DNA of 64,000 bases, taken from positions 7,923,845-7,987,844 of the forward strand of contig JAAFYY010000001.1 in NCBI GenBank assembly GCA_014284505.1, written 5' to 3'. This stretch comes from Streptacidiphilus sp. 4-A2. Its GTDB lineage: Bacteria; Actinomycetota; Actinomycetes; Streptomycetales; Streptomycetaceae. Of the stretch, positions 1-64,000 are shown piece by piece (the stretch's first letter is position 1; every line of letters starts with the position of its first letter). The position numbers and the translations under genes are program-made. A model generated the notes under the pieces. That model did not search any database and was not told the origin of the DNA. It worked only from the letters and a program-made list of their open reading frames with translations.

Positions 1-1
1 G

Positions 2-745
2 GAGGGGCTGCTCAGCGACTTCGACAACCGCGACGCGATCCTGGCCGCCTGCTCGTTCGCCACCACCCACGACCAGGAGCAGCCGACCACGCTCCAGCAG
101 TACGTGGAGCGGATGAAGGAGGGTCAGGAGCACATCTTCTACCTGACCGGCGAATCCCGTGCGGCGATGGAGAACTCGCCGCACATGGAGGCGTTCAAGG
201 CGCGCGGCGTCGAGGTGCTGCTGCTGACCGACCCGGTCGACGAGGTGTGGGTCGAGGCCGTCCCCGGCTTCGACGGCAAGGAGCTGCGCTCCATCGCCAA
301 GGGCGAGGCCGACCTCGACACCGAGGCGGAGAAGGAGGAGGTCAAGGCCGAGCGCGAGAAGCAGCAGCAGGAGTACGCGGGCCTGCTGACCTGGATGGGC
401 GAGCAGCTCGGCGAGGATCTGAAGGAGGTCCGGCTCTCCACCCGGCTCACCGTCTCCCCGGCCTGCATCGTCTCGGACACCAACGACGTGACCCCGGCGC
501 TGCAGAACCTGTACCGGGCCATGGGGCAGGACCTCCCGGCCACCAAGCGCATCCTGGAGCTCAACCCGGGCCACCCGCTGGTCTCCGGTCTGCGTGCGGC
601 CCAGGCCGAGCGCGGCGCCGCCGCCGACCTCGCCGAGACGGCCGAGCTGATCTACGGGATGGCGCTGCTCGCCGAGGGCGGCGAGCTGCGTGACCCGTCC
701 CGCTTCACCAGGCTCCTGGCCGACCGCCTGGAGCGCACCCTGTAG
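2..745 (+). CDS. htpG: HSP90-family chaperone HtpG, C-terminal part (gene starts before the window)
   Basis: The reading frame is open from base 2 and ends at TAG 743-745. It encodes the end of the middle domain (QYVERMKEGQEHIFYLTGES, then a stretch resembling RGVEVLLLTDPVDE) and the C-terminal dimerisation domain (RLTVSPACIVSD, KRILELNPGHPLV). These are standard bacterial Hsp90 signatures. HtpG is a cytoplasmic ATP-driven chaperone; the N-terminal ATPase domain lies outside the window. No frame disruption is seen in this part. A strong hairpin follows the stop. Confidence 0.95.
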   Translation, partial: EGLLSDFDNRDAILAACSFATTHDQEQPTTLQQYVERMKEGQEHIFYLTGESRAAMENSPHMEAFKARGVEVLLLTDPVDEVWVEAVPGFDGKELRSIAKGEADLDTEAEKEEVKAEREKQQQEYAGLLTWMGEQLGEDLKEVRLSTRLTVSPACIVSDTNDVTPALQNLYRAMGQDLPATKRILELNPGHPLVSGLRAAQAERGAAADLAETAELIYGMALLAEGGELRDPSRFTRLLADRLERTL

Positions 746-784
746 CAGTCGCCGCCGCGCGGCAGTTCCGCGGCCGGCCCGCCC

Positions 785-823
785 GGGGCCCCGCCGGGTC
801 CGTTCAGGACCTGGCGGGGCCCC
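785..823. terminator. Intrinsic terminator-like hairpin after htpG
   Basis: Perfect 11-bp arms (GGGGCCCCGCC at 785-795 and GGCGGGGCCCC at 813-823) enclose a 17-base loop. There is no T-run, which is usual for actinomycete terminators. It starts 40 bases after the htpG stop and precedes the TetR operator at 851. Confidence 0.6.
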
Positions 824-850
824 GGTGCGCACGGGAGGCAGGCCCGCCCG

Positions 851-866
851 GACTAGAATTTCAGTC
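851..866. promoter_or_regulatory. Putative TetR operator, site 1
   Basis: The bases gactagaatttcagtc match 12 of the 14 fixed positions of GACTGAA-N2-TTCAGTC, the repeat found perfectly at 6456-6477. The only difference is an AG/GA swap in the left arm. The site ends 15 bases before the ATG of the TetR gene at 882, a typical autoregulation position. Confidence 0.55.
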
Positions 867-881
867 GGAGTGGGAGTGCCG

Positions 882-1474
882 ATGAGGGACGTGGCCGTGA
901 GCGACCGCAGGACAACGATGTTGCAGGCCGCCGCGCGGGTCATCGCGCGCCGGGGCGTGCGCGGGCTCCGGGTCGAGGAACTGGCGGCCGAGGCCGGGGT
1001 CTCCACCGCCCTCATCTACTACCACTTCAAGAACCGCACCGGGATCCTCCGGGCGACCCTGGAGTACATCAACGACCGGGCCGACCGCTACACCGCCGAG
1101 CGCGCCGAGGGAGCGCCCCCGCTCGACGCCAGGGGCGAGCTGGTGCAGACCCTGCTGCTCGAATTCCAGGACGCGCCGGAGGTGCGCGAGAACAGCATCG
1201 CCTGGGGGAGCTGCGGGCCAGCGCGGTCTTCGATCCGGAGCTGCGCGAGGACCTGGCGAAGTCGACGCTGGTGTGGGTCCAGGACGTCGCCGAACTGCTG
1301 GGCCAGGTCCACCCGATGGCCGGTGCGGCCGCCCTGGCCATGTCGGCCGAGCGGCTCACCGCGCTGGTGGAGGGCCTGAGCAGCCGCTGGCTCAGCGGCA
1401 GCCTGCCGCTCGTGCACGCCAGGGAGCTGACGGTGGGCGGGGTCGAAGCCGAGTTGCAGCGGCTCTCCGGGTGA
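882..1474 (+). CDS. TetR family transcriptional regulator (copy 1)
   Basis: About 197 aa. The N-terminal helix-turn-helix is clear ([19 protein letters not shown], then [15 protein letters not shown]), followed by an alpha-helical ligand domain ending [17 protein letters not shown] 882 is chosen; GTG 891 is possible. The frame breaks near 1205, where tggggga needs one more G to continue as AWGELRAS. It is a close paralogue of the regulator at 6517-7094, with nearly the same recognition helix, so both should bind the same operator; one copy lies just upstream at 851. It is convergent with ureC. The inducing ligand is unknown; a guanidino or polyamine compound would fit the neighbours. Confidence 0.85.
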
Positions 1475-1490
1475 CTCCGGTGGGTGGGGG

Positions 1491-3240
1491 TCAGAGGAAG
1501 TAGAGGCGGCTGAGGGAGACGGTGTCGGCGGGTTGGGAGATGAGGGGTTCTCCGTCGAGGGTGACGAGTCCGGTGTGGGTGTTGACGTCGACGTGTCCGG
1601 TGCGGGTGTTGCGGATCATGTTGTGGGGGCCGATGCCGCGGGTGTTGCGGACGGGGACGCGGCGGCGGCGGGTGGGGAGTTGGTCGCCGTTGTCGATGGC
1701 GGCTTGGGCGACGAAGGCGACGGAGATGTCGGCGGGGGTGGTGCCGTGTGCGCCGAATTGTGGGCCGAGGATGAGGGGTTCGCAGCGGTCGGTGGAGGCG
1801 TTGGGGTCGCCGGTGACGCCGTAGGGGGAAGCCTGCTTTGAGGACGAGTTGGGGTTTGGCGCCGAAGTGGTCGGGGCGCCACAGGACGATGTCGGCGAGT
1901 TTGCCGGTTTCGATGGAGCCGATTTCGTGGGCGAGGCCGTGGGCGATGGCGGGGTTGATGGTGAGTTTGGCGATGTAGCGCAGGACGCGTTCGTTGTCGT
2001 CGCCGGTGTGGTTGTCGCCGTATCCGCCTTCGAGGGGCCGAGTTCGGTTTTCATTTTGCCGGCCATGGCGAAGGTGCGGCGGACGGTTTCGCCGGCGCGG
2101 CCCATGCCTTGGGCGTCGGAGGAGGTGATGCTGATGATGCCGAGGTCGTGGAGGATGTCTTCGGCGCCCATGGTTCCGGCGCGGATGCGGTCGCGGGCGA
2201 GGGCGGCGTCGCCGGGGAGGTCGGTTTTGAGGTCGTGGGCGGAGACGATCATGCCGAAGTGTTCGGCGAGGGCGTCGCGGCCGAAGGGGAGGGTGGGGTT
2301 GGTGGAGGAGCCGATGACGTTGGGGACGCCGGCCATTTTGAGGACGTTGGGGACGTGTCCGCCGCCGCAGCCTTCGATGTGGAAGGCGTGGATGGTGCGT
2401 CCTTGGAGGACGGCGAGGGTGTCTTCGACGGAGAGGCATTCGTTGAGGCCGTCGGTGTGCAGGGCGACTTGGACGTCGTGTTCTTCGGCGACGCGTAGGG
2501 CGGTGTCCAGGGCGCGGGTGTGGGCGCCCATGTCTTCGTGGACTTTGAAGCCGCTGGCGCCGCCTTCGGCGAGGGCTTGGGTGAGGGGTGCGGGGTGTGA
2601 GCTGGAGCCGCGGGCGAGGAAGCCGATGTTGACGGGCCAGGCGTCGAAGGCGTTGAAGGCGTGGCGCAGGGCCCAGGGGGAGTTGACGCCGACGCCCCAG
2701 ACGGGGCCGAATTCCTGGCCGATGATGGTGGTGGTGCCGGAGGCGAGGGAGGCTTCCATGATGCGGGGGGACAGGAGGTGGACGTGGGTGTCGATGGCGC
2801 CTGCGGTGGCGATGAGGCCTTCGCCGGAGATGATGGTGGTGCCGGTGCCGACGATGACGTCGATTCCGTGGAGGGTGTCGGGGTTTCCGGCGCGGCCGAT
2901 GGCGTGGATGCGGCCTTCGCGGATGCCGATGCTGGTTTTGCGGATGCCTTGGATGGCGTCGATGAGGGTGACGTTGGAGATGACCAGGTCGCAGGTGTCG
3001 TGGATGGCGGCGGCTTTGAGGTGGAGGCCGTCGCGGGCGGTTTTGCCGAAGCCGGCGAGGAATTCTTCGCCGGGTTGTTGTGAGTCGTTTTCGATGCGGA
3101 TGATGAGGCCGGAGTCGCCGAGGCGGATGCGGTCGCCGGTGCGGGGGCCGTGGACGGCGATGTAGTCGGGGGGTGATGGTGTTGGTGGGGGTGGCGGGGC
3201 GGCCGTGGCAGCCTTGGGCGTCGAAGCGGCTGGCGGTCAC
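1491..3240 (-). CDS. ureC: Urease alpha subunit-like amidohydrolase, divergent type
   Basis: Read across about three indels (near 3170, 2040 and 1840), the product is about 580 aa, close to the 567-573 aa of UreC. It starts at GTG 3240 and overlaps the ureAB stop by 4 bases. Nickel-site elements are present: HVH (DTHVHLLSP), the Lys that is carbamylated in ureases (GFKVHEDMG), [19 protein letters not shown] and the Asp in [10 protein letters not shown]. The flap reads [10 protein letters not shown] where typical ureases have MVCHHLD, so Cys becomes Ala and the second His becomes Asp, while the first His stays. The C-terminus has [14 protein letters not shown]. Codon use (GAA, CAA, AAA, GCA) is unlike all neighbours. 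No ureDEFG accessory genes are in the window. Ureolytic activity is plausible but unproven. Confidence 0.8.
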
Positions 3241-3940
3241 GGGGTGTCCTCCTGGTAGTGCGTCAGGTAGCCGGTGGCGCGGGCTTTTTGGAGTGCTGTG
3301 TCGCGGGCGCCGGGGGCGTCCAGGGGTCCGTCGACCAGTCCGGCGAAGCCGATGGCCACGCGGGCGCCGCCGATGGGCAGCAGGGCGACTTCGACCACGG
3401 CGCCCGCGTCGAAGCGGACCGAGGAGCCGGCCGGGACCGCCAGCCGCATGCCGTAGGCCAAGGCCCGGTCGAAGGCCAGCCGCGGGTTCGCCTCGAAGAA
3501 GTGGAAATGCGAGGTGACCGTGATCGGTACCGACGCGGTGTTCCGCACCGGCAGTACCAGCACGGGCTCGACCGGCTCGTAGCCCTCGCCCGCGCCGGGC
3601 AGCGCCGCGCCGGGGGCGTCCGGCCCAGCGACCCGCCCGGCCCGAACGGGGAGTCGATCACGCACAGCCGCGTCCCGTCGTCGAACACCGCCTCGACCTG
3701 GATCTGGGTGACGATGTCGGGGACGCCGGGCAGGACGTCGTCGGCGCTGAGCACGCTGCGTCCGGCCTCGACCGCCTCGGCCAGCCGGCGCCCGTCCCTG
3801 GCCGCCTCGCACACGGTGTCGGCGATCAACGCGGTCGCCTCGGGAACGTTCAGCCGCAGCCCGCGGGCGTGGCGGGAGCGGGCGAGTGTGGCGGCCGTGT
3901 GCAGCAGCAGCCGGTCCCGCTCGGTGGGTGTCAGTCGCAT
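3237..3940 (-). CDS. ureAB: Urease gamma-beta fusion subunit
   Basis: A single reading unit joins a gamma domain and a beta domain. The gamma part has [20 protein letters not shown], then [12 protein letters not shown] and a segment ending in [13 protein letters not shown]. The beta part has [33 protein letters not shown] and [10 protein letters not shown]. Gamma-beta fusions are known in several bacterial ureases. The frame breaks once in the linker, near 3620-3640. ATG 3940 is chosen because it begins the canonical gamma N-terminus. The gene lies 49 bases after a deiminase stop and its TGA overlaps the ureC GTG, so the four genes from 6368 to 1491 look like one operon. Codon use is ordinary (GAG, CAG), unlike ureC. 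Confidence 0.85.
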
Positions 3941-3989
3941 GGTGCCTCGTCCTGTGAGAAGGGGGGAAGCGTCGGCATGGTCTGTGCGG

Positions 3990-5166
3990 TCAGGCGGCGG
4001 GGGTGCCCGGCTGGTCATGGGTGGAGCAGTGGATCCCGCCGCCGCCGGAGGCGATGTTGTCGATGCTCAGCGCCACGATGTCGCGGTCCGGGAACTGCTC
4101 GCCGACGATCTTCTGAGCGGCGCTGTCGGCCGCGGTGTCGCCGAACTTGGGCATGAACACCGCCCCGTTGGCGACATAGAAGTTGATGTACGAGGAGACG
4201 AACGCGTCGCCGCTGCCGCTGATCCGGTCCGGGTCGGGCTGCGGCAGATCGATGACCTTCAGGGCGTTGCCCCGCGCGTCCCGGGCGGACTGAGCACCGT
4301 CGGGCCTGCGCGGAGGGACTGCGACCAGACGTCGGCGGGCGCACCCGGGAACGGCTGGTCCAGCAGCACCACCCCGGGGGCGACAAAGCGGGCCAGGCAG
4401 TCGACATGCGCGTCGGTGATGTCCTGGCCGCGCACCCCGGCCAGCCAGATCACCTTGGTGACGCCGAGGGCCTTCATCAGCTCGTCCTCGATGTCGTCCC
4501 GGCTCATCCCCGGATTGCGGTTGTCGTTGACCACCGAGCTCTCGGTGACCAGCAGCGTGCCCTGGCCGTCGGTTTCGAACGCGCCGCCCTCGGCGACGAC
4601 CGGTGTGCCGATCCGCGGAATCCGGTACTTGGCCAGGACGGCCGTCGCGAGCGCGGAGTCGTTCGCGTGCTCCTTCTGCTTGTTGCCCCAGCCGTTGAAG
4701 TTGAAGGTGACGCCCTTCAGGGTCCCGGAGTCGTGGACGAAGACCGGGAGCGTGTCGCGGGCCCACAGGTCGTCCACCGGCATGCTGACGACCTCCACGC
4801 CCGAGCCGCAGGCCTGCTGGGCCGCGTCCTCCTGGCCGGGCCGGGCGAACAGCACGACCGGTTCGTAGCCCGCGACCGCGCGCGCCAGCCCCGCGATGTC
4901 CTGGCGGACGCCGGGCAGCTGGTCGCCCCAGATGTCGCTGGAAGCGGGCCAGCACATGAAGGTGCGCGCATGCTTCTCCCATTCGGCGCCGAGGGTCCGC
5001 CCGGCGTCGCCGCCCCGGCCGGGGACGGGGCGCCAGCCGGGTCGGAGCTGTCGGGATCAGCCGAATCGTCCGGGGCGGCGGAGGAGCAGCCGGCGGCGCC
5101 GAGGGCGAGCAGGCCGACCCCGGCCAGCGACTGGAGCAGTGTGCGGCGGGAGGGGGAGAAGGGCAT
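3990..5166 (-). CDS. Exported agmatine deiminase-family lipoprotein (deiminase copy 1)
   Basis: About 390 aa across two indels (near 4985 and 4295). The N-terminus has a twin arginine, a hydrophobic core and a lipobox (RRTLLQSLAG, then LGAAGCSS), predicting Tat export and lipid anchoring. The mature domain has the porphyromonas-type deiminase fold: ARTFMCWP, DDLWARDTLP, NFNGWGNKQ, EGGAFETDGQGT, DAHVDCLARF and the catalytic Cys in GGGGIHCST. The usual RDTGP motif reads RDTLP here, with a Leu beside the substrate Asp loop. Agmatine deiminases convert agmatine to N-carbamoylputrescine and ammonia; the real substrate of this exported form is not known. It sits between deiminase copy 2 and ureAB on the same strand and is closest to copy 4. 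Confidence 0.85.
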
Positions 5167-5182
5167 GGCAGAACTCCGGGTG

Positions 5183-5242
5183 GTGCGGTGCGGTGCGGTG
5201 CGGTGCGGGCTGTGGGGCTGTGGGGCTGTGGGGCCTGTGGGG
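5183..5242. repeat. Short tandem repeats between two deiminase genes
   Basis: Five copies of GTGCG (5183-5207) run into four copies of CTGTGGGG (about 5210-5242, one spaced by an extra C). The block fills most of the gap between the stop of deiminase copy 2 and the start of copy 1, so it would lie in the untranslated mRNA just before the copy 1 start. Slippage here could change leader length. Confidence 0.8.
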
Positions 5243-5259
5243 TGGTGGGGTCCGCGGTT

Positions 5260-6368
5260 TCAGGGGAGCGGCTGGTGCATCGTGGAGCAGTGGATGCCGC
5301 CGCCTCCGGCCATCAGCCGGTCCACGTCGAGCTGGACGATCTGCCGTCCGGGAAGACGGCGGCCAGGGTGGTCCGGGCCGCGGCGTCCTTGGCCGGATCG
5401 CCGAACTGCGCGGTGATGACGGCGCCGTTGACGACATGGAAGTTGAGATAGGAGTCGACGAACGAGGAACTCCAGGAGCGGACCTTGTCCGGCCCGTCCA
5501 CCCGGACCACCTGGAGCGGCCGGCCCCGGGCGTCGGTTGGCGCGGGTCAGCAGGGCGAGCTGTTCGCGCGCGTCGGGCCCAGACGTCGTTGCGGTCCTGG
5601 GGCACCTGCACCATCACCACGCCGGGCGGATGAACCGGGAGGTGACGTCGATGTGGTTGTCGGTGAGTCGCGGCCCCTGACGCCCGGACCCAGAGCATCT
5701 TCCGGGCACCGTAGGCGTCGAGTACCGCGCGTCGATCTCGTCCGGCTCAGGCCGCGGTTGCGGTTCTTTGTTGACCAGGCTGCTCTCGGTGGCGAGCACG
5801 GTGCCGTCGCCGTCGGTCTCGATCGCGCCGCCCTCGCCGACGAAGGCGGCGGTACTGAAGGGGAGCCGCTTCATGGGCGCGCGACGGCGGCGGCGACCAG
5901 CCGGTCGCGGTCGTGGGTCTGCTTGTTGCCCCAGCCGTTGAAGCCGAGGCCGACGGTGTCCAGGCGGCCCGCCCCGGCGCGGCGGAACACCGGGCCGGTG
6001 TCCCGCATCCACAGGTCGTCGACCGGGATCGAGGCGGTGACCTCGACCGCCGGCCCGCAGGCGACCCGGGCGGCGGCCGCGGCGGACTCGTCGGCGGCGC
6101 ACATCAGCACCGGCTCGAACTGGGCGATGTTCACCGCGATCAGGGCGATGTCCTGCTGCACCCCGCGCAGCTTCCGGCCCCAGACCGTTCTTCGAGGACG
6201 GCCAGGACATCCAGGTGCGTGCGTGCGGCACCTCGTCCCGGTCCACCCACGGCCGGTTCGGGTCCGGCTCGTCCGCGATCGCCCCGGGGCCGTGGTGTCC
6301 GGGGCCGGCTCGGGGGCCCCGAGGATGCGGCTCACCAGGGAGCGCCGGGCGGGAGGGGAATCGTTCAT
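5260..6368 (-). CDS. Agmatine deiminase-family protein (deiminase copy 2), heavily frame-disrupted
   Basis: All family blocks can be found, but in shifting frames: HARTWMSWP, KLRGVQQDIALIAVNIAQFE, DDLWMRDTGPVF, GFNGWGNKQTHD, EGGAIETDGDGT, DNHIDVTSRF, SSFVDSYLNFHVVNGA and GGGGIHCST with the catalytic Cys. At least six indels are needed, more than in neighbouring genes. The N-terminus has RRSLVSRILG but no clear hydrophobic core, so export is doubtful. ATG 6368 and TGA 5262-5260 bound the gene. It is closest to copy 5 (shared xVPHxRTWMxxP and GRKL blocks). It is the first gene of the deiminase-urease run, with a perfect TetR operator 88 bases upstream. It may be decaying, or the sequence may be poor here. 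Confidence 0.7.
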
Positions 6369-6455
6369 GAGCTCTCCAGATCAAGTGTCGTCCGGTCGGG
6401 CGCTGCGGGCGAACGCTCAGCGAGGGCGCTCCCTGGTCGACATTTCGAGTGTCGC

Positions 6456-6477
6456 ATTGACTGAAACTTCAGTCAAT
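6456..6477. promoter_or_regulatory. Putative TetR operator, site 2 (perfect inverted repeat)
   Basis: Arms ATTGACTGAA (6456-6465) and TTCAGTCAAT (6468-6477) are exact reverse complements separated by AC. It lies between the stop of TetR copy 2 and the ATG of deiminase copy 2 on the same strand, placing it at the promoter of the deiminase-deiminase-ureAB-ureC run. Confidence 0.75.
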
Positions 6478-6516
6478 GTCGCGGCGAAGGCTGCCCGCCC
6501 TGGCGCCGGCCCGTGC

Positions 6517-7094
6517 TCAGGGGCTCCCGAGCTCCACGTCGATCGCCTCCGCAGCAGCCGCCGGGCGTGTTCGAGCGGAGGGAGCCGCTGAGCCAGCGCT
6601 GGCTCAGCCCTTCCAGCAGCGCGGTGAGCCGTTCGGCCGCCGCCGCGTGGCCCGGCGCGGTGCCGCCGGGGTGGGCGCGGCCGATCAGGTCGGCGGTCCC
6701 GTGCACCCAGGTGAGCGTGGCCCTGGCGAGGTCCTCGCGGAGGTCTGGCTCGAACACGGCGCTGGCCCGCAGCTCGCCCCAGGCGGTGCTGTTCTCGCGG
6801 ACCTCCGCGTGTCCTGTAGTTCGAGCAGCAGCGCCTGTTCCAGTTCGGAGCGGGGGTGGGGGTGTCCGGCGGGCTGTCCCGCTCCGCGGTGTAGCGGTCC
6901 GCGCGGTCGCTGATGAACTCCAGCGTCCGGCGGAGGATCCCGGCCCGGTCGTCGAAGTGGTAGTAGATCAGCGCGACGGACACGCCCGCCTCGGCCGCGA
7001 GCTCGGCCACGCGCAGCCCGCGCACCCCGCGACGGGCGATGACGCGGGTGGCGGCCCTGAGTATCTCGGTTCGACGGTCTGGCACGGAGCACAC
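6517..7094 (-). CDS. TetR family transcriptional regulator (copy 2)
   Basis: About 192 aa. The N-terminal HTH ([19 protein letters not shown], then VALIYYHFDDRAGIL) is almost the same as in TetR copy 1 at 882, and the C-terminal block LLEGLSQRWLSGSL matches SSRWLSGSL there. GTG 7094 is chosen (GTG 7085 possible). Indels near 6830-6800 and 6590-6550 break the frame; the likely end is AIDVELGSP with TGA 6519-6517. It diverges from deiminase copy 3 across a 422-base region holding an operator, and another operator lies just downstream. It probably represses itself, the downstream deiminase-urease run and copy 3. Confidence 0.8.
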
Positions 7095-7235
7095 CCTAGC
7101 CGTCCGGCCGGATTTCCTGACTGCTCTTTCAGAATCCAGACAGCCGAGCCGCCGATGAGCCGGGTCTGCTCCGTCAATGTCCGCATTCGGAGCAAATAGC
7201 ACCGTGGTCCGCAGCGGGCAATGCGCTCCGGATGT

Positions 7236-7257
7236 ATTGACTGAAGTTTCAGTTCGA
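7236..7257. promoter_or_regulatory. Putative TetR operator, site 3
   Basis: ATTGACTGAA (7236-7245), GT spacer, then TTCAGTTCGA. The inner seven bases of each arm match site 2 with one mismatch; the outer right arm is degraded. It lies between divergent TetR copy 2 and deiminase copy 3, so it can control both. Confidence 0.65.
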
Positions 7258-7412
7258 TGCAAGATTCGGGTCACCACCGCTCCTGCCCGGGAGCGGGGGA
7301 CCTGTCCGGCCGCCGGCCCGACCCGCGCCGCCCGTCGTACCGGCGGGCTCCGCGCCCCGCCTCCGGACGGAGGTGCGTACCGCGACCGCCCTGCCCGGAG
7401 CCCCGGGACGCA

Positions 7413-7480
7413 CCCGACGACGCCGAAACCCGACGACGCCGAAGCCGACGCCGCCGAAGCCCGACGACGCCGCACCGACG
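7413..7480. repeat. CCCGACGACGCCGAA-type repeats upstream of deiminase copy 3
   Basis: Three copies of a 15-base unit close to CCCGACGACGCCGAA, plus a shorter variant, stand 37-100 bases before ATG 7517. Their length in multiples of about 15 and the lack of stops in one frame give a run of P-D-D-A-E like codons. No family is recognised, so I treat it as leader sequence. Confidence 0.6.
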
Positions 7481-7516
7481 ATCCGCACTGATGATCTGCA
7501 CAAGGGAAGAGCTGTC

Positions 7517-8525
7517 ATGACTCTGCGTATGCCTGCCGAGTGGACCGAGCACGAGCGCTGCCTGATGGCCTGGCCGACCCGGGCCGAGCTGTGGGGCGAG
7601 GAGGCGCTGGACCAGGCCCGGCACGAATACGCCCAGGTCGCGCGGGCCATCGCCGGGTTCGAGCCGGTGACCATGGTCGCCCTGCCCGGCCAGGGCGAGC
7701 AGGCCGCCGCCCTCTGCGGGGAGGGGTCGAGGTGGTCGAGCTGCCGATCGACGACTCGTGTTCCGCGACTCCGGGCCGATCTTCGTGCTCGGGCCGGACG
7801 GCGAGCGCGCCGGAGTGGACTTCCGCTTCAACTCCTGGGCGAGAAGCACTTCCCCTGGGACACGGACGACCGGATCAGCGCGGCGCTGCTGGAGCGGCTC
7901 GGGGTCCGGCGGATCGAGTCGGCGATGATCCTGGAGGGCGGCGCGATCACGGTCGACGGCGAGGGCACGCTGATCACCACCGAGCAGTGCTTGCTCAACC
8001 CCAACCGCAACCCGGGCCTGAACCGCGAGCAGATCGAGGCCGAGCTCAAGGCACGGCTCGGGGTCACCAAGGTGATCTGGCTGCCCTACGGCGGCTTGCT
8101 CGACACCGAGACCGACGGGCATGTCGACGGCGTCTGCGCCTTTGTCGCGCCCGGCCGGGTGGTGGTGCAGCTCCCCGGCGATCCGGAGCACCCCGACTTC
8201 GAGCGGATGCGTGCCAACCGGCCGTGCTGGAGGCGGCCACGGACGCCCGCGGACAGCGCCTGGAGATCATCGATCTGCCGCAGAGCGCGTTCGTGGACGT
8301 CGAGGGCAAGCACACCGAGGTGGGCTACCTCAACTTCTACATCGCCAACGGCGGGTCGTCGTCCCGGTCGCCGGGGTCCCCGAGGACGAGGGGGCGCTCG
8401 CCGTCATCGCCTCCGCGCTGCCCGGGCGCAAGGTCGTCGGTGTCCGCTCCCGGGTGATCGCCTTCGGCGGCGGCGGGGTCCACTGCATCACCCAGCAGGT
8501 GCCCGCCGCGCCCGCCGCCGGCTGA
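7517..8525 (+). CDS. aguA: Agmatine deiminase, cytoplasmic (deiminase copy 3)
   Basis: About 336 aa, the usual size of bacterial agmatine deiminase, with no signal peptide. It begins with the classical MPAEWTEHERCLMAWPTR block. Further motifs are FRDSGPIFV, EGGAITVDGEGT, NPNRNPGLNREQIE, DGHVDGVCAFV and the catalytic Cys in GGGGVHCITQQ. Four indels (near 7728, 7760, 8220 and 8355) split the frame. ATG 7517 follows a ribosome site GGGAAGAG. The reaction is agmatine to N-carbamoylputrescine and ammonia. Of the five copies this is the most canonical. An N-carbamoylputrescine amidase gene, the normal partner, is not in the window; an ABC transporter follows 134 bases downstream. Confidence 0.85.
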
Positions 8526-8659
8526 GCCGCCGCGCCTGAACCACCGGGGCCGCAGCCCCGCCGCACTCCGGTCGCTGAGTCAGCCTTTCGCACCCCCAGC
8601 TGCGTCGCGCTCCCCGCCGCGCGGCGCACGAAAGCACGAAAGCCCGAAAGAGAGCACCG

Positions 8660-10322
8660 ATGCCCAGACACCTGCCCCGCTCCGCACCGGAACCACCGGC
8701 CCGCAGATCCCGCCGCCGGACGGCCGCGGTCTGCGTCGCCGCGGCCGCCGTGCTCGGCCTGTCCGCCGCCTGCGCCGGGCCGCCCGCACCACCGGGGCCG
8801 CCGACGCCGCCGCGTACAAGCTCTCCGCCACCACCCCGGCGGCCAAGGGGATCTCTCCTCCTTCAGCTGGGCGATGTACGCGGAGCCGCTGACCCTGGAC
8901 TACGCGATGGCCTTCGACTACCCGTCGAACACCATCCTGTCCAATGTCTGCGAGAGCCTGATGAAGTGGACGCCGCAGCTCAAGGAGGTCCCCGGGCTGG
9001 CGCAGCAGGCGCTCCACCCCGACCCGACCACCTGGGTCTACGACCTGCGCTCCGGCGTGCACTTCGACGACGGCAGCGTGATGACCGCCCAGGACGCGGT
9101 CTACAGCCTGGACCGGCAGCTGAACCCCAGGATCGGCGCGGCCTGGGCCGGGGTCTTCCAGAACGTCGCCTCGATCACCGCCACCGGCCCGCTCCAGGTG
9201 ACGGTGAAGCTGAAGTCGCCGGACGCGCTCTTCCCGCAGTACATGGCGACCGCCGCGGGCGTGGTGGCCAGCGAGAAGGGGATCAAGGCGGCCGGCGCCA
9301 AGGGCACCAGCACCCTGGACTGCACCGGGCCGTACAAGCTCGGCGCCTGGGACAGGGGCAGTCGCTGGAGCTGGACCGGTTCGCGGACTACTGGGGGACC
9401 CGGCCAAGTCCGCCAAGGTGGTCTTCGACTTCCTCACCGACCCCTCGGCACGCACCAACGCGATGCTCACCGGGGCCGTCGACGGCGGCTATCTGATCCC
9501 GACCGAGAGCTACCAGCGGCTGCGCGACAGCGGCGTGGGCACCCTGTACTTCGGCGAGAGCCTGAGCACCGTCAACGTCAACATCACCAATATGAAGGGC
9601 GTGCTCGGCGACGCCCGGGTGCGGCAGGCGCTGTCGCTGGCGCTGGACCGGGCGGGCTTCGTCAAGCAGGGGCTGGCCGGCAACGGCCAGGTCACCAATG
9701 CGCTCACCGACCGGGCCGCCTGGCCCGGCGCCTCCGCCGACACGCTGAAGACCGCCTTCGACGACCTGCCCTCCACCACGCCCGACCTGGCCAGGGCCAG
9801 GCAGCTGATCAAGGAGGCGGGCGCGACCGGCAAGACGGTCACCGTCGCCACCAGTGCGATCGGCCAGGACGTCTCGCTGCTGGCCACCGCCGTCCAGGCG
9901 GCAGGCACCGAGATCGGGCTGAACGTCGAGGTGAAGACCATCGCCCCGGACGCCTTCTCGGCGCTGTTCACCGACCCCCAGGCCCGCCAGGGATCGACAT
10001 GTTCCCGGAGACCTACTACCTCTCCGTCACCGACCCGATGGACCTGCTCGCCAACTTCCAGACCGGCAACTACCAGAACTACTCCGGCTACAGCAATCCG
10101 GCCTACGACAAGCTGGTCCAGCAGGCGACCGCCACCGACGACCAGGCCCAGCGGCTGGCGATCGAGGCGAAGATCCAGCAGATCGCCGTGGACCAGAACC
10201 TGTGGATCCCGGTCGCCAACTGGCCGGACGCGCTGTTCATGAACAAGCGGATCACCGGCGCGCCGACCACCATCTCCTACCTGTACTACCCCTGGGCCGC
10301 CGATGTCGGGGCCGCGAGATGA
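8660..10322 (+). CDS. ABC transporter substrate-binding lipoprotein, peptide/nickel family (SBP_bac_5)
   Basis: About 550 aa across indels near 8840, 9360, 9405 and 9990. The N-terminus is a signal peptide with a lipobox-like LGLSAACAG. The family pattern is clear: VCESLMKWTPQLKEVPGLAQ, WVYDLRSGVHFDDGS, AQDAVYSLDRQL and a late block DPMDLLANFQTG. Such proteins bind peptides, opines or other polar ligands outside the membrane. Its stop overlaps the next gene start by 4 bases (ATGA), and four transporter genes follow the same way. Placement between deiminases suggests a guanidino or arginine-containing ligand, but that is inference. Three direct repeats of a CACGAAAG-like 8-mer lie just before the start. 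Confidence 0.88.
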
Positions 10323-11269
10323 CCTTCCTGCGCTTCGCCCTGCGGCGGCGGGAGATGGCCGCGACCCTGCTCGCCGCCTCGTTCCTGATCTTCGGAGCGA
10401 TGTACCTGGCCCGGGCAACCCGGCCAGCTTCCTGCTCTCCGGACGCTCCGCCTCCCCGCAGGCACTGCGGGCCATCAGCGCCGAGTACCACCTGAACCAG
10501 CCGTTCGCGGTGCAGTACCTGCGCTGGCTCGGCCAGGTGCTGCAAGGCGACTTCGGCCGCTCCATCGAGTACCGCACCCCGGTGTCCACCCTGCTCGGGG
10601 CGCGGCTGCCGAGCACCCTGCTGGTGGGCCATGGCCCTGGTGCTGGTACTGGTCGTCGGCCTGCTGCTCGGCTGGACCAGCGCGGTGCGCGGCGGGGCCA
10701 CCGACTCGGCCATCCTGGTCGCCACCACCTTCGCGGTGGGCACCCCTCCTTTGTCGCGGCCGTGCTGCTGCAAGGGCTGTTCTCGGTCAAGCTGGGCTGG
10801 TTCCCAGCAGCGGCAGCGGCAGCGGGCTCGCCTCGATGCTGTGGCACCTCACCCTCCCGGCGCTGGCGCTGGCGCTCTACCTGATCGGCATGCTCGCCCG
10901 GGTCACCCGCAGCGCCATGCTGGAGGTCATGGGCCAGGAACACGTCACCGTGGCCCGCAGCCGGGGGGTGTCCGAGCGGCAGGTGGTCCGCCGCCATGTC
11001 TTCCGCAACACCCTCGGCACGGTGCTCACCATGGGCGGACTGATCGTCTCCACCCTGCTCATCTGCACCGTCCTGGTGGAGACGCCTTCAGCGTCAACGG
11101 CATCGGGCAACTGCTCGACCTGTCCACCACCACCAAGGACTTCCCCGTGGTCCAGGCCATCTCGCTGATCATCGTCGGGATCTTCATGCTGGTGAACCTG
11201 GTCGTCGACCTGCTGCTCCCGCTGGTCGACCCCCGGGTCACCCTCGGTACGAGAGGAGCGGCCGCATGA
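10319..11269 (+). CDS. ABC transporter permease, DppB type
   Basis: About 317 aa across five indels, mostly in G/C runs. It starts with MTFLRFALRRREMAATLLAA and a first membrane segment. It has the DppB-type periplasmic segment (YHLNQPFAVQYLRWLGQVLQ, then GDFGRSI), several membrane helices and the cytoplasmic loop RSAMLEVMGQEHVTVARSRG that contacts the ATPase. It ends LLLPLVDPRVTLG, as such permeases do. It overlaps both neighbours by ATGA, so it is translationally coupled in the transporter operon. Confidence 0.88.
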
Positions 11270-12117
11270 CCACCGCACTCCTGCGCCGACCCGGCCTCGC
11301 CCGGATCCGTACCCGCAGCCCCTGGCTCTACCTGCTCTGCCTCGGCTTCCTCGCCGTCGTCGTGCTGCTGGCGCTGCTCGCGCCCTGGCTCTCCCCGCAC
11401 GACCCCAATGCCGTGGACCTCGGCAACGCCCTCGCCGGGCCCTCCGGCACCCACCCGCTGGGTGTCGACGGCTCCGGCCGGGACACCGCCTCCCGGCTGA
11501 TCACCGGCGCCCGCACCTCGCTGCTCGGCCCGCTGGGCGTGGTGGTGTTCTCCACCGTCGCCGGGTCGTCGGCATCGCAGCCGGCTGGCGCGCGGCGGCT
11601 GGCTGGACTCACTGCTCTCCCGCACCACCGAACTGGCCTTCGCCTTCCCGGGACTGCTGCTGGCGATCCTGATCGTCTCGATCTACGGGGAGGGACTCAC
11701 CGCCCCGGCGCTCGCCCTCGGTGTCGCCTATCTGCCCTATGTCAGCCGGCTCACCCGTTCGCTGGTCCTCGCCGAGCGCGAGCGCCCCTATGTCGAGGCG
11801 TACCAGGTGCAGGGCCACTCCGGGGTGCAGATCTGCCTGCGCCATGTGCTCCCCAATATCGCCCCGGTGGTGCTGGCGCAGTCCACCATCAACTTCGGCT
11901 ACGCCCTGATCGACCTGGCCGGCCTGTCCTTCCTCGGCCTCGGCGTGCCGGCGCTGACCCCCGACTGGGGCCGGATGGTCTTCGACGGGGAACCGCCATC
12001 CAGTCCGGCTATCCGCTGTCCGCGATCCTGCCCTGTGCGGCGATCGTGCTGACCGTGGTCGCCTTCAACGTCGTCGGCGAGCGCTGGGCCGACCAGGTCG
12101 CCCGGAGGGACCGATGA
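11266..12117 (+). CDS. ABC transporter permease, DppC type
   Basis: About 284 aa with indels near 11563 and 11990. Features are one N-terminal membrane helix, the DppC block SPHDPNAVDLGNALAGPS, then THPLGVDGSGRD, and the ATPase-contact loop ERPYVEAYQVQGHSGVQICL. Next is HVLPNIAPVVLAQSTINFGY with ALIDLAGLSFLGLG. It pairs with the DppB-type permease just upstream. It overlaps the neighbours by ATGA on both sides. Confidence 0.88.
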   Translation: MTTALLRRPGLARIRTRSPWLYLLCLGFLAVVVLLALLAPWLSPHDPNAVDLGNALAGPSGTHPLGVDGSGRDTASRLITGARTSLLGPLGVVVFSTVAGSSASQPAGARRLAGLTALPHHRTGLRLPGTAAGDPDRLDLRGGTHRPGARPRCRLSALCQPAHPFAGPRRARAPLCRGVPGAGPLRGADLPAPCAPQYRPGGAGAVHHQLRLRPDRPGRPVLPRPRRAGADPRLGPDGLRRGTAIQSGYPLSAILPCAAIVLTVVAFNVVGERWADQVARRDR

Positions 12118-13992
12118 CCGACACCCTCGACATCCAGGGGCTGCGCCTGCGGCTGCCCGGCGCCGCCCGCCCGGTCCTGGCCGGGGTCGACCTCACCGTC
12201 GCCGAGCGGGAGACCGTCGCGCTGGTCGGCGAGTCGGGCTCCGGCAAGAGCCTCACCTCGCGCAGCGTGCTGCGACTGCTGCCCCCGGGCGCCACCACCG
12301 AGGGCACCGTCAGCGTCCAGGGGCAGGACGTGCTGGCCATGGACACCGGGCAGCTGCGGCAGCTGCGGACGCACACCGCGGCGATGATCTTCCAGGACCC
12401 CGGGCCGCGATCAATCCGCTGCGCCGGATCGGTGACTTCCTCACCGAGAGCCTGCGGCTGAACGCCGGCATGCCCGCCGAGGCCGCCGACCGGCGCGCCG
12501 CGGAGATGCTGGACGCCGTCGGGCTCGGCGACCGGGCGCTGCGGCAGTACCCGGGACAGCTGTCCGGCGGCATGCTGCAACGCGTCATGATCGCCGCGGC
12601 GCTGATGGGCGACCCCGCACTGATCCTCGCCGACGAGCCGACCACGGCGCTGGACGTGACCACCCAGGCCGAGGTCGTCGGACTCCTGGACGACCTGCGG
12701 GAACGTTTCGGCACCGGTCTGCTCTTTGTCACCCACGACCTCGGCCTGGCCGCGGCCATCAGCGACCGGGTCTATGTGATGTACGCCGGGCGGATCGCCG
12801 AGACCGGTCCGTCCGGCGCGCTGTTCGACCGGCCGCGCCACCCCTACACCGCCGCGCTGCTGCGGTCGACACCCCGGCTGGACGCCCCGCGGGGCCGACT
12901 GGCCGCGATCGAGGGGCAGCCGCCCAGCCTGCGCGAGGAACTGACGGGCTGCCCGTTCGCCGCGCGCTGCCCCTTCGCCGTGCAGCTGTGCGCCGAGGAG
13001 CTCCCGCCGCAGCTGCCGGTGCCCGGCGAGCCGGACCGCCTGGTCGCCTGTCACCGTGCCGACGAGCTCGCCGACCGGCTCGCGGGAGCACCAGCCATGA
13101 GTGAGACCACCCCGAAAGGAGCAGCGGCCGTGGACCGGACAGTGCTGGAGCAGACGGTGCCGGAGCAGACGGTGCTGGAGGTGGCCGGGCTGCACCGGGC
13201 CTTCGGCAGCGTGCGGGCGGTCGACGACGTCTCGTTCAGCCTGGCCAGAGGCGGATCGCTGGGCATTGTGGGGGAGTCCGGATCGGGCAAGACCACCACC
13301 GCGCGGATCATCGTCGGGCTGGAGCGCGCCGACTCGGGGCAGGTGCTGGTGCACGGCCGGGACCGCTTCGCCCCGGCGGAGCACGGCCGCTTCGGCCTCG
13401 CGGGCGGGGGCCGGGCGAAGCGGCTGGCCCGGGCCCGCGAGGTGCAGATGGTCTTCCAGGACCCCTTCCTCTCGCTCGACCCGCGCACCAGCGTCGACAG
13501 CGTGCTGCGGGAGACCCTGCGGCTGCACTTTCCCGAGTCCCGGGCCGACCACGCCCGCCGCGTCGGCGAGCTGCTGGACCAGGTCGGCCTCGGCGCCGCG
13601 AGGCCGACGCCCTGCCCCGGCAGCTCTCCGGCGGCCAGCGCCAGCGCGTGGCGATCGCCCGCGCGCTGGCGGTCGAACCGGCGGTCCTGGTGCTGGACGA
13701 GGCGGTGGCCGCGCTCGACGTGTCGGTGCAGGCGCAGATCCTCAACCTGCTGGCCGACATCCGCCAGGAGACCGGCATCGGCTATCTGTTCATCACCCAT
13801 GACCTGGGCGTCGTGCGGTGCGTCACCGACGAGGTGGTGGTCATGCGACACGGACGGATCGTGGAGGCCGGAGACACCGGGACCGTCCTGGCCGACCCGC
13901 AGCACGCGTACACCCGGCTGCTGCTGGACTCGGTCCCCCAGCCCGGCTGGGACCCCAAGCGCATCGCCGCCGCCCGCCGCGCGCTGTGCTGA
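12114..13992 (+). CDS. ABC transporter ATP-binding protein with two ATPase domains (DppD-DppF fusion)
   Basis: About 625 aa. Domain 1 has Walker A GESGSGKS, signature LSGGMLQRV, Walker [13 protein letters not shown] and the C-terminal Cys cluster [14 protein letters not shown] typical of DppD. Domain 2 has Walker [10 protein letters not shown], signature [12 protein letters not shown], Walker [13 protein letters not shown] and H-loop FITHDLG. Indels lie near 12410 and 13600. Between domains the frame stays open through ATG 13097 ([12 protein letters not shown]), with no stop. All other junctions in this operon are ATGA overlaps and this ATG also reads ATGAG, so a missed base could hide a split into two genes. 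Fused pairs of this kind exist in actinomycetes. Confidence 0.85.
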
Positions 13993-14087
13993 CCGCGCTG
14001 TGCTGATCGGCTGGGTGACGCTCCGCCGGGGGCTCCGCCCGGATGGCCGAACAGCCCCGACAGGGCAGGGCAGGGGCAGGGGGGATA

Positions 14088-14105
14088 CTGGGGCAAAATC
14101 CCCAG
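14088..14105. other. Small hairpin in the leader of deiminase copy 4
   Basis: CTGGGG (14088-14093), loop caaaat, CCCCAG (14100-14105), starting 46 bases before ATG 14134, after a run of CAGGG/CAGGGG repeats (14060-14083). No match to the GACTGAA operator was seen in this 141-base gap. Confidence 0.35.
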
Positions 14106-14133
14106 AACTCCTCACTGCCACGATCGGGGTCCC

Positions 14134-15326
14134 ATGCACCTGTCCGGCCTGAGCCGACGCGGCCTGCTCCACGGCGGAGCCGGTCTCGCCGTGGCCGCCC
14201 TGGCCGGCTGCGGCTCCTCGGACACGGACAGCGGCGCCCCCGGCAGCGCGGCTCCCGCCGCTTCCGGGAGTGCCGCCCCGGCGCGGGCGGGAGCGGCAAC
14301 GCGATGCCCGCCGAATGGCTGGAGCACGAGCGCACCTTTATGGCCTGGCCGGCCCTGACCGAGGTATGGGGCGACCAACTGCCCGCCGTCCGCACCGACA
14401 TCGCCAACCTCGCCAAGGCAATCGCGCAGTACGAGCCGGTGGTGCTGATGGCCCGCCCGGACCAGTCCGACCAGGCCCAGCAGCAGTGCGGCAACGACGT
14501 CGAGGTGATCCAGCTCGCGGTCGACGACCTGTGGGCCCGCGACACCGGCCCCACCTTTGTCACCGGCCCGGCCGGGCTCGCCGGGGTGGACCTCAACTTC
14601 AACGGCTGGGGCAACAAGCAGACCCACGCGAATGACAGCCTGGTAGCCCGGAACCTGCTGGCCAGGTACCAGGTGCCGCGCATCCAGGCGCCGATCACCG
14701 GCGAGGGCGGCGCCATCGAGGTCGACGGCCAGGGCACCCTGATGGCGACCGAGAGCTCGCTGGTCAACCCCAACCGCAACCCCGGGCGCAGCCGCGACCA
14801 GATCGAGGCCGCGCTCAAGCAGCTCTTCGGCGTCCGTAAGGTCATCTGGTTCCAGGGCGTCGCGGGCAAGGACATCACCGACTGCCATGTCGACGCCCTC
14901 GCGCGCTTTGTGCAGCCCGGTGTCGTCACCCTCCACCGGCCCAACCCCGACAGCCCGCCCGACGTCTGGTCCGCCGCCTCCGACCAGGCGCTGTCGGTGC
15001 TGAAGCAGGCCACCGACGCCCAGGGGCGGAGCCTGCGCATCGTGGAGATCACCGAACCCGACTTCGACAAGATCCAGGCCACCAGCAGCGACTTCCTCGC
15101 CAGCTACATCAACTTCTACGTGCTCAACGGGGCCGTGATCGTCCCCCGCTTCGGCGACCAGAGCGCGGACGACAACGCCGCTTCCATCCTCGGCGACCTG
15201 CACCCGGGCCGCGACATCGTCCAGGTCTCCATCAATGCCATCGCCTCGGGCGGCGGCGGCATCCACTGCTCCACCCAGCAGCAGCCCAAGCTCGGCGCGG
15301 CCTCGCCGCAGGCCTCCGCCTCGTGA
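14134..15326 (+). CDS. Exported agmatine deiminase-family lipoprotein (deiminase copy 4)
   Basis: About 397 aa with one indel near 14290. The N-terminus (SRRGLLHGGAG, then LAGCGSS) is a Tat-type lipoprotein signal. The enzyme domain is complete: MPAEWLEHERTFMAWP, DDLWARDTGPTF, NFNGWGNKQTH, GEGGAIEVDGQGT, NPNRNPGRSRDQIE, DCHVDALARF, YINFYVLNGAVIVPRFGDQ and catalytic Cys in GGGGIHCSTQQ. It is the best preserved of the exported copies and resembles copy 1. ATG 14134 gives the full signal peptide. It follows the ABC ATPase by 141 bases and its stop overlaps the next gene's GTG, so it may be the last enzyme of the transporter run. Confidence 0.9.
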
Positions 15327-16233
15327 GCCCGGCGCGCCGCCTCGGGACGACGGCGCGCCGCCGCCTGCGGCTGAGGCTGCGGCATCCGCTGGTGCTGACC
15401 GTGCTCGTACTGGCGCTGTGCGGCGCCGGGGTGGGGCTCTATCTGAACGAACGCAACAGCCGCCAGCAGGTCACCGTCGTCGGCAACCCGACCGCGCCGG
15501 ACTGGATCGAACTCGACGTCACCGCCCAGGGGTGGACCCCTCGGCGCTGGAACTCTCGCTGTCCGTGGTGGCGATCCCGCACGGCAGCTTCGCGGCGGAG
15601 CCGGACTCACGGGTCTTCACCAAGGCCGTCGAGGTCACCACCGTCTCCCTGAGCACGACCACCTTCCACACCACGGCCGGCGAGCCCGCACCGCTCCAGG
15701 TGGTCAGCGCGGGCCTGTACAACGGCACCCCCACCGACTACCCCTTCGACGACTACGACACCTCGGTCGGCTGGGTCGCCTCGGTGAACGGCCAGGACGT
15801 GCCGCTGTCCGTCACCTTCAGCGACTCCGACCCGTTCTTCGTGGTGCGGCCGACCAGGACCGCGACCGCCGGGCAGGCCACCCTGATGGACGCCCGGGCC
15901 GGGCGTTCGCGTGCCACGTTCATCCTCGCCTGGTTCATGATGATCGCGATGTGGGCGCTGGCGCTGGCCGTCCTCGGCGGCGCCGAAGTCCTGGTGCGCC
16001 GCCGCCAGGGGATGATCTGGCCGGCCCTGGGCTGGATGGCGGCCACCCTCTTCGCCCTGGTCGGGCTGCGCAACGCGGCCCCCGGCAGCCCGCCGATCGG
16101 CTCGCTCATGGACTATGTCGCCTTCTTCTGGGCGGAGGGCATCATCGCCGCGAGCCTGGCCTGCGCCGCCGCCTTCGGCGTCCGCAACGAGCGCAGATCG
16201 CTGGCTGCGGAGAAGGCCGTGCCGCCGCCGTAG
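15323..16233 (+). CDS. DUF4436-type membrane protein
   Basis: About 303 aa with one indel near 15540. There is an N-terminal membrane segment (LVLTVLVLALCGAGVGLYL), an extracytoplasmic domain with the family-like block DYPFDDYDTSVGW, and three C-terminal membrane segments (from 15915 on). The layout matches actinobacterial DUF4436 proteins, whose function is unknown. GTG 15323 overlaps the stop of deiminase copy 4, so the two are probably co-translated. A role in the membrane beside the exported deiminase is possible but not shown. Confidence 0.7.
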
Positions 16234-16244
16234 CCCCCCTGCCC

Positions 16245-16320
16245 CGGGCCGCTCACCCCGGCCGCTCACCCCCGGCCGCTCACCCCCGGCCGCTCACCCG
16301 GGCCGCTCACCCCGGCCGCT
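16245..16320. repeat. Six tandem copies of a GGCCGCTCACCCC unit
   Basis: Copies 13-15 bases long, differing in C-run length, fill the space between the DUF4436 stop and the TetR copy 3 stop. The last copy reaches the TAA. The genes are convergent here, so the array could serve in termination; its single-strand pairing potential is weak apart from CCGGCC/GGCCGG. Confidence 0.8.
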
Positions 16321-16982
16321 TACGCAGGTGGCAGCCGGTCCGCGCCTGCCGCGAGGCCGAAGACCAGCGCGCGCACCACGGCCCGGGCGTCCACCTCCGA
16401 CCCCAGCGAGCGGATCGCCGCCAGCCCGTCCGCTGCGGCGGCCAGCGCCTCACCCAACGTCAGCGCGTCGACTGCCTCCACGCGTTCGACCGCGAGCACC
16501 CGGAACAGCTCGACAAAGCAGGCCCGCCAGCGCGCGTACTCCGCCTCGAGCGCCGCCCGTACCCGCTCGTCGGTCAGCGAGAACCAGTGCAGCGCCGAGT
16601 GCATCCGGGCGAGCCCCGCCGTCTCGGGCTGGGCCAGCAGCTCGACCACCCGCCCGGCGCGCTCCTCGAAGCCGCCGGGGGCGGCCACGGCCTGCTCCAT
16701 CGGCGTGATCCACTCCGAGCGGATGTCCTCGACCACGGCGACGATCAGATCCGTGCGGTCCTTGAAGTGGTAGTGGCACATCCCGTGCGTCACGCCCGCC
16801 GCAGCGGAGACATTGCGTGTGGTGAACGGGACGTCGTCGGCGCCCGCGAGCAGGCTCCGGGCGGCGGCGATCAGCCGGGCGCGGGTCTGTTCGCCCTTCG
16901 CGGAGACCCGGGGCTTCCGGGCCGCACCGACCGCACCCTGCTCCGCCCTGCCGCCGTCCCCCTGAGGTGCACCGACGCCCAT
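16320..16982 (-). CDS. TetR family transcriptional regulator (copy 3)
   Basis: 220 aa and intact. The HTH (FTTRNVSAAAGVTHGMCHYH, then FKDRTDLI) is different from copies 1 and 2, so it should read a different site. ATG 16982 is preceded by GGGAGG, which decides the start over upstream codons. It diverges from deiminase copy 5, with a palindrome between them. The ligand domain has no motif that names a ligand. Confidence 0.88.
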   Translation of the reverse strand: MGVGAPQGDGGRAEQGAVGAARKPRVSAKGEQTRARLIAAARSLLAGADDVPFTTRNVSAAAGVTHGMCHYHFKDRTDLIVAVVEDIRSEWITPMEQAVAAPGGFEERAGRVVELLAQPETAGLARMHSALHWFSLTDERVRAALEAEYARWRACFVELFRVLAVERVEAVDALTLGEALAAAADGLAAIRSLGSEVDARAVVRALVFGLAAGADRLPPA

Positions 16983-17068
16983 GCCCTTGCCTCCCGTAGC
17001 CACGCGCCCACCATAGCCACGCCGCTGGACGGCTGTGAGCGAACCCCGTCCGTTGCTGCGCAATGTAT

Positions 17069-17086
17069 TGACCGAGCGCATGGTCA
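17069..17086. promoter_or_regulatory. Putative operator for TetR copy 3, overlapping a -35-like element
   Basis: TGACC-N8-GGTCA with a palindromic GCGC core (17069-17086). The TTGACC at 17068-17073 resembles a -35 hexamer with TATAGC about 15 bases later. It lies in the divergent gap between TetR copy 3 and deiminase copy 5, and differs from the GACTGAA operator. Confidence 0.6.
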
Positions 17087-17148
17087 GTTATAGCTTCTCG
17101 GCAACCGCAACAGCGCAGCCGCGCCGCCCCAGCCAACGGAGGCCAATC

Positions 17149-18377
17149 ATGGACCGACACGGCAAAGCCGAGGACTCGCACGACCCCCTGAGCGCACTCC
17201 ACGCCCGCACCTTCGACCGTCGCCGCTTCCTGGCCGCCGCCGGGCTCACCGCCGCCGGCGCCACCGTCGCGGTGACCGGCCTCGGCACCGCCACCGCCCG
17301 CGCCGCTGCGGCCCGGGCCCTCCCGGTCGGCGCGCGCAGGGCCAACGCCACCGCCGCGACCGCAGGCAGCTTCGCCGTCCCGCTGGACAGCGTCCCGCAC
17401 ACCCGCACCTGGATGGCCTTTCCCGACAGCACCGCCATCTACGGTCGCAAGCTGTCCGGGATGCAGGCCAATATCGCGCTGATCGCCAACACCATCGCCG
17501 ACTACGAGCCGGTCTACCTGCTCGCCAACTCGGCCAGCGTCGCCACCGCCAAGCGGCTGTGCACCAACCCGAACGTCACGGTGATCGGCTCCATCCCGAT
17601 CAACGACTGCTGGATGCGCGACTCAGGACCGATCTTCCGCATCGACGGCAGCGGTGACCTCAACGCGATCGGGCTCAACTTCAACGGCTGGGGCAACAAG
17701 CAGGTCCACAACTACGACGCCCTGGTCGCGCAGCGCGTCGCCGCCTACCTCGGCGTCGGCTTCACCGCCGCCGGGCTGGTCAGCGAGGGCGGCGCCATCG
17801 AGACCGACGGCTCGGGCACCCTGATGGCTACCAAGAGCAGCATCATCAACTCCAACCGCAACCCGGGCATGTCCCAGGCCCAGATCGAGCAGGCCATGTG
17901 CGCGGCCTACGGGGCCTCGGAGGTCATCTGGTTCACCGGTATCAGCGGCCAGGACATCACCGACGACCACGTCGACGCGACCTCGCGCTTCCTCTACCCC
18001 GCGGCGGCCTGGTACAGACCCCCAACCCGGCCGACCCGGCGGACATCTGGTCCAACGACGAGAACCAGCAGTACCAGACCCTGTCCTCGGCGACCGACGC
18101 CGATGGCGACCCGATCGCCGTCACCGCCCTGGAATCGCCGGACTACAACAAGATCCGCGCCGCCAGCGCCGACTTCGTCGACTCCTACGCCAACTACTAC
18201 GTCTGCAACGGTGCCGTCATCTCCGCCCAGTTCGGCGACACCACCATGGACCGCAACGCCAAGGCCGTCCTGCAGAGCCTCTTCCCGGACCGCGACGTGA
18301 TCCAGCTCAACATCGACAACCTGGGCAACCAGGGCGGCGGCATCCACTGCGTCACCCAGCCCCAGCCGGCCGCGTAG
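17149..18377 (+). CDS. Secreted agmatine deiminase-family protein (deiminase copy 5)
   Basis: About 410 aa with one indel near 18005. The N-terminus has a Tat motif (DRRRFLAAAGLTAAGA) and a likely signal-peptidase site after TARA, with no lipobox, so it is probably released or wall-associated. Motifs: HTRTWMAFPDS, NDCWMRDSGPIF, NFNGWGNKQVH, SEGGAIETDGSGT, DDHVDATSRF, YANYYVCNGAVISAQFGD and catalytic Cys in QGGGIHCVT. The usual DDxW is NDCW here. It groups with copy 2. ATG 17149 has CGGAGG before it. It is the only copy under the third TetR, so its induction signal may differ from that of the others. Confidence 0.88.
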
Positions 18378-18415
18378 AACCTGCTCCCCCCGGCACCACG
18401 TTCGCTGAAATGGCT

Positions 18416-18451
18416 GGATGGATGCTCACTCGTTCGAGTGAGCATCCATCC
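18416..18451. terminator. Perfect 17-bp hairpin after deiminase copy 5
   Basis: Arms of 17 bases (18416-18432 and 18435-18451) are exact reverse complements around TT. No T-run follows. It lies 38 bases after the deiminase stop and about 50 bases before the next ribosome site, so it fits a terminator that isolates gcvH, though a regulator site cannot be excluded. Confidence 0.65.
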
Positions 18452-18508
18452 TGGAGTCGGGAAAACGGGGAGGCTCTGCCCGCAGCAACAACCTAATTGG
18501 AGGCGGAC

Positions 18509-18892
18509 ATGGCTTACCCCAGCAGCTACAAGTACACCCGGGAGCACGAGTGGCTCCAGGTCGACGGCAAGACGGCCTCGGTCGGCCTGACGGACTTCGC
18601 GCAGAAGGAGCTCGGCGACATCGTCTTCGTGGAACTGCCGGAGGTGGGCAAGGTGTTCCAGGCTGAGGAAGCCTTCGGCACCGTGGAGTCGGTGAAGGCG
18701 GTGTCCGAGCTCTACGCACCCGTCTCGGGCAAGGTCACCGCGACCAACACCGACCTCAGTGACGACCCGGAACTGATCAACGAGGACGCCAACAGCACCT
18801 GGCTCATCAAGATCCAGATGTCCGACACCAAGGAGCTGGACGGCCTGCTCAGTGCCGACCAGTACCAGGCGTACATCGCTCAGGAGTCGTAA
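18509..18892 (+). CDS. gcvH: Glycine cleavage system H protein, second copy
   Basis: 127 aa, intact. The lipoyl-attachment block ESVKAVSELYAPVSG and the N-terminal YTREHEWLQV are those of GcvH, the lipoylated shuttle of the glycine cleavage complex. ATG 18509 is set by GGAGG at 18499-18503. A second, differently diverged GcvH lies with glyA and gcvT at 37353. This copy stands alone with no gcvT or gcvP, so it may serve another lipoyl-dependent step or relay. Its 3' end overlaps the convergent gene by about 44 bases. Confidence 0.92.
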   Translation: MAYPSSYKYTREHEWLQVDGKTASVGLTDFAQKELGDIVFVELPEVGKVFQAEEAFGTVESVKAVSELYAPVSGKVTATNTDLSDDPELINEDANSTWLIKIQMSDTKELDGLLSADQYQAYIAQES

Positions 18893-19805
18893 CTCCGGAC
18901 GCCATTGACCGGATCGCACGGCGGATCCCCTCCACGCGGGAACGCACGCCGTCGGCATCGGGGCCATTCCGGAACATCTCCGGTACGTCACCCCGGCACA
19001 CCCTGCACAACCCGCCGGGCAGCGCTTCCAGGCTGCCCGGCACACCGCAATTCGCGCATTCCAGCATCCGGCGGACGACCCGCACCGGCTGCACACTGCG
19101 CTCCGGAGGCCGGACGGTGGCGGGCGGCATCTTGGCGATGAGCCGTTTGCGCGCCAATGCGCCCGCACAGTGCACAGTCTCCGGCAGGCCGGCGGTCAGC
19201 GCCGTCGTGAGGTGGCCTGCGGTCGCCCCGCAGGCCAGCCACTCGGCCGCCAGCCCCTCCAGCTCCTGGCATTCGGAAGCCGAGAGCGCCATCCGGCCAT
19301 CGGCCCGCCCGAGCCCCGCCAACGCCTCGTACGCGGCGGACCGGACCGGCCGCGACTGACGCGGCTCCTCCTTCGGCTGAATCTCCTTCTCCAGCAAGGA
19401 AGATGGCGATGCATCAGAACCCTTCCCCGCGAGAAACCGGCTCCACCAGCCGTCGTCCCGCGCGGTGCGGGAGAAATATGTCCGGTACACCCAGCGGATC
19501 CGTCGGCCACCGGCGTTCACCAGGATCCGGCACAGGTGACCGGCGGCGGAGAGCCTGCTCAGCGCCGACCGCACGGCCTGCTGGCCGTAGAGCGGCTGCT
19601 CCCGGGCGAGGGTCTTGGTGTCGATGGCGGCGCCGTCGGGCAAACGGTCGATAAAGGCCGCGAGATACGCTTCGCGTGCGGGCAGGTGTGCGAAGTCCCC
19701 TTCGCGGCGCGGCTTCTGGCCCGAAGCCGAAACTTTTCCATACCCCGACGCGGCCATTGGCGGGGCGTACGGGCGGGTGTCAGCGCTAATGTTGTCGATA
19801 GCCAC
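18849..19805 (-). CDS. Winged-helix DNA-binding protein with C-terminal zinc ribbon
   Basis: 318 aa, intact. The N-terminal half has a winged-helix pattern (AIDTKTLAREQPLYGQQAVR, SALSRLSAAGHLCRI, then GGRRIRWVYRTYF). The C-terminus has two CxxC pairs (CANCGVPGS and CRVCRGD), a likely zinc ribbon. This architecture is common in Streptomyces as a helix-turn-helix protein of unknown target. The 3' end overlaps the end of the second gcvH. Confidence 0.7.
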   Translation of the reverse strand: MAIDNISADTRPYAPPMAASGYGKVSASGQKPRREGDFAHLPAREAYLAAFIDRLPDGAAIDTKTLAREQPLYGQQAVRSALSRLSAAGHLCRILVNAGGRRIRWVYRTYFSRTARDDGWWSRFLAGKGSDASPSSLLEKEIQPKEEPRQSRPVRSAAYEALAGLGRADGRMALSASECQELEGLAAEWLACGATAGHLTTALTAGLPETVHCAGALARKRLIAKMPPATVRPPERSVQPVRVVRRMLECANCGVPGSLEALPGGLCRVCRGDVPEMFRNGPDADGVRSRVEGIRRAIRSMASGVTTPERCTPGTGRH

Positions 19806-20033
19806 AGGATCGCCTTTGGATCATGATGGTCAAACCCCCGTCTGGTGTCGTAAGCACCGGCGGGGTTGTCTGTTGTTGCGCACGCTACACGCCGACAGCG
19901 CAGCGTCGCGACCTGGTAACGAATAGTCATACTTGCAGGCGCGGCCGCCTCTGGGAGGGTGGGTGGGTTGTTCAACCCACCCATTCCTTACAAACGTCGC
20001 TCGCCTCCCGCCGCCTGCTACCCGAGCGCCGGG

Positions 20034-20225
20034 CTACCCCACATCCTGCCTGGCCGCGAACGCCACGAACTCCGCCCAAGCGCCGGGCGCAAAGGCCAAC
20101 TGCGGCCCAGACTTGTCCTTCGAGTCCCGGACATGAACAGCGTCGAGGCAGGCAGCGACCTCGACGCAGTCGCCGCCCTCAGTGCCGCTGTAGCTCGACT
20201 TGAACCATGCCACTTCGCTGCTCAT
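20034..20225 (-). CDS. DUF397 small protein, partner of an Scr1-type regulator
   Basis: 63 aa. It has the DUF397 pattern WFKSSYSGTEGGDCVEVA, then VHVRDSKD and FAPGAWAEFVAFA. Its ATG overlaps the stop of the HTH gene upstream (ATGA). Scr1/DUF397 pairs are abundant in streptomycetes and resemble the WhiJ/BldB-type developmental regulators or toxin-antitoxin-like modules; the target here is unknown. Confidence 0.88.
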   Translation of the reverse strand: MSSEVAWFKSSYSGTEGGDCVEVAACLDAVHVRDSKDKSGPQLAFAPGAWAEFVAFAARQDVG

Positions 20226-21031
20226 AGTTCCTCCGCTAGTTCGCTGATGAACCGTGCCGACTCCTCAGGGTTGAGGGCCTGTCGAAGGATCATTGCATGG
20301 CGCTGTGTCAGCAGGCTTACCTTCTCCGGGTCCGAGTAGAGCAGGGCCGCCGCCTGCCCCTCTTCGTAGGCGAGCCGATCATGTCCTGGCGTCTCCAGGA
20401 GAACGAAGGGCCCGTTGACCCCTGGATGTGCGCCAGTGGACGGGACAACTTGAACGGCCACATGACGGGGACTCCCTGCTGCCAGCAGATGAAGCAGTTG
20501 CTGCCGATGTGTTGCATCGTCGCTGATGCGGCGATGCAGAGCGGCCTCTTCGATCAGGAAGCTGAAGGACTTGGTCTGCTTCTTCAGTAAGTCCTGGCGT
20601 TCGAGTCGGGCGACGACGCGCTCTTCGACCGTTTCGTCGTCCAGCGGCGGCCAGTGCGCGTTCATGAGCGCTCGCGCTGTGGCCTCGGTCTGGAGCAGCC
20701 CAGGAATGAGCTGGTTTTGGTAGGAGTTGAGCACGGTGGCCTCGGCCTCGTAGCGCATGAAGTCCTGCGAAAACGAGGGAAATTTCTCCGGCTTCAGGTA
20801 CTCCGCAGCCGCCACCAGCAACCCTCGCGCGCTGCACCGCTCGTCCGCGACCTCAAGCAGTCGCAACGTCGGCCGCCGCCGTCCCTGCTCCATCGACTTG
20901 ACCGTCTCGATCTCGTAGTTGGCGGCCTTGGCCAACTCCTCACGTGTGACGCTTGCTTGGGTACGCCAGAGCTTGATCTGGTTTCCGCAGTACCGCCACG
21001 CCATCGGCGGCTGGGAGGCCTCGGTCATCAA
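20222..21031 (-). CDS. Scr1-family HTH (XRE) regulator
   Basis: 269 aa, intact. An N-terminal XRE helix-turn-helix (VTREELAKAANYEIETVKSM, then EQGRRRPTLRLL) is followed by the Scr1 ligand-like domain (QNQLIPGLLQTEATARALMN and RHVAVQVVPSTGAHPG). It is coupled to the DUF397 gene. It diverges from a RsbW-like ATPase gene 168 bases away, a grouping often seen in Streptomyces. Confidence 0.9.
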   Translation of the reverse strand: MMTEASQPPMAWRYCGNQIKLWRTQASVTREELAKAANYEIETVKSMEQGRRRPTLRLLEVADERCSARGLLVAAAEYLKPEKFPSFSQDFMRYEAEATVLNSYQNQLIPGLLQTEATARALMNAHWPPLDDETVEERVVARLERQDLLKKQTKSFSFLIEEAALHRRISDDATHRQQLLHLLAAGSPRHVAVQVVPSTGAHPGVNGPFVLLETPGHDRLAYEEGQAAALLYSDPEKVSLLTQRHAMILRQALNPEESARFISELAEEL

Positions 21032-21199
21032 CCGCCCCTGTTCTGTCCAGGTACACCACGGGTACCGACACCTTCTGTACCCGAGTCGTCACTCCCGAGG
21101 CTATTCCTTGGCCGCCACCGTAGGAGCGTCGATTGGCGGAATTGCGCACCCCCGGGTGACGCCCGACCGCCGTGCCCATCCTGCGTGACAAGGACTTCG

Positions 21200-21665
21200 A
21201 TGGCCGCGCCCTCCACACCTCGCACCACCACGCCCACCATCACCGACTGGCAACTGCCCCGGCACCCCGCAGCGTCGGTCGCTCCCGTGAACTGCTGCGC
21301 GCGTTGGCCCGCTCCTGGGGGCTGTGGGAGGAAACGACCGAAACGGCCGTCCTGCTGCTCAGTGAGCTGGTGACCAACGCCTGCCAGCACGCGCGCGTGC
21401 CTCCTGGGCGCCAGATCGGCATCCGCTCCGTCCTGCTCGACGGGACCCTGCGCATCGAGGTCTCGGACGCCAGTGACGACCTTCCTCAACCGCGCCGCGC
21501 CGCACCCGACGACGAGTCGGGCCGAGGCCTCGCCCTCGTCGCCGCCCTCGCCTTCACCTGGGGCGCCCACCCCCGCCCCACGGCATCGGCAAGACCGTCT
21601 GGTTCGAGCTGCGCGCGCTCGCCGATGCCGACTCCTGCGGAAGGCCGGCACGTCAGCCGCAGTGA
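21200..21665 (+). CDS. RsbW-like ATP-binding protein (HATPase_c_2)
   Basis: About 155 aa across indels near 21263 and 21575. It begins M-A-A-P-S-T at ATG 21200 with the block ITDWQLPRHP, then SRELLRALARSWGLWEET, the N-box LLLSELVTNACQHAR and the ATP-lid block DDESGRGLALVAALA. It ends HGIGKTVWFELRALADAD. Such single-domain kinases-like ATPases include anti-sigma factors; its partner is unknown. The 3' half is echoed by a decayed copy at 23560-23745. Confidence 0.8.
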
Positions 21666-21712
21666 CGGCGGATAGCCTGGGAACTCCTCGCTCGCTGCGG
21701 ACAGGACTGGGC

Positions 21713-22333
21713 GTGGAGAACTCCCAACGAACACGGATACGCGCCGGAGACACGGCGGCCTTCGCCGCGCTCTTCGACACCCATGGCCAGGCCGTCCACC
21801 GCTACGCCGCACGCAGCACCGGCGACTGGTCCACCGCCGAGGACGTGGTCTCGCTGACCTTCCTGGAGGCCTGGCGGCTGCGGGGCTCGCTGCACGAGGA
21901 GGGCGGCCCGCTGCTCCCGTGGCTGTTCGGCATCGCCACCAACGTGCTGCGCAACACGGCACGTTCGGCGCGTCGGCACCGGGCCGCGATGGAACGCCTG
22001 CCGCCGCGCGAGCTCGTCCCGGACTTCGCCGACGAACTGGTGGACCGGATGCACGACGCGGCGAAGGTGGCTGCGGCCCAGCGCGCGCTGGCGGCGCTGC
22101 GGCGCCCGGAGCGGGAGGTGTTCGCGCTGGTGGTCTGGTCCGGCCTGGACTACGTCTCGGCAGCGGAGGCTCTGGGCGTGCCGGTGGGTACCGTCCGCTC
22201 GCGCCTCTCCCGCGCCCGGACCCGCCTCCAGGCGCTCGCCGCAAAGGAGTTGGAACTCGCTTCCGAGTCCGGACAGTACCGGGCAGGACGGGATGAACCT
22301 TCCCAGTCGTACCAGAAGGGAACAAACCGATGA
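21713..22333 (+). CDS. RNA polymerase sigma-70 family (ECF-type) factor
   Basis: 206 aa. Region 2 is seen in FAALFDTHGQAVHRYAARST, then EDVVSLTFLEAWRLRG, and region 4 in LRRPEREVFALVVWSGLDYV, then SAAEALGVPVGTVRSRLSRA. GTG 21713 is chosen because it starts the standard N-terminus. Its stop overlaps the ATG of the following gene (ATGA), the usual pairing with a CU044_5270-family membrane protein. Confidence 0.88.
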   Translation: MENSQRTRIRAGDTAAFAALFDTHGQAVHRYAARSTGDWSTAEDVVSLTFLEAWRLRGSLHEEGGPLLPWLFGIATNVLRNTARSARRHRAAMERLPPRELVPDFADELVDRMHDAAKVAAAQRALAALRRPEREVFALVVWSGLDYVSAAEALGVPVGTVRSRLSRARTRLQALAAKELELASESGQYRAGRDEPSQSYQKGTNR

Positions 22334-23408
22334 ACGCCGCCCCGAGCCCGGAAGAGCGGGCCGAGTTGTCCGCCTCCTGCCCGACCCCGGCGCACCGGCC
22401 CTCACGGACGACCGCCGCACTGTACTGAGGGGGCACCTGATGACCGAGATCCACAAGCCCGCAGGACCGTCGACCGTCCGCCGTGTGTGGCTGGCCGCAG
22501 GCGCGCTGACTGCGGCGGCTGCCACCGTCGCCGCGCTCGCGCTGACCAGCTCCGGCAGCACCACCGGCCCCGGCGGCACCACCACCGCCCTGATGGCGGT
22601 CGGCGAGCCCCTCGCGGGTTCGCACCAGCAGGCGGTGCAGCTGCTGGACAGCATCGCCGACACGGCCTACAGCGTGAACAGCGACACCGCGCCGCGCGGC
22701 GACCAGTTCGTCTACGTGGAGAGCAAGGCAAGCTCGTACGGCATCGTGCAGAACTCCGGCGGCAAGGGCACGGTCCACTTCTACGGCCCGACCGAGCGGC
22801 AGCTCTGGCTGTCGGTGGACGGCAGCCAGGCGGGCCTGCTGGAGGCCCCGGACGCCACTCCGCCGTTGCCCCACCAGTCGCTGGACCCCGTCACCCAGCC
22901 GAGCATCCAGACCCCCACCTACGCCTACCTGGCCACGCTGCCGACCGACCCGCACGAGCTGTTGAAGCTCATCTACGCCCAGACCAAGGGCAAGGGACAC
23001 ACTCCCGACGACGAGGCCTTCGTGGCCATCGGCGATGCGCTGGGCGGGACAACGGCTCCGGCGGCGGTCAGCGCCGCCTTCTACCGGGCAGCGGCGCTGA
23101 TCCCTGGCACGGAACTGGTGCCGAACGCCGTGGACACGCTGGGTCGCAAGGGCGTGGGTATCGCGCGTGAGGACAGCTTCGGGGTGCGCACCGAGTGGAT
23201 CTTCGATGCGAAGACCCACGAGTTCCTCGCCTCGGAGTCGGTCCAGGCAGTCGACAGCGCCACGCTGCCGAATCCGTCGAACAGCCCCTCACTCAGCGCG
23301 AGCGCGCAGCAGGACGTCACCGACCCCGACATCAAGGCCGGCACCATACTGACCAGCACCGCAGTCATCACCCGCGCCGTCGTGTCCCAGTCCGGCCAAC
23401 TGCCATAG
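22330..23408 (+). CDS. CU044_5270-family protein, partner of the upstream sigma factor
   Basis: About 359 aa with one indel near 22375. The N-terminus (MNAAPSPEERAEL, then LLPDPGAPALTDDRR) is cytoplasmic, followed by one membrane segment ([19 protein letters not shown]) and an extracytoplasmic domain containing GDQFVYVESKA and GVGIAREDSFGVRTEWIFD. The family sits next to ECF sigma genes in actinobacteria and is thought to act as an anti-sigma or sensor protein. Translation is coupled to the sigma gene. Confidence 0.78.
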
Positions 23409-23559
23409 CCCCCACCCCTCCCGCTCACCCCTGAGGGGGGCGCCGGCCCAGCGCCCACCCCGCCCCGACCCGCCCCCTCAGCGCCGAGGTGCTCCGCCGG
23501 GAAGCCGTCCGCACCCACAGACCAACCACCATCCACTCCGCGTCCCGGTCTCCTCGACC

Positions 23560-23745
23560 ACGGCTCCCCCCCGAGGGCGATTCAGGCCGAGGCCTCGCCC
23601 CCGTCTTGCCTTCGCCCGGGGCGCCTGCCCCGCTTCCGCCCCTGCGACATCGGCAAAGCCAGCTCGGTTCGAGCTCGCGGATTCCGTGGGTTCTTGAGGC
23701 TGTGCGGCGGGACGGCGCGCAACCCTGGGGAAGCTCCTGGCTGGC
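23560..23745 (+). pseudogene. Decayed copy of the RsbW-like ATPase 3' end
   Basis: This stretch, inside a 410-base gap (23409-23818), resembles 21500-21690 base by base. A shared core reads as D-S-G-R-G-L-A followed by altered residues, and the GACATCGGCAAAG and GGTTCGAGCT pieces match GGCATCGGCAAGA and GGTTCGAGCT there. Frames are broken and the N-terminal half is absent. It looks like the remnant of a duplicated cassette. Confidence 0.6.
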
Positions 23746-23818
23746 CCTCTTGACCGTGTGCGTCACTCCGGCAATGGTCGTGGAATCAGGTACTACCGAC
23801 TTGGCAGGGAGACCAGTC

Positions 23819-24073
23819 ATGGATCTGGAGTTCATTGGTGTTGACCCCGATTCGGACAAGATCAATTGCCCCACGTTCTGGGTGAGCCACGACACGCAGG
23901 AGATCGTCACCCAAGGCTGGAATGCTGGGGCCGAGTTGCTGGATGCATGCCGTGAGACCGGGGAGATCCCCGACACTGAGTCTGTCGTCCGGATTCCGTT
24001 CCGGATGATCCCGTTACTGAGGGAGGCTTGCGATGCTGCCGAGCGCGGAACTGCCGGACGCGCACAGCTTTGA
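23819..24073 (+). CDS. Small hypothetical protein, coupled to DUF6879
   Basis: 84 aa, starting MDLEFIGVDPDSDKINCPTF. ATG 23819 has GGCAGGGA nearby. It overlaps the start of the DUF6879 gene by 41 bases and ends in a Glu/Arg-rich helix (MIPLLREACDAAERG). Small genes of this size commonly precede DUF6879 in Streptomyces. No catalytic motif is visible. Confidence 0.7.
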   Translation: MDLEFIGVDPDSDKINCPTFWVSHDTQEIVTQGWNAGAELLDACRETGEIPDTESVVRIPFRMIPLLREACDAAERGTAGRAQL

Positions 24074-24566
24074 GAAGCTGATGGACGCTGCTGAACGGTC
24101 AGCTGTGCACCTGGAGATGCGTGATGTCTACGAGGTGGATGCGAGTGATGAGGACTTCCAGCACTGGCGGCGCACCGGTCGGCGTCGTGAGGATCCCGAG
24201 TACTGGTCGGAGTGGAGCGATCTGATCGGCAGAGCTACCGCTCGGGGTGTGTCCGTCCGCCGTGCTCGCATTGTTTCCGAGCCGGTCACGGAGTACATCA
24301 GGTTCGAGCACGCGGGCACTGACAGCATCATCGCTGCTGGTGAGGCTGTGCGCTGGACCCCCCGGCGGAACGTCTCAGACATCGCCTTGCCTGGGAACGA
24401 CTTCTGGCTGTTCGACGACCGGGTGGTCCGCTTCGGTTTCTTCTCCGGCGATGGCTCCTACACCGGCGAGGAGTGGACAGAACTCTCAGCCGTAGTGCGG
24501 CTCTGCACTGCGGCATTCGCCGCTGTGTGGGAGCGCGGAGTCGCGCATGAGGAGTACAAGGTCTGA
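24033..24566 (+). CDS. DUF6879 family protein
   Basis: 177 aa, intact. The family pattern is seen in SAVHLEMRDVYEVDASDEDF, then RRARIVSEPVTEYIRFEHAG and FWLFDDRVVRFGFFSGDGSY. DUF6879 genes usually sit just before an Scr1-like XRE gene, as here. The function is unknown; the pairing suggests a regulator or toxin-antitoxin-like module analogous to DUF397/Scr1. Confidence 0.8.
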   Translation: MLPSAELPDAHSFEKLMDAAERSAVHLEMRDVYEVDASDEDFQHWRRTGRRREDPEYWSEWSDLIGRATARGVSVRRARIVSEPVTEYIRFEHAGTDSIIAAGEAVRWTPRRNVSDIALPGNDFWLFDDRVVRFGFFSGDGSYTGEEWTELSAVVRLCTAAFAAVWERGVAHEEYKV

Positions 24567-24593
24567 CGCGCAGGCGCGCGCGACTGCCAGCCC

Positions 24594-25442
24594 ATGCCCA
24601 TGTCGCCCTCATCCAGCGCTCAGACTGCCCGCAAGGCTCTCGCCGACCGCCTCGGTGAGATCCGTCGGGAGGCCGAACTCACCGGGCGTGAGCTGGCTGC
24701 ACTCGCCGGCTGGAGTGCTGCCAAGTCAAGCCGGATCGAAAACGCCAAGACGGCTCCCTCGAACGCGGACATCCGGGCCTGGTGCGAGGCATGCGGCGCT
24801 CAGGAGCAGGCTGCTGACCTCATCGCGGCCAAATACAACTCGGACTCCATGTATGTCGAATGGCGGCGCAAGCAGCGCACGGGCCTGCGCAGGCTCCAGG
24901 AGGAGACAGTTCCCCTGTTCGAGCGTACTCGCCGCTTTCGTGTCTACTGCTCGAACCTTGTCCCAGGCCTGTTTCAGACCGATGCCTATGCGACTGCCCT
25001 GCTCACCTCGATCACGCGCTCTCGAGGCATCCCCAATGACGTGCCAGAGGCTGTCGCCGCACGGATGGCCCGCTGCCAGGTGATCCGTCACGGTGACCAC
25101 CGCTTCGCTGTCCTCGTCGAGGAGGAGGTGCTCTACTTCCGGATCGGTGACGACGCGGTGATGGCCGGGCAACTTGGCTACCTCCTGTCGGTCATGGTGC
25201 TCCCATCGGTCTCGCTCGGCATCATCCCCAGGACCGGGAAGCGCCCGATGTGGCCAGTTGAGACGTTCATGGTCTACGACGACCGCCTCGCCGCAGTGGA
25301 ACTCCTTTCGGCTGATGTGACCGTATCCACCCCCAGTGAGGTCGACATCTATGTGAGGGCCTTCGGCGAGCTGGCCGAGCTGGCGGTCTACGGTGCTGCG
25401 GCGCGAGAGTTGCTCACCAGGGCCATTAGCTCGCTCGGGTAG
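24594..25442 (+). CDS. Scr1-family HTH (XRE) regulator, second cassette
   Basis: 282 aa, intact. The HTH is in LTGRELAALAGWSAAKSSRI, then ENAKTAPSNADIRAW. The Scr1 domain follows (CSNLVPGLFQTDAYATALLT and VLPSVSLGIIPRTGKRPMWP). ATG 24594 is used; a second ATG at 24600 is possible. It lies 27 bases after the DUF6879 stop on the same strand. It is a distant relative of the regulator at 20222. Confidence 0.88.
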   Translation: MPMSPSSSAQTARKALADRLGEIRREAELTGRELAALAGWSAAKSSRIENAKTAPSNADIRAWCEACGAQEQAADLIAAKYNSDSMYVEWRRKQRTGLRRLQEETVPLFERTRRFRVYCSNLVPGLFQTDAYATALLTSITRSRGIPNDVPEAVAARMARCQVIRHGDHRFAVLVEEEVLYFRIGDDAVMAGQLGYLLSVMVLPSVSLGIIPRTGKRPMWPVETFMVYDDRLAAVELLSADVTVSTPSEVDIYVRAFGELAELAVYGAAARELLTRAISSLG

Positions 25443-25579
25443 TTTGCGTGTAACCCCGTGCAATGCCCTCGCGCCAGGAATCCCGGCGCTCCTGACGTCG
25501 ATGCCATGAGGCCGACAGCAGTACCTACGGCCCGTCAGGTTCGCTGACCATCAGGCAATCATGACGAGAGGACAGCACG

Positions 25580-26088
25580 ATGACCGTCATGCTCGACGTC
25601 CCTGCCGCCTTCACCTACCGCGACCCCCGCGCGCTGCTGAACGCGGTCCGCCCGCACGTCAAGGAGCTGACCCTCAACGTGTTCGAGGGGAATGCGACAG
25701 CGGCGACCTGTACGACCGGGAGGCGGCCCTCCTGTTGCGGGACAACACCATGGTCCGCAACATGGCTGAGCGCATCCTCAACAATGCCATCGCTTACACG
25801 ATCACCGCCATGGAACACCCCGACGTCCACATCGGCGTCGGCAAGATCGTTGACATCGGCGTGCACCAGCTTCTGCTCGACACGCCGGTGTACTTCGCGA
25901 TCTGCGAGGTCTACAACGGCGGCCGATACAAGCACCACGCGCCCTTCATCCAGCGCCGCCGAGACGGCATCGTCATCCGTACCGCCGAGTTCCTGCGGGC
26001 CAACGGGTTCGACGCCGACGAGGAACTGTGGGTCATGGATGGAACCGACTGCTCCCCGTGCGACTCCAAGGTCCCCGACAGCCACTGA
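25580..26088 (+). CDS. Conserved actinomycete protein of unknown function
   Basis: About 169 aa with one indel near 25692. The pattern ALLLRDNTMVRNMAERILNN, then VDIGVHQLLLDTPVYFAICE and HHAPFIQRRRDG resembles Streptomyces proteins often labelled glycine-rich-domain-containing, which share a buried His/Asp motif (VDxxxHxLxLDTxxY). The C-terminus has CSPCDSK. I do not know its function. Confidence 0.6.
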
Positions 26089-26165
26089 GCCTGCCTATGT
26101 ATGGTGCCGCTTCTCATTCCTCGAAACGGGAAGCGGCACCCCGGCACCACGACAAGGGAAGTCCG

Positions 26166-26828
26166 TTGCCTGTACAGCACAATCTCGACTCCGAGCGCGA
26201 ATTGTGGGACACCTACGCGGCCGGTATCAAGGACGACGTGTTCGCGTCGCCCCGCTTCGGGTGGACCCAGTACGCGGGGCACGGCCCGGGCCCGGAGCTG
26301 CTGGGGGAGCCGAGGAGTGTCCTGGAGATCGGCTGCGGGAGCGGCCGGGCGCTGGCCGCGCTCGCTGAGCAGGGGGTCAGGGCCACCGGCCTGGATCTCT
26401 CCCCAGTGATGGTCGCCAAGGTAACCGAGCGGTGGAAGGAGACCGGCGCGCAGTTCATCTGTGGAGACGCACTCGACCACCTCAGCCGCACTGCAGACAC
26501 CTTTGACGCGGTGTACTCCGTCTTCGGTGCGGCCTGGTTCACCGACCCCGCCAGACTCCTCCCGCTGATCGCCCGACGGCTCAACCCCGGCGGCCGGCTG
26601 GTCTTCTCCCAGGCCCCGGCCATCCCCGGCGCCTACGGCCCCCAGGGCATGTACAAGGGCGGCTTCGCCGGACCAGCCATGTACGCCTACCGCTACAGCT
26701 ACACCCCGCGCCGCTGGCACACCCTGCTCCAGCGCGCAGGCTTCGTCGACCCGCTCGCCGAGGTGCTCGACGCCCCGACCCCAGGCCACATCGGCACACT
26801 GATCGTCCGGGCCGTGAAGGCGCCGTGA
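26166..26828 (+). CDS. Class I SAM-dependent methyltransferase
   Basis: 220 aa. Motif I is VLEIGCGSGRALAAL, followed by the acidic residue in GLDLSPVM, then FDAVYSVFGAAWFTDP and the RRLNPGGRLVFSQ block. TTG 26166 is chosen because it follows AAGGGAAG at the right distance and no ATG/GTG fits the domain start. The substrate is unknown. A decayed copy of its 5' end lies at 27159-27232. Confidence 0.82.
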   Translation: MPVQHNLDSERELWDTYAAGIKDDVFASPRFGWTQYAGHGPGPELLGEPRSVLEIGCGSGRALAALAEQGVRATGLDLSPVMVAKVTERWKETGAQFICGDALDHLSRTADTFDAVYSVFGAAWFTDPARLLPLIARRLNPGGRLVFSQAPAIPGAYGPQGMYKGGFAGPAMYAYRYSYTPRRWHTLLQRAGFVDPLAEVLDAPTPGHIGTLIVRAVKAP

Positions 26829-26901
26829 CCCATTACCCGTCAGTGGCGCCGGGGCCCGCGTCCCCGAACCGGCCATCGGTCCGGTCGCTTTCTCCAACTG
26901 C

Positions 26902-27147
26902 ATGCTGGCCGAGGCTGAGTTCTCCCGCAGTGACCTGACCGAAATGGTCTTCGACAGCTGCACGCTACGACAGACCGAGTTCGGACCTGGCACCTACCGC
27001 GACACCGACCTGCGTGGCAGCGACTTGAGCACTCTCCGGGGTGCCGGGAACCTCAAGCGCGCGATCATCTCCCCGTTCCAGGAATCCGAACTCGCCCGGG
27101 CACTGATCAGCGACCTGGACCTGACCGTTGCTGACGATCCGCAGTAA
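26902..27147 (+). pseudogene. Pentapeptide-repeat protein fragment
   Basis: 81 aa with pentapeptide-like steps (AEFSRSDLTEMVFDSCTLRQ, DLRGSDLSTLRG) and an end typical of such proteins (SPFQESELARALISDLDL). The frame is open upstream of ATG 26902 (I-G-P-V-A-F-S-N-C), which points to a missing 5' part or an indel. Full family members have about 200 aa. Confidence 0.6.
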
Positions 27148-27158
27148 GCCGCATCCCG

Positions 27159-27232
27159 CGACACCACGACTGAGGGAAGGGGTTACCCGTACGGCACAGT
27201 CAAGGGCGACGTCTCCGCGTCGCCCCGGTGAA
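27159..27232 (+). pseudogene. Decayed 5' fragment of the upstream methyltransferase gene
   Basis: These bases align with 26143-26260: CACCACGAC, GGGAAG, TACCCGTACGGCACA versus TGCCTGTACAGCACA, then TCAAGGGCGACGT and CGCGTCGCCCCG. About 45 bases of the original are missing between the two matching parts and the frame stops early. The other bases of the 27148-27394 gap show nothing I recognise. Confidence 0.65.
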
Positions 27233-27394
27233 CACTGAGGAGCGTCTGCTCGGGTGTCGGCTGGACCGGGCTGGCTGAGGGGGCGGTCGGGCGTGGGGTG
27301 AGCTGGATGGTTGCTGCTGCGAAGGCGGCTGCCAGCAATCTTGCTCGTCTCGGTGGGCGTGAGGGCTCACAGGGGATTTCCAGGGTGATGCGGA

Positions 27395-28957
27395 ATGCTG
27401 CCGACGTCGAGTGCGAGGTCGAGGGGTCGTGTTAGGAGCAGTCCCATCGCCGTTCTGCCGAAGCCCGCCGTTGCTGTTGCGTCCTTCCCCCACCGAGTGA
27501 AGGCCGTTCGTGGACGGCTGCCGGGTGGGGACTCTGTGCGCTGGATCGCTTTGGTCGGCGCTCTCTTCGCGCTCTCCCAGGTGGTGTTCGTAACGCCTTC
27601 CATGGGGCTGGGCTGGGACGAGACCGTCTATGTGAGTCAGGTGACTCCGCACATACCCGCCGAGTTCTTCAGTGCTCCGCGTTCGCGCGGAATCTCCTTG
27701 CTGGTGGCGCCGTTGGTGGCGGTCACCGATTCGACGTCCGCGCTGCGGATCTATCTGGCCGTGGTTGCCGGGGCCGGGCTCTTCCTGGCGCTGCTGGCCT
27801 GGCGGCGGTTGCGCGACACCCGGGTGCTGGCCCTCGGGGGAGCGCTGTTCGCGACTCTGTGGGTGACTGAGTTCTACGGTCCCCAGGCGATGCCGAATGT
27901 GTGGATAGGACTGGGCGGGCTTGCTGCGGTCGGCTGCTTCCTCGACGCGCTGCGGCGGCCCGCAGCCCGCGCGCCCCTGTTCGGCCTGGTCGTTGCGCTG
28001 GCTGTCGCGGCGCTGATGCGGCCCAGCGACGCCGCCTTCCTCGCCCTCCCACTGGCGGTGGTGGCCCTGCGGCACTGGCGGCGCCGGCGGCTGCTGCTCG
28101 CCGTGCTCGGCGGGCTGTTCGCCGGGGCTGTCGAGTGGATCGTCGAGGCGTATGTGCGGTTCGGCGGCATCGGCGAGCGGCTGCACCTGTCCAGCCTCAA
28201 CGAGGGCGGTCTCGGCCTGCACTGGGCTGTCGGCGACGTGCTGCGATCACTCAACGGCCCGACCCTGTGCCGGCCGTGTACGGTCGGCTGGCGGCACAAG
28301 CCGCTGGAGCTCACCATCTGGTGGGTGCTGCTGCCGGTGCTGGTGGTCGGCGGGGTGCTGGTCGAGCGGCGGGCCGGTCGGCTGGCCCCGGCGCTGCTGC
28401 CCGCGCTGTGCGGCTTCAGCGTCGCCTGCCCGTATCTGTTCATGATCACCTACTCTGCGCCGCGCTTCCTGATCCCCGCCTACGCGCTGCTCTTCATCCC
28501 GGCGGCGAGCCTGATCGCCTGGCTGGTCACCTCAGTCCGGCCGCAGCGGCGCCGGTGGACCCGGATCGCGGTCGCGCTCGGGCTCGCCCTCCAACTCGCC
28601 TCCCAGTACGCGCTGCTGTACCGGGAGGTGGAGTACACGGTCATCGGCCACAGCAACGAGACGTATGTAGCGGCCGCGTTGCACCGCCTCGGCCTCACCG
28701 GCGCCTGCCTGCTGACCGGCGAGGACGCCGAACCGCTCGGCTACTACTCGGACTGCCATTCGGCGGAGATCTACGGCAACGACGCCGATATCACCACCGC
28801 CGGCCTGCTCGCCGAAACGACGAAGTACCGCACCGCCCTGCTGCTCTACCCGACCGATGCCGTGCCGTCCTATGCCCACACCTGGACCCGGCGCACCGTG
28901 AACTCCTCGTCGGGGCAGCCGGACTATGTGGTCTACCTGGCCCCGTATTCCGCATAG
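27395..28957 (+). CDS. Polytopic membrane protein, glycosyltransferase-39-like
   Basis: About 520 aa, intact, with roughly ten hydrophobic segments. An early loop holds MGLGWDETVYVSQVTPH, where the Asp-Glu pair after the first membrane segment resembles the catalytic loop of GT-C (PMT/ArnT-like) enzymes. A C-terminal soluble region follows (ACLLTGEDAEPLGYYSDCHS). ATG 27395 is the longest start; GTG 27497 would place the first helix closer to the N-terminus. GT-C enzymes use polyprenyl-linked sugars at the outer face of the membrane; donor and acceptor are unknown. Confidence 0.65.
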   Translation: MLPTSSARSRGRVRSSPIAVLPKPAVAVASFPHRVKAVRGRLPGGDSVRWIALVGALFALSQVVFVTPSMGLGWDETVYVSQVTPHIPAEFFSAPRSRGISLLVAPLVAVTDSTSALRIYLAVVAGAGLFLALLAWRRLRDTRVLALGGALFATLWVTEFYGPQAMPNVWIGLGGLAAVGCFLDALRRPAARAPLFGLVVALAVAALMRPSDAAFLALPLAVVALRHWRRRRLLLAVLGGLFAGAVEWIVEAYVRFGGIGERLHLSSLNEGGLGLHWAVGDVLRSLNGPTLCRPCTVGWRHKPLELTIWWVLLPVLVVGGVLVERRAGRLAPALLPALCGFSVACPYLFMITYSAPRFLIPAYALLFIPAASLIAWLVTSVRPQRRRWTRIAVALGLALQLASQYALLYREVEYTVIGHSNETYVAAALHRLGLTGACLLTGEDAEPLGYYSDCHSAEIYGNDADITTAGLLAETTKYRTALLLYPTDAVPSYAHTWTRRTVNSSSGQPDYVVYLAPYSA

Positions 28958-29011
28958 CCTCCGCTGCCCGCGTAGCGCGGACAGCGGGGGTCAATGCGCC
29001 TGCCCGGTTCT

Positions 29012-29665
29012 CTAGCGGCCTGTCATGCGGTCGGCCAGAGCGGTCGCCGATCCCCGGGTGAAGTTGCCGAAGACCGGGAGTTGCCCGTCGGTGATTCTCT
29101 GGTCGACGGTGGGACTGGACAGCACCTTGCCGTCGAAGACAATGGCGAGCTCGCTGTTGATCGATGAACCGGTCAGTGAGGCGAACGCGGGCACGTCCTT
29201 TCCGTGCAGGGTCAGCTCGACCTGCCATTGTCCCGTCATTGACGAGAGGACCGCGACGGCGCCGGGGGCGGTGAGGTCCAGGGCGGCACTCTTATCCAGC
29301 TGGAAGCAGGTGACCGGCAGGTCGCTGTAGGTCGGGTAGCCACCGCCGGGCGGGCAGGCGCCGGCTTTGCCCGAGATGACCGGCATGAGGGCGATCGCCG
29401 GAGCATGCACGGCCGCGTGTGAACCCCCGGCGGCAGGGCCCACCGCCACCGCATGCGCACCACCGAACAGGCCGCTCGACGTCACCCCCACCGCCGCCAC
29501 CGCCACGACGGCGGCACCCGCCAGCCCGGCTCGTATCCGCTGCCGTCGGCGCGACAGGCGCAGCGCACCATCGGCCAGCCCGACCAGGTAGGGGGCGCCG
29601 GCCTCATCCCGGTCTGCGCGGAGCTGTTCGGGCAGCTGATCCTCGCTGATCATGTGGTCGGACAT
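29012..29665 (-). CDS. Membrane-anchored protein with SecD P1-head-like domain, next to a sigma factor
   Basis: 217 aa, intact. A cytoplasmic N-terminus (about 45 aa) is followed by one membrane segment (AGLAGAAVVAVAAVGVTSSG). The outer domain contains GQWQVELTLHGKDVPAF, SELAIVFDGKVLSSPTVDQ and ITDGQLPVFGNFT, which resemble the SecD P1 head. It overlaps the sigma gene by 16 bases, so it may be an anti-sigma or sensor partner. The role of the SecD-like fold here is not known. Confidence 0.65.
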   Translation of the reverse strand: MSDHMISEDQLPEQLRADRDEAGAPYLVGLADGALRLSRRRQRIRAGLAGAAVVAVAAVGVTSSGLFGGAHAVAVGPAAGGSHAAVHAPAIALMPVISGKAGACPPGGGYPTYSDLPVTCFQLDKSAALDLTAPGAVAVLSSMTGQWQVELTLHGKDVPAFASLTGSSINSELAIVFDGKVLSSPTVDQRITDGQLPVFGNFTRGSATALADRMTGR

Positions 29666-30210
29666 ACCGCCGCCCCCTTCACGGGCTGGTTCCGGGCCGC
29701 TTCCTGGTCCCGTTGCTGGTCGCTGAACGTCACCCGCAGGGCCGCGAGCGCCCTGTGGGTCTGGCTGCGCACCGTTCCGGGGGCGATGCCCAGGATCTCG
29801 GCGATCTCACTGTCCGGACGGTCCTCGAAGTACCGCAGCACGATGACCGCGCGCTGCCGCTTGGGCAGGCATCGCAACGCGGCCACGATGTCCTGCCGCT
29901 GCGCGACCGCGTCCGCGCAGTCGCTGCCCGGCAGCGCACGTTCCGGCAGCTCGGCGGTGACCGTCTCCCGGCGCCAGCTGAGCAGCCTGGTCCGGTCCAC
30001 CTGCGCGTGGTACAGCCCCCGGCGCACATATGCCTCCGGCTGCTCGCGATCCCGCAGCTTCGACCAGCGTGCGGCCGTCGAGGCAAGCACCGTTTGCAGG
30101 AGATCCCGGCCCTGCTCCCAATCCCCGGTCAGCAGGTACGCCGTGTGCAGCAGTGATTTTGACCTCGCGGCCACGAACTCGCGGAACTCCCGCTCATCCT
30201 CGGCTTTCAT
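29650..30210 (-). CDS. SigE-family RNA polymerase sigma factor
   Basis: 186 aa, intact. Region 2 (SKSLLHTAYLLTGDWEQGRD, then LLQTVLASTAARW) and region 4 (RQRAVIVLRYFEDRPDSEIA, then EILGIAPGTVRSQTHRAL) are clear. This fits the SigE family of actinobacterial ECF factors. It is co-transcribed with the overlapping membrane protein gene. Confidence 0.88.
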   Translation of the reverse strand: MKAEDEREFREFVAARSKSLLHTAYLLTGDWEQGRDLLQTVLASTAARWSKLRDREQPEAYVRRGLYHAQVDRTRLLSWRRETVTAELPERALPGSDCADAVAQRQDIVAALRCLPKRQRAVIVLRYFEDRPDSEIAEILGIAPGTVRSQTHRALAALRVTFSDQQRDQEAARNQPVKGAAVCPTT

Positions 30211-30416
30211 CGCGCCCTCCCTCTGTCCCCCCTACACACGAGAGCGGGGCGCCAATCTACTGCCACCGCGTCCGCACTATTTCGGGGCACGTTCTTCGGC
30301 GGAGAGCGCAGGGTCGGGAGCGCAGTGATCATCTTCCGGGATAATCCCCGGAGCCCCAGCCATGGGCCAGGCGGCGACTGCGGCTGACATATCTTGAGCG
30401 ATTCTGGAGTGGGACG

Positions 30417-33400
30417 TTGAGCCTTGAGACACCTTTGCGCTTCGCTCTGCTCGGACGCGTGACCGTCAGTACCGGCGGGGAGCCGAGCGTGCTCGCTCCC
30501 GGGATTCCCTGCACCCTGCTGTCCCTGCTGCTGCTCCATCCGAATCAGGTCATGAGCGCGGAGCAGCTGGCGGCAGCGGTCTGGGGGGAGAAGCGGCCGG
30601 CCACGGCGAGCGAGTCGCTCCGCAACCACGTCATGAGACTTCGTCGGCTGCTCGGAGCAGAGGCCGGGGCGCGGGTCCGGACGGCGGCTCCCGGATACCT
30701 GGTCGAGGTGCGCGAAGGTGAGCTCGATTCCCAGGTCTTCGTCGACGCGTGCCAGCGCGGCCAGCGGGCGCTGGAGGCAGGGGCCTGGTTGGACGCGGCC
30801 GGGATCCTGTCCGATGCCCTGGCCCTGTGGCGCGGCGAGCCGTTCGCCGGGCTGTCGGCCGGACCGGGCATCACCGCGCGGATCCAGCACCTCCGCGAGA
30901 CCCGGCTGCTGGCCCTGGAGAGCCGCATCGACGCCGAACTGGCCCTGGGGCGGCACCAGGAGCTCATCGGCGAGATCCGCACGCTGCTGGTGGAACACCC
31001 GCTGCGTGAGGGCTTCCACGGCCAGCTCATGCTCGCCCTCTACCGGGCGAGCCGCCGAGCGGAGGCACTTCAGGTCTTCCAGGAACTGCGCGGATCCCTG
31101 CTCGACGAGCTCGGGATCGAGCCCGCCGTGACCCTGCACGACCTACAGCGCCGGATCATCGAAGCCGATCCCGGCCTCGCCGCCCGCTGCCCGACCCCAG
31201 CGGGGTGACCAGCGGGTGACCAGTGGAGTGACGAGTGAGGAGGCGAGTGGGGAGGCGAAGCCGGCCAGGGCCGCCCGCCCCAGTCCTCGCTACCAACTGC
31301 CCGCCGATACCCGCTCCTTCACCGGTCGCGGCCAGGAGATCGAGCACCTGCTCGCCCTCGCCCGCGACGAGCCCGACGCCGCCGGTGGCGGAACGGTGGT
31401 GATCTCGGCGATCGACGGAATGGGCGGCGTCGGCAAGTCCGCCCTGGCGGTGCATGCCGCCCATCTGTTGCGGGAGCAGTACCCCGACGGGCAGCTGTTC
31501 GTCGACCTGCACGGTCACACCAAGGGGATGGAGCCGCTCACCGCCGACAGTGCCCTGAACCGGCTGCTGAGTTCACTGGGCGTGCCACCGCAGCTGATCC
31601 CCCGTGACCTGGGCGAACGCGCGGCGTTCTACCGTGACCGGCTCGCGGACACCAGGACACTGATCGTGCTGGACAACGCCCAGAGCGCCGCCCAGGTCCG
31701 GCCGCTGCTGCCGGGTACGGCCGGCTGTCTGGTGCTCGTCACCAGCCGCAAACGCCTCGCCGGTCTGGATGACGCCTACTCCGTCGCACTCGGTACCCTC
31801 CCGGTCGCCGAGGCGGTGGCGCTGCTGCGGAAGGTCGCCACCCCCGAACGCGTGGCCGCCGACCATCCCGCGCTCGACGAGCTGGCCGCCCTGTGCGGCT
31901 GCCTGCCCCTGGCCATCCGGATTGTCGCTGCCCGGCTGCGTCACCACCCCAGCCTGCGCGTCGAGGACGTCATCGACCAGCTGCGCGACGAGGGTGCCCG
32001 CTTCGAGCACCTCGCCGACGAGGACCGCAGCCTGACGGCGGTCTTCGATCTCTCCTACTCGGCCCTGCCCGCCGCCGAACAGGATCTCTTCCGCGATCTG
32101 GGCCGTGTTCCCGGGGCCGACTTCGACACCGGCGCGGTCGCCCGACTCATCGACGCGGACCGGCGCACGGCCGACCGCCTGCTGACCACGCTGGTGGACC
32201 ACAACCTGCTGATTCAGCACGCGCCGGACCGGTACCGGCTGCACGACCTCGTCCGCCTGTTCGCCCGGGCTCTCGGGGAGGAGGATCCGGCGGCCGAAGC
32301 GGAGTCGGCGGTCGAGCGGCTGCTGGATCACTACCAGCACATCGGCCAGGAGGCCGACCACCGGCTGGCCCGCAGCAGGCGACCGGGCCGGCCTGGAGCG
32401 GCCACCCCGCCCGCACCGGCGCAGCGGTTCGACCGGGTCAGCGCCCTCGCCTGGCTGCACGCGAACGGGAGAACCTGATCGCCTGCCTGGCCCGGGCCAC
32501 CGCGAACGCCCAGGCCGCGCGGGTGACCGCCCTCACCGCAGCACTCGCCACCCTCTTCCAGCAGGAAGGGCCCTGGTCACAGGCGGCCGACCTGCACCGC
32601 ACCGCGTCGGAGCTGGCCCGTGGCGCCGGTGACGGCATCGGTGAGGCGAACGCCCTCATGGACCTCGGCCGCATGGCCCTCTACCCGGGGACCATCCGTG
32701 CGCCGAGCAGGCGCTGGAGCGCGCCCTCGTGCTCTACCGGGAGGAGCGGAGGGCGTCGGCGAGGCGAACGCGCTCTGGGAGACCGGCCGACAGCGGCACA
32801 TGGCCGGGGACTACTCGACGGCGACCCGGCTGCACGAGCAGGCGCTGGCCCTGTACCAGCAGCTCGGCGACCGCCTCGGTGAGGCGAACACCTTCTACAG
32901 CCTGGGACGTGCGCGCCGTCAGGACGGGGACCTCGCGGGCTCCGCCGAGCTGGCCGAGCGGGCACTGGCTGTCTACCAGGAACTCGGCGACGGGCTCGGT
33001 GAGGCGAATTCGCTCTGGGATCTGGGCCGGGTGCGGTCCGCCATGGGCCAGGACACGGATGCGGCGGGAGCTGGCGCAGCAGTCCCTGGCGCTCCTACCA
33101 GGGGCTGGGCAATCCGCTGGGCGAGGCCAACGCCCTCTGCGATCTCGGCCGCCTGCGCTTCCGGCTCCGGGACTACCCGGCGGCGACCCGCTTGCTGGAG
33201 CAGTCGCTCGCGATCTACCAGCGCCTCGGGGAACTGCACGGTCAGGCCATGGGCTTCCACGATCTGGCGCTCGTGGCCCACGAGGAGGGGCGCCACCGCG
33301 CCGCCGTCGGGCTGCTCACGCAGGCCATGGAGATCTACCGGAGGAGATCCGCGCTCCTGCGCCAGGCCCTGGCCCACCGGGACCTGGCCGCGCGTGGCGC

Positions 33401-33543
33401 GCCGAGGGAGACCTGTCGGCGGCGGCGGACGCCTTCAAGCAGGCCGTGGTCCTCTTCGACGGCTGGGGCGACCACAGCGCGCGGCCGAGACCACCGCCGA
33501 GCTCGACGACCTGCCGACGACCCGCAGGCGGTGCCGGCCCTGA
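30417..33543 (+). CDS. AfsR/SARP-family regulator with NB-ARC and TPR domains
   Basis: About 1040 aa if joined. The SARP DNA-binding part (RFALLGRVTVSTGGEPSVL, then MSAEQLAAAVWG) and BTAD part (ALALWRGEPFAGLS) come first. An NTPase domain follows with P-loop GMGGVGKSALAVHAA, then TLIVLDNAQSAAQVRPLLPG and LPLAIRIVAARLRHHPSL. The last third has about six TPR-like repeats of about 40 aa with a GEANxxxxLGR core. A stop at 31206-31208 separates the SARP part from the rest, but it lies in a GGGTGACCAG repeat and one missed base would remove it. Further indels occur near 32470, 32695, 33065 and 33480. TTG 30417 has GGAGTGGG upstream. Such regulators activate secondary metabolism; no cluster is next to it. 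Confidence 0.78.
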
Positions 33544-33569
33544 GGACGCGGACCGCCGGTCGGCTGTGC

Positions 33570-33800
33570 AGGTCCTGCGTCCTGCTCGATACCTCCGCTT
33601 GGTGTACCTGCTGCGCAGTGCGGGGACAGGGAGGTCTGGGCGGGTCGGATCCAGGCCCGTGTCCGGGACATCCGGACCTGGCCCCGGTCGACGAACCGGG
33701 CTCCGTCACCCGCCGGGGGACGGAGCCGCAGTGGGTCCCTGTCACTCCCGTGGTACCCCACCGCGATGCCGGGGCTTTCCGGGGACTTCTGTGACGGCCT
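33570..33800 (+). pseudogene. Possible PIN-domain (VapC-like) fragment
   Basis: In shifting frames this gives VLLDTSAW, then YLLRSAGT, then V-W-A-G-R-I-Q-A-R-V, which together look like the N-terminal part of a VapC-type PIN ribonuclease with its first catalytic Asp. At least two indels are needed and no full domain follows. The likeness is short. Confidence 0.35.
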
Positions 33801-33814
33801 CTGATCAGCTGTCA

Positions 33815-34013
33815 TGCGGCAGTGCAGGACGCGTGACCAGTACTACGGTCAGCAGGTCCTCCAGGTCGGCCACGCGTCGGCGCGGTTTCCGTCCGGCGCC
33901 GATCACGGCGGCGCAGACGCGGCCGTAGATGCGGGCGGCCTCGGTGTCGAAGGGGATGGGGTCGAACTCGTTCTCGGCGCGCTGGAGGACGTCGAGCCGA
34001 CGGGCCCGTCCGC
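33815..34013 (-). pseudogene. Truncated PIN-domain toxin, C-terminal part
   Basis: Just after the antitoxin stop on the same strand, one frame reads R-A-E-N-E-F-D-P-I-P-F-D-T-E-A-A-R-I-Y-G, then GAGRKPRRRVADLEDLL. This fits the middle and end of a PIN toxin. The N-terminal part with the first Asp is absent and the last block, which should hold AD-xxIAATA, is altered. Confidence 0.5.
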
Positions 34014-34276
34014 CTACTCGTCGTAGTCCGTCTCCTGGGCCGCGGCCGCGTCCTGGTCGGCCCGGAAGGCCTCCAGTGAGATGCCAGGGGCGCTGCGCGA
34101 CATTGCCGCGAACTCCGCTCGCGGAACGAGCGTCTGCGGCGCTTCGACGGGATCAGCTCGCCGATCCGGTGTCCGTCCCGGGTGACGGTGAACGACTGGC
34201 CGGCTTCGACGGCATCCATGATCTCTCGCGATTTGTTGCGCAAATCGCGCTGCGTGATCTCCGGCTGCGCTGTCAT
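34014..34276 (-). CDS. Phd/YefM-type antitoxin
   Basis: About 87 aa with one indel near 34130. The N-terminus TQRDLRNKSREIMDAVEAGQ, then SFTVTRDGHRIGELIPSKR is a textbook Phd/YefM antitoxin DNA-binding domain. The C-terminus (APGISLEAFRADQDAAA) is the toxin-binding tail. ATG 34276 is used. Its expected PIN toxin downstream is only a remnant. Confidence 0.82.
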
Positions 34277-34468
34277 GAATACAGGGTAAGCAAGGGGTGG
34301 CACACCGTGCTACAGCGTTCCCGGTTGGCGGGCACCGACTCTGGACGCCCTGGTCGGCAGGCTGTTTCCGCCCGTCTGCCCGTGGAATCACCGGGGGCTT
34401 CCCACGATGCGGGCCGGGAAGCCCCCGACGGCCCTGAAGAGGCGAAGGCGCAGTTCAGGGCCTGTCTG

Positions 34469-34510
34469 CTAGTACACGATGACTAGTACTCGATGCCTAG
34501 CACTCGATGA
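34469..34510. repeat. Three 14-base tandem repeats across the sdaA stop codon
   Basis: CTAGTACACGATGA, CTAGTACTCGATGC and CTAGCACTCGATGA follow each other exactly. The last copy contains the sdaA stop and the codons for the C-terminal I-E-C. The outer copies supply stop codons in all three shifted frames on the minus strand. Confidence 0.85.
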
Positions 34511-35878
34511 CGTTGACGGCCAGGCCGCCGCGGGAGGTCTCCTTGTACTTGACCTTCATGTCGGCGCCGGTCTCCTTCATGGTCTTGATGGCCTTGTCGA
34601 GGGAGACGTGGTGGCGGCCGTCGCCGCGGAGGGCCATGCGGGCGCGGTGACGGCCTTGCCGAGGCCATGCGTTGCGTTCGATGCAGGGGATCTGGACCAG
34701 GCCGCCGACCGGGTCGCAGGTGAGGCCGAGGTTGTGCTCGATGCGATCTCGGCTGCGTTCTCGACCTGCTCCGGGGTTCCGCCGAGGACTCGGCCAGGCC
34801 GCCGCGGCCATGGAGCAGGCGGAGCCGACCTCGCCCTGGCAGCCGACCTCGGCGCCGGAGATGGAGGCGTTCTCCTTGAAGAGCATGCCGATGGCGCCAG
34901 CGGTGAGCATGAAGCGGACGATGCCGTCGTCGTCCGCGCCCGGGATGAAGTTCAGGTAGTAGTGCAGGACCGCCGGGATGATCCCGGCCGCGCCGTTGGT
35001 CGGGGCGGTGACCACCCGGCCGCCGGAGGCGTTCTCCTCGTTCACGGCCATGGCGTAGAGGGTGACCCACTCCATGGCGTTGGCCGGGCCGATGCCCTCG
35101 GTGCGCAGCGCGCGGGCGGCCGGGGCGGCGCGGCGGCGGACCTTGAGGCCGCCGGGCAGGATGCCCTCGTGGTTCATGCCGTTGCGGACGCACTCCTGCA
35201 TGACCCGCCAGATGTCCAGCAGCCCGCTGCGGATCTCCGCCTCGCTGCGCCAGGCCTTCTCGTTCTCCAGCATCAGCGAGGAGACCGACAGGCCGGTCTC
35301 GCCGGCCAGCCGCAGCAGTTCGGCGCCGGTGCGGAAGGGGTAGCGCAGCACGGTGTCGTCCGGCTTGACCCGGTCCGCGCCGATGGCGTCCTCGCGACCA
35401 CGAAGCCGCCGCCGACCGAGTAGTAGGTCTTCTCGAGCAGCGGGGCGCCGGCCGCGTCGTAGGCGCAGAGGGTCATCCCGTTGGCGTGGTACGGCAGCGA
35501 CCGGCGGCGGTGCAGGACCACCTGGGTGTCCGGGTCGAAGTCGATCTCGTGGTCGCAGCTGTCGCCGAGGTCGGCGGCGAGCAGCCGCAGCCGCCGGGTG
35601 CTCCTTATCCGTTCGACGTCGAGGTCGGCCTGGACGATGTCGACGCTCTGCGGGGCGTGACCCTCCAGCCCGAGCAGGACGGCCTTGGGGGTGCCGTGGC
35701 CGTGGCCGGTGGCGCCGAGCGAGCCGAAGAGCTCGGCCCGGACGGCCGTGGTCTGGGCCAGTGCGCCCTCGGACTTCAGCCGACGCGCGAACATCCGCGC
35801 GGCACGCATCGGACCGACGGTGTGCGAGCTGGAGGGCCCGATGCCGATGGAGAAGAGGTCGAAGACGCTGATGGCCAC
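34497..35878 (-). CDS. sdaA: L-serine ammonia-lyase, iron-sulfur type, single chain
   Basis: About 460 aa with indels near 35395, 34790, 34770 and 34670. The beta-type domain ([20 protein letters not shown], then [14 protein letters not shown]) leads into the alpha-type domain with [20 protein letters not shown] and the Fe-S cysteines in [15 protein letters not shown] and [17 protein letters not shown]. It converts serine to pyruvate and ammonia. It lies directly downstream of glyA (186 bases), which interconverts serine and glycine. Confidence 0.92.
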
Positions 35879-36064
35879 GGAAGACGCCCTTGTCTGGTGG
35901 TTGGGGAGGAGGTGGTGCGGGTCGCGGCCGGGGGCATGCGGCGGGGCACCGGCTCACCTTCCAGTGTGCGCGGCGCCCCGTCGGATTGTGCCGGTCAGGC
36001 CCTGTGGTACGGCTAACAGGTGCTTACAGGTCCATGGAGGTCCGGTGAGCACCCGCTGCCGGTG

Positions 36065-37333
36065 CTACAGGTCCGGGTAGAGCGGGTACTTCGCGGCGAG
36101 CGCGCTGACCCGGGCGGCGAGGGCCGCACGGATGCTGTCGTCGAACGACGGCTTCAGGGTCTCCGCGATGATGTCGGCGACCTCGGTGAAGTCCTCCGGG
36201 CCGAAGCCGCGGGTGGCCAGCGCCGGGGTGCCGATGCGCAGGCCGGAGGTGACCATCGGCGGACGCGGGTCGAACGGGACGGCGTTGCGGTTGACGGTGA
36301 TGCCCACCGAGTGCAGCCGGTCCTCGGCCTGCTGGCCGTCGAGCTCGGAGCCGCGCAGGTCGACCAGGACCAGGTGGACGTCGGTGCCGCCGGACAGCAC
36401 GGACACCCCGGCCTCGGTCGCGTCGGCCCGGGTCAGCCGCTCGGCGAGGATCTTGGCGCCGGCCAGCGTGCGCTGCTGGCGGTCCTTGAACTCCTCCGAG
36501 GCGGCGAGCTTGAAGGCCACGGCCTTGGCGGCGATCACGTGCTCCAGCGGGCCGCCCTGCTGACCGGGGAAGACCGCGGAGTTGATCTTCTTGGCGTACT
36601 CGGCCTTGGAGAGGATCACGCCACCGCGCGGACCGCCGAGGGTCTTGTGGGTGGTGGTGGTGACCACGTCGGCGTAGGGCACCGGGGAGGGGTGCAGGCC
36701 CGCGGCGACCAGTCCGGCGAAGTGCGCCATGTCCACCATCAGCAGCGCGCCGACGGAGTCGGCGATGCGGCGGAAGGCGGCGAAGTCGAGCTGGCGCGGG
36801 TAGGCGGACCAGCCGGCGATGATCAGCTGCGGCTGGTGCTCCTTGGCGAGGCGCTCGACCTCCTCCATGTCGACCAGGTTGGTCTCCGGGTCGACGTGGT
36901 ACGCGGCCACGTTGTAGAGCTTGCCGGAGAAGTTGATCTTCATGCCGTGGGTCAGGTGACCACCGTGGGCGAGGTCCAGGCCCAGGATGGTGTCGCCCGG
37001 CTTGATCAGCGCGAACATCGCGGCGGCGTTGGCGGACGCGCCGGAGTGCGGCTGGACGTTGGCGTGCTCCGCGCCGAACAGCGCCTTGATCCGGTCGATC
37101 GCGAGCTGCTCGACCACGTCGACGTGCTCGCAGCCGCCGTAGTAGCGGCGGCCGGGGTAGCCCTCGGCGTACTTGTTGGTGAGGACGGAGCCCTGGGCTT
37201 CGAGGACCGCCACGGGGGCGAAGTTCTCGGAGGCGATCATCTCCAGGGTGGACTGCTGGCGGTGCAGTTCGGCGTCCACGGCCGCGGCGACCTCGGGGTC
37301 GAACGCGTGCAGGGACTGGTTCAGGACCGTCAT
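36065..37333 (-). CDS. glyA: Serine hydroxymethyltransferase
   Basis: 422 aa, intact. Motifs: [68 protein letters not shown] and the PLP lysine in [14 protein letters not shown]. It converts serine and tetrahydrofolate to glycine and methylene-tetrahydrofolate. It follows gcvH by 19 bases in the gcvT-gcvH-glyA-sdaA run, so it is likely under the glycine riboswitch. Confidence 0.97.
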
Positions 37334-37352
37334 GGATTCTTCCTCGGAGAGG

Positions 37353-37730
37353 TCAGGCGCCGGTGAAGGCGGAGTACTCGTCGGCGGAGAGCAGGCCCTC
37401 GGGGGCGCTTTCGATGCGGATCTTGAACAGCCAGCCCTCGGCGAACGGAGCCGAGTTCACCAGCGAGGGGTCGTCGACCACGGCCTGGTTGGCCTCGACG
37501 ACCTCGCCGGTGGCGGGGGAGTAGAGGTCGCTGACCGACTTGGTCGACTCCAGCTCGCCGCAGGTGTCGCCCGCGGTCACGGTGTCGCCCACCTCCGGGA
37601 GCTGCACGAAGACGATGTCACCGAGCGCGGTGGCTGCGTGCTCGGTAATACCCACAGTGGCCACGCCGTCCTCGACGGCGGTCAGCCACTCGTGTTCCTT
37701 GCTGTAGGTGAGGTGCTGGGGGTTGCTCAT
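37353..37730 (-). CDS. gcvH: Glycine cleavage system H protein
   Basis: 125 aa, intact. [19 protein letters not shown] and the lipoyl site [17 protein letters not shown] identify GcvH. ATG 37730 begins [11 protein letters not shown]. It sits between gcvT and glyA. A second copy at 18509 differs in sequence. Confidence 0.95.
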
Positions 37731-37898
37731 GAGAGTGATTCTCCAGGATTCGGGAGCGGACGGGCGAGGCAGCCCGCATGGGGAGACGGGCCGGCCGGGG
37801 ACAGCCGGGACCGCGGTCCGGACGGCGGCCGGGAACGGCGGCCGGGACCAGGGCCCCAAGGGCGGGAAAGCAGGGCTCGGCGGGCGGGAGAGCCGGGC

Positions 37899-39065
37899 TC
37901 AGCGGGCGCGCTTGTAGAACGGCAGTGCGACGACCTCGACCGGCTCGTGCGTGCCGCGGACGTCCACCGCGACGGTGCCGCCGGGCGTGGCGTGCGCGGC
38001 GTCCACATAGGCCATCGCGATCGGCTTGCCCAGGGTCGGCGAGGGCGCGCCGGAGGTGATCGAGCCGATCACCGAGCCGTCGGTCGCCGAGACCACCGGC
38101 ATCTCGGCCCGCGGCACCCGGCGGCCGCTGGAGACCAGGCCCACCAGCACCCGCGGCGGCTGCGCCTGCGCCTGCTCCGCGGCCTTCTCCAGGGCCTCCC
38201 GGCCGACGAAGGCGCCGCCGTTGGTGGTCTTGTCGAAACGCACGACCCGGCCCAGGCCCGCGTCGAAGGGGGTCAGCGAGGTGCTCAGCTCGTGCCCGTA
38301 CAGCGGCATCCCGGCCTCAAGCCGGAGCGTGTCGCGGCAGGAGAGCCCGCAGGGCACCAGCCCGCGGTCGGCGCCGGACTCGGTCAGCGCGGCCCACAGC
38401 GCCTCGGCGTCCCCGGGCGCGACGAACAGCTCGAAGCCGTCCTCACCGGTGTAGCCGGTGCGCGCCAGCAGCGCCGGGCGGCCGGCCACGGTGGCCGGGA
38501 GCGCGGTGTAGTACTTCAGGCCGGGCAGGTCCGCCTCGGTGAGCGGGGAGAGCACGGCGGTGGACTCGGGGCCCTGCACCGCGAGCAGCGCGTAGGCCTC
38601 CCGGTCGTCGCGGACGGCGGCGTCGAAGCCCTCGACCCGCGCGGTCAGCTCGTCCAGCACCAGCTGGGCGTTGGAGGCGTTGGCCACCACCATGAACTCG
38701 GCCTCGCCGGTGCGGTAGACGATCAGGTCGTCCAGGATGCCGCCGTCGGCCGCGCAGATCATGGTGTAGCGGGCCTTGTTCACGGCCAGCGCGGAGACGA
38801 AGCCGACCAGCGCGTGGTCCAGCATCTCGCCGGCCTGCGGACCGGTCACGGTGATCTCGCCCATGTGGGAGAGGTCGAACAGCCCGGCCCGGGTACGGAC
38901 CGCGTTGTGCTCCTCACGCTCGCTGCCGTAGCGCAGCGGCATGTCCCAGCCGGCGAAGTCGGTCATGGTGGCGCCGAGCCCGCGGTGGACGGCGTCCAGC
39001 GCGGTGTACCGCAGGGCGGAGCCGGCCGGCTCCGCGGCGGAGGGCGTGGGGGATGACGAGGACAT
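37899..39065 (-). CDS. gcvT: Aminomethyltransferase (glycine cleavage T protein)
   Basis: 388 aa, intact. Motifs: ALDAVHRGLGATMTDFAGWD, MPLRYGSEREEHNAVR, FDLSHMGEITVTGPQA and ARTGYTGEDGFELFVAPGD. It transfers the methylene group of glycine to tetrahydrofolate. ATG 39065 begins MSSSSPTPSAAEPAG. It is the first gene after the tandem glycine riboswitch and heads gcvT-gcvH-glyA-sdaA. Confidence 0.96.
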   Translation of the reverse strand: MSSSSPTPSAAEPAGSALRYTALDAVHRGLGATMTDFAGWDMPLRYGSEREEHNAVRTRAGLFDLSHMGEITVTGPQAGEMLDHALVGFVSALAVNKARYTMICAADGGILDDLIVYRTGEAEFMVVANASNAQLVLDELTARVEGFDAAVRDDREAYALLAVQGPESTAVLSPLTEADLPGLKYYTALPATVAGRPALLARTGYTGEDGFELFVAPGDAEALWAALTESGADRGLVPCGLSCRDTLRLEAGMPLYGHELSTSLTPFDAGLGRVVRFDKTTNGGAFVGREALEKAAEQAQAQPPRVLVGLVSSGRRVPRAEMPVVSATDGSVIGSITSGAPSPTLGKPIAMAYVDAAHATPGGTVAVDVRGTHEPVEVVALPFYKRAR

Positions 39066-39114
39066 GAACTGCTCCTTGGTGCTCTCGGTCAGGCACATGC
39101 GGGGCATGCTGCGG

Positions 39115-39342
39115 CAGTCTCCCCCTCTGTCGCTGCAACCTGAGAGCTTCACCACAGAGCCGCCCGAGCGGGCGCCTGCGGCTTGCACCGTTGGTGGGCC
39201 GACACCGGACGCCGGGTCTGCCACTTTCCAGATGTGCCTCGCCCGCACGGTAGCTGTGCCTGAGAGATTCCGGGGAAGGCTTGCTCCTTCGGCGCCGACT
39301 GCGGCCGCCGCCGTGGCGCCGGGCCGGCCTGGCTCTCCCGCG
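39115..39342 (-). promoter_or_regulatory. Tandem glycine riboswitch
   Basis: On the minus strand, aptamer 1 has GGGAGAGCC, GGCGCCGAAGGAGCAAG and CCCCGGAATCTCTCAGGCA. A short linker leads to aptamer 2 with TGGAAAGTGGCAGA, ACGGTGCAAGCC and GTGGTGAAGCTCTCAGGTTG. The CTCTCAGG P1-side elements of both copies are at about 39258-39266 and 39138-39146. Binding of glycine is known to turn on glycine-cleavage genes. It ends about 50 bases before the gcvT start. Confidence 0.92.
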
Positions 39343-39494
39343 TGGGTTCGAACGGCCGGTGTGAAGTTGTTCGTCGGGCTCATCATGGCATGGAGCACCG
39401 ACACGGCGCAGCGTGCCTCCGCACACGCCCCCTCCACAGCAGTGCTCGTTATGCTCCCTGCGGGTACCGAAGCAGCAGAACGGTGGTAAGGACG

Positions 39495-40239
39495 ATGCAG
39501 CACCCGATGATTCCGGCACAGAACCCCATGGGCGGCTGGCCTGCCAACGAGCTGGAGCAGGTGCTGTCGGCGGCCATCGGCAATCCCGGCGCCACGATGC
39601 GGGTGGTCGAGGTGCTGCGCCGCAGCCACGTCTGGCTGCCGCTGCCCTCCGGGGCGACCCGCGACGGCGTGACCCTGGACCTGCCGACGACCGAACTGGC
39701 CGGACAGCCGTTCGTCCCGGTGTTCAGCTCCGAGCAGCAGTTCCGGCTGATCGCCGGGAACCTGCCGTTCGCGATCGCGCCGGTGCACGAGCTGGCCGAG
39801 GGCATGCCGCTGGGCGTGGGCATCGTGGTCAACCCGGAGGGCGCGGTCGGCATCCCGATCCCCGCCGCCGGGGTGGTCGAGCTGCGCGGCCCGCGGCAGG
39901 GCAACCCCCGCCCGGCTGGGGCTGCGGATCCCCGGGGCGCACGAGGACCCGGTGGAGTTCCTGGTCGCCGCCATCGGCGAGCTGGCGTCCACCCCGGTGG
40001 TGCTGACCGCCCGGCGGGCCCTGGTCCAGGTTGAGGCGGACCGGGAGAAGCTGTATGTCGGCGTCGAGCTGGCCCGCCAGGAGCCCGAGGACCAGCAGGC
40101 GGCCACGCTTGCCCTGGGCCGCGCGCTGGGCGCGGTGCCGCTGCCCTGGGAGGTCGGGATCGTGCTGCTGGACGTCGCCGACGACCCGCTGGTCCACTGG
40201 ATGCGGAGTGCTGTCCAGCCGTTCTTCGCCAGGGGCTAG
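39495..40239 (+). CDS. SseB family protein
   Basis: About 248 aa with one indel near 39900. Motifs: [40 protein letters not shown] and [20 protein letters not shown] are SseB-like, and the C-terminal part ([19 protein letters not shown]) is the SseB C-domain. SseB proteins relate to serine sensitivity; the gene lies next to serine/glycine genes. It diverges from gcvT over the riboswitch region. Confidence 0.82.
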
Positions 40240-40347
40240 CGGGATAGGCTGAGACGTTCTGCGACCGGCTGGAACCGGGACCGGGCGAACGGAACCGGGC
40301 GATCGGGACTGCGGGAGCGATCGGGACTGCGGGGGAGAGGGCGGCAA

Positions 40348-41109
40348 GTGGTCCGGACAGGCGACGGCGACGCCGTCGAGCAGGCGCTGCGGGCGGTGGC
40401 TCCGGGGCGTTACGAGGCGTACGAGGAACTGCTGCGCGCCCTCGGCCGGGGCCGGGTGTGGATGCTGCTCTGGTACGGCGAGGCAGGACGCCCCGACACG
40501 CAGTTCGGCAACATGGAGGTCGGCGGCTTCGGCTACGCGCCGTGCGTGACCTCCGCCGAGCAGCTCTCCGCCAGCGGCTGGAGCCGCGGCTACCAGGTGA
40601 GCCCGGCCCGGGAGATCGCCGCCTCGCTGTACCGGGAGCGCTGGGGGCTGTGGCTGAACCCGCACCAGCCGGGCGGCGGGGTGGGTGTGCCCTGGGCGGA
40701 CCTGCGCCGGGTGGCCGGCGGCCTGGACCGGCTGCCCGCCGGTCCGCTGCGCATCGAGGAGCCGGAGGTGCCCGCGGAGCCGTTCTACACGGCGCTGGAG
40801 CAGGCGGCGCGGACCACCGCCGCGGTCCGCTCGCTGCGCCGCGGCTGGGTGCGGCCGGCCTGGGGCGATCCCTACCTGGTGATCGGCCTGGAGCTGTACG
40901 AGGCCGGCCCGGCGGCGGTGCACTCGGTACGGCTGATGATGGAGCAGACGCTGCCCTCCGCGCCGGCCGGGGTGGACGTGTCCACGGTGGCGATGTCCGA
41001 CCCGTACGACCCGGTGGCGCTGTGGCTGCGGGTGCGGGCGGTGCCCTTCTTCGACCGGGAGTCGGCCGTCCGCCCCCCGGCCTACGGCTACCCGCAGCCG
41101 CTGCGCTGA
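40348..41109 (+). CDS. SseB-like protein, second gene
   Basis: 253 aa, intact. It starts at GTG 40348 with [20 protein letters not shown] and continues with [40 protein letters not shown] and [20 protein letters not shown]. It follows the first SseB gene by 108 bases, which contain two copies of GCGATCGGGACTGCGGG. Function not established. Confidence 0.75.
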
Positions 41110-41140
41110 CCGGCGGCCGGGCACGCCACCGGCAGCAGAG

Positions 41141-41180
41141 CAGGGAGGGGCGCCCCGGAAATCCGGGGCGCCCCTCCCTG
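41141..41180. terminator. Bidirectional terminator hairpin
   Basis: Two 18-base arms (41141-41158 and 41163-41180) are exact reverse complements around AAAT and are followed by TTGCTT. It stands between the convergent SseB-like gene and the ABC operon end. Confidence 0.9.
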
Positions 41181-41216
41181 TTGCTTCGGCAGTCAGGACT
41201 GCTTCGGCTGTTGCGA

Positions 41217-42282
<1,066 letters not shown>

Positions 42283-42308
42283 GCCATGCTCCTGTTCGTC
42301 CGCCGCTG

Positions 42309-43380
42309 TCACTTCTCGAGCCGGTCGGTCTTCGGGCTGCGGATCTGGGTCTTGACGTCGCCGTCCAGGTGGCAGGCGGCGATGTGGTCGGCCGTGCCGG
42401 ACACGGACAGCAGCTCGGGCCGCTCGGTGGCGCAGCGGTCGTCCGCGACCTGGTCGCGGTAGGCGCAGCGCGGGTGGAAGGCACAGCCGCTGGGCAGGTT
42501 GATCAGGCTCGGCGGGGAGCCGGCGATCGGCTTCAGCCGGCTGTTGACGTCGCCACCGAGGTGCGGCATCGAGCCCAGCAGGCCCCAGGTGTAGGGGTGC
42601 TCCGGGTCCTTCAGCACGTCCCGGACGCTGCCGTACTCGATCCGGCGGCCGCCGTACATGACCAGGATGTCGTCGGCGATCTCGGCGACCACACCCAGGT
42701 CGTGGGTGATGATGATGACGGCCGAGCCGAACTCCTCCTGGAGGTCCCGGATCAGGTCCAGGATCTGCGCCTGGACGGTGACGTCCAGGGCGGTGGTCGG
42801 CTCGTCGGCGATCAGCAGCTCGGGGTTGCAGACCAGGGACATGGCGATCATGGCGCGCTGGCGCATACCGCCGGAGAACTCGTGCGGGTAGCTCTTGGCA
42901 CGCTTCTCCGGCTGCGGGATGCCCACGCGCTTGAGCATGTCCACCGCGCGGACGTAGGCCTCCTTCTTGGAGACCTTGTGGTGCACCCGGTACGCCTCGA
43001 CGATCTGCGCGCCCACGGTGAAGAAGGGGTGCAGCGCCGAGAGCGGGTCCTGGAAGATCATCGAGACTTGTTGCCGCGCAGGGGCTGCATCTCGTTCTCG
43101 GTGAGCGCGACGAGGTCCTCCCGTCGAGCCAGATGTTCCCGGACACCTGGGCGCGGGTCCCCTTGTGCAGCCCGAGCAGCGCGAGGCTGGTCACTGACTT
43201 GCCCGACCCGGATTCGCCGACGATGCCGAGGGTCTTGCCCTTCTCCAGGGTGAAGGACACCCCGTCGACCGACTTGACGAGCCCGTCGTCGGTGGGGAAG
43301 TGCACGCGCAGGTCCCGGACGTCCAGGAATGAGGACGATGGTGCCGAGGGCACGGTCTGCATCGAGCGTTCGAGAGCCAC
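42309..43380 (-). CDS. ABC transporter ATP-binding protein, DppD type
   Basis: About 357 aa with indels near 43070 and 43120. Walker [12 protein letters not shown], signature [13 protein letters not shown], Walker [13 protein letters not shown] and Cys cluster [18 protein letters not shown]. It works with the permeases and the DppF-type ATPase beside it. Confidence 0.93.
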
Positions 43381-43444
43381 TGGTACTTCCTAAGTCGACG
43401 GGGGGCCGGGTACCGACCCGCGCCGGATGGTTCAGGCTGGCAGT

Positions 43445-44436
43445 TCAGGCCAGGCGGACGCGGGGGTCGATGATGCCGTAGACGAGGTCGACCACGACGT
43501 TGGCGATCACGATCACGATGGCGGCGAACAGTGTCGTCCCCATGATGACCGGCAGATCGGAGTCGGTCACCGAGTTGACGGCCAGCTGACCGATTCCGTT
43601 GATGCCGAACACGGACTCGGTGATCACCGCCGCACCGCCGATGAGGGCGCCGAGGTCCATTCCGAAGATGGTGATGATCGGAGTGATCGCGGCCCGCAGC
43701 GCGTGCTTGAAGATCACGGTGCGGCGCGGCAGGCCCTTGGCCCGGGCTGTGCGGACGAAGTCCTCACCCATGGTCTCCAGCATCGAGGAGCGGGAGAGCC
43801 GGGTGTAGAAGGCCAGATACAGGATGACCAGCGTGGCCCAGGGCAGGATCAGCCCCTGGAACCACTGGCTGACGTTCTGGTGATCGGCACATAGCCAGGG
43901 GTGGGCAGGATCTGCCACTTGTCGACAAAGACGTACATCAGCAGCAGGCCGACGAAGTAGATCTGCAGCGAGACGCCGACCAGCGCGCCGGTGACGGCCA
44001 GCTTGTCGATCCAGCTGCCCTTCTTGACCGCGGCAACCACACCGAGGCCGACGCCGACGACCAGGAAGATCACGGCCGAGCCGAGGGCCAGCGACAGGTC
44101 CGCCGGGAAGCGGCCCATCAGCGTGCTGAAGACCGGGGTGTCGTCCTTGAAGGAGATGCCCAGGCAGGGGAAGTTGCACTGGATCTTCACGCTGGCGTCA
44201 CCGAAGGTGCGGCCGGCGAAGAAACCCTTCAGGAATTCCCAGTACTGGGTGGCCAGGCTCTGGTCCAGGCCCATTCCGGCCTTGATCTGGGCCAGGCGGG
44301 CGGCCGAACAGGTCTTACCACAGGCCAGCAGCGCGGGGTTCGACGGCAGCGCGAAGAAGATAAGGAAGGTGATCGCACTGATCACCAGAATGATCACGGC
44401 TGCGGACAGCAGGCGTCGTATCAGGTATCGGAACAT
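43445..44436 (-). CDS. ABC transporter permease, DppB type
   Basis: About 330 aa with one indel near 43880. It starts MFRYLIRRLLSAAVIILVIS and has six hydrophobic segments, the DppB segment KAGMGLDQSLATQYWEFLKG, the ATPase-contact loop RSSMLETMGEDFVRTARAKG and an end VDLVYGIIDPRVRLA. Two hairpins precede it after the binding-protein gene. Confidence 0.93.
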
Positions 44437-44537
44437 GTGGTGCTCGGTCCGGGCCGGGGCCTGGTCCGCCTCCCTCTCGCTGTGAGCCGGTGGGTAGTGA
44501 CCTGTGCTCGGGATGACGTAGGTGGGGGAGGGCCCAG

Positions 44538-44604
44538 CCGGCCGCGGTTCCCACCGCGGCCGGTTGAGCCGGTGCCGGTGCGGCTGCCGGGGTTCCGGCA
44601 GCCG
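44538..44604 (-). terminator. Two perfect hairpins between binding protein and permease
   Basis: CCGGCCGCGG / CCGCGGCCGG (44538-44563, loop ttccca) and CGGCTGCCGG / CCGGCAGCCG (44581-44604, loop ggtt) lie in the gap after the binding-protein stop. Partial termination or 3'-end protection here would keep binding-protein mRNA above permease mRNA, a known pattern in such operons. Confidence 0.7.
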
Positions 44605-44625
44605 CACCGATTACTGACTCGGATG

Positions 44626-46314
44626 TCAGCCGTTCTTCAGCCAGACGTGGGCCAGGTTCAGCTCGGCGTTGATCGGGTCCGGGGTCAGGCCCTGGACGTT
44701 GCCGCCGGACAGCTCGCTGAAGTTCATGTAGAACAGCGGCACGACCGAGGCGTCCTTGAGGATCTGCTCGTCCAGGTTGCCGTACGCCGTGTTGGCCGCG
44801 TTGATGTCGGTCATCTTGGCGATGTTGGCGATCTGGGCGTTGACGGCCGGGTCGTTCAGGTACGAGATGTCCTGGTTCGACTGCGGCAGCTGCTTGATCT
44901 GGGCACCGTTGAAGAGGATCGGGAGCACGGTGCTGGCGTTCGGCCAGTCCGGGATCCAGTCCATCCAGGTCAGGTCGTACTGGTTCTTGGTGTTGTCCAG
45001 GATGGCGAAGTAGTTCGCCTGGTCGACCGGGACCACGTTGACGGTGATGCCGATCTGGGCCAGCGACGCCTTGACGGTGTCGGCGAAGTTGGTCTGGGTG
45101 GTCGTGTTCTCCACGGCCAGCGACAGGGTCTTCACCGCGGCCGGGCCGGCCTGCGCCATCAGCGCCTTGGCCGCCGCGATGTCGCCCTGGGGGTTGCTGG
45201 TGTAGAGGCTGAAGTCCTTGTGGCCGTCCACGCCCGGGGCGAGCATGGTGGTCGCGTAGTCACCGTAGGCCTGGCCACCGAAGGCACCGCGAGCGGTCTC
45301 CTTGTTGATGGCGTCCTCGATGGCCTCGCGCTCCGGCAGGCTCTTGATGGTGTTCATGTTCTGCGCCAGGTAGCTGATACCGGGCGACTTGATCACGTGG
45401 TAACGCGACTTGAGCGCCGGGTCGTTGGCGATCTGGGTCAGGTCGGAGCCGGCCAGCGGCCACTCCTGGATCGAGTCCTGGGCGCTGGTGCCGTCGGCCT
45501 CCAGCTCCTGGTCGATCGCGGAGCGGTCCATGCCCATCTTGACGTCGATCTCGTCGACGTTCTGGTTCCGGATCGGGTCCGTGGCCTGCGACCAGTACTT
45601 GTTCTTGACAAGGATGAGCTCCTTGCCGCGCTGGTACGACTGGATCTGGTACGGGCCGTCCGCCCACAGGCCGGTGCTGTAGTTGGCGCCGGTGTCGTGC
45701 GCCTTCGGCACGGCGGACCAGCCGACCATGGCCGTGGTCTCGTTGAAGTCCGCCACCGGCTGGTTCAGGTGGAAGGAGATCGTGGAGGCGTTGGGGGTGA
45801 CGATCGAGCTGAGCGACTTGCCCTGGAACGGGCCGGTGTAGCCGGTCGTGTCGGCCAGGAACTCCTGGGCGTAGCCGGGGCCGCCGGTGATGTCGGACGA
45901 GAAGAAGCGCTCGACGCCGTACTTGACGTCGTAGGAGGTGACCGCGGTGCCGTCCTGGTACTTGATGCCCGGGCGCAGCGTGAAGGTCCACACCGTGTCG
46001 CCGTCGCTGGCCACACCGGTGTTGGTGGCGAGGTCGCCGACCAGCTTCGGGGCCGAGCCGTCGACGGGCTCCTGCCAGCCGGTGAGGGAGCGGACGAGCT
46101 CCTCGTCCATGCTCTGGCCCTCAGTGGTGTACGTCCGCTGCGGGTCGGTGTAGTCGAAGTCGGAGGGAGCCAGGTAGGTCAGCGTCCCTCCCTTGACCAC
46201 GCTTCCACCGCCGGAGGAGGAGCCACCGCTGCCGGAAGAGCTGCAGGCCGTGGCGCTGAAAACGAGGGCGGTTGCGGTTGCCAGCAAGGCTGCGGCACGT
46301 GTCCTGCGCATCAT
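44626..46314 (-). CDS. ABC transporter substrate-binding lipoprotein, peptide family
   Basis: 562 aa, intact. Signal peptide with lipobox FSATACSSS, then the SBP_bac_5 domain (LTGWQEPVDGSAPKLVGDLA, WTFTLRPGIKYQDGTAVTSY, DVKYGVERFF). ATG 46314 (a double Met) is used. It is the only intact gene among the long ones of this operon. Likely peptide substrate; not provable from sequence. Confidence 0.93.
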   Translation of the reverse strand: MMRRTRAAALLATATALVFSATACSSSGSGGSSSGGGSVVKGGTLTYLAPSDFDYTDPQRTYTTEGQSMDEELVRSLTGWQEPVDGSAPKLVGDLATNTGVASDGDTVWTFTLRPGIKYQDGTAVTSYDVKYGVERFFSSDITGGPGYAQEFLADTTGYTGPFQGKSLSSIVTPNASTISFHLNQPVADFNETTAMVGWSAVPKAHDTGANYSTGLWADGPYQIQSYQRGKELILVKNKYWSQATDPIRNQNVDEIDVKMGMDRSAIDQELEADGTSAQDSIQEWPLAGSDLTQIANDPALKSRYHVIKSPGISYLAQNMNTIKSLPEREAIEDAINKETARGAFGGQAYGDYATTMLAPGVDGHKDFSLYTSNPQGDIAAAKALMAQAGPAAVKTLSLAVENTTTQTNFADTVKASLAQIGITVNVVPVDQANYFAILDNTKNQYDLTWMDWIPDWPNASTVLPILFNGAQIKQLPQSNQDISYLNDPAVNAQIANIAKMTDINAANTAYGNLDEQILKDASVVPLFYMNFSELSGGNVQGLTPDPINAELNLAHVWLKNG

Positions 46315-46402
46315 GTGGAGAGTTCTCCTTTGGAGGGTGATATTCACAGCGGCCGTGATCACTTCGGTGTAACCCCGGCGGTACCCGCGAGCTGACGTCC
46401 TG

Positions 46403-47433
46403 TCAGGAGCGGTTCGAGCGGGGGTCCAGCGCGTCCCGTACGCCGTCGCCGAGCAGGTTGAGTGCCAGGACCAGGATGAGCAGCAGGATGCCGGGGATGA
46501 AGAGATAGGTCGGGTCTGTGAGGAAGTACTCCGAGGCCGCGTTGAGCAGCGAGCCAAGGTCCGGGTTGGGCGGTACCACGCCCACGCCGAGGTAGGAGAG
46601 CGCCGCCTCGGTGGTGATGTTGGTCGGCACCGCCAGGGCGAAGGAGATCATGATCGGGGCCCACAGGTTCGGCAGCAGCTGCTTGAACAGGATGTGCCCC
46701 GGGCCCGCGCCCATGATCCGGCTGGCGTCGACGAACTCGCGCTCACGCAGGGAGAGGGTCTGGCCGCGGACCAGCCGGGCGGTGTAGGCCCAGGCGAACG
46801 CGGAGATGTTGATGACCAGGATCACCAGGCGAAGGTTCTCGCTGGTGCCGCCGTGGGCGGTCGACAGCGCGCTGGACAGCACCGGCGAGAGCGCGATGAT
46901 GAAGAGCAGCTGCGGGAAGCCGAGGACGATGTCCATGATCCGGCAGAGCAGGTTGTCGATCCAGCCGCCGAAGTAGCCGGCCGCCAGGCCGACCACGACG
47001 CCGACCACGGTGGAGACCACGGCCGAGACGAAGCCGACGATCAGCGAGGTCCGCATGCCGTAGACGATGCGGGCGTACAGGTCGAAGCCGGTGCCGGGCT
47101 CGACGCCCAGCAAGTGCTTCAGGCTGATGCCGCCGAACGACCCGTAGGGGAAGTTGCCGATGTTCGGGTTGATCGCGCTGTTGTCCGGCGAGACCGGGCC
47201 CCAGCCACTGAACGAGGTCAGGACCGGTGCGAAGACGGCGATCAGGATGAACAGCACGGTGATCACCAGCGAGACCATGGTGACACGGTCCCGCCGCAGC
47301 CGGGCCCAGGCGGCCTGGCCGGGCGAGCGTCCGAGGATCGCGGACGGCTCGCCGGTCTTGGCCGACGTCGCCTTCGGAGCTGTCTGCTCCTCGGTGTCGC
47401 CGGTCGGGCTGGCGGTGGGGGTTGTGTGGTCAT
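46403..47433 (-). CDS. ABC transporter permease, DppC type
   Basis: About 343 aa. The conserved part begins near 47290 with VSLVITVLFILIAVFAPVL and contains ARIVYGMRTSLIVGFVSA, the loop LREREFVDASRIMGAGPGHI and ALSYLGVGVVPPNPDLGSLL. The frame is open upstream but has no start codon; ATG 47433 lies one base out of frame beside a C-run, so an indel near 47417 is likely. It is the first gene of the operon. Confidence 0.88.
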
Positions 47434-47839
47434 CGTGCGGACATCCCCGGGATTGAGTTCAGATGTTCGTAATCGCGGCGCGGTGTTAGGGGACTCTACG
47501 CATGCCGATTTTCGCTACTCAAGAGCCAGCACCCTGCTGAGACCAGAATGAGATCATGCGAGATCTCTGCGTTATGATCGAATGTCCGATATATCCGTGG
47601 ATGGGGGGCGGAGTACGGCACTCCGGACTGGGGGAGGGGGTTCTTATGTCCGGTTTGGCGAGGTATGTCTGAGCACCACTCACAGTGGTGCATTTTACCT
47701 GCCCTTTGCTTTTCTGTCTGAGGGCTGAGATGCCCGGTGTTTCCTGTGTGTGAAACAGTGTCACCAGTGAGTAATGAATGGAGACATTCATTCACCGGGG
47801 TGCCGGTCTGTCGGCTCATCAGGAAGCGGATACAACTGG
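47434..47839. other. AT-richer divergent intergenic region with hairpins
   Basis: This 406-base gap is clearly less GC-rich than the rest. It holds GCACCACT-CAC-AGTGGTGC (47673-47691) followed by ATTTTA, and AATGAATG-GAGA-CATTCATT (47773-47792). Both could be terminators, operators or RNA stems. It separates the divergent ABC operon and TRIC-type gene. No gene is seen. Confidence 0.7.
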
Positions 47840-48508
47840 GTGGTGACCACCTCGCAACTGTTCGCCCCGGACGTCCAGCAGACCCTGGACCTGATCGGGA
47901 TCTTCGTCTTCGCGCTCTCCGGCGGGCTGCTGGCGGTGCGTAAGAACCTCGACATCTTCGGCATCGCGGTACTCGCCGAGGCCACCGCCCTGGGCGGGGG
48001 AGTGATCCGCGACCTGATCATCGGCGCGGTGCCCCCGGCGGCCTTCGAGAACCGGGGCTACTTCCTCACCCCGCTGGTGGCCGCGCTGGTCGTCTTCTTC
48101 CTGCACCCCGAGGTGACCCGGATCAACAACGCGGTGCAGACCCTGGACGCCCTGGGTCTGGGGCTGTTCTGCGTCACCGGCACCGCCAAGGCGCACGACT
48201 ACGGCCTGAGCGCTGTCGCCTCGGTCGCCCTCGGGCTGATCACCGCGGCCGGCGGCGGTGTCGCCCGGGACGTGCTGGTCAGCGAGGTGCCCTCACTGCT
48301 GCGCTGGGACCGCTCGCTGTACGCGGTGCCGGCCCTGGTCGGCGGGACCATCACCGCGGCGCTGATCGCCGCGCACCACCTGGACGCGGTCACCGGGACC
48401 AGCGCCGCCCTGGTCGCCTTCGTGGTGCGGATGCTGGCCCTGCGCTACGAGGGGGCGCCCAGGGCCTGGCACCGCGGCAGCGGCTCCAGCGGCGGCGAGG
48501 AGGCCTGA
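47840..48508 (+). CDS. Trimeric intracellular cation channel (TRIC/UPF0126) family protein
   Basis: 222 aa, intact, seven hydrophobic segments. Two repeated halves each carry a glycine-rich motif: EATALGGGVIRDLIIGAVPP and AAGGGVARDVLVSEVPSLLR. These GGG-x-x-RD motifs are family hallmarks. Bacterial members conduct K+/Na+ in vitro. GTG 47840 or 47843 is the start; ATG 47774 would add 22 residues without family support. Confidence 0.9.
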   Translation: MVTTSQLFAPDVQQTLDLIGIFVFALSGGLLAVRKNLDIFGIAVLAEATALGGGVIRDLIIGAVPPAAFENRGYFLTPLVAALVVFFLHPEVTRINNAVQTLDALGLGLFCVTGTAKAHDYGLSAVASVALGLITAAGGGVARDVLVSEVPSLLRWDRSLYAVPALVGGTITAALIAAHHLDAVTGTSAALVAFVVRMLALRYEGAPRAWHRGSGSSGGEEA

Positions 48509-48550
48509 GCGGCTCCCCGTGGCCGCGCGGGACCACTGGTCGGCCCGGGC

Positions 48551-49300
48551 CTACTGGTCGGCCCGGCCGCCGTACTCCTGGGAGACCGCCTCGGCGGTCC
48601 GCAGCAGGTCCGGGACCAGCCGGCGCAGCGCCGCCAGCGGGGCCACCACGGTCGGGGTGGACACCGAGCAGGCGGCGATCACCCGCCCGTCCACCCCGCG
48701 GATCGGCACCGCCACGCAGTTGACCGTCTCCTCGTACTCGCCCCGGTCCACCGCCCAGCCCTGCTTGCGGACCAGTTCGAGCTCGGTCAGCAGTTCCCCG
48801 GGCAGCCGCAGCGAGCGCGCGGTGTAGGCGGGGAACTCCAGCGCCTCCACCAGCTCGCGCCGGCGTGCCTCCGGCAGGTCCGCCAGCAGTACCTTGCCGA
48901 CGGCGGAGGCGGTCAGCGGGGCGCGCTTGCCGATCCGCGAGTACATCCGGACCGGGTAGCGGCTCTCCAGCTTGTCGACATAGGTGACCTCGCCGTCCTC
49001 GTACACGGCCAGGTGCACGGTGTGGCCGCAGCGCTCGTTGAGGTCGGCCAGGTGCGGCGCGGCCACCACCCGTACGTCGATGCTCTCCAGCGCCAGCTGC
49101 GCCAGCGAGAAGAGCTTGCCGCCGAGGCGGTAGCGGTAGTCCGACTGGCGGTGCACGAAACCGTGCTCCTCCAGCGTCCGCAGCAGCCGCAGCGCGGTCG
49201 ACTTGTGCACCCCGATCCGGGCGGCGGCCTGCTCCAGGGAGGCCGGCCCCTCGGCCAGTGAGGCCAGGATGACCAGGGCCCGGTCCACTGTCTGCGCCAT
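48551..49300 (-). CDS. IclR family transcriptional regulator
   Basis: 249 aa, intact. N-terminal winged helix ([20 protein letters not shown], then [13 protein letters not shown]) and C-terminal effector domain ([20 protein letters not shown], then [16 protein letters not shown]). ATG 49300 ([10 protein letters not shown]) is preferred over the upstream GTG/ATG. Its target is not clear from context. Confidence 0.92.
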
Positions 49301-49549
49301 CTGCTGCTGCCCCCTGCGGGATGGTTGCTCGCCGGTCACCGCGCGACCCCGACGGGCGGGCGTGGACGGAGCCTAGGTGGACGGAGCTTAGGCAGCCGTT
49401 GCGCAGGATGCAACGCGGAGTCCACTCCAGGGTCCACTCCGGAGCCCGCTCCGGAGCCCGTGCCGGCGTCCGCTCCCCGGCTGTTCCCGCCCGCCTGCCC
49501 CGGCCGTGTCGGCGGGGCAGGGGGTGACCCCTCTACACTTGGTTCCGCC

Positions 49550-50736
49550 ATGCCCTATCTCGATCATGCGGCGACCACCCCGATGCTGCCCGAAGCGGTC
49601 CGCGCGATGACCGCTCACTTCGGCAGCACCGGCAACGCCTCCTCCCTGCACACCGCCGGCCGCCGCGCCCGCCGGGTGATCGAGGAGTCCCGCGAGACCC
49701 TCGCCCAGGCCCTGGGTGCCCGGCCGAGCGAGGTGGTCTTCACCGGCGGCGGCACCGAGTCCGACAACCTCGCGGTCAAGGGCCTCTACTGGGCCCGCCG
49801 CGACGTCGACCCGGCGCGGGTGCGGATCCTGTGCAGCCCGGTCGAGCACCACGCGGTGCTGGACGCGGTGGAGTGGCTGGAGCTGCACGAGGGCGCCAGG
49901 ATCGACTGGCTGCCGGTGGACTCCTACGGCCGGGTGCACCCCGAGTCGCTGCGCGCCGCCCTCGCCGCCGACCCCTCCGACGTCGCCCTGGTCACCGTGA
50001 TGTGGGCCAACAACGAGGTCGGCACCGTCCAGCCGATCCGCGAACTCGCGGCGGTGGCACAGGAGTACGGCGTCCCCATGCACTCCGACGCGGTGCAGGC
50101 CTTCGGCCAGCTGCCGCTCTCCTTCGCCGACTCCGGCCTGGACGCGCTCACCGTCACCGGCCACAAGATCGGCGGCCCCTACGGCATCGGCGCGCTGGTG
50201 CTGGCCCGCTCGGCCACGCCGGTGCCGCTGCTGCACGGCGGCGGCCAGGAGCGGGACGTGCGCTCCGGCACCCTGGACGTCCCGGCGGCCGCGGGCTTCG
50301 CCGCGGCGGCCGAGATCGCCGTGCAGCGCCGGCCCGAGTACGCCCGGGCGACCGCCGCCCTGCGCGACTCCCTGGTCGCCGGAGTGCTCGCGGCTGTTCC
50401 GGACGCCGTCTACAACGGCGACCCGGGCACCACCCCCGGCGGACGGCTGGCGGCCGGGGCGCACTTCTCCTTCCCCGGCTGCGAGGGCGACGCGCTGCTG
50501 ATGCTGCTGGACGCGCGCGGCATCGAATGCTCCACCGGCTCCGCCTGCTCGGCCGGGTCCCGCAGCCCAGCCATGTGCTGCTGGCCATGGGGGTGGAGCC
50601 CGCGCTGGCACGGGCCTCGCTGCGCTTCTCGCTGGGCCACACCTCGACCGAGGCCGATGTCGCCGCACTGCTCGCGGTGATCGGCCCGGTGGTGCAGCGG
50701 GCCCGGATGGCCGGCGCGGCCGCCGCCCGGCGCTGA
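49550..50736 (+). CDS. Cysteine desulfurase (NifS/IscS type)
   Basis: About 395 aa with one indel near 50565. Motifs: [31 protein letters not shown], the PLP lysine in [12 protein letters not shown], and the catalytic Cys loop [11 protein letters not shown]. It supplies persulfide sulfur. The next gene, mnmA, uses such sulfur for tRNA 2-thiouridine, so the two form a functional pair. Confidence 0.93.
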
Positions 50737-50796
50737 GCGCCCCGCCCCCGCCGGGCCGGCAAAGCGTTTTGCCGGGCCACGTACCCTGGACGCATC

Positions 50797-51945
50797 ATGA
50801 ATGACTTTCCTGGGGCTCCTGACGAATCCTCCACCTCCCTCGGCGGGGGGCGGCTGCGCGTGCTCGCCGCGATGTCGGGCGGGGTGGACTCGGCCGTGGC
50901 CGCGGCCCGGGCGGCCGAGGCGGGGCACGAGGTGACCGGCGTACACCTGGCGCTCTCCGGCAACCCGCAGTCCTTCCGCACCGGGGCGCGTGGCTGCTGC
51001 ACGCTGGAGGACGCCCGCGACGCGCGCCGGGCCGCCGACGTGATCGGCATCCCCTTCTATGTGTGGGACCTCGCCGAGCGCTTCCGTGAGGACGTGATCG
51101 ACGACTTCGTCGCCGAGTACGCCGCCGGCCGCACCCCCAACCCCTGCCTGCGCTGCAACGAGAAGATCAAGTTCTCGGCGCTGCTGGACAAGGCGGTCGC
51201 GCTGGGCTTCGACGCGGTGTGCACCGGCCACTACGCGCAGATCGTCACCGCGCCCGACGGCGCCCGTGAGCTGCACCGCGCGGTCGACCCGGCCAAGGAC
51301 CAGTCCTATGTCCTGGGCGTGCTCGACGCCGAGCAGCTCGCCCACGCGATGTTCCCGCTCGGGGACACCCCGAAGGAACTGGTCCGGGCCGAGGCCGACC
51401 GGCGCGGCCTCGCCGTCGCCCAGAAGCCCGACAGCCACGACATCTGCTTCATCGCCGACGGCGACACCCAGGGCTTCCTGGAGCGCAGGCTCGGCACCAG
51501 GGCCGGGGAGATCGTCGACGTCGACGGCACCCGGCTGGGCGAGCACAGCGGCGCCTACGGCTTCACCATCGGCCAGCGCAAGGGCCTGCGGATCGGCCAC
51601 CCGGCCCCCGACGGCAAGCCCCGCTACGTGCTGGACATCTCCCCGGTCGACAACCGGGTCACCGTCGGACCGGTGGAGGCGCTGGACGTCGCCGGGCTCA
51701 CCGCTGTCCGGCCGCGCTGGTGCGGCCCCGCGCCGGCCGGACCGGGCAGCTACCACGCGCAGCTGCGCGCCCACGGCGAGCCGGTCCCGGTCACCGCCGA
51801 ACTGGTCGACGGGGAACTGCGGGTGGAGCTGGCCGAGGCCGCCCGGGGCATCGCGCCCGGGCAGGCGGTGGTGCTCTACGAGGGCACCCGGGTCGTCGGC
51901 TCGGCCACCATCGCCACCACCGCCCGGACCGCACTGTCCGGCTGA
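50797..51945 (+). CDS. mnmA: tRNA-specific 2-thiouridylase MnmA
   Basis: 382 aa, intact. The PP-loop [16 protein letters not shown], catalytic Cys in [12 protein letters not shown], and the block [20 protein letters not shown] with [11 protein letters not shown] are standard. It thiolates U34 of certain tRNAs. It follows the cysteine desulfurase gene by 60 bases. Confidence 0.96.
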
Positions 51946-51966
51946 AACGCCTTCTGGGGGAGCCCC

Positions 51967-52512
51967 GTGAACATCACCGTCTTCTGTTCCGCCAACGAGC
52001 TGGACGAGCGCTACACCGGCCCGGCGCTGGAGTTCGCCCGGCTGCTCGGCGAGCGCGGCCACACCCTGGTCTGGGGCGGCTCCAACGCCGGCCTGATGGG
52101 CCAGGTCGCCGACCGGGCCAAGGCCGCCGGCGCCCGGCTGGTCGGGATCAACGTCGGCATGCTCTCCCACCGCGCCTACCAGGGCGCCGACGAGCTGATC
52201 ACCGCCGTCGACCTGGCCACCCGCAAGGCCCAGCTGCTGGCCCGCGGCGACGCGGTGGTGGTCCTGGTCGGCGGCCTCGGCACGCTGGACGAGGCCACCG
52301 AGGTGGTGGAGCTCAAGAAGCACAAGCAGCACACCAGGCCGGTGGTCTTCCTCGACACCGACGGCTTCTACGAGGGGCTGCGGCTCCAGCTCGGGCGGAT
52401 GGAGCGGGAGGGCTTCCTGCCCGCCGCGCTGGACACCCTGGTCCGCTTCGCGGCGGACGGCGCGGACGCGCTGGACCAGCTGGAGCAGGCCGCCGAACTC
52501 CAGCTGGGCTAA
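51967..52512 (+). CDS. LOG/TIGR00730-family protein
   Basis: 181 aa, intact. It has the Rossmann-type start MNITVFCSANELDERYTGPA, the GGSNAGLMGQVAD block and VGGLGTLDEATEVVELKKHK. In the typical phosphoribohydrolase motif PGGxGTxxE the first residue is Pro; here it is Val. Activity on nucleoside monophosphates is likely for the family. It overlaps the convergent channel gene by 4 bases. Confidence 0.85.
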   Translation: MNITVFCSANELDERYTGPALEFARLLGERGHTLVWGGSNAGLMGQVADRAKAAGARLVGINVGMLSHRAYQGADELITAVDLATRKAQLLARGDAVVVLVGGLGTLDEATEVVELKKHKQHTRPVVFLDTDGFYEGLRLQLGRMEREGFLPAALDTLVRFAADGADALDQLEQAAELQLG

Positions 52513-54543
52513 CGCGTATCGGGGCGCTGCTCCTGGCCGGGTTCGCGGCGGGGATTGCGGGCGACCACCCGGCGCGAATCCGGGTCCAGCTCGTCCTCCT
52601 TGATCGGCGGGTAGGGCGCGGCCGGCTGCGCCCGGGGCAGCCGGGGCAGCGGCGGCACCGTCCCGGTGCCCCGGCGGAAGCCGCTCCCGGGCGGGGGACC
52701 GGCCGGGGACTGCCGCGGCACCGCGCCCGGCCGGGCCGGCGGCGCGGGCAGAACCACCGGCGCGCTGTCCACGCCGCGCTGGAGCAGCAGGCCCAGACCC
52801 TCCCGGGTGGCCACCACGATCATCTGCTCGTCCGGGCCCAGCTGCCGCTCCCGCGCCGGGTTCCAGTGCAGCTGGCCGGCGGCGTCCTGGATCGCCACCA
52901 CCCGCCAGCCGCCCGGACGGTAGGCCTCGCCCACGGTCACCGTGGCCGACGCCGCCCAGTCGCGTACGCTCACCGCCGCCACCAGCAGCATCTGCCGCTC
53001 CACCGGGATCGCGGCCAGCACCTGCCGCCCCATCAGCGCCGCCGCGAAGGCGGGCGCGGCCAGGTAGGAGACGCTGCGGCTGCGGGTGGGCGCCTGCGGG
53101 TAGGAGGCCCGCAGAGCGCGGTAGACCGTGCTGGAGAAGGAGTCGTCGAACAGCCGCAGCACCACCCGCAGATTCGGGTTGCGCTCCCTGGCATACAGCA
53201 CTGTCTCCAGGTTGGCACTGTCGTTGCTGGTCAGCGCCATCAGGGTCTGGCAGCGGGCGACCCTGGCGCTGCGGTACACCGAGGGCTGGGAGATCTCCCC
53301 GATCACCACCGGCACCCGCCGGGCGCGCGCCCGGGCCAGACCGGGGCGTCCGGGTCGCGCTCCACGGCGACCACCGGGATCCGCAGGTCGGCCAGGCGTT
53401 CCATCACCCGGGTACCGACCTTGCCCAGGCCGAGTACGACGATGTGGTCGGTGGTGGTCCGCAGCGGGCGGTTCAGCGTGCTGACGTTGCGCAGCGCGCC
53501 CAGGTTCTCCAGCACCAGGGCCAGCACCAGCGGCATGATCATCATCCCGGTGAAGGCCGCGCCCAGTTGCAGCGCCTTCCGCGCCAGCGGCGCCCCAGCG
53601 CCGGATTGCCCAGGCCGAAGACGTCCATCAGCACCAGGTACAGCGAAAGTGCCAGGTTGTCGCCGGTCGCCAGGCAGGTCGCCACGCTGAGCGCGGCGAT
53701 CAGCAGCGCCAGCCCGAGCGCCGCCAGCCGCAGCCGGCGGGAGAACAGGGCGCCCAGCGGGAACCGGGGCAGCCGCGGCGCGGGTGGCTCCGGCTGGTCC
53801 GGGGCGTGCCGCAGCTTCAGCACCGCCCGGGTCCGGGTCGCGTCGGTGGCGGCCACCTGCCCGGCCGAGGGCAGCAGCACATGCAGCGGAGTGCCGGAGT
53901 CCACCGCCGGGTCGGTCCGCGGACTGAGCAGTGCCAGCGCGATGTCGCCGTCCGGCAGCGTGCCGACCGGCTGCTCCACCACCGAGAAGGTGCCGCCGTT
54001 GATCGGTATCACCTGGTTGCGGCCGGGGAAGGCGGCGGAGACCAGGGCCGGGGCGGCGGTGTCCGAGGCGGACAGCGCCGCGGCCGAGCCGCCGGCCCCT
54101 CCCGGCGGGCGGTTCAGCAGGTTCTCCAGCCGCTGCCCGAGGGTGCTGTTGTAGATCCGCAGTACCAGCCGCAGCCGCGGGTTGAGCCCCTGGGCCAGCA
54201 GCGCGGCCTGGGTGACCGCGGAGTCGTCGTCCATGGTCAGCGCGATCGCGGTGGCGTCCAGCACCCCGGCCGCCAGCAGCGTGGGCTCGTCCGGGCTGCG
54301 CCCGGCGATCACCGAGACCGAGCCGTCCTCGGTGGCCAGCGCCGCCAGCTGCGGCCCGTGCCCCTCGGTCAGACTGGGGATGATCAGGGTCACCCGCTCG
54401 CGGTAGAGGTGGATCAGGTCGAGCGCCAGGCGGTGCGTCAGGGCGTCACCGCCGCAGACGATCATGTGCTCGTCGTGCCGCTGCCCATGACCCGGCTGCT
54501 GGCTGTACGGCGCTTGGCTCACTCTCGATTCCCCCCGGATCAC
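52509..54543 (-). CDS. TrkA-N / CASTOR-POLLUX-like channel protein
   Basis: About 678 aa with indels near 53595 and 53340. A first NAD-binding-like domain (HMIVCGGDALTHRLALDLIH, then TAIALTMDDDSAVTQAALLA), two membrane segments (LGLALLIAALSVATCLATGD and TGMMIMPLVLALVLENLG) and a second TrkA-N domain (HIVVLGLGKVGTRVMERLAD, then LMALTSNDSANLETVLYARE). A Pro-rich tail ends it. It resembles actinobacterial NAD-binding ion channel proteins. Confidence 0.75.
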
Positions 54544-54612
54544 TGCACGGTTCCTGTGCAGCCCCTATGGTGGCGGAACATTCGTGACCGCGATCGTGAT
54601 ACTGCTGAACGC

Positions 54613-55301
54613 ATGGGAACACATCTGATCACCGGAGCAGGCTCGGGCATCGGTGCGGCGGTCGCCGCGCGGCTGTTGGAACGCGGCGAGGAACTGTGGC
54701 TGGTGGCCCGGGACGCCGGCCCGCCGCGCAGCTGCGGGACCGCTTCCCCGGCAGCCACACCCTGATCGGCGACCTGGCCGCGCCGGACCGGCTCTCCTGG
54801 GCGCTGGGCCAGCAGACCCAGCCGGTGGAGCTGGACTCGCTGCTGCACATCGCCGGGGTGGTCCAGCTCGGCCAGATCGGCGACCTCACCCCCAAGGTCT
54901 GGAACGAGACCCTGGCGGTGAACCTGGTCGCCCCGGCCGAGCTCACCCGGCTGTTCCTGCCGCAGCTGCGGGTCTCGCGCGGGCACACGGTCTTCGTCAA
55001 CTCCGGCGCCGGGCTCTCCGCGAGCGCGGACTGGGGCACCTACGCGGCGTCCAAGCACGGGCTCAAGGCGCTGGCCGACTCGCTGCGCGCGGAGGAGCAG
55101 GGCAACGGGGTCCGGGTGACCACCGTCTACCCGGGCCGCACCGCCACCGCGATGCAGCAGAAGGTGCGCGCGCAGGAGGGCCTGCCCTACGAGGCCGACA
55201 CCTATATCGACCCGGAGTCGGTGGCCACCGCCGTGCTGACCGCGCTGGACCTGCCGCGCGACGCGGTGATCACCGACCTCAGCGTCCGCCCCGGCCGCTG
55301 A
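54613..55301 (+). CDS. Short-chain dehydrogenase/reductase
   Basis: About 229 aa with one indel near 54722. The nucleotide motif is GAGSGIGAAVAARL, then LLHIAGVVQLGQIGDL and the catalytic Y-x-x-x-K in TYAASKHGLKALADSLRAEE, with Ser in NSGAGLSASADWG. Substrate unknown. Confidence 0.9.
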
Positions 55302-55437
55302 ACCCCGGCCGCCGGCCCGGCAGCCGCTCCCCGGCCGCCGATCCCTGGTGGGCCGGTCCCCGGCCGCCGGCCCCGGCTGCTGACCGCCGCCCGCTGACCG
55401 GCAGCCGGGGCCCGGTGTCCCGTACGCTGCGGGCGTG

Positions 55438-58808
<3,371 letters not shown>

Positions 58809-58997
58809 CTGATGACTCGTCAAGTGACTTAACGCAAAGGCAAAATGCCCAAGCCGGTGGATATGGATGCGGCCTACCGCCGGTAAGGACACCACTGGGT
58901 TACGTACCGTCCGATTCCATGTCCTGTGCCGAGGCGCGCATCTACCCTTGAACAAGCCCGTCCGCAGCGGGTGCGCGGGAAGCAAGAGGACCACTTC

Positions 58998-60584
58998 ATG
59001 GAGTGCACGTCGAGGTTCGGCCGTGCCGTCGTCCAGTCCGACCGGACCGGGCAACTGGTCAGGGCCGCGGTACTGGTCGGCGTGCTGGTGGCCGGGGGAG
59101 CGCCGATGCTGCCGCTGGCGCTGCTCGCCGCCCGGCACGCCCCCCAGCTGCTGCCGCTGTTCGCGGTTCCGCTGGCGGTGTTCTACGGCGCCTGGCGGAT
59201 CGCCCGGCAGCGGTGCCGCGACCAGGAGACCGACGCGCTGACCGGCCTGGCCAACCGGGCGGCCCTGCTCTGGGCCGCCCGTGAGGCGATCGGCGCCGAG
59301 CCCGCCCCGGCCGGCGAGCGGCGCAGAGCCAACCGGGTCGCCCTGGTGCTGTTCGACCTGGACCGGTTCCGCTCGCTCAACGACACCCTCGGCCATGCCG
59401 CGGGCGACCGGCTGCTGGTCCAGGTCGGCACCCGGCTGCGCCGGGCGGTGCACTGCCCCGGCGCGGTCGTCGCCCGGATCAGCGGCGACGAGTTCGCGGT
59501 ACTGCTGCCGGAGGTCGGCGGCGACGAGGAACTGCTGGGCGCCGCCCGCCGGCTGGCCGCCGAACTGGCCGAACCGGTCTTCCTGGACGGCATCCAGCTG
59601 GTGCTGGAGTCCAGCGCGGGCCTGGCCGTCTCGCCCGACCACGCCGCTGACGCCGAGACCCTGCTGCGCCGCGCCGACATCGCCATGGCCCACGCCCAGC
59701 GCAGCCGCAGCGGCATCGAGATGTACCAGCCGGAGCAGGACGCCGACACCCCGGAGCGGCTCGGGCTGCTGGCCGACCTGCGCCGGGCGCTGGACAACAG
59801 CGAAGTGAAGATCCACTACCAGCCCAAGGTGGCCTTCGACGGCCATGTCGTCGGCCTGGAGGCGCTGGTCCGCTGGGACCGGGTCGGACGCGGCCCGGTC
59901 AGCCCGGAGGAGTTCGTCGGCCTGGCCGAGTCCACCGGCCTGATGCCGCAGCTCACCGACTATGTGCTGGACGCCGCGGTGGCCCAGCTGGCCGGCTGGC
60001 GGGCCGAGGGCATGACGGTGCAGGTCGCCGTCAATGTCTCGCCGCGCGATGTACTGCGTCCGGGTTTCGCCGGATCGGTCGCCGACCGGCTGGCCCGGCA
60101 CGGCGTCCCCGCCGGCGCGCTGCAACTGGAGATCACCGAGCGGCTGCTGCTGGAGGACGGCCAACTGGCCGCTGCCACCCTGGAGGAGCTGCGCCGGCAC
60201 GGTGTCGGGATGTCCCTGGACGACTTCGGCACCGGCTACTCCTCGCTGGTACGGCTGCGCCGGCTGCCGGTCGGCGAGCTCAAGATCGACCGCTCCTTCG
60301 TCAGCCGGATGGTCGCCGACGACCACGACGCCGCCGTGGTGCTCTGCTCGGTCCAGCTGGCGCACTCGCTGGGCCTGACCGTGGTCGCCGAGGGCGTCGA
60401 GGACGACGAGACCTGGGAGCGGCTGCACGACATGGGCTGCGACGCGGTCCAGGGCTGGCTGGTCTCCGCTGCGCTCCCGGCCGACCAGGCCACCGCCTGG
60501 CTGCGGATCCGCAACGCGGCCTGGCCCGCGCTGGACTCCGCCGCGGAGGAAACGCCGGTGCAGGCGCCCGCGCCGCCTCCGTAG
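58998..60584 (+). CDS. Membrane-linked GGDEF-EAL protein (cyclic di-GMP turnover)
   Basis: 528 aa, intact. Two hydrophobic segments (about residues 22-65) precede a GGDEF domain whose signature is SGDEF (ARISGDEFAVLLPE) and an EAL domain with EALVRW, the NVSPRD block and DDFGTGYSSL. The EAL site looks complete, so phosphodiesterase action is likely. Placement between ligA and gatC matches what I recall for RmdB of S. coelicolor, a phosphodiesterase in development. Confidence 0.9.
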   Translation: MECTSRFGRAVVQSDRTGQLVRAAVLVGVLVAGGAPMLPLALLAARHAPQLLPLFAVPLAVFYGAWRIARQRCRDQETDALTGLANRAALLWAAREAIGAEPAPAGERRRANRVALVLFDLDRFRSLNDTLGHAAGDRLLVQVGTRLRRAVHCPGAVVARISGDEFAVLLPEVGGDEELLGAARRLAAELAEPVFLDGIQLVLESSAGLAVSPDHAADAETLLRRADIAMAHAQRSRSGIEMYQPEQDADTPERLGLLADLRRALDNSEVKIHYQPKVAFDGHVVGLEALVRWDRVGRGPVSPEEFVGLAESTGLMPQLTDYVLDAAVAQLAGWRAEGMTVQVAVNVSPRDVLRPGFAGSVADRLARHGVPAGALQLEITERLLLEDGQLAAATLEELRRHGVGMSLDDFGTGYSSLVRLRRLPVGELKIDRSFVSRMVADDHDAAVVLCSVQLAHSLGLTVVAEGVEDDETWERLHDMGCDAVQGWLVSAALPADQATAWLRIRNAAWPALDSAAEETPVQAPAPPP

Positions 60585-60653
60585 GATGGGGGTCGCGCCG
60601 CTGTCAATACACTGGCGTCGACACTTGAGAACTCACCCCGATGGGATCGCTGC

Positions 60654-60950
60654 ATGCCGAGCATTACTCGCGAGGAGGTCGCCCACCTCGCCCGGCTGTC
60701 GCGGCTGGAGTTGAAGGCCGAAGAGCTGGACCACTTCGCCGAGCAGCTCACCGCGATCGTGGACGCGGTCGCCCGCGTCAGCGAGATCGCCGCCGAGGAC
60801 GTCCCGCCGACCTCGCACCCGCTGCCGCTGACCAATGTCATGCGCGCGGACGTGGTCCGCCCCTCGCTCACCCCGGCCGAGGCGCTCGCCGGCGCCCCCG
60901 CCGTCGAGGAGCAGCGCTTCCGCGTGCCGCAGATCCTCGGGGAGGACTGA
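60654..60950 (+). CDS. gatC: Asp/Glu-tRNA amidotransferase subunit C
   Basis: 98 aa, intact. [17 protein letters not shown] and the C-terminal [10 protein letters not shown] are the family signatures. It helps GatA and GatB convert Glu-tRNA(Gln) and Asp-tRNA(Asn). gatA starts 5 bases after its stop. Confidence 0.97.
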
Positions 60951-60955
60951 CCACC

Positions 60956-62465
60956 ATGGCTGAACTGACCAACGCCTTCGAACTGACCCGCGCCACCGCC
61001 GCCGACACCGCGGCCGCCGTCGCCGCCGGGGACGTCTCCGCCGTCGAGGTCGCCCAGGCGCACCTGGACCGGATCGGCGCCGTCGACGACAAGGTGCACG
61101 CCTTCCTGCACGTCGACACCGAGGGCGCGCTCGCCGCTGCCCACGCCGTGGACCAGCGCCGGGCGCGCGGCGAGGAGCTGGGCCCGCTGGCCGGCGTCCC
61201 GCTCGCGCTCAAGGACGTGTTCACCACCAAGGGCGTCCCCACCACCGCCGGATCGAAGATCCTCGAAGGCTGGATCCCGCCCTACGACGCCACCCTGACC
61301 ACCCGCCTCAAGCAGGCCGGCGTGGTCATCCTCGGCAAGACCAACATGGACGAGTTCGCCATGGGGTCCTCCACCGAGAACAGCGCCTACGGCCCGACCG
61401 GCAACCCCTGGGACCTCTCCCGGATCCCCGGCGGCTCCGGCGGCGGTTCCGCCGCGGCGCTGGCCGCGTTCGAGGCCCCGCTGGCCATCGGCACCGACAC
61501 CGGCGGCTCGATCCGCCAGCCCGGCGCGGTCACCGGCACCGTCGGCGTCAAGCCGACCTACGGCACGGTCTCCCGCTACGGCCTGATCGCCTTCTCCTCC
61601 TCGCTGGACCAGGGCGGCCCCTGCGCCCGTACCGTGCTGGACGCCGCGCTGCTGCACGAGGCCATCGCCGGGCACGACCCGATGGACTCCACCTCCATCG
61701 ACGCCCCGGTGCTGCCGCTGGTCGAGGCCGCGCGCCGCCGGGACATCAAGGGCATGCGCTCGGCGTGTCAAGGAGTTCGCCGGCGAGGGCTACCAGGCCG
61801 GGGTGATGCAGCGGTTCCACGAGGCCGTGGAGCTGCTGCGGGAGCTCGGCGCCGAGGTGGTCGAGGTCTCCTGCCCGGCGTTCACCTACGCCCTGCCCGC
61901 GTACTACCTGATCGCGCCGTCCGAGGCCAGCTCCAACCTGGCCCGCTTCGACGCCATGCGCTACGGGCTGCGGGTCGGCGACGACGGCAGCCGCTCGGCG
62001 GAGGACGTCACCGCGCTCACCCGCGAGGCCGGCTTCGGCCCCGAGGTGAAGCGCCGGATCATCCTCGGCACCTACGCCCTGTCGTCGGGCTACTACGACG
62101 CCTACTACGGCTCGGCGCAGAAGGTCCGCACGCTGATCACCCAGGACTTCGCCCGCGCCTTCGCGGACGTCGACGTGCTGGTCTCGCCGACCACCCCGAC
62201 CACCGCCTTCCCGATCGGCGAGCGCGCCGACGACCCGATGGCGATGTACCTGGCGGACCTGTGCACCATTCCGTCGAACCTCGCGGGGAACTCGGCCATG
62301 TCGGTCCCCTGCGGCCTCGCCCCGGAGGACAATCTCCCGGTCGGCCTTCAGATCATCGCCCCCGCCATGGCCGACGACCGGCTCTACCGGGTCGGTGGAG
62401 CGGTCGAGGCGGCACTCAACGACAAGTGGGGACACCCCCTGCTGGAGGAGGCACCCGCACTGTGA
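60956..62465 (+). CDS. gatA: Asp/Glu-tRNA amidotransferase subunit A
   Basis: About 503 aa with one indel near 61760. Amidase signature: [19 protein letters not shown] and [20 protein letters not shown] with [13 protein letters not shown], giving the Lys-Ser-Ser triad. It releases ammonia from glutamine for tRNA amidation. The expected gatB would lie past the window or further on. The stop overlaps the GTG of the next small gene. Confidence 0.97.
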
Positions 62466-62756
62466 GCAAATCCATCGAGAAGGTCGAGCCGGTCGAGGCG
62501 ACCGGAACCGAGACCAAGGCGAGCCGGGCCAAGCAGCTCAAGGGCTTCAAGCACAGCAAGCCCGGCCTGCTGCTCAGCATCGGCACCAGCGCCGTCGGCG
62601 CTTTCGGCATCGTCAAGGACATTCGCAAGTCCCGCAGCGAGGGTGACACCCAAGCTGGTCAACGCCACGGTCGCCGCGCTCGCGCTGGTCACCAGCACCG
62701 CCCTGCTGGTACGCGAGCTCCGCCGCCTCGGCACCGACGACGTACTGGCGGACTGA
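62462..62756 (+). CDS. Small hypothetical membrane protein after gatA
   Basis: About 97 aa with one indel near 62650. It begins [20 protein letters not shown], then [18 protein letters not shown] with a hydrophobic segment, a basic stretch, a second hydrophobic segment ([16 protein letters not shown]) and [15 protein letters not shown]. It is coupled to gatA by a GTGA overlap. Function unknown. Confidence 0.7.
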
Positions 62757-62833
62757 CCGCCACCACCCGGCGGACCGCCGACGGCCACGGCCGTCGGCGG
62801 CCGGCCGGGGCTGCACCTCCGGAGGGAATTGGG

Positions 62834-64000
62834 ATGATCACACAGATCCGCATCGACGGCTTCAAGTCCTTCGTGGACTTCAAGCTCGACGTGCACCCGC
62901 GAACCCTCCTCTTCGGGGTGAACGGGGCGGGGAAGTCCAACCTGTTCGACGCCCTGCGGCTGGTGGCCGGGACGGCCGCCCAGGGCTTGGAGGCGACCAT
63001 CGCGGGCGACCGCAGGCTCGCCGCGCGCGGCCTGTTCCACCGCGGCGAGACCCGCGGCGGAACCGGCGACCGGAGCACGGTCACCCCCGGTTCCGCATCA
63101 CCGTCGGCGCGCTGACGCCCTCCCCGGACGGGCCGCTGCCCATCCGGATCGGCCTCGACGTCGAATACCAGCCCGGTGAGCGCGGACGGCCCGGACGAGC
63201 CCGGCTGGGTCGCGGGGACAACGCGGTATGGGTCAGCAGCCTGAAGGACCGCGAGTGGTTCGATGCCCTGGACCTCCCCGAGGACCTGCGGCGCGACATC
63301 GTGGCCGCGCGACGCCTTCGTGGCGCGCGCCCGCACCGGCTATGTGGCACTGGGCTACCCGACGCAGTCTCCGGCCCTTCCGGAGGACCGCTCCGCGGAA
63401 GGCACGGCCGCCGACCCCTTCGCCGGCAGCCGTGAACTCATGTCGCTGGGCCTGGCCGAGTGCGCGTCCTGGCGTCCGCTGGTGCTCGACCCGGGCGCGA
63501 TGCGGGAGCTGGTGCCCGCCGAGGCCGAGGGGCGCTGCGGTACGACGGCGGGAACCTCGCGCTGGTGCTGGAGCGCATCCAGCGGGAGGCCCGGGACTCC
63601 TTCACCGACCTGGTCGCCGACCTCGCCGCGCTCGTCCCCGGGGTCCGCGGAGTGCGGACCGAGTTCCTGGAGAACCGGCAGGAGTACGACTTCGCGGTCG
63701 ACTTCGCCCACACCGGCTGGGTCGCCCCGGCATCGCTGTCCGACGGCACCCTGCGTGCCCTCGCCCTGCTCGCCGTCTACTGGGACCCGGCCGGCCCCGG
63801 GCTGCTGCCGGTGGAGGAGATCGAGAACGGTATGCACCTCGGGCAGGTGGCGGAGCTGGTGCGCCGTCTGGGCCAGGCCACGGGCGTGTCCGCTCACCCC
63901 CCCTACCGGCAGTTCATCGCCACCACCCACTCCCCGGCGCTGCTCGCGGCCTGGGGCTCGGACGTCTCCGGCAGCGTCGTGTTCCTGGAGCAGGCCGACC
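62834..64000 (+). CDS. AAA family ATPase (AAA_21/OLD-like), cut by window end
   Basis: Start [20 protein letters not shown] and Walker [16 protein letters not shown], with a C-terminal part [20 protein letters not shown], then [13 protein letters not shown] and [13 protein letters not shown]. These are the signature, Walker B and H-loop of ABC/SMC-like AAA_21 proteins, some of which act in phage defence. Indels occur near 63090, 63310 and 63535. ATG 62834 follows GGAGGGA. A partner nuclease would lie past the window. Confidence 0.82.

Follow-up and report, generated by a model that had tools for sequence, protein, structure and literature searches.

A putative regulon for guanidino nitrogen in Streptacidiphilus sp. 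4-A2, with five agmatine deiminase-type paralogues and a divergent urease-like enzyme

Background

The AguA/AguB pathway (TIGR03380 and TIGR03381) pairs a deiminase with a C-N hydrolase; AguB and amidases act on ureido or amide bonds. The island described here resembles this pathway in deiminase family, catalytic residues and the pairing itself. It differs in having its own operator, an ABC importer and five deiminase paralogues, three of them with Tat-type signals, and in having a urease-like pair where the pathway has AguB. Porphyromonas peptidylarginine deiminase (PPAD) is a secreted enzyme that shares the Pfam family name with the island deiminases but little sequence similarity with the one compared (see below). 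The nickel and oligopeptide importers NikA, OppA and GsiB have the same SBP_bac_5 domain and the same set of permeases and ATPases as the island importer, whose solute-binding protein reaches none of the NCBIfam cut-offs listed (best score 114 bits).

Urease (UreABC), including the ure(AB)C pair of Streptomyces coelicolor with SCO5526, is similar to the urease-like pair of the island in its subunits, fused AB and metal ligands. The alpha subunit of the island pair belongs to a separate clade, designated UreC* here, with altered pocket motifs and no adjoining accessory genes in the loci read. The part of PMC2492869 consulted describes the Streptomyces cluster as containing ure(AB)C genes only, and that part holds no link between such a urease and deiminases. 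To judge from its (AB)C-only layout, SCO5526 probably belongs to UreC*. Among openly licensed papers, nothing was found on a deiminase-urease system, a secreted agmatine deiminase or the operator.

Sequences and searches

The window is the whole stretch of 64,000 nucleotides analysed. Deiminases and island content were placed using a PF04371 profile search (Pfam gathering score 25) and tblastn with intact proteins of a relative, G012, which also served for Pfam family calls. Pfam was run on the G012 orthologues, leaving out L020:7443-8003 (the closest orthologue of the first TetR gene). N-terminal signals of the window deiminases were read by eye, as were PF04371 copy numbers in a class sample of 197 genomes that includes the window's own. 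Distances between UreC* and deiminase genes were taken from a 41-genome set, in which 30 genomes have a deiminase.

Gene content and assembly quality

The island (851-18377) encodes five PF04371 paralogues, an SBP_bac_5 ABC importer, three TetR-type regulators, a DUF4436 protein and a urease-like pair. PF04371, tblastn and Pfam results thus agree with the earlier note, which had reported five agmatine deiminase-type paralogues, an ABC importer, three TetR genes and a urease here. All island genes given below were located by tblastn, the deiminases also by PF04371. The DUF4436 membrane protein (15383..16218, forward strand) was assigned from its orthologue family and the model of a relative, and its gene is frame-broken near the start.

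Compared with intact relatives, the assembly shows a broken frame in every one of the five deiminase genes. Because ligA, a normally essential gene (56649-58808), is also split (into four ORFs) and the assembly is only 76.5% complete, sequencing error is a likelier cause of the breaks in the island than decay. A pseudogene island, as suggested by the five broken deiminases, is unlikely: ligA is broken too, and Streptacidiphilus relatives carry intact copies.

The urease-like pair

The pair consists of UreC* (1491..3236, reverse strand), a divergent urease alpha subunit with the signature motifs of its clade, and a fused gamma/beta subunit, UreAB* (3249..3940, reverse strand; frame break near 3625), whose orthologue has the domains PF00547 and PF00699. 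UreA, UreB and UreC domains are all present in the G012 orthologues. In the window's genus, UreABC* is located in a divergent operon behind deiminase C. UreC* proteins form a single clade (100/100 support). The metal ligands, carbamylated lysine and catalytic histidine, at what we take to be their positions in urease, are kept. The flap cysteine is missing from 23/23 UreC* rows (22 in the clade alignment plus L065) and present in 12/12 canonical rows. The motif SSDSQAMGR reads SSDAQGMGR in 23/23 UreC* sequences, with QAMGR in all 11 readable canonical rows. The G012 UreC* orthologue does not reach the urease alpha equivalog TIGR01792 (626 bits, cut-off 680) and exceeds the cut-off of the broader subfamily NF009686 (728 bits, cut-off 354).

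UreC* is closely associated with deiminases. In the 41-genome set, 25/27 UreC* copies lie within 3 kb of a PF04371 gene, compared to 0/40 canonical UreC copies. In the class sample, PF04371 is found in 20/20 genomes with UreC* and in 20/177 without it (Fisher 1e-16, a value that ignores relatedness), and 4/20 UreC* copies do not adjoin a deiminase. Plasmid-borne UreC* has no annotated deiminase alongside in 3/3 annotated records; genes may be missing from the tables of these records. The ureABC* block of the window is 94.9% identical to a copy beside a sixth PF04371 deiminase outside the island (C4:4473248-4474185); the alignable deiminase piece is 70% identical. In two f26 loci that were read, UreABC* adjoins Pot-type polyamine transport genes (proteins tested on L068).

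In genomes without UreC*, deiminase loci have other neighbours: AguB adjoins in 9/20, an amidase in 6/20 (one amidase tested), and neither was found alongside in 5/20. AguB-type relatives share the deiminase operon in 5/5 island-bearing genomes of the genus g14 and in Nonomuraea. As the earlier note had stated, AguB is missing from the window, with no TIGR03381 match there among the matches listed. The best match of the genome (257 bits, below cut-off) is 3.8 Mb away and adjoins what was judged by eye to be a hydantoinase-like gene. Exact replacement of AguB by UreABC* in the same slot was considered and dropped: AguB sits between the deiminase and the solute-binding protein gene, whereas UreABC* flanks the deiminase on its opposite side, and the two thus have no more than the operon in common.

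The earlier note had viewed the urease as ordinary ammonia recovery. This comparison suggests instead that UreC* is part of a urease-like enzyme which has diverged and is the dedicated partner of the deiminase.

An unlikely alternative is that UreABC* is a true urease. Some or all of the deiminases would then make urea (and ammonia) from free guanidine or a small guanidine, the urea would be split, and iron may replace the need for accessory genes. The analogue would be the second urease of Helicobacter mustelae, which uses iron and dispenses with accessory genes. In favour of this reading, the metal ligands and catalytic histidine are retained, and urease alpha is the best NCBIfam name for UreC*. 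No accessory genes were seen adjoining UreC* in the loci read. UreD, UreF and UreG are absent over cut-off from 8/11 genomes having only UreC* (G127 and G065 with weak matches), and the other 3/11 keep ureD and ureF, which counts for a true urease. Against this reading stand the loss of the flap cysteine, the uniform SSDAQGMGR motif and the canonical UreC with UreD, UreF and UreG that already coexists with UreC* in the window's genome. Moreover, the AguB and amidase neighbours found elsewhere act on ureido or amide bonds.

Deiminases and importer

Deiminases C (3990..5166, reverse strand; frame breaks near 4290 and 5005-5086) and D (14134..15326, forward strand) carry a lipobox-type cysteine after a twin-arginine motif, which makes a Tat lipoprotein-type signal. 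The enzyme part of D has an open frame, with the signal encoded in a different one. Deiminase E (17149..18377, forward strand; frame break near 18000) has a twin-arginine signal without a lipobox. No export signal was seen by eye at the N-termini of deiminase A (7517..8525, forward strand; frame breaks) or deiminase B (about 5263..6368, reverse strand; several frame breaks, start read by eye). The signals of C, D, E and A had been described in the same way before; the N-terminus of B was absent from that description.

The gathering score is reached by the window genes and by the orthologues of D, B, C and E. The RD, RN, HxD and GGG.HC columns and the E of EGG/EAG are invariant in 23/23 aligned intact deiminases of relatives, and the RD, EGG, HxD and GGG-HC motifs are present in B, C, D and E of the window; the RD motif of A lies inside a frame-broken stretch. 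The Asp, Glu, His-x-Asp and Cys are presumably the catalytic residues. The relatives' deiminases compared with the AguA equivalog TIGR03380 (at least 381.8 bits) do not reach it, six scoring 216 to 354 bits and a seventh 250.

PF04371 was found in 40/197 genomes of the class sample (window's genome included), with a single match in 33/40, which bears out the earlier view that one copy is the norm. The co-occurrence in relatives to which the earlier note had looked is seen as clustered deiminase copies in 6/13 same-genus relatives. A recent tandem burst of five copies is excluded, as rows outside the class of D show 38-59% identity to D in the alignment of 23 deiminases and the deiminase classes recur in other genera.

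The importer, encoded on the forward strand and assigned from orthologue families, comprises an SBP_bac_5 solute-binding protein (8835..10319, N-terminus further upstream; frame breaks), an OppB-like permease (10319..11266), an OppC-like permease (11266..12114), an ATPase with an oligo_HPY domain (12114..13090) and a second ATPase (13166..13986). A role in supplying nickel to a urease was rejected because the scores are far under the NikA equivalog cut-offs (87 and 114 bits, where 393 and 600 are needed) and because the importer also occurs in g14 genomes that have AguB and no UreC*.

The oligopeptide family of the importer and the export-type signals on 3/5 enzymes could also indicate that secreted deiminases act on peptide arginine or C-terminal arginine, as PPAD does, and that citrullinated peptides are taken up. 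This is improbable. The one putatively secreted deiminase compared with solved structures is closest to agmatine deiminases (224 bits) and scores only 29 bits with the Porphyromonas-type peptidylarginine deiminase, and nickel and opines are among the other solutes that SBP_bac_5 proteins bind.

Operator and TetR regulators

The exact palindrome ACTGAANNTTCAGT occurs at three sites in 9.05 Mb, two of them inside the island. One, ACTGAAACTTCAGT (6460..6473), is 92 bp upstream of the deiminase B start; the other, ACTGAAGTTTCAGT (7240..7253), overlaps a TTGACT -35-like box, and its core is invariant in 7/7 aligned same-genus intergenic regions. From the sequence evidence, the full palindrome is TTGACTGAAwwTTCAGTCAA. 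A weak operator-like site with two mismatches (852..865, forward strand) upstream of the first TetR gene is by itself at chance level (0.30 expected in the window), and no operator was found for deiminase E. In 14 island-bearing relatives, 27/27 sites are within 1750 bp of a deiminase (23 within 401 bp), compared to a single site in 13 island-less genomes. The named loci contain 88 sites in 59/80 loci, where 119 reordered half-sites give a mean of 0.008, and 73/88 are within 450 bp of a deiminase start. With two of the three exact sites in the island, and sites close to deiminases in relatives, the island looks like a regulon. From the operator that they share, four of the five deiminases are predicted to be co-regulated, so the co-regulation raised in the earlier note holds as a prediction.

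TetR regulator 1 (897..1462, forward strand; frame break near 1205-1214) matches two G012 TetR proteins at 67-82% (tblastn), one of which is TetR_N/TetR_C_6. TetR regulator 2 (6552..7085, reverse strand) has a G012 counterpart (L020:1096-1665) with a BetI-type C-terminal domain, TetR_C_6; with the conserved palindrome at the target promoters, this is a putative regulator-operator pair. The orthologue of TetR-type regulator 3 (16332..16946, reverse strand, divergent from deiminase E) is slightly under both TetR cut-offs (23.5 against 24 and 21.9 against 27).

Export signals on several enzymes, together with a predicted TetR regulon of very few sites, could also fit a system that detoxifies or inactivates extracellular antibiotics or signals of guanidino type and does not feed the cell. 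This has little probability, since an importer and enzymes without export signals share operons, which suggests uptake and use, and no efflux gene is among the genes placed in the island by tblastn.

Proposed model

The island is proposed to be a regulon that scavenges nitrogen from guanidino compounds, with agmatine or agmatine-like amines as the most likely substrates. The model is as follows. A BetI-type TetR protein would repress two divergent operons via the palindrome. Deiminases C, D and E would be exported by the Tat pathway (C and D lipid-anchored) and convert guanidino to ureido groups outside the cell, releasing ammonia. The SBP_bac_5 importer would take in the product or the substrate, and cytosolic A, perhaps with B, would deiminate the remaining guanidino compound. 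UreABC* would split the resulting N-substituted urea (N-carbamoylputrescine in the case of agmatine) to an amine, CO2 and ammonia, the job done elsewhere by AguB, which is unrelated to urease. The sequence of outside deimination, import and internal ammonia release put forward earlier fits this gene anatomy. Gene content, the conserved catalytic residues, the operator and the link between UreC* and deiminases are observed; export, repression, the substrates and what UreABC* does are inferred. The whole scheme, including the UreABC* step, has an even chance of being correct.

Some observations weigh against the scheme. Neither UreC nor AguB is within reach in 16/28 named importer loci, and G016 has the island with no UreC* found in its genome. 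The ureD and ureF genes kept in some UreC*-only genomes are as in a nickel urease. The UreC* copies away from a deiminase (including those on plasmids), the deiminase scores under the AguA cut-off, the lack of an operator at E and the loci with neither AguB nor amidase also count against it.

A broader proposal is held tentatively, at somewhat less than even probability: that UreABC* is a new enzyme with the urease fold which hydrolyses N-carbamoylputrescine or similar N-substituted ureas and so completes the deiminase pathway of Streptomycetaceae. It would be able to form in the absence of the customary accessory genes, and non-ribosomal peptide gene clusters would have taken it up for tailoring. 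Together with the Tat-exported deiminases it would make up a cell-surface-to-cytosol pathway for guanidine nitrogen, of which the papers searched contain no description.

Significance

If the model is correct, some of the genes annotated as a 'second urease' in Streptomyces and its relatives would encode no urease but the missing second step of agmatine-type catabolism, and annotation and nitrogen models would change in many species. The ure(AB)C pair of S. coelicolor with SCO5526 is probably among them. UreABC* would offer a urease fold whose maturation may not need nickel chaperones, and one operator, probably with one TetR protein, would provide a regulatory handle on the natural substrate of the exported deiminases.

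Island genes and reading frames

The genome of Streptacidiphilus sp. 4-A2 (9.05 Mb, 4 contigs, 76.5% complete) contains six genes that match the PF04371 profile: the five island paralogues in the window, called here deiminases A to E, and a sixth 3.5 Mb away. Island genes were positioned by tblastn with the intact proteins of a relative, G012, on which families were also tested; the G012 orthologue of the third TetR regulator scores slightly below the TetR cut-offs. The earlier note had assigned export signals to C, D and E and none to A, and the N-termini read by eye agree; no signal was seen by eye in B. All five window deiminases show frame breaks relative to their relatives (for D, only the signal is off-frame). 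The ligA gene (window 56649-58808) is fragmented into four ORFs, which points to insertion/deletion errors in the assembly. Because ligA is broken in the same window and completeness is low, the deiminase breaks are read as assembly error; they were left uncorrected throughout. An apparent second SBP_bac_5 importer operon (window 41217-47458; SBP matching PF00496, remainder identified by tblastn similarity) is apparently unrelated to the island.

The DUF4436 protein (window 15383-16218) adjoins deiminase D. A model of a relative's protein (L078:6597-7469, pLDDT 77) predicts one helix, an outer beta domain and three helices. Its best Foldseek PDB matches are Cys-loop receptors (rho1 GABA-A, E-value: 6e-8), yet with a TM-score of ~0.4 and an rmsd of ~10 A.

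Recurrence of the island

PF04371 genes are present in 30 of the 41 genomes of the relatives set. Clustered copies occur in six of 13 same-genus relatives (G003, G004, G006, G008, G010 and G012), with a single cluster of five in G004, G006 and G012; the other seven have one full gene each. Additional traces are a short fragment in G002 and a weak match under the cut-off in G005. The G012 island also carries tatA- and tatC-type genes (L020:9634-10742 and 1700-1993), with a TatA/B-like gene scoring exactly at the cut-off; tblastn found no convincing counterpart of these genes in the window.

A scan of named genomes with a C-type protein as query gave 542 confirmed loci, of which the best 80 were analysed with flanks of up to 10 kb per side (some clipped by contig ends). 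These 80 belong to Streptacidiphilus, Streptantibioticus, Kitasatospora, Streptomyces, Yinghuangia, Embleya, Amycolatopsis, Kutzneria, Kibdelosporangium, Nonomuraea and Microbacterium, and include a MAG titled Renibacterium sp. At least two deiminase ORFs are found in 45 of them, a related TetR in 64, DUF4436 in 32, SBP in 28, UreC in 15 and an AguB-like nitrilase in four (three weak).

Predicted co-regulation

Seven intergenic regions between TetR and deiminase A, taken from the window and from six relatives, share an invariant block when aligned; it contains the palindrome ACTGAAGTTTCAGT, a predicted TetR operator. Across the full genome, ACTGAANNTTCAGT has three exact matches: at window 6460-6473 and 7240-7253, and at C4:8770593, where the neighbours are transporter-like by eye and no PF04371 match is nearby. 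A control pattern, read backwards, has zero matches in this genome. Among 27 further genomes, all 14 island carriers hold one to three sites (27 in total), whose distance to a deiminase never exceeds 1750 bp and is at most 401 bp for 23 of them, and one of 13 island-free genomes (G009) has a site; the control matches once each in G011 and G016. The best 80 of 542 named loci contain 88 sites in 59 loci, versus a mean of 0.008 for the other 119 half-site orders. A deiminase start lies within 450 bp of 73 of these sites, and the exact site is absent from 21 of the 80 loci. Exact matches were likewise absent from six generic deiminase-ureABC* loci (L044, L048, L049, L062, L063 and L065).

In the window, one site heads B-C-ureAB*-ureC* and the other A-importer-D-DUF4436, while deiminase E lacks a site and has a separate TetR-type gene, divergently oriented. 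Co-regulation is therefore predicted, from site placement, for four of the five deiminases.

A divergent urease-like clade linked to deiminases

In the relatives set, PF00449 separates 40 canonical UreC copies (157-185 bits) from 27 divergent copies, termed UreC* (122-139 bits), two of which are from the 4-A2 genome; several matches below 32 bits were set aside from these counts. A third type, in G024 (L050:6158-7837, 143 bits), has a very long branch, and amidohydrolase-like and transporter-like genes (by eye) lie downstream of it. In a tree in which some long branches meet, as flagged by the tree tool, 23 UreC* including that of the window form a single group (support 100/100) separate from 12 canonical sequences. 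Ligand and catalytic motifs are retained in UreC*. KIHEDWGA becomes KVHED[M/T/L]GA (22/23, one unreadable), and in all 23 H[T/A]EGAGGGH becomes H[I/V]EGCGGGH, SSDSQAMGR becomes SSDAQGMGR (SSDAQAMGR in one canonical row) and the flap Cys is lost.

A PF04371 gene lies within 3 kb of 25 of the 27 UreC* copies versus none of the 40 canonical copies. In the two exceptions (G008 and G004), no deiminase shares a contig with UreC*, and each genome has a deiminase at the start of a contig. All 22 UreC* genomes have PF04371, as do eight in which no UreC* was found. In a 197-genome class sample (own genome included), PF04371 is present in 20/20 genomes with UreC* versus 20/177 without, compared by a Fisher test that ignores relatedness; with the own genome excluded, a deiminase was judged by eye to lie no more than 1 kb from 16 of 20 UreC* copies (exceptions: G081, G062, G099 and G215). 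Over 2475 bp, the window ureAB*C* block, with its fused gamma/beta gene, shares 94.9% identity with the copy beside the sixth deiminase (96.4% over 2482 bp in G012). Where the adjoining deiminases can be aligned, identity is only 70% (161 bp) and, in G012, 65% (770 bp). The loci thus keep a uniform UreABC* next to dissimilar deiminases.

No ureDEFG genes were seen adjoining UreC* in the loci read. UreD, UreF and UreG were not found over the cut-off in eight of 11 UreC*-only genomes (G127, G093, G062, G081, G099, G065, G215 and G232), among which there are weak matches to UreD (G127) and UreG (G127 and G065). In the other three (G028, G033 and G035), UreD and UreF both exceed the cut-off, and UreG lies at, above or somewhat under it. 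As the ureF-ureG-ureD genes of G033 (L184, G033:C1:6748000-6761000) have no ureABC alongside, they may serve UreABC* there. The accessory-gene pattern is evidence in both directions.

Plasmid-borne UreAB*C* lies inside a non-ribosomal peptide gene cluster in three annotated Streptomycetaceae (NZ_CP109047.1, NZ_CP108786.1 and NZ_CP109401.1; L191-L193), and a fourth plasmid with this block (NZ_CP109408.1; L194) is unannotated. The gene context given here is that of the three annotated plasmids. The plasmid UreC* are 66-68% identical. Neighbours include FkbM methyltransferase/NRPS genes, a condensation protein, a phosphotransferase, a protein with a weak B12-binding match and a 2OG-Fe oxygenase. 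A tailoring role for a urease-like complex would have no precedent known to us.

Alternative partners and proposed role

The AguA-AguB route has been described (PMC9397018, PMC3534580), as has an Arthrobacter growing on agmatine (PMC3534580). An accessory-free ure(AB)C cluster is already in print for S. coelicolor and S. avermitilis, in passages that do not mention a deiminase link (PMC2492869); the tag SCO5526 has been applied to another operon (PMC4991794). No account of a deiminase-importer-UreABC* island was found in the literature searched. Agmatine is the favoured candidate substrate, judging from polyamine genes and from the closest solved relatives of one secreted deiminase tested, which are agmatine deiminases. 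The seven deiminase proteins tested, however, reach 216-354 bits, below the AguA cut-off of 381.8 bits.

The pairing with UreC* has limits. The 28 SBP-bearing loci among the best 80 of 542 have UreC in 11, AguB in one and neither within reach in 16; one locus, L077, stops at a contig end just beyond deiminase C. Where no hydrolase is nearby, a generic copy elsewhere could serve. G016, however, has the island with neither UreC* nor AguB there, and no generic copy was found elsewhere in its genome.

Twenty deiminase neighbourhoods were read from class-sample genomes without UreC*. An AguB-like nitrilase adjoins the deiminase in nine (L156, L157, L158, L165, L167, L169, L171, L172, partial at a contig end, and L174), and one apparent amidase family, by sequence look, in six (L160, L161, L164, L168, L170 and L173; that of L168 tested as PF01425, NF005127); neither was found in five (L159, L162, L163, L166 and L175). 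AguB is beside the deiminase in all five island-bearing genomes of another genus, g14, and between deiminase and SBP in Nonomuraea. Among 156 loci with any match, 17 have an AguB-type gene, 49 have UreC and none has both. Loci L164 and L168 pair the deiminase with an NCS1 permease (sequence look; L168 tested), and such a permease is also found with the ureABC*-deiminase pair in Streptomycetaceae loci L048, L062, L063, L065 and L075 (sequence look; L062 tested). In G081 and G062, UreABC* is apart from the deiminase and adjoins polyamine importer genes (PotA- and PotD-like); a succinate-semialdehyde-dehydrogenase-like gene is close by (proteins tested on L068). Taken together, the partner counts and the NCS1 and polyamine neighbours suggest that UreABC* fills for the deiminase the role that AguB and the amidase fill elsewhere.
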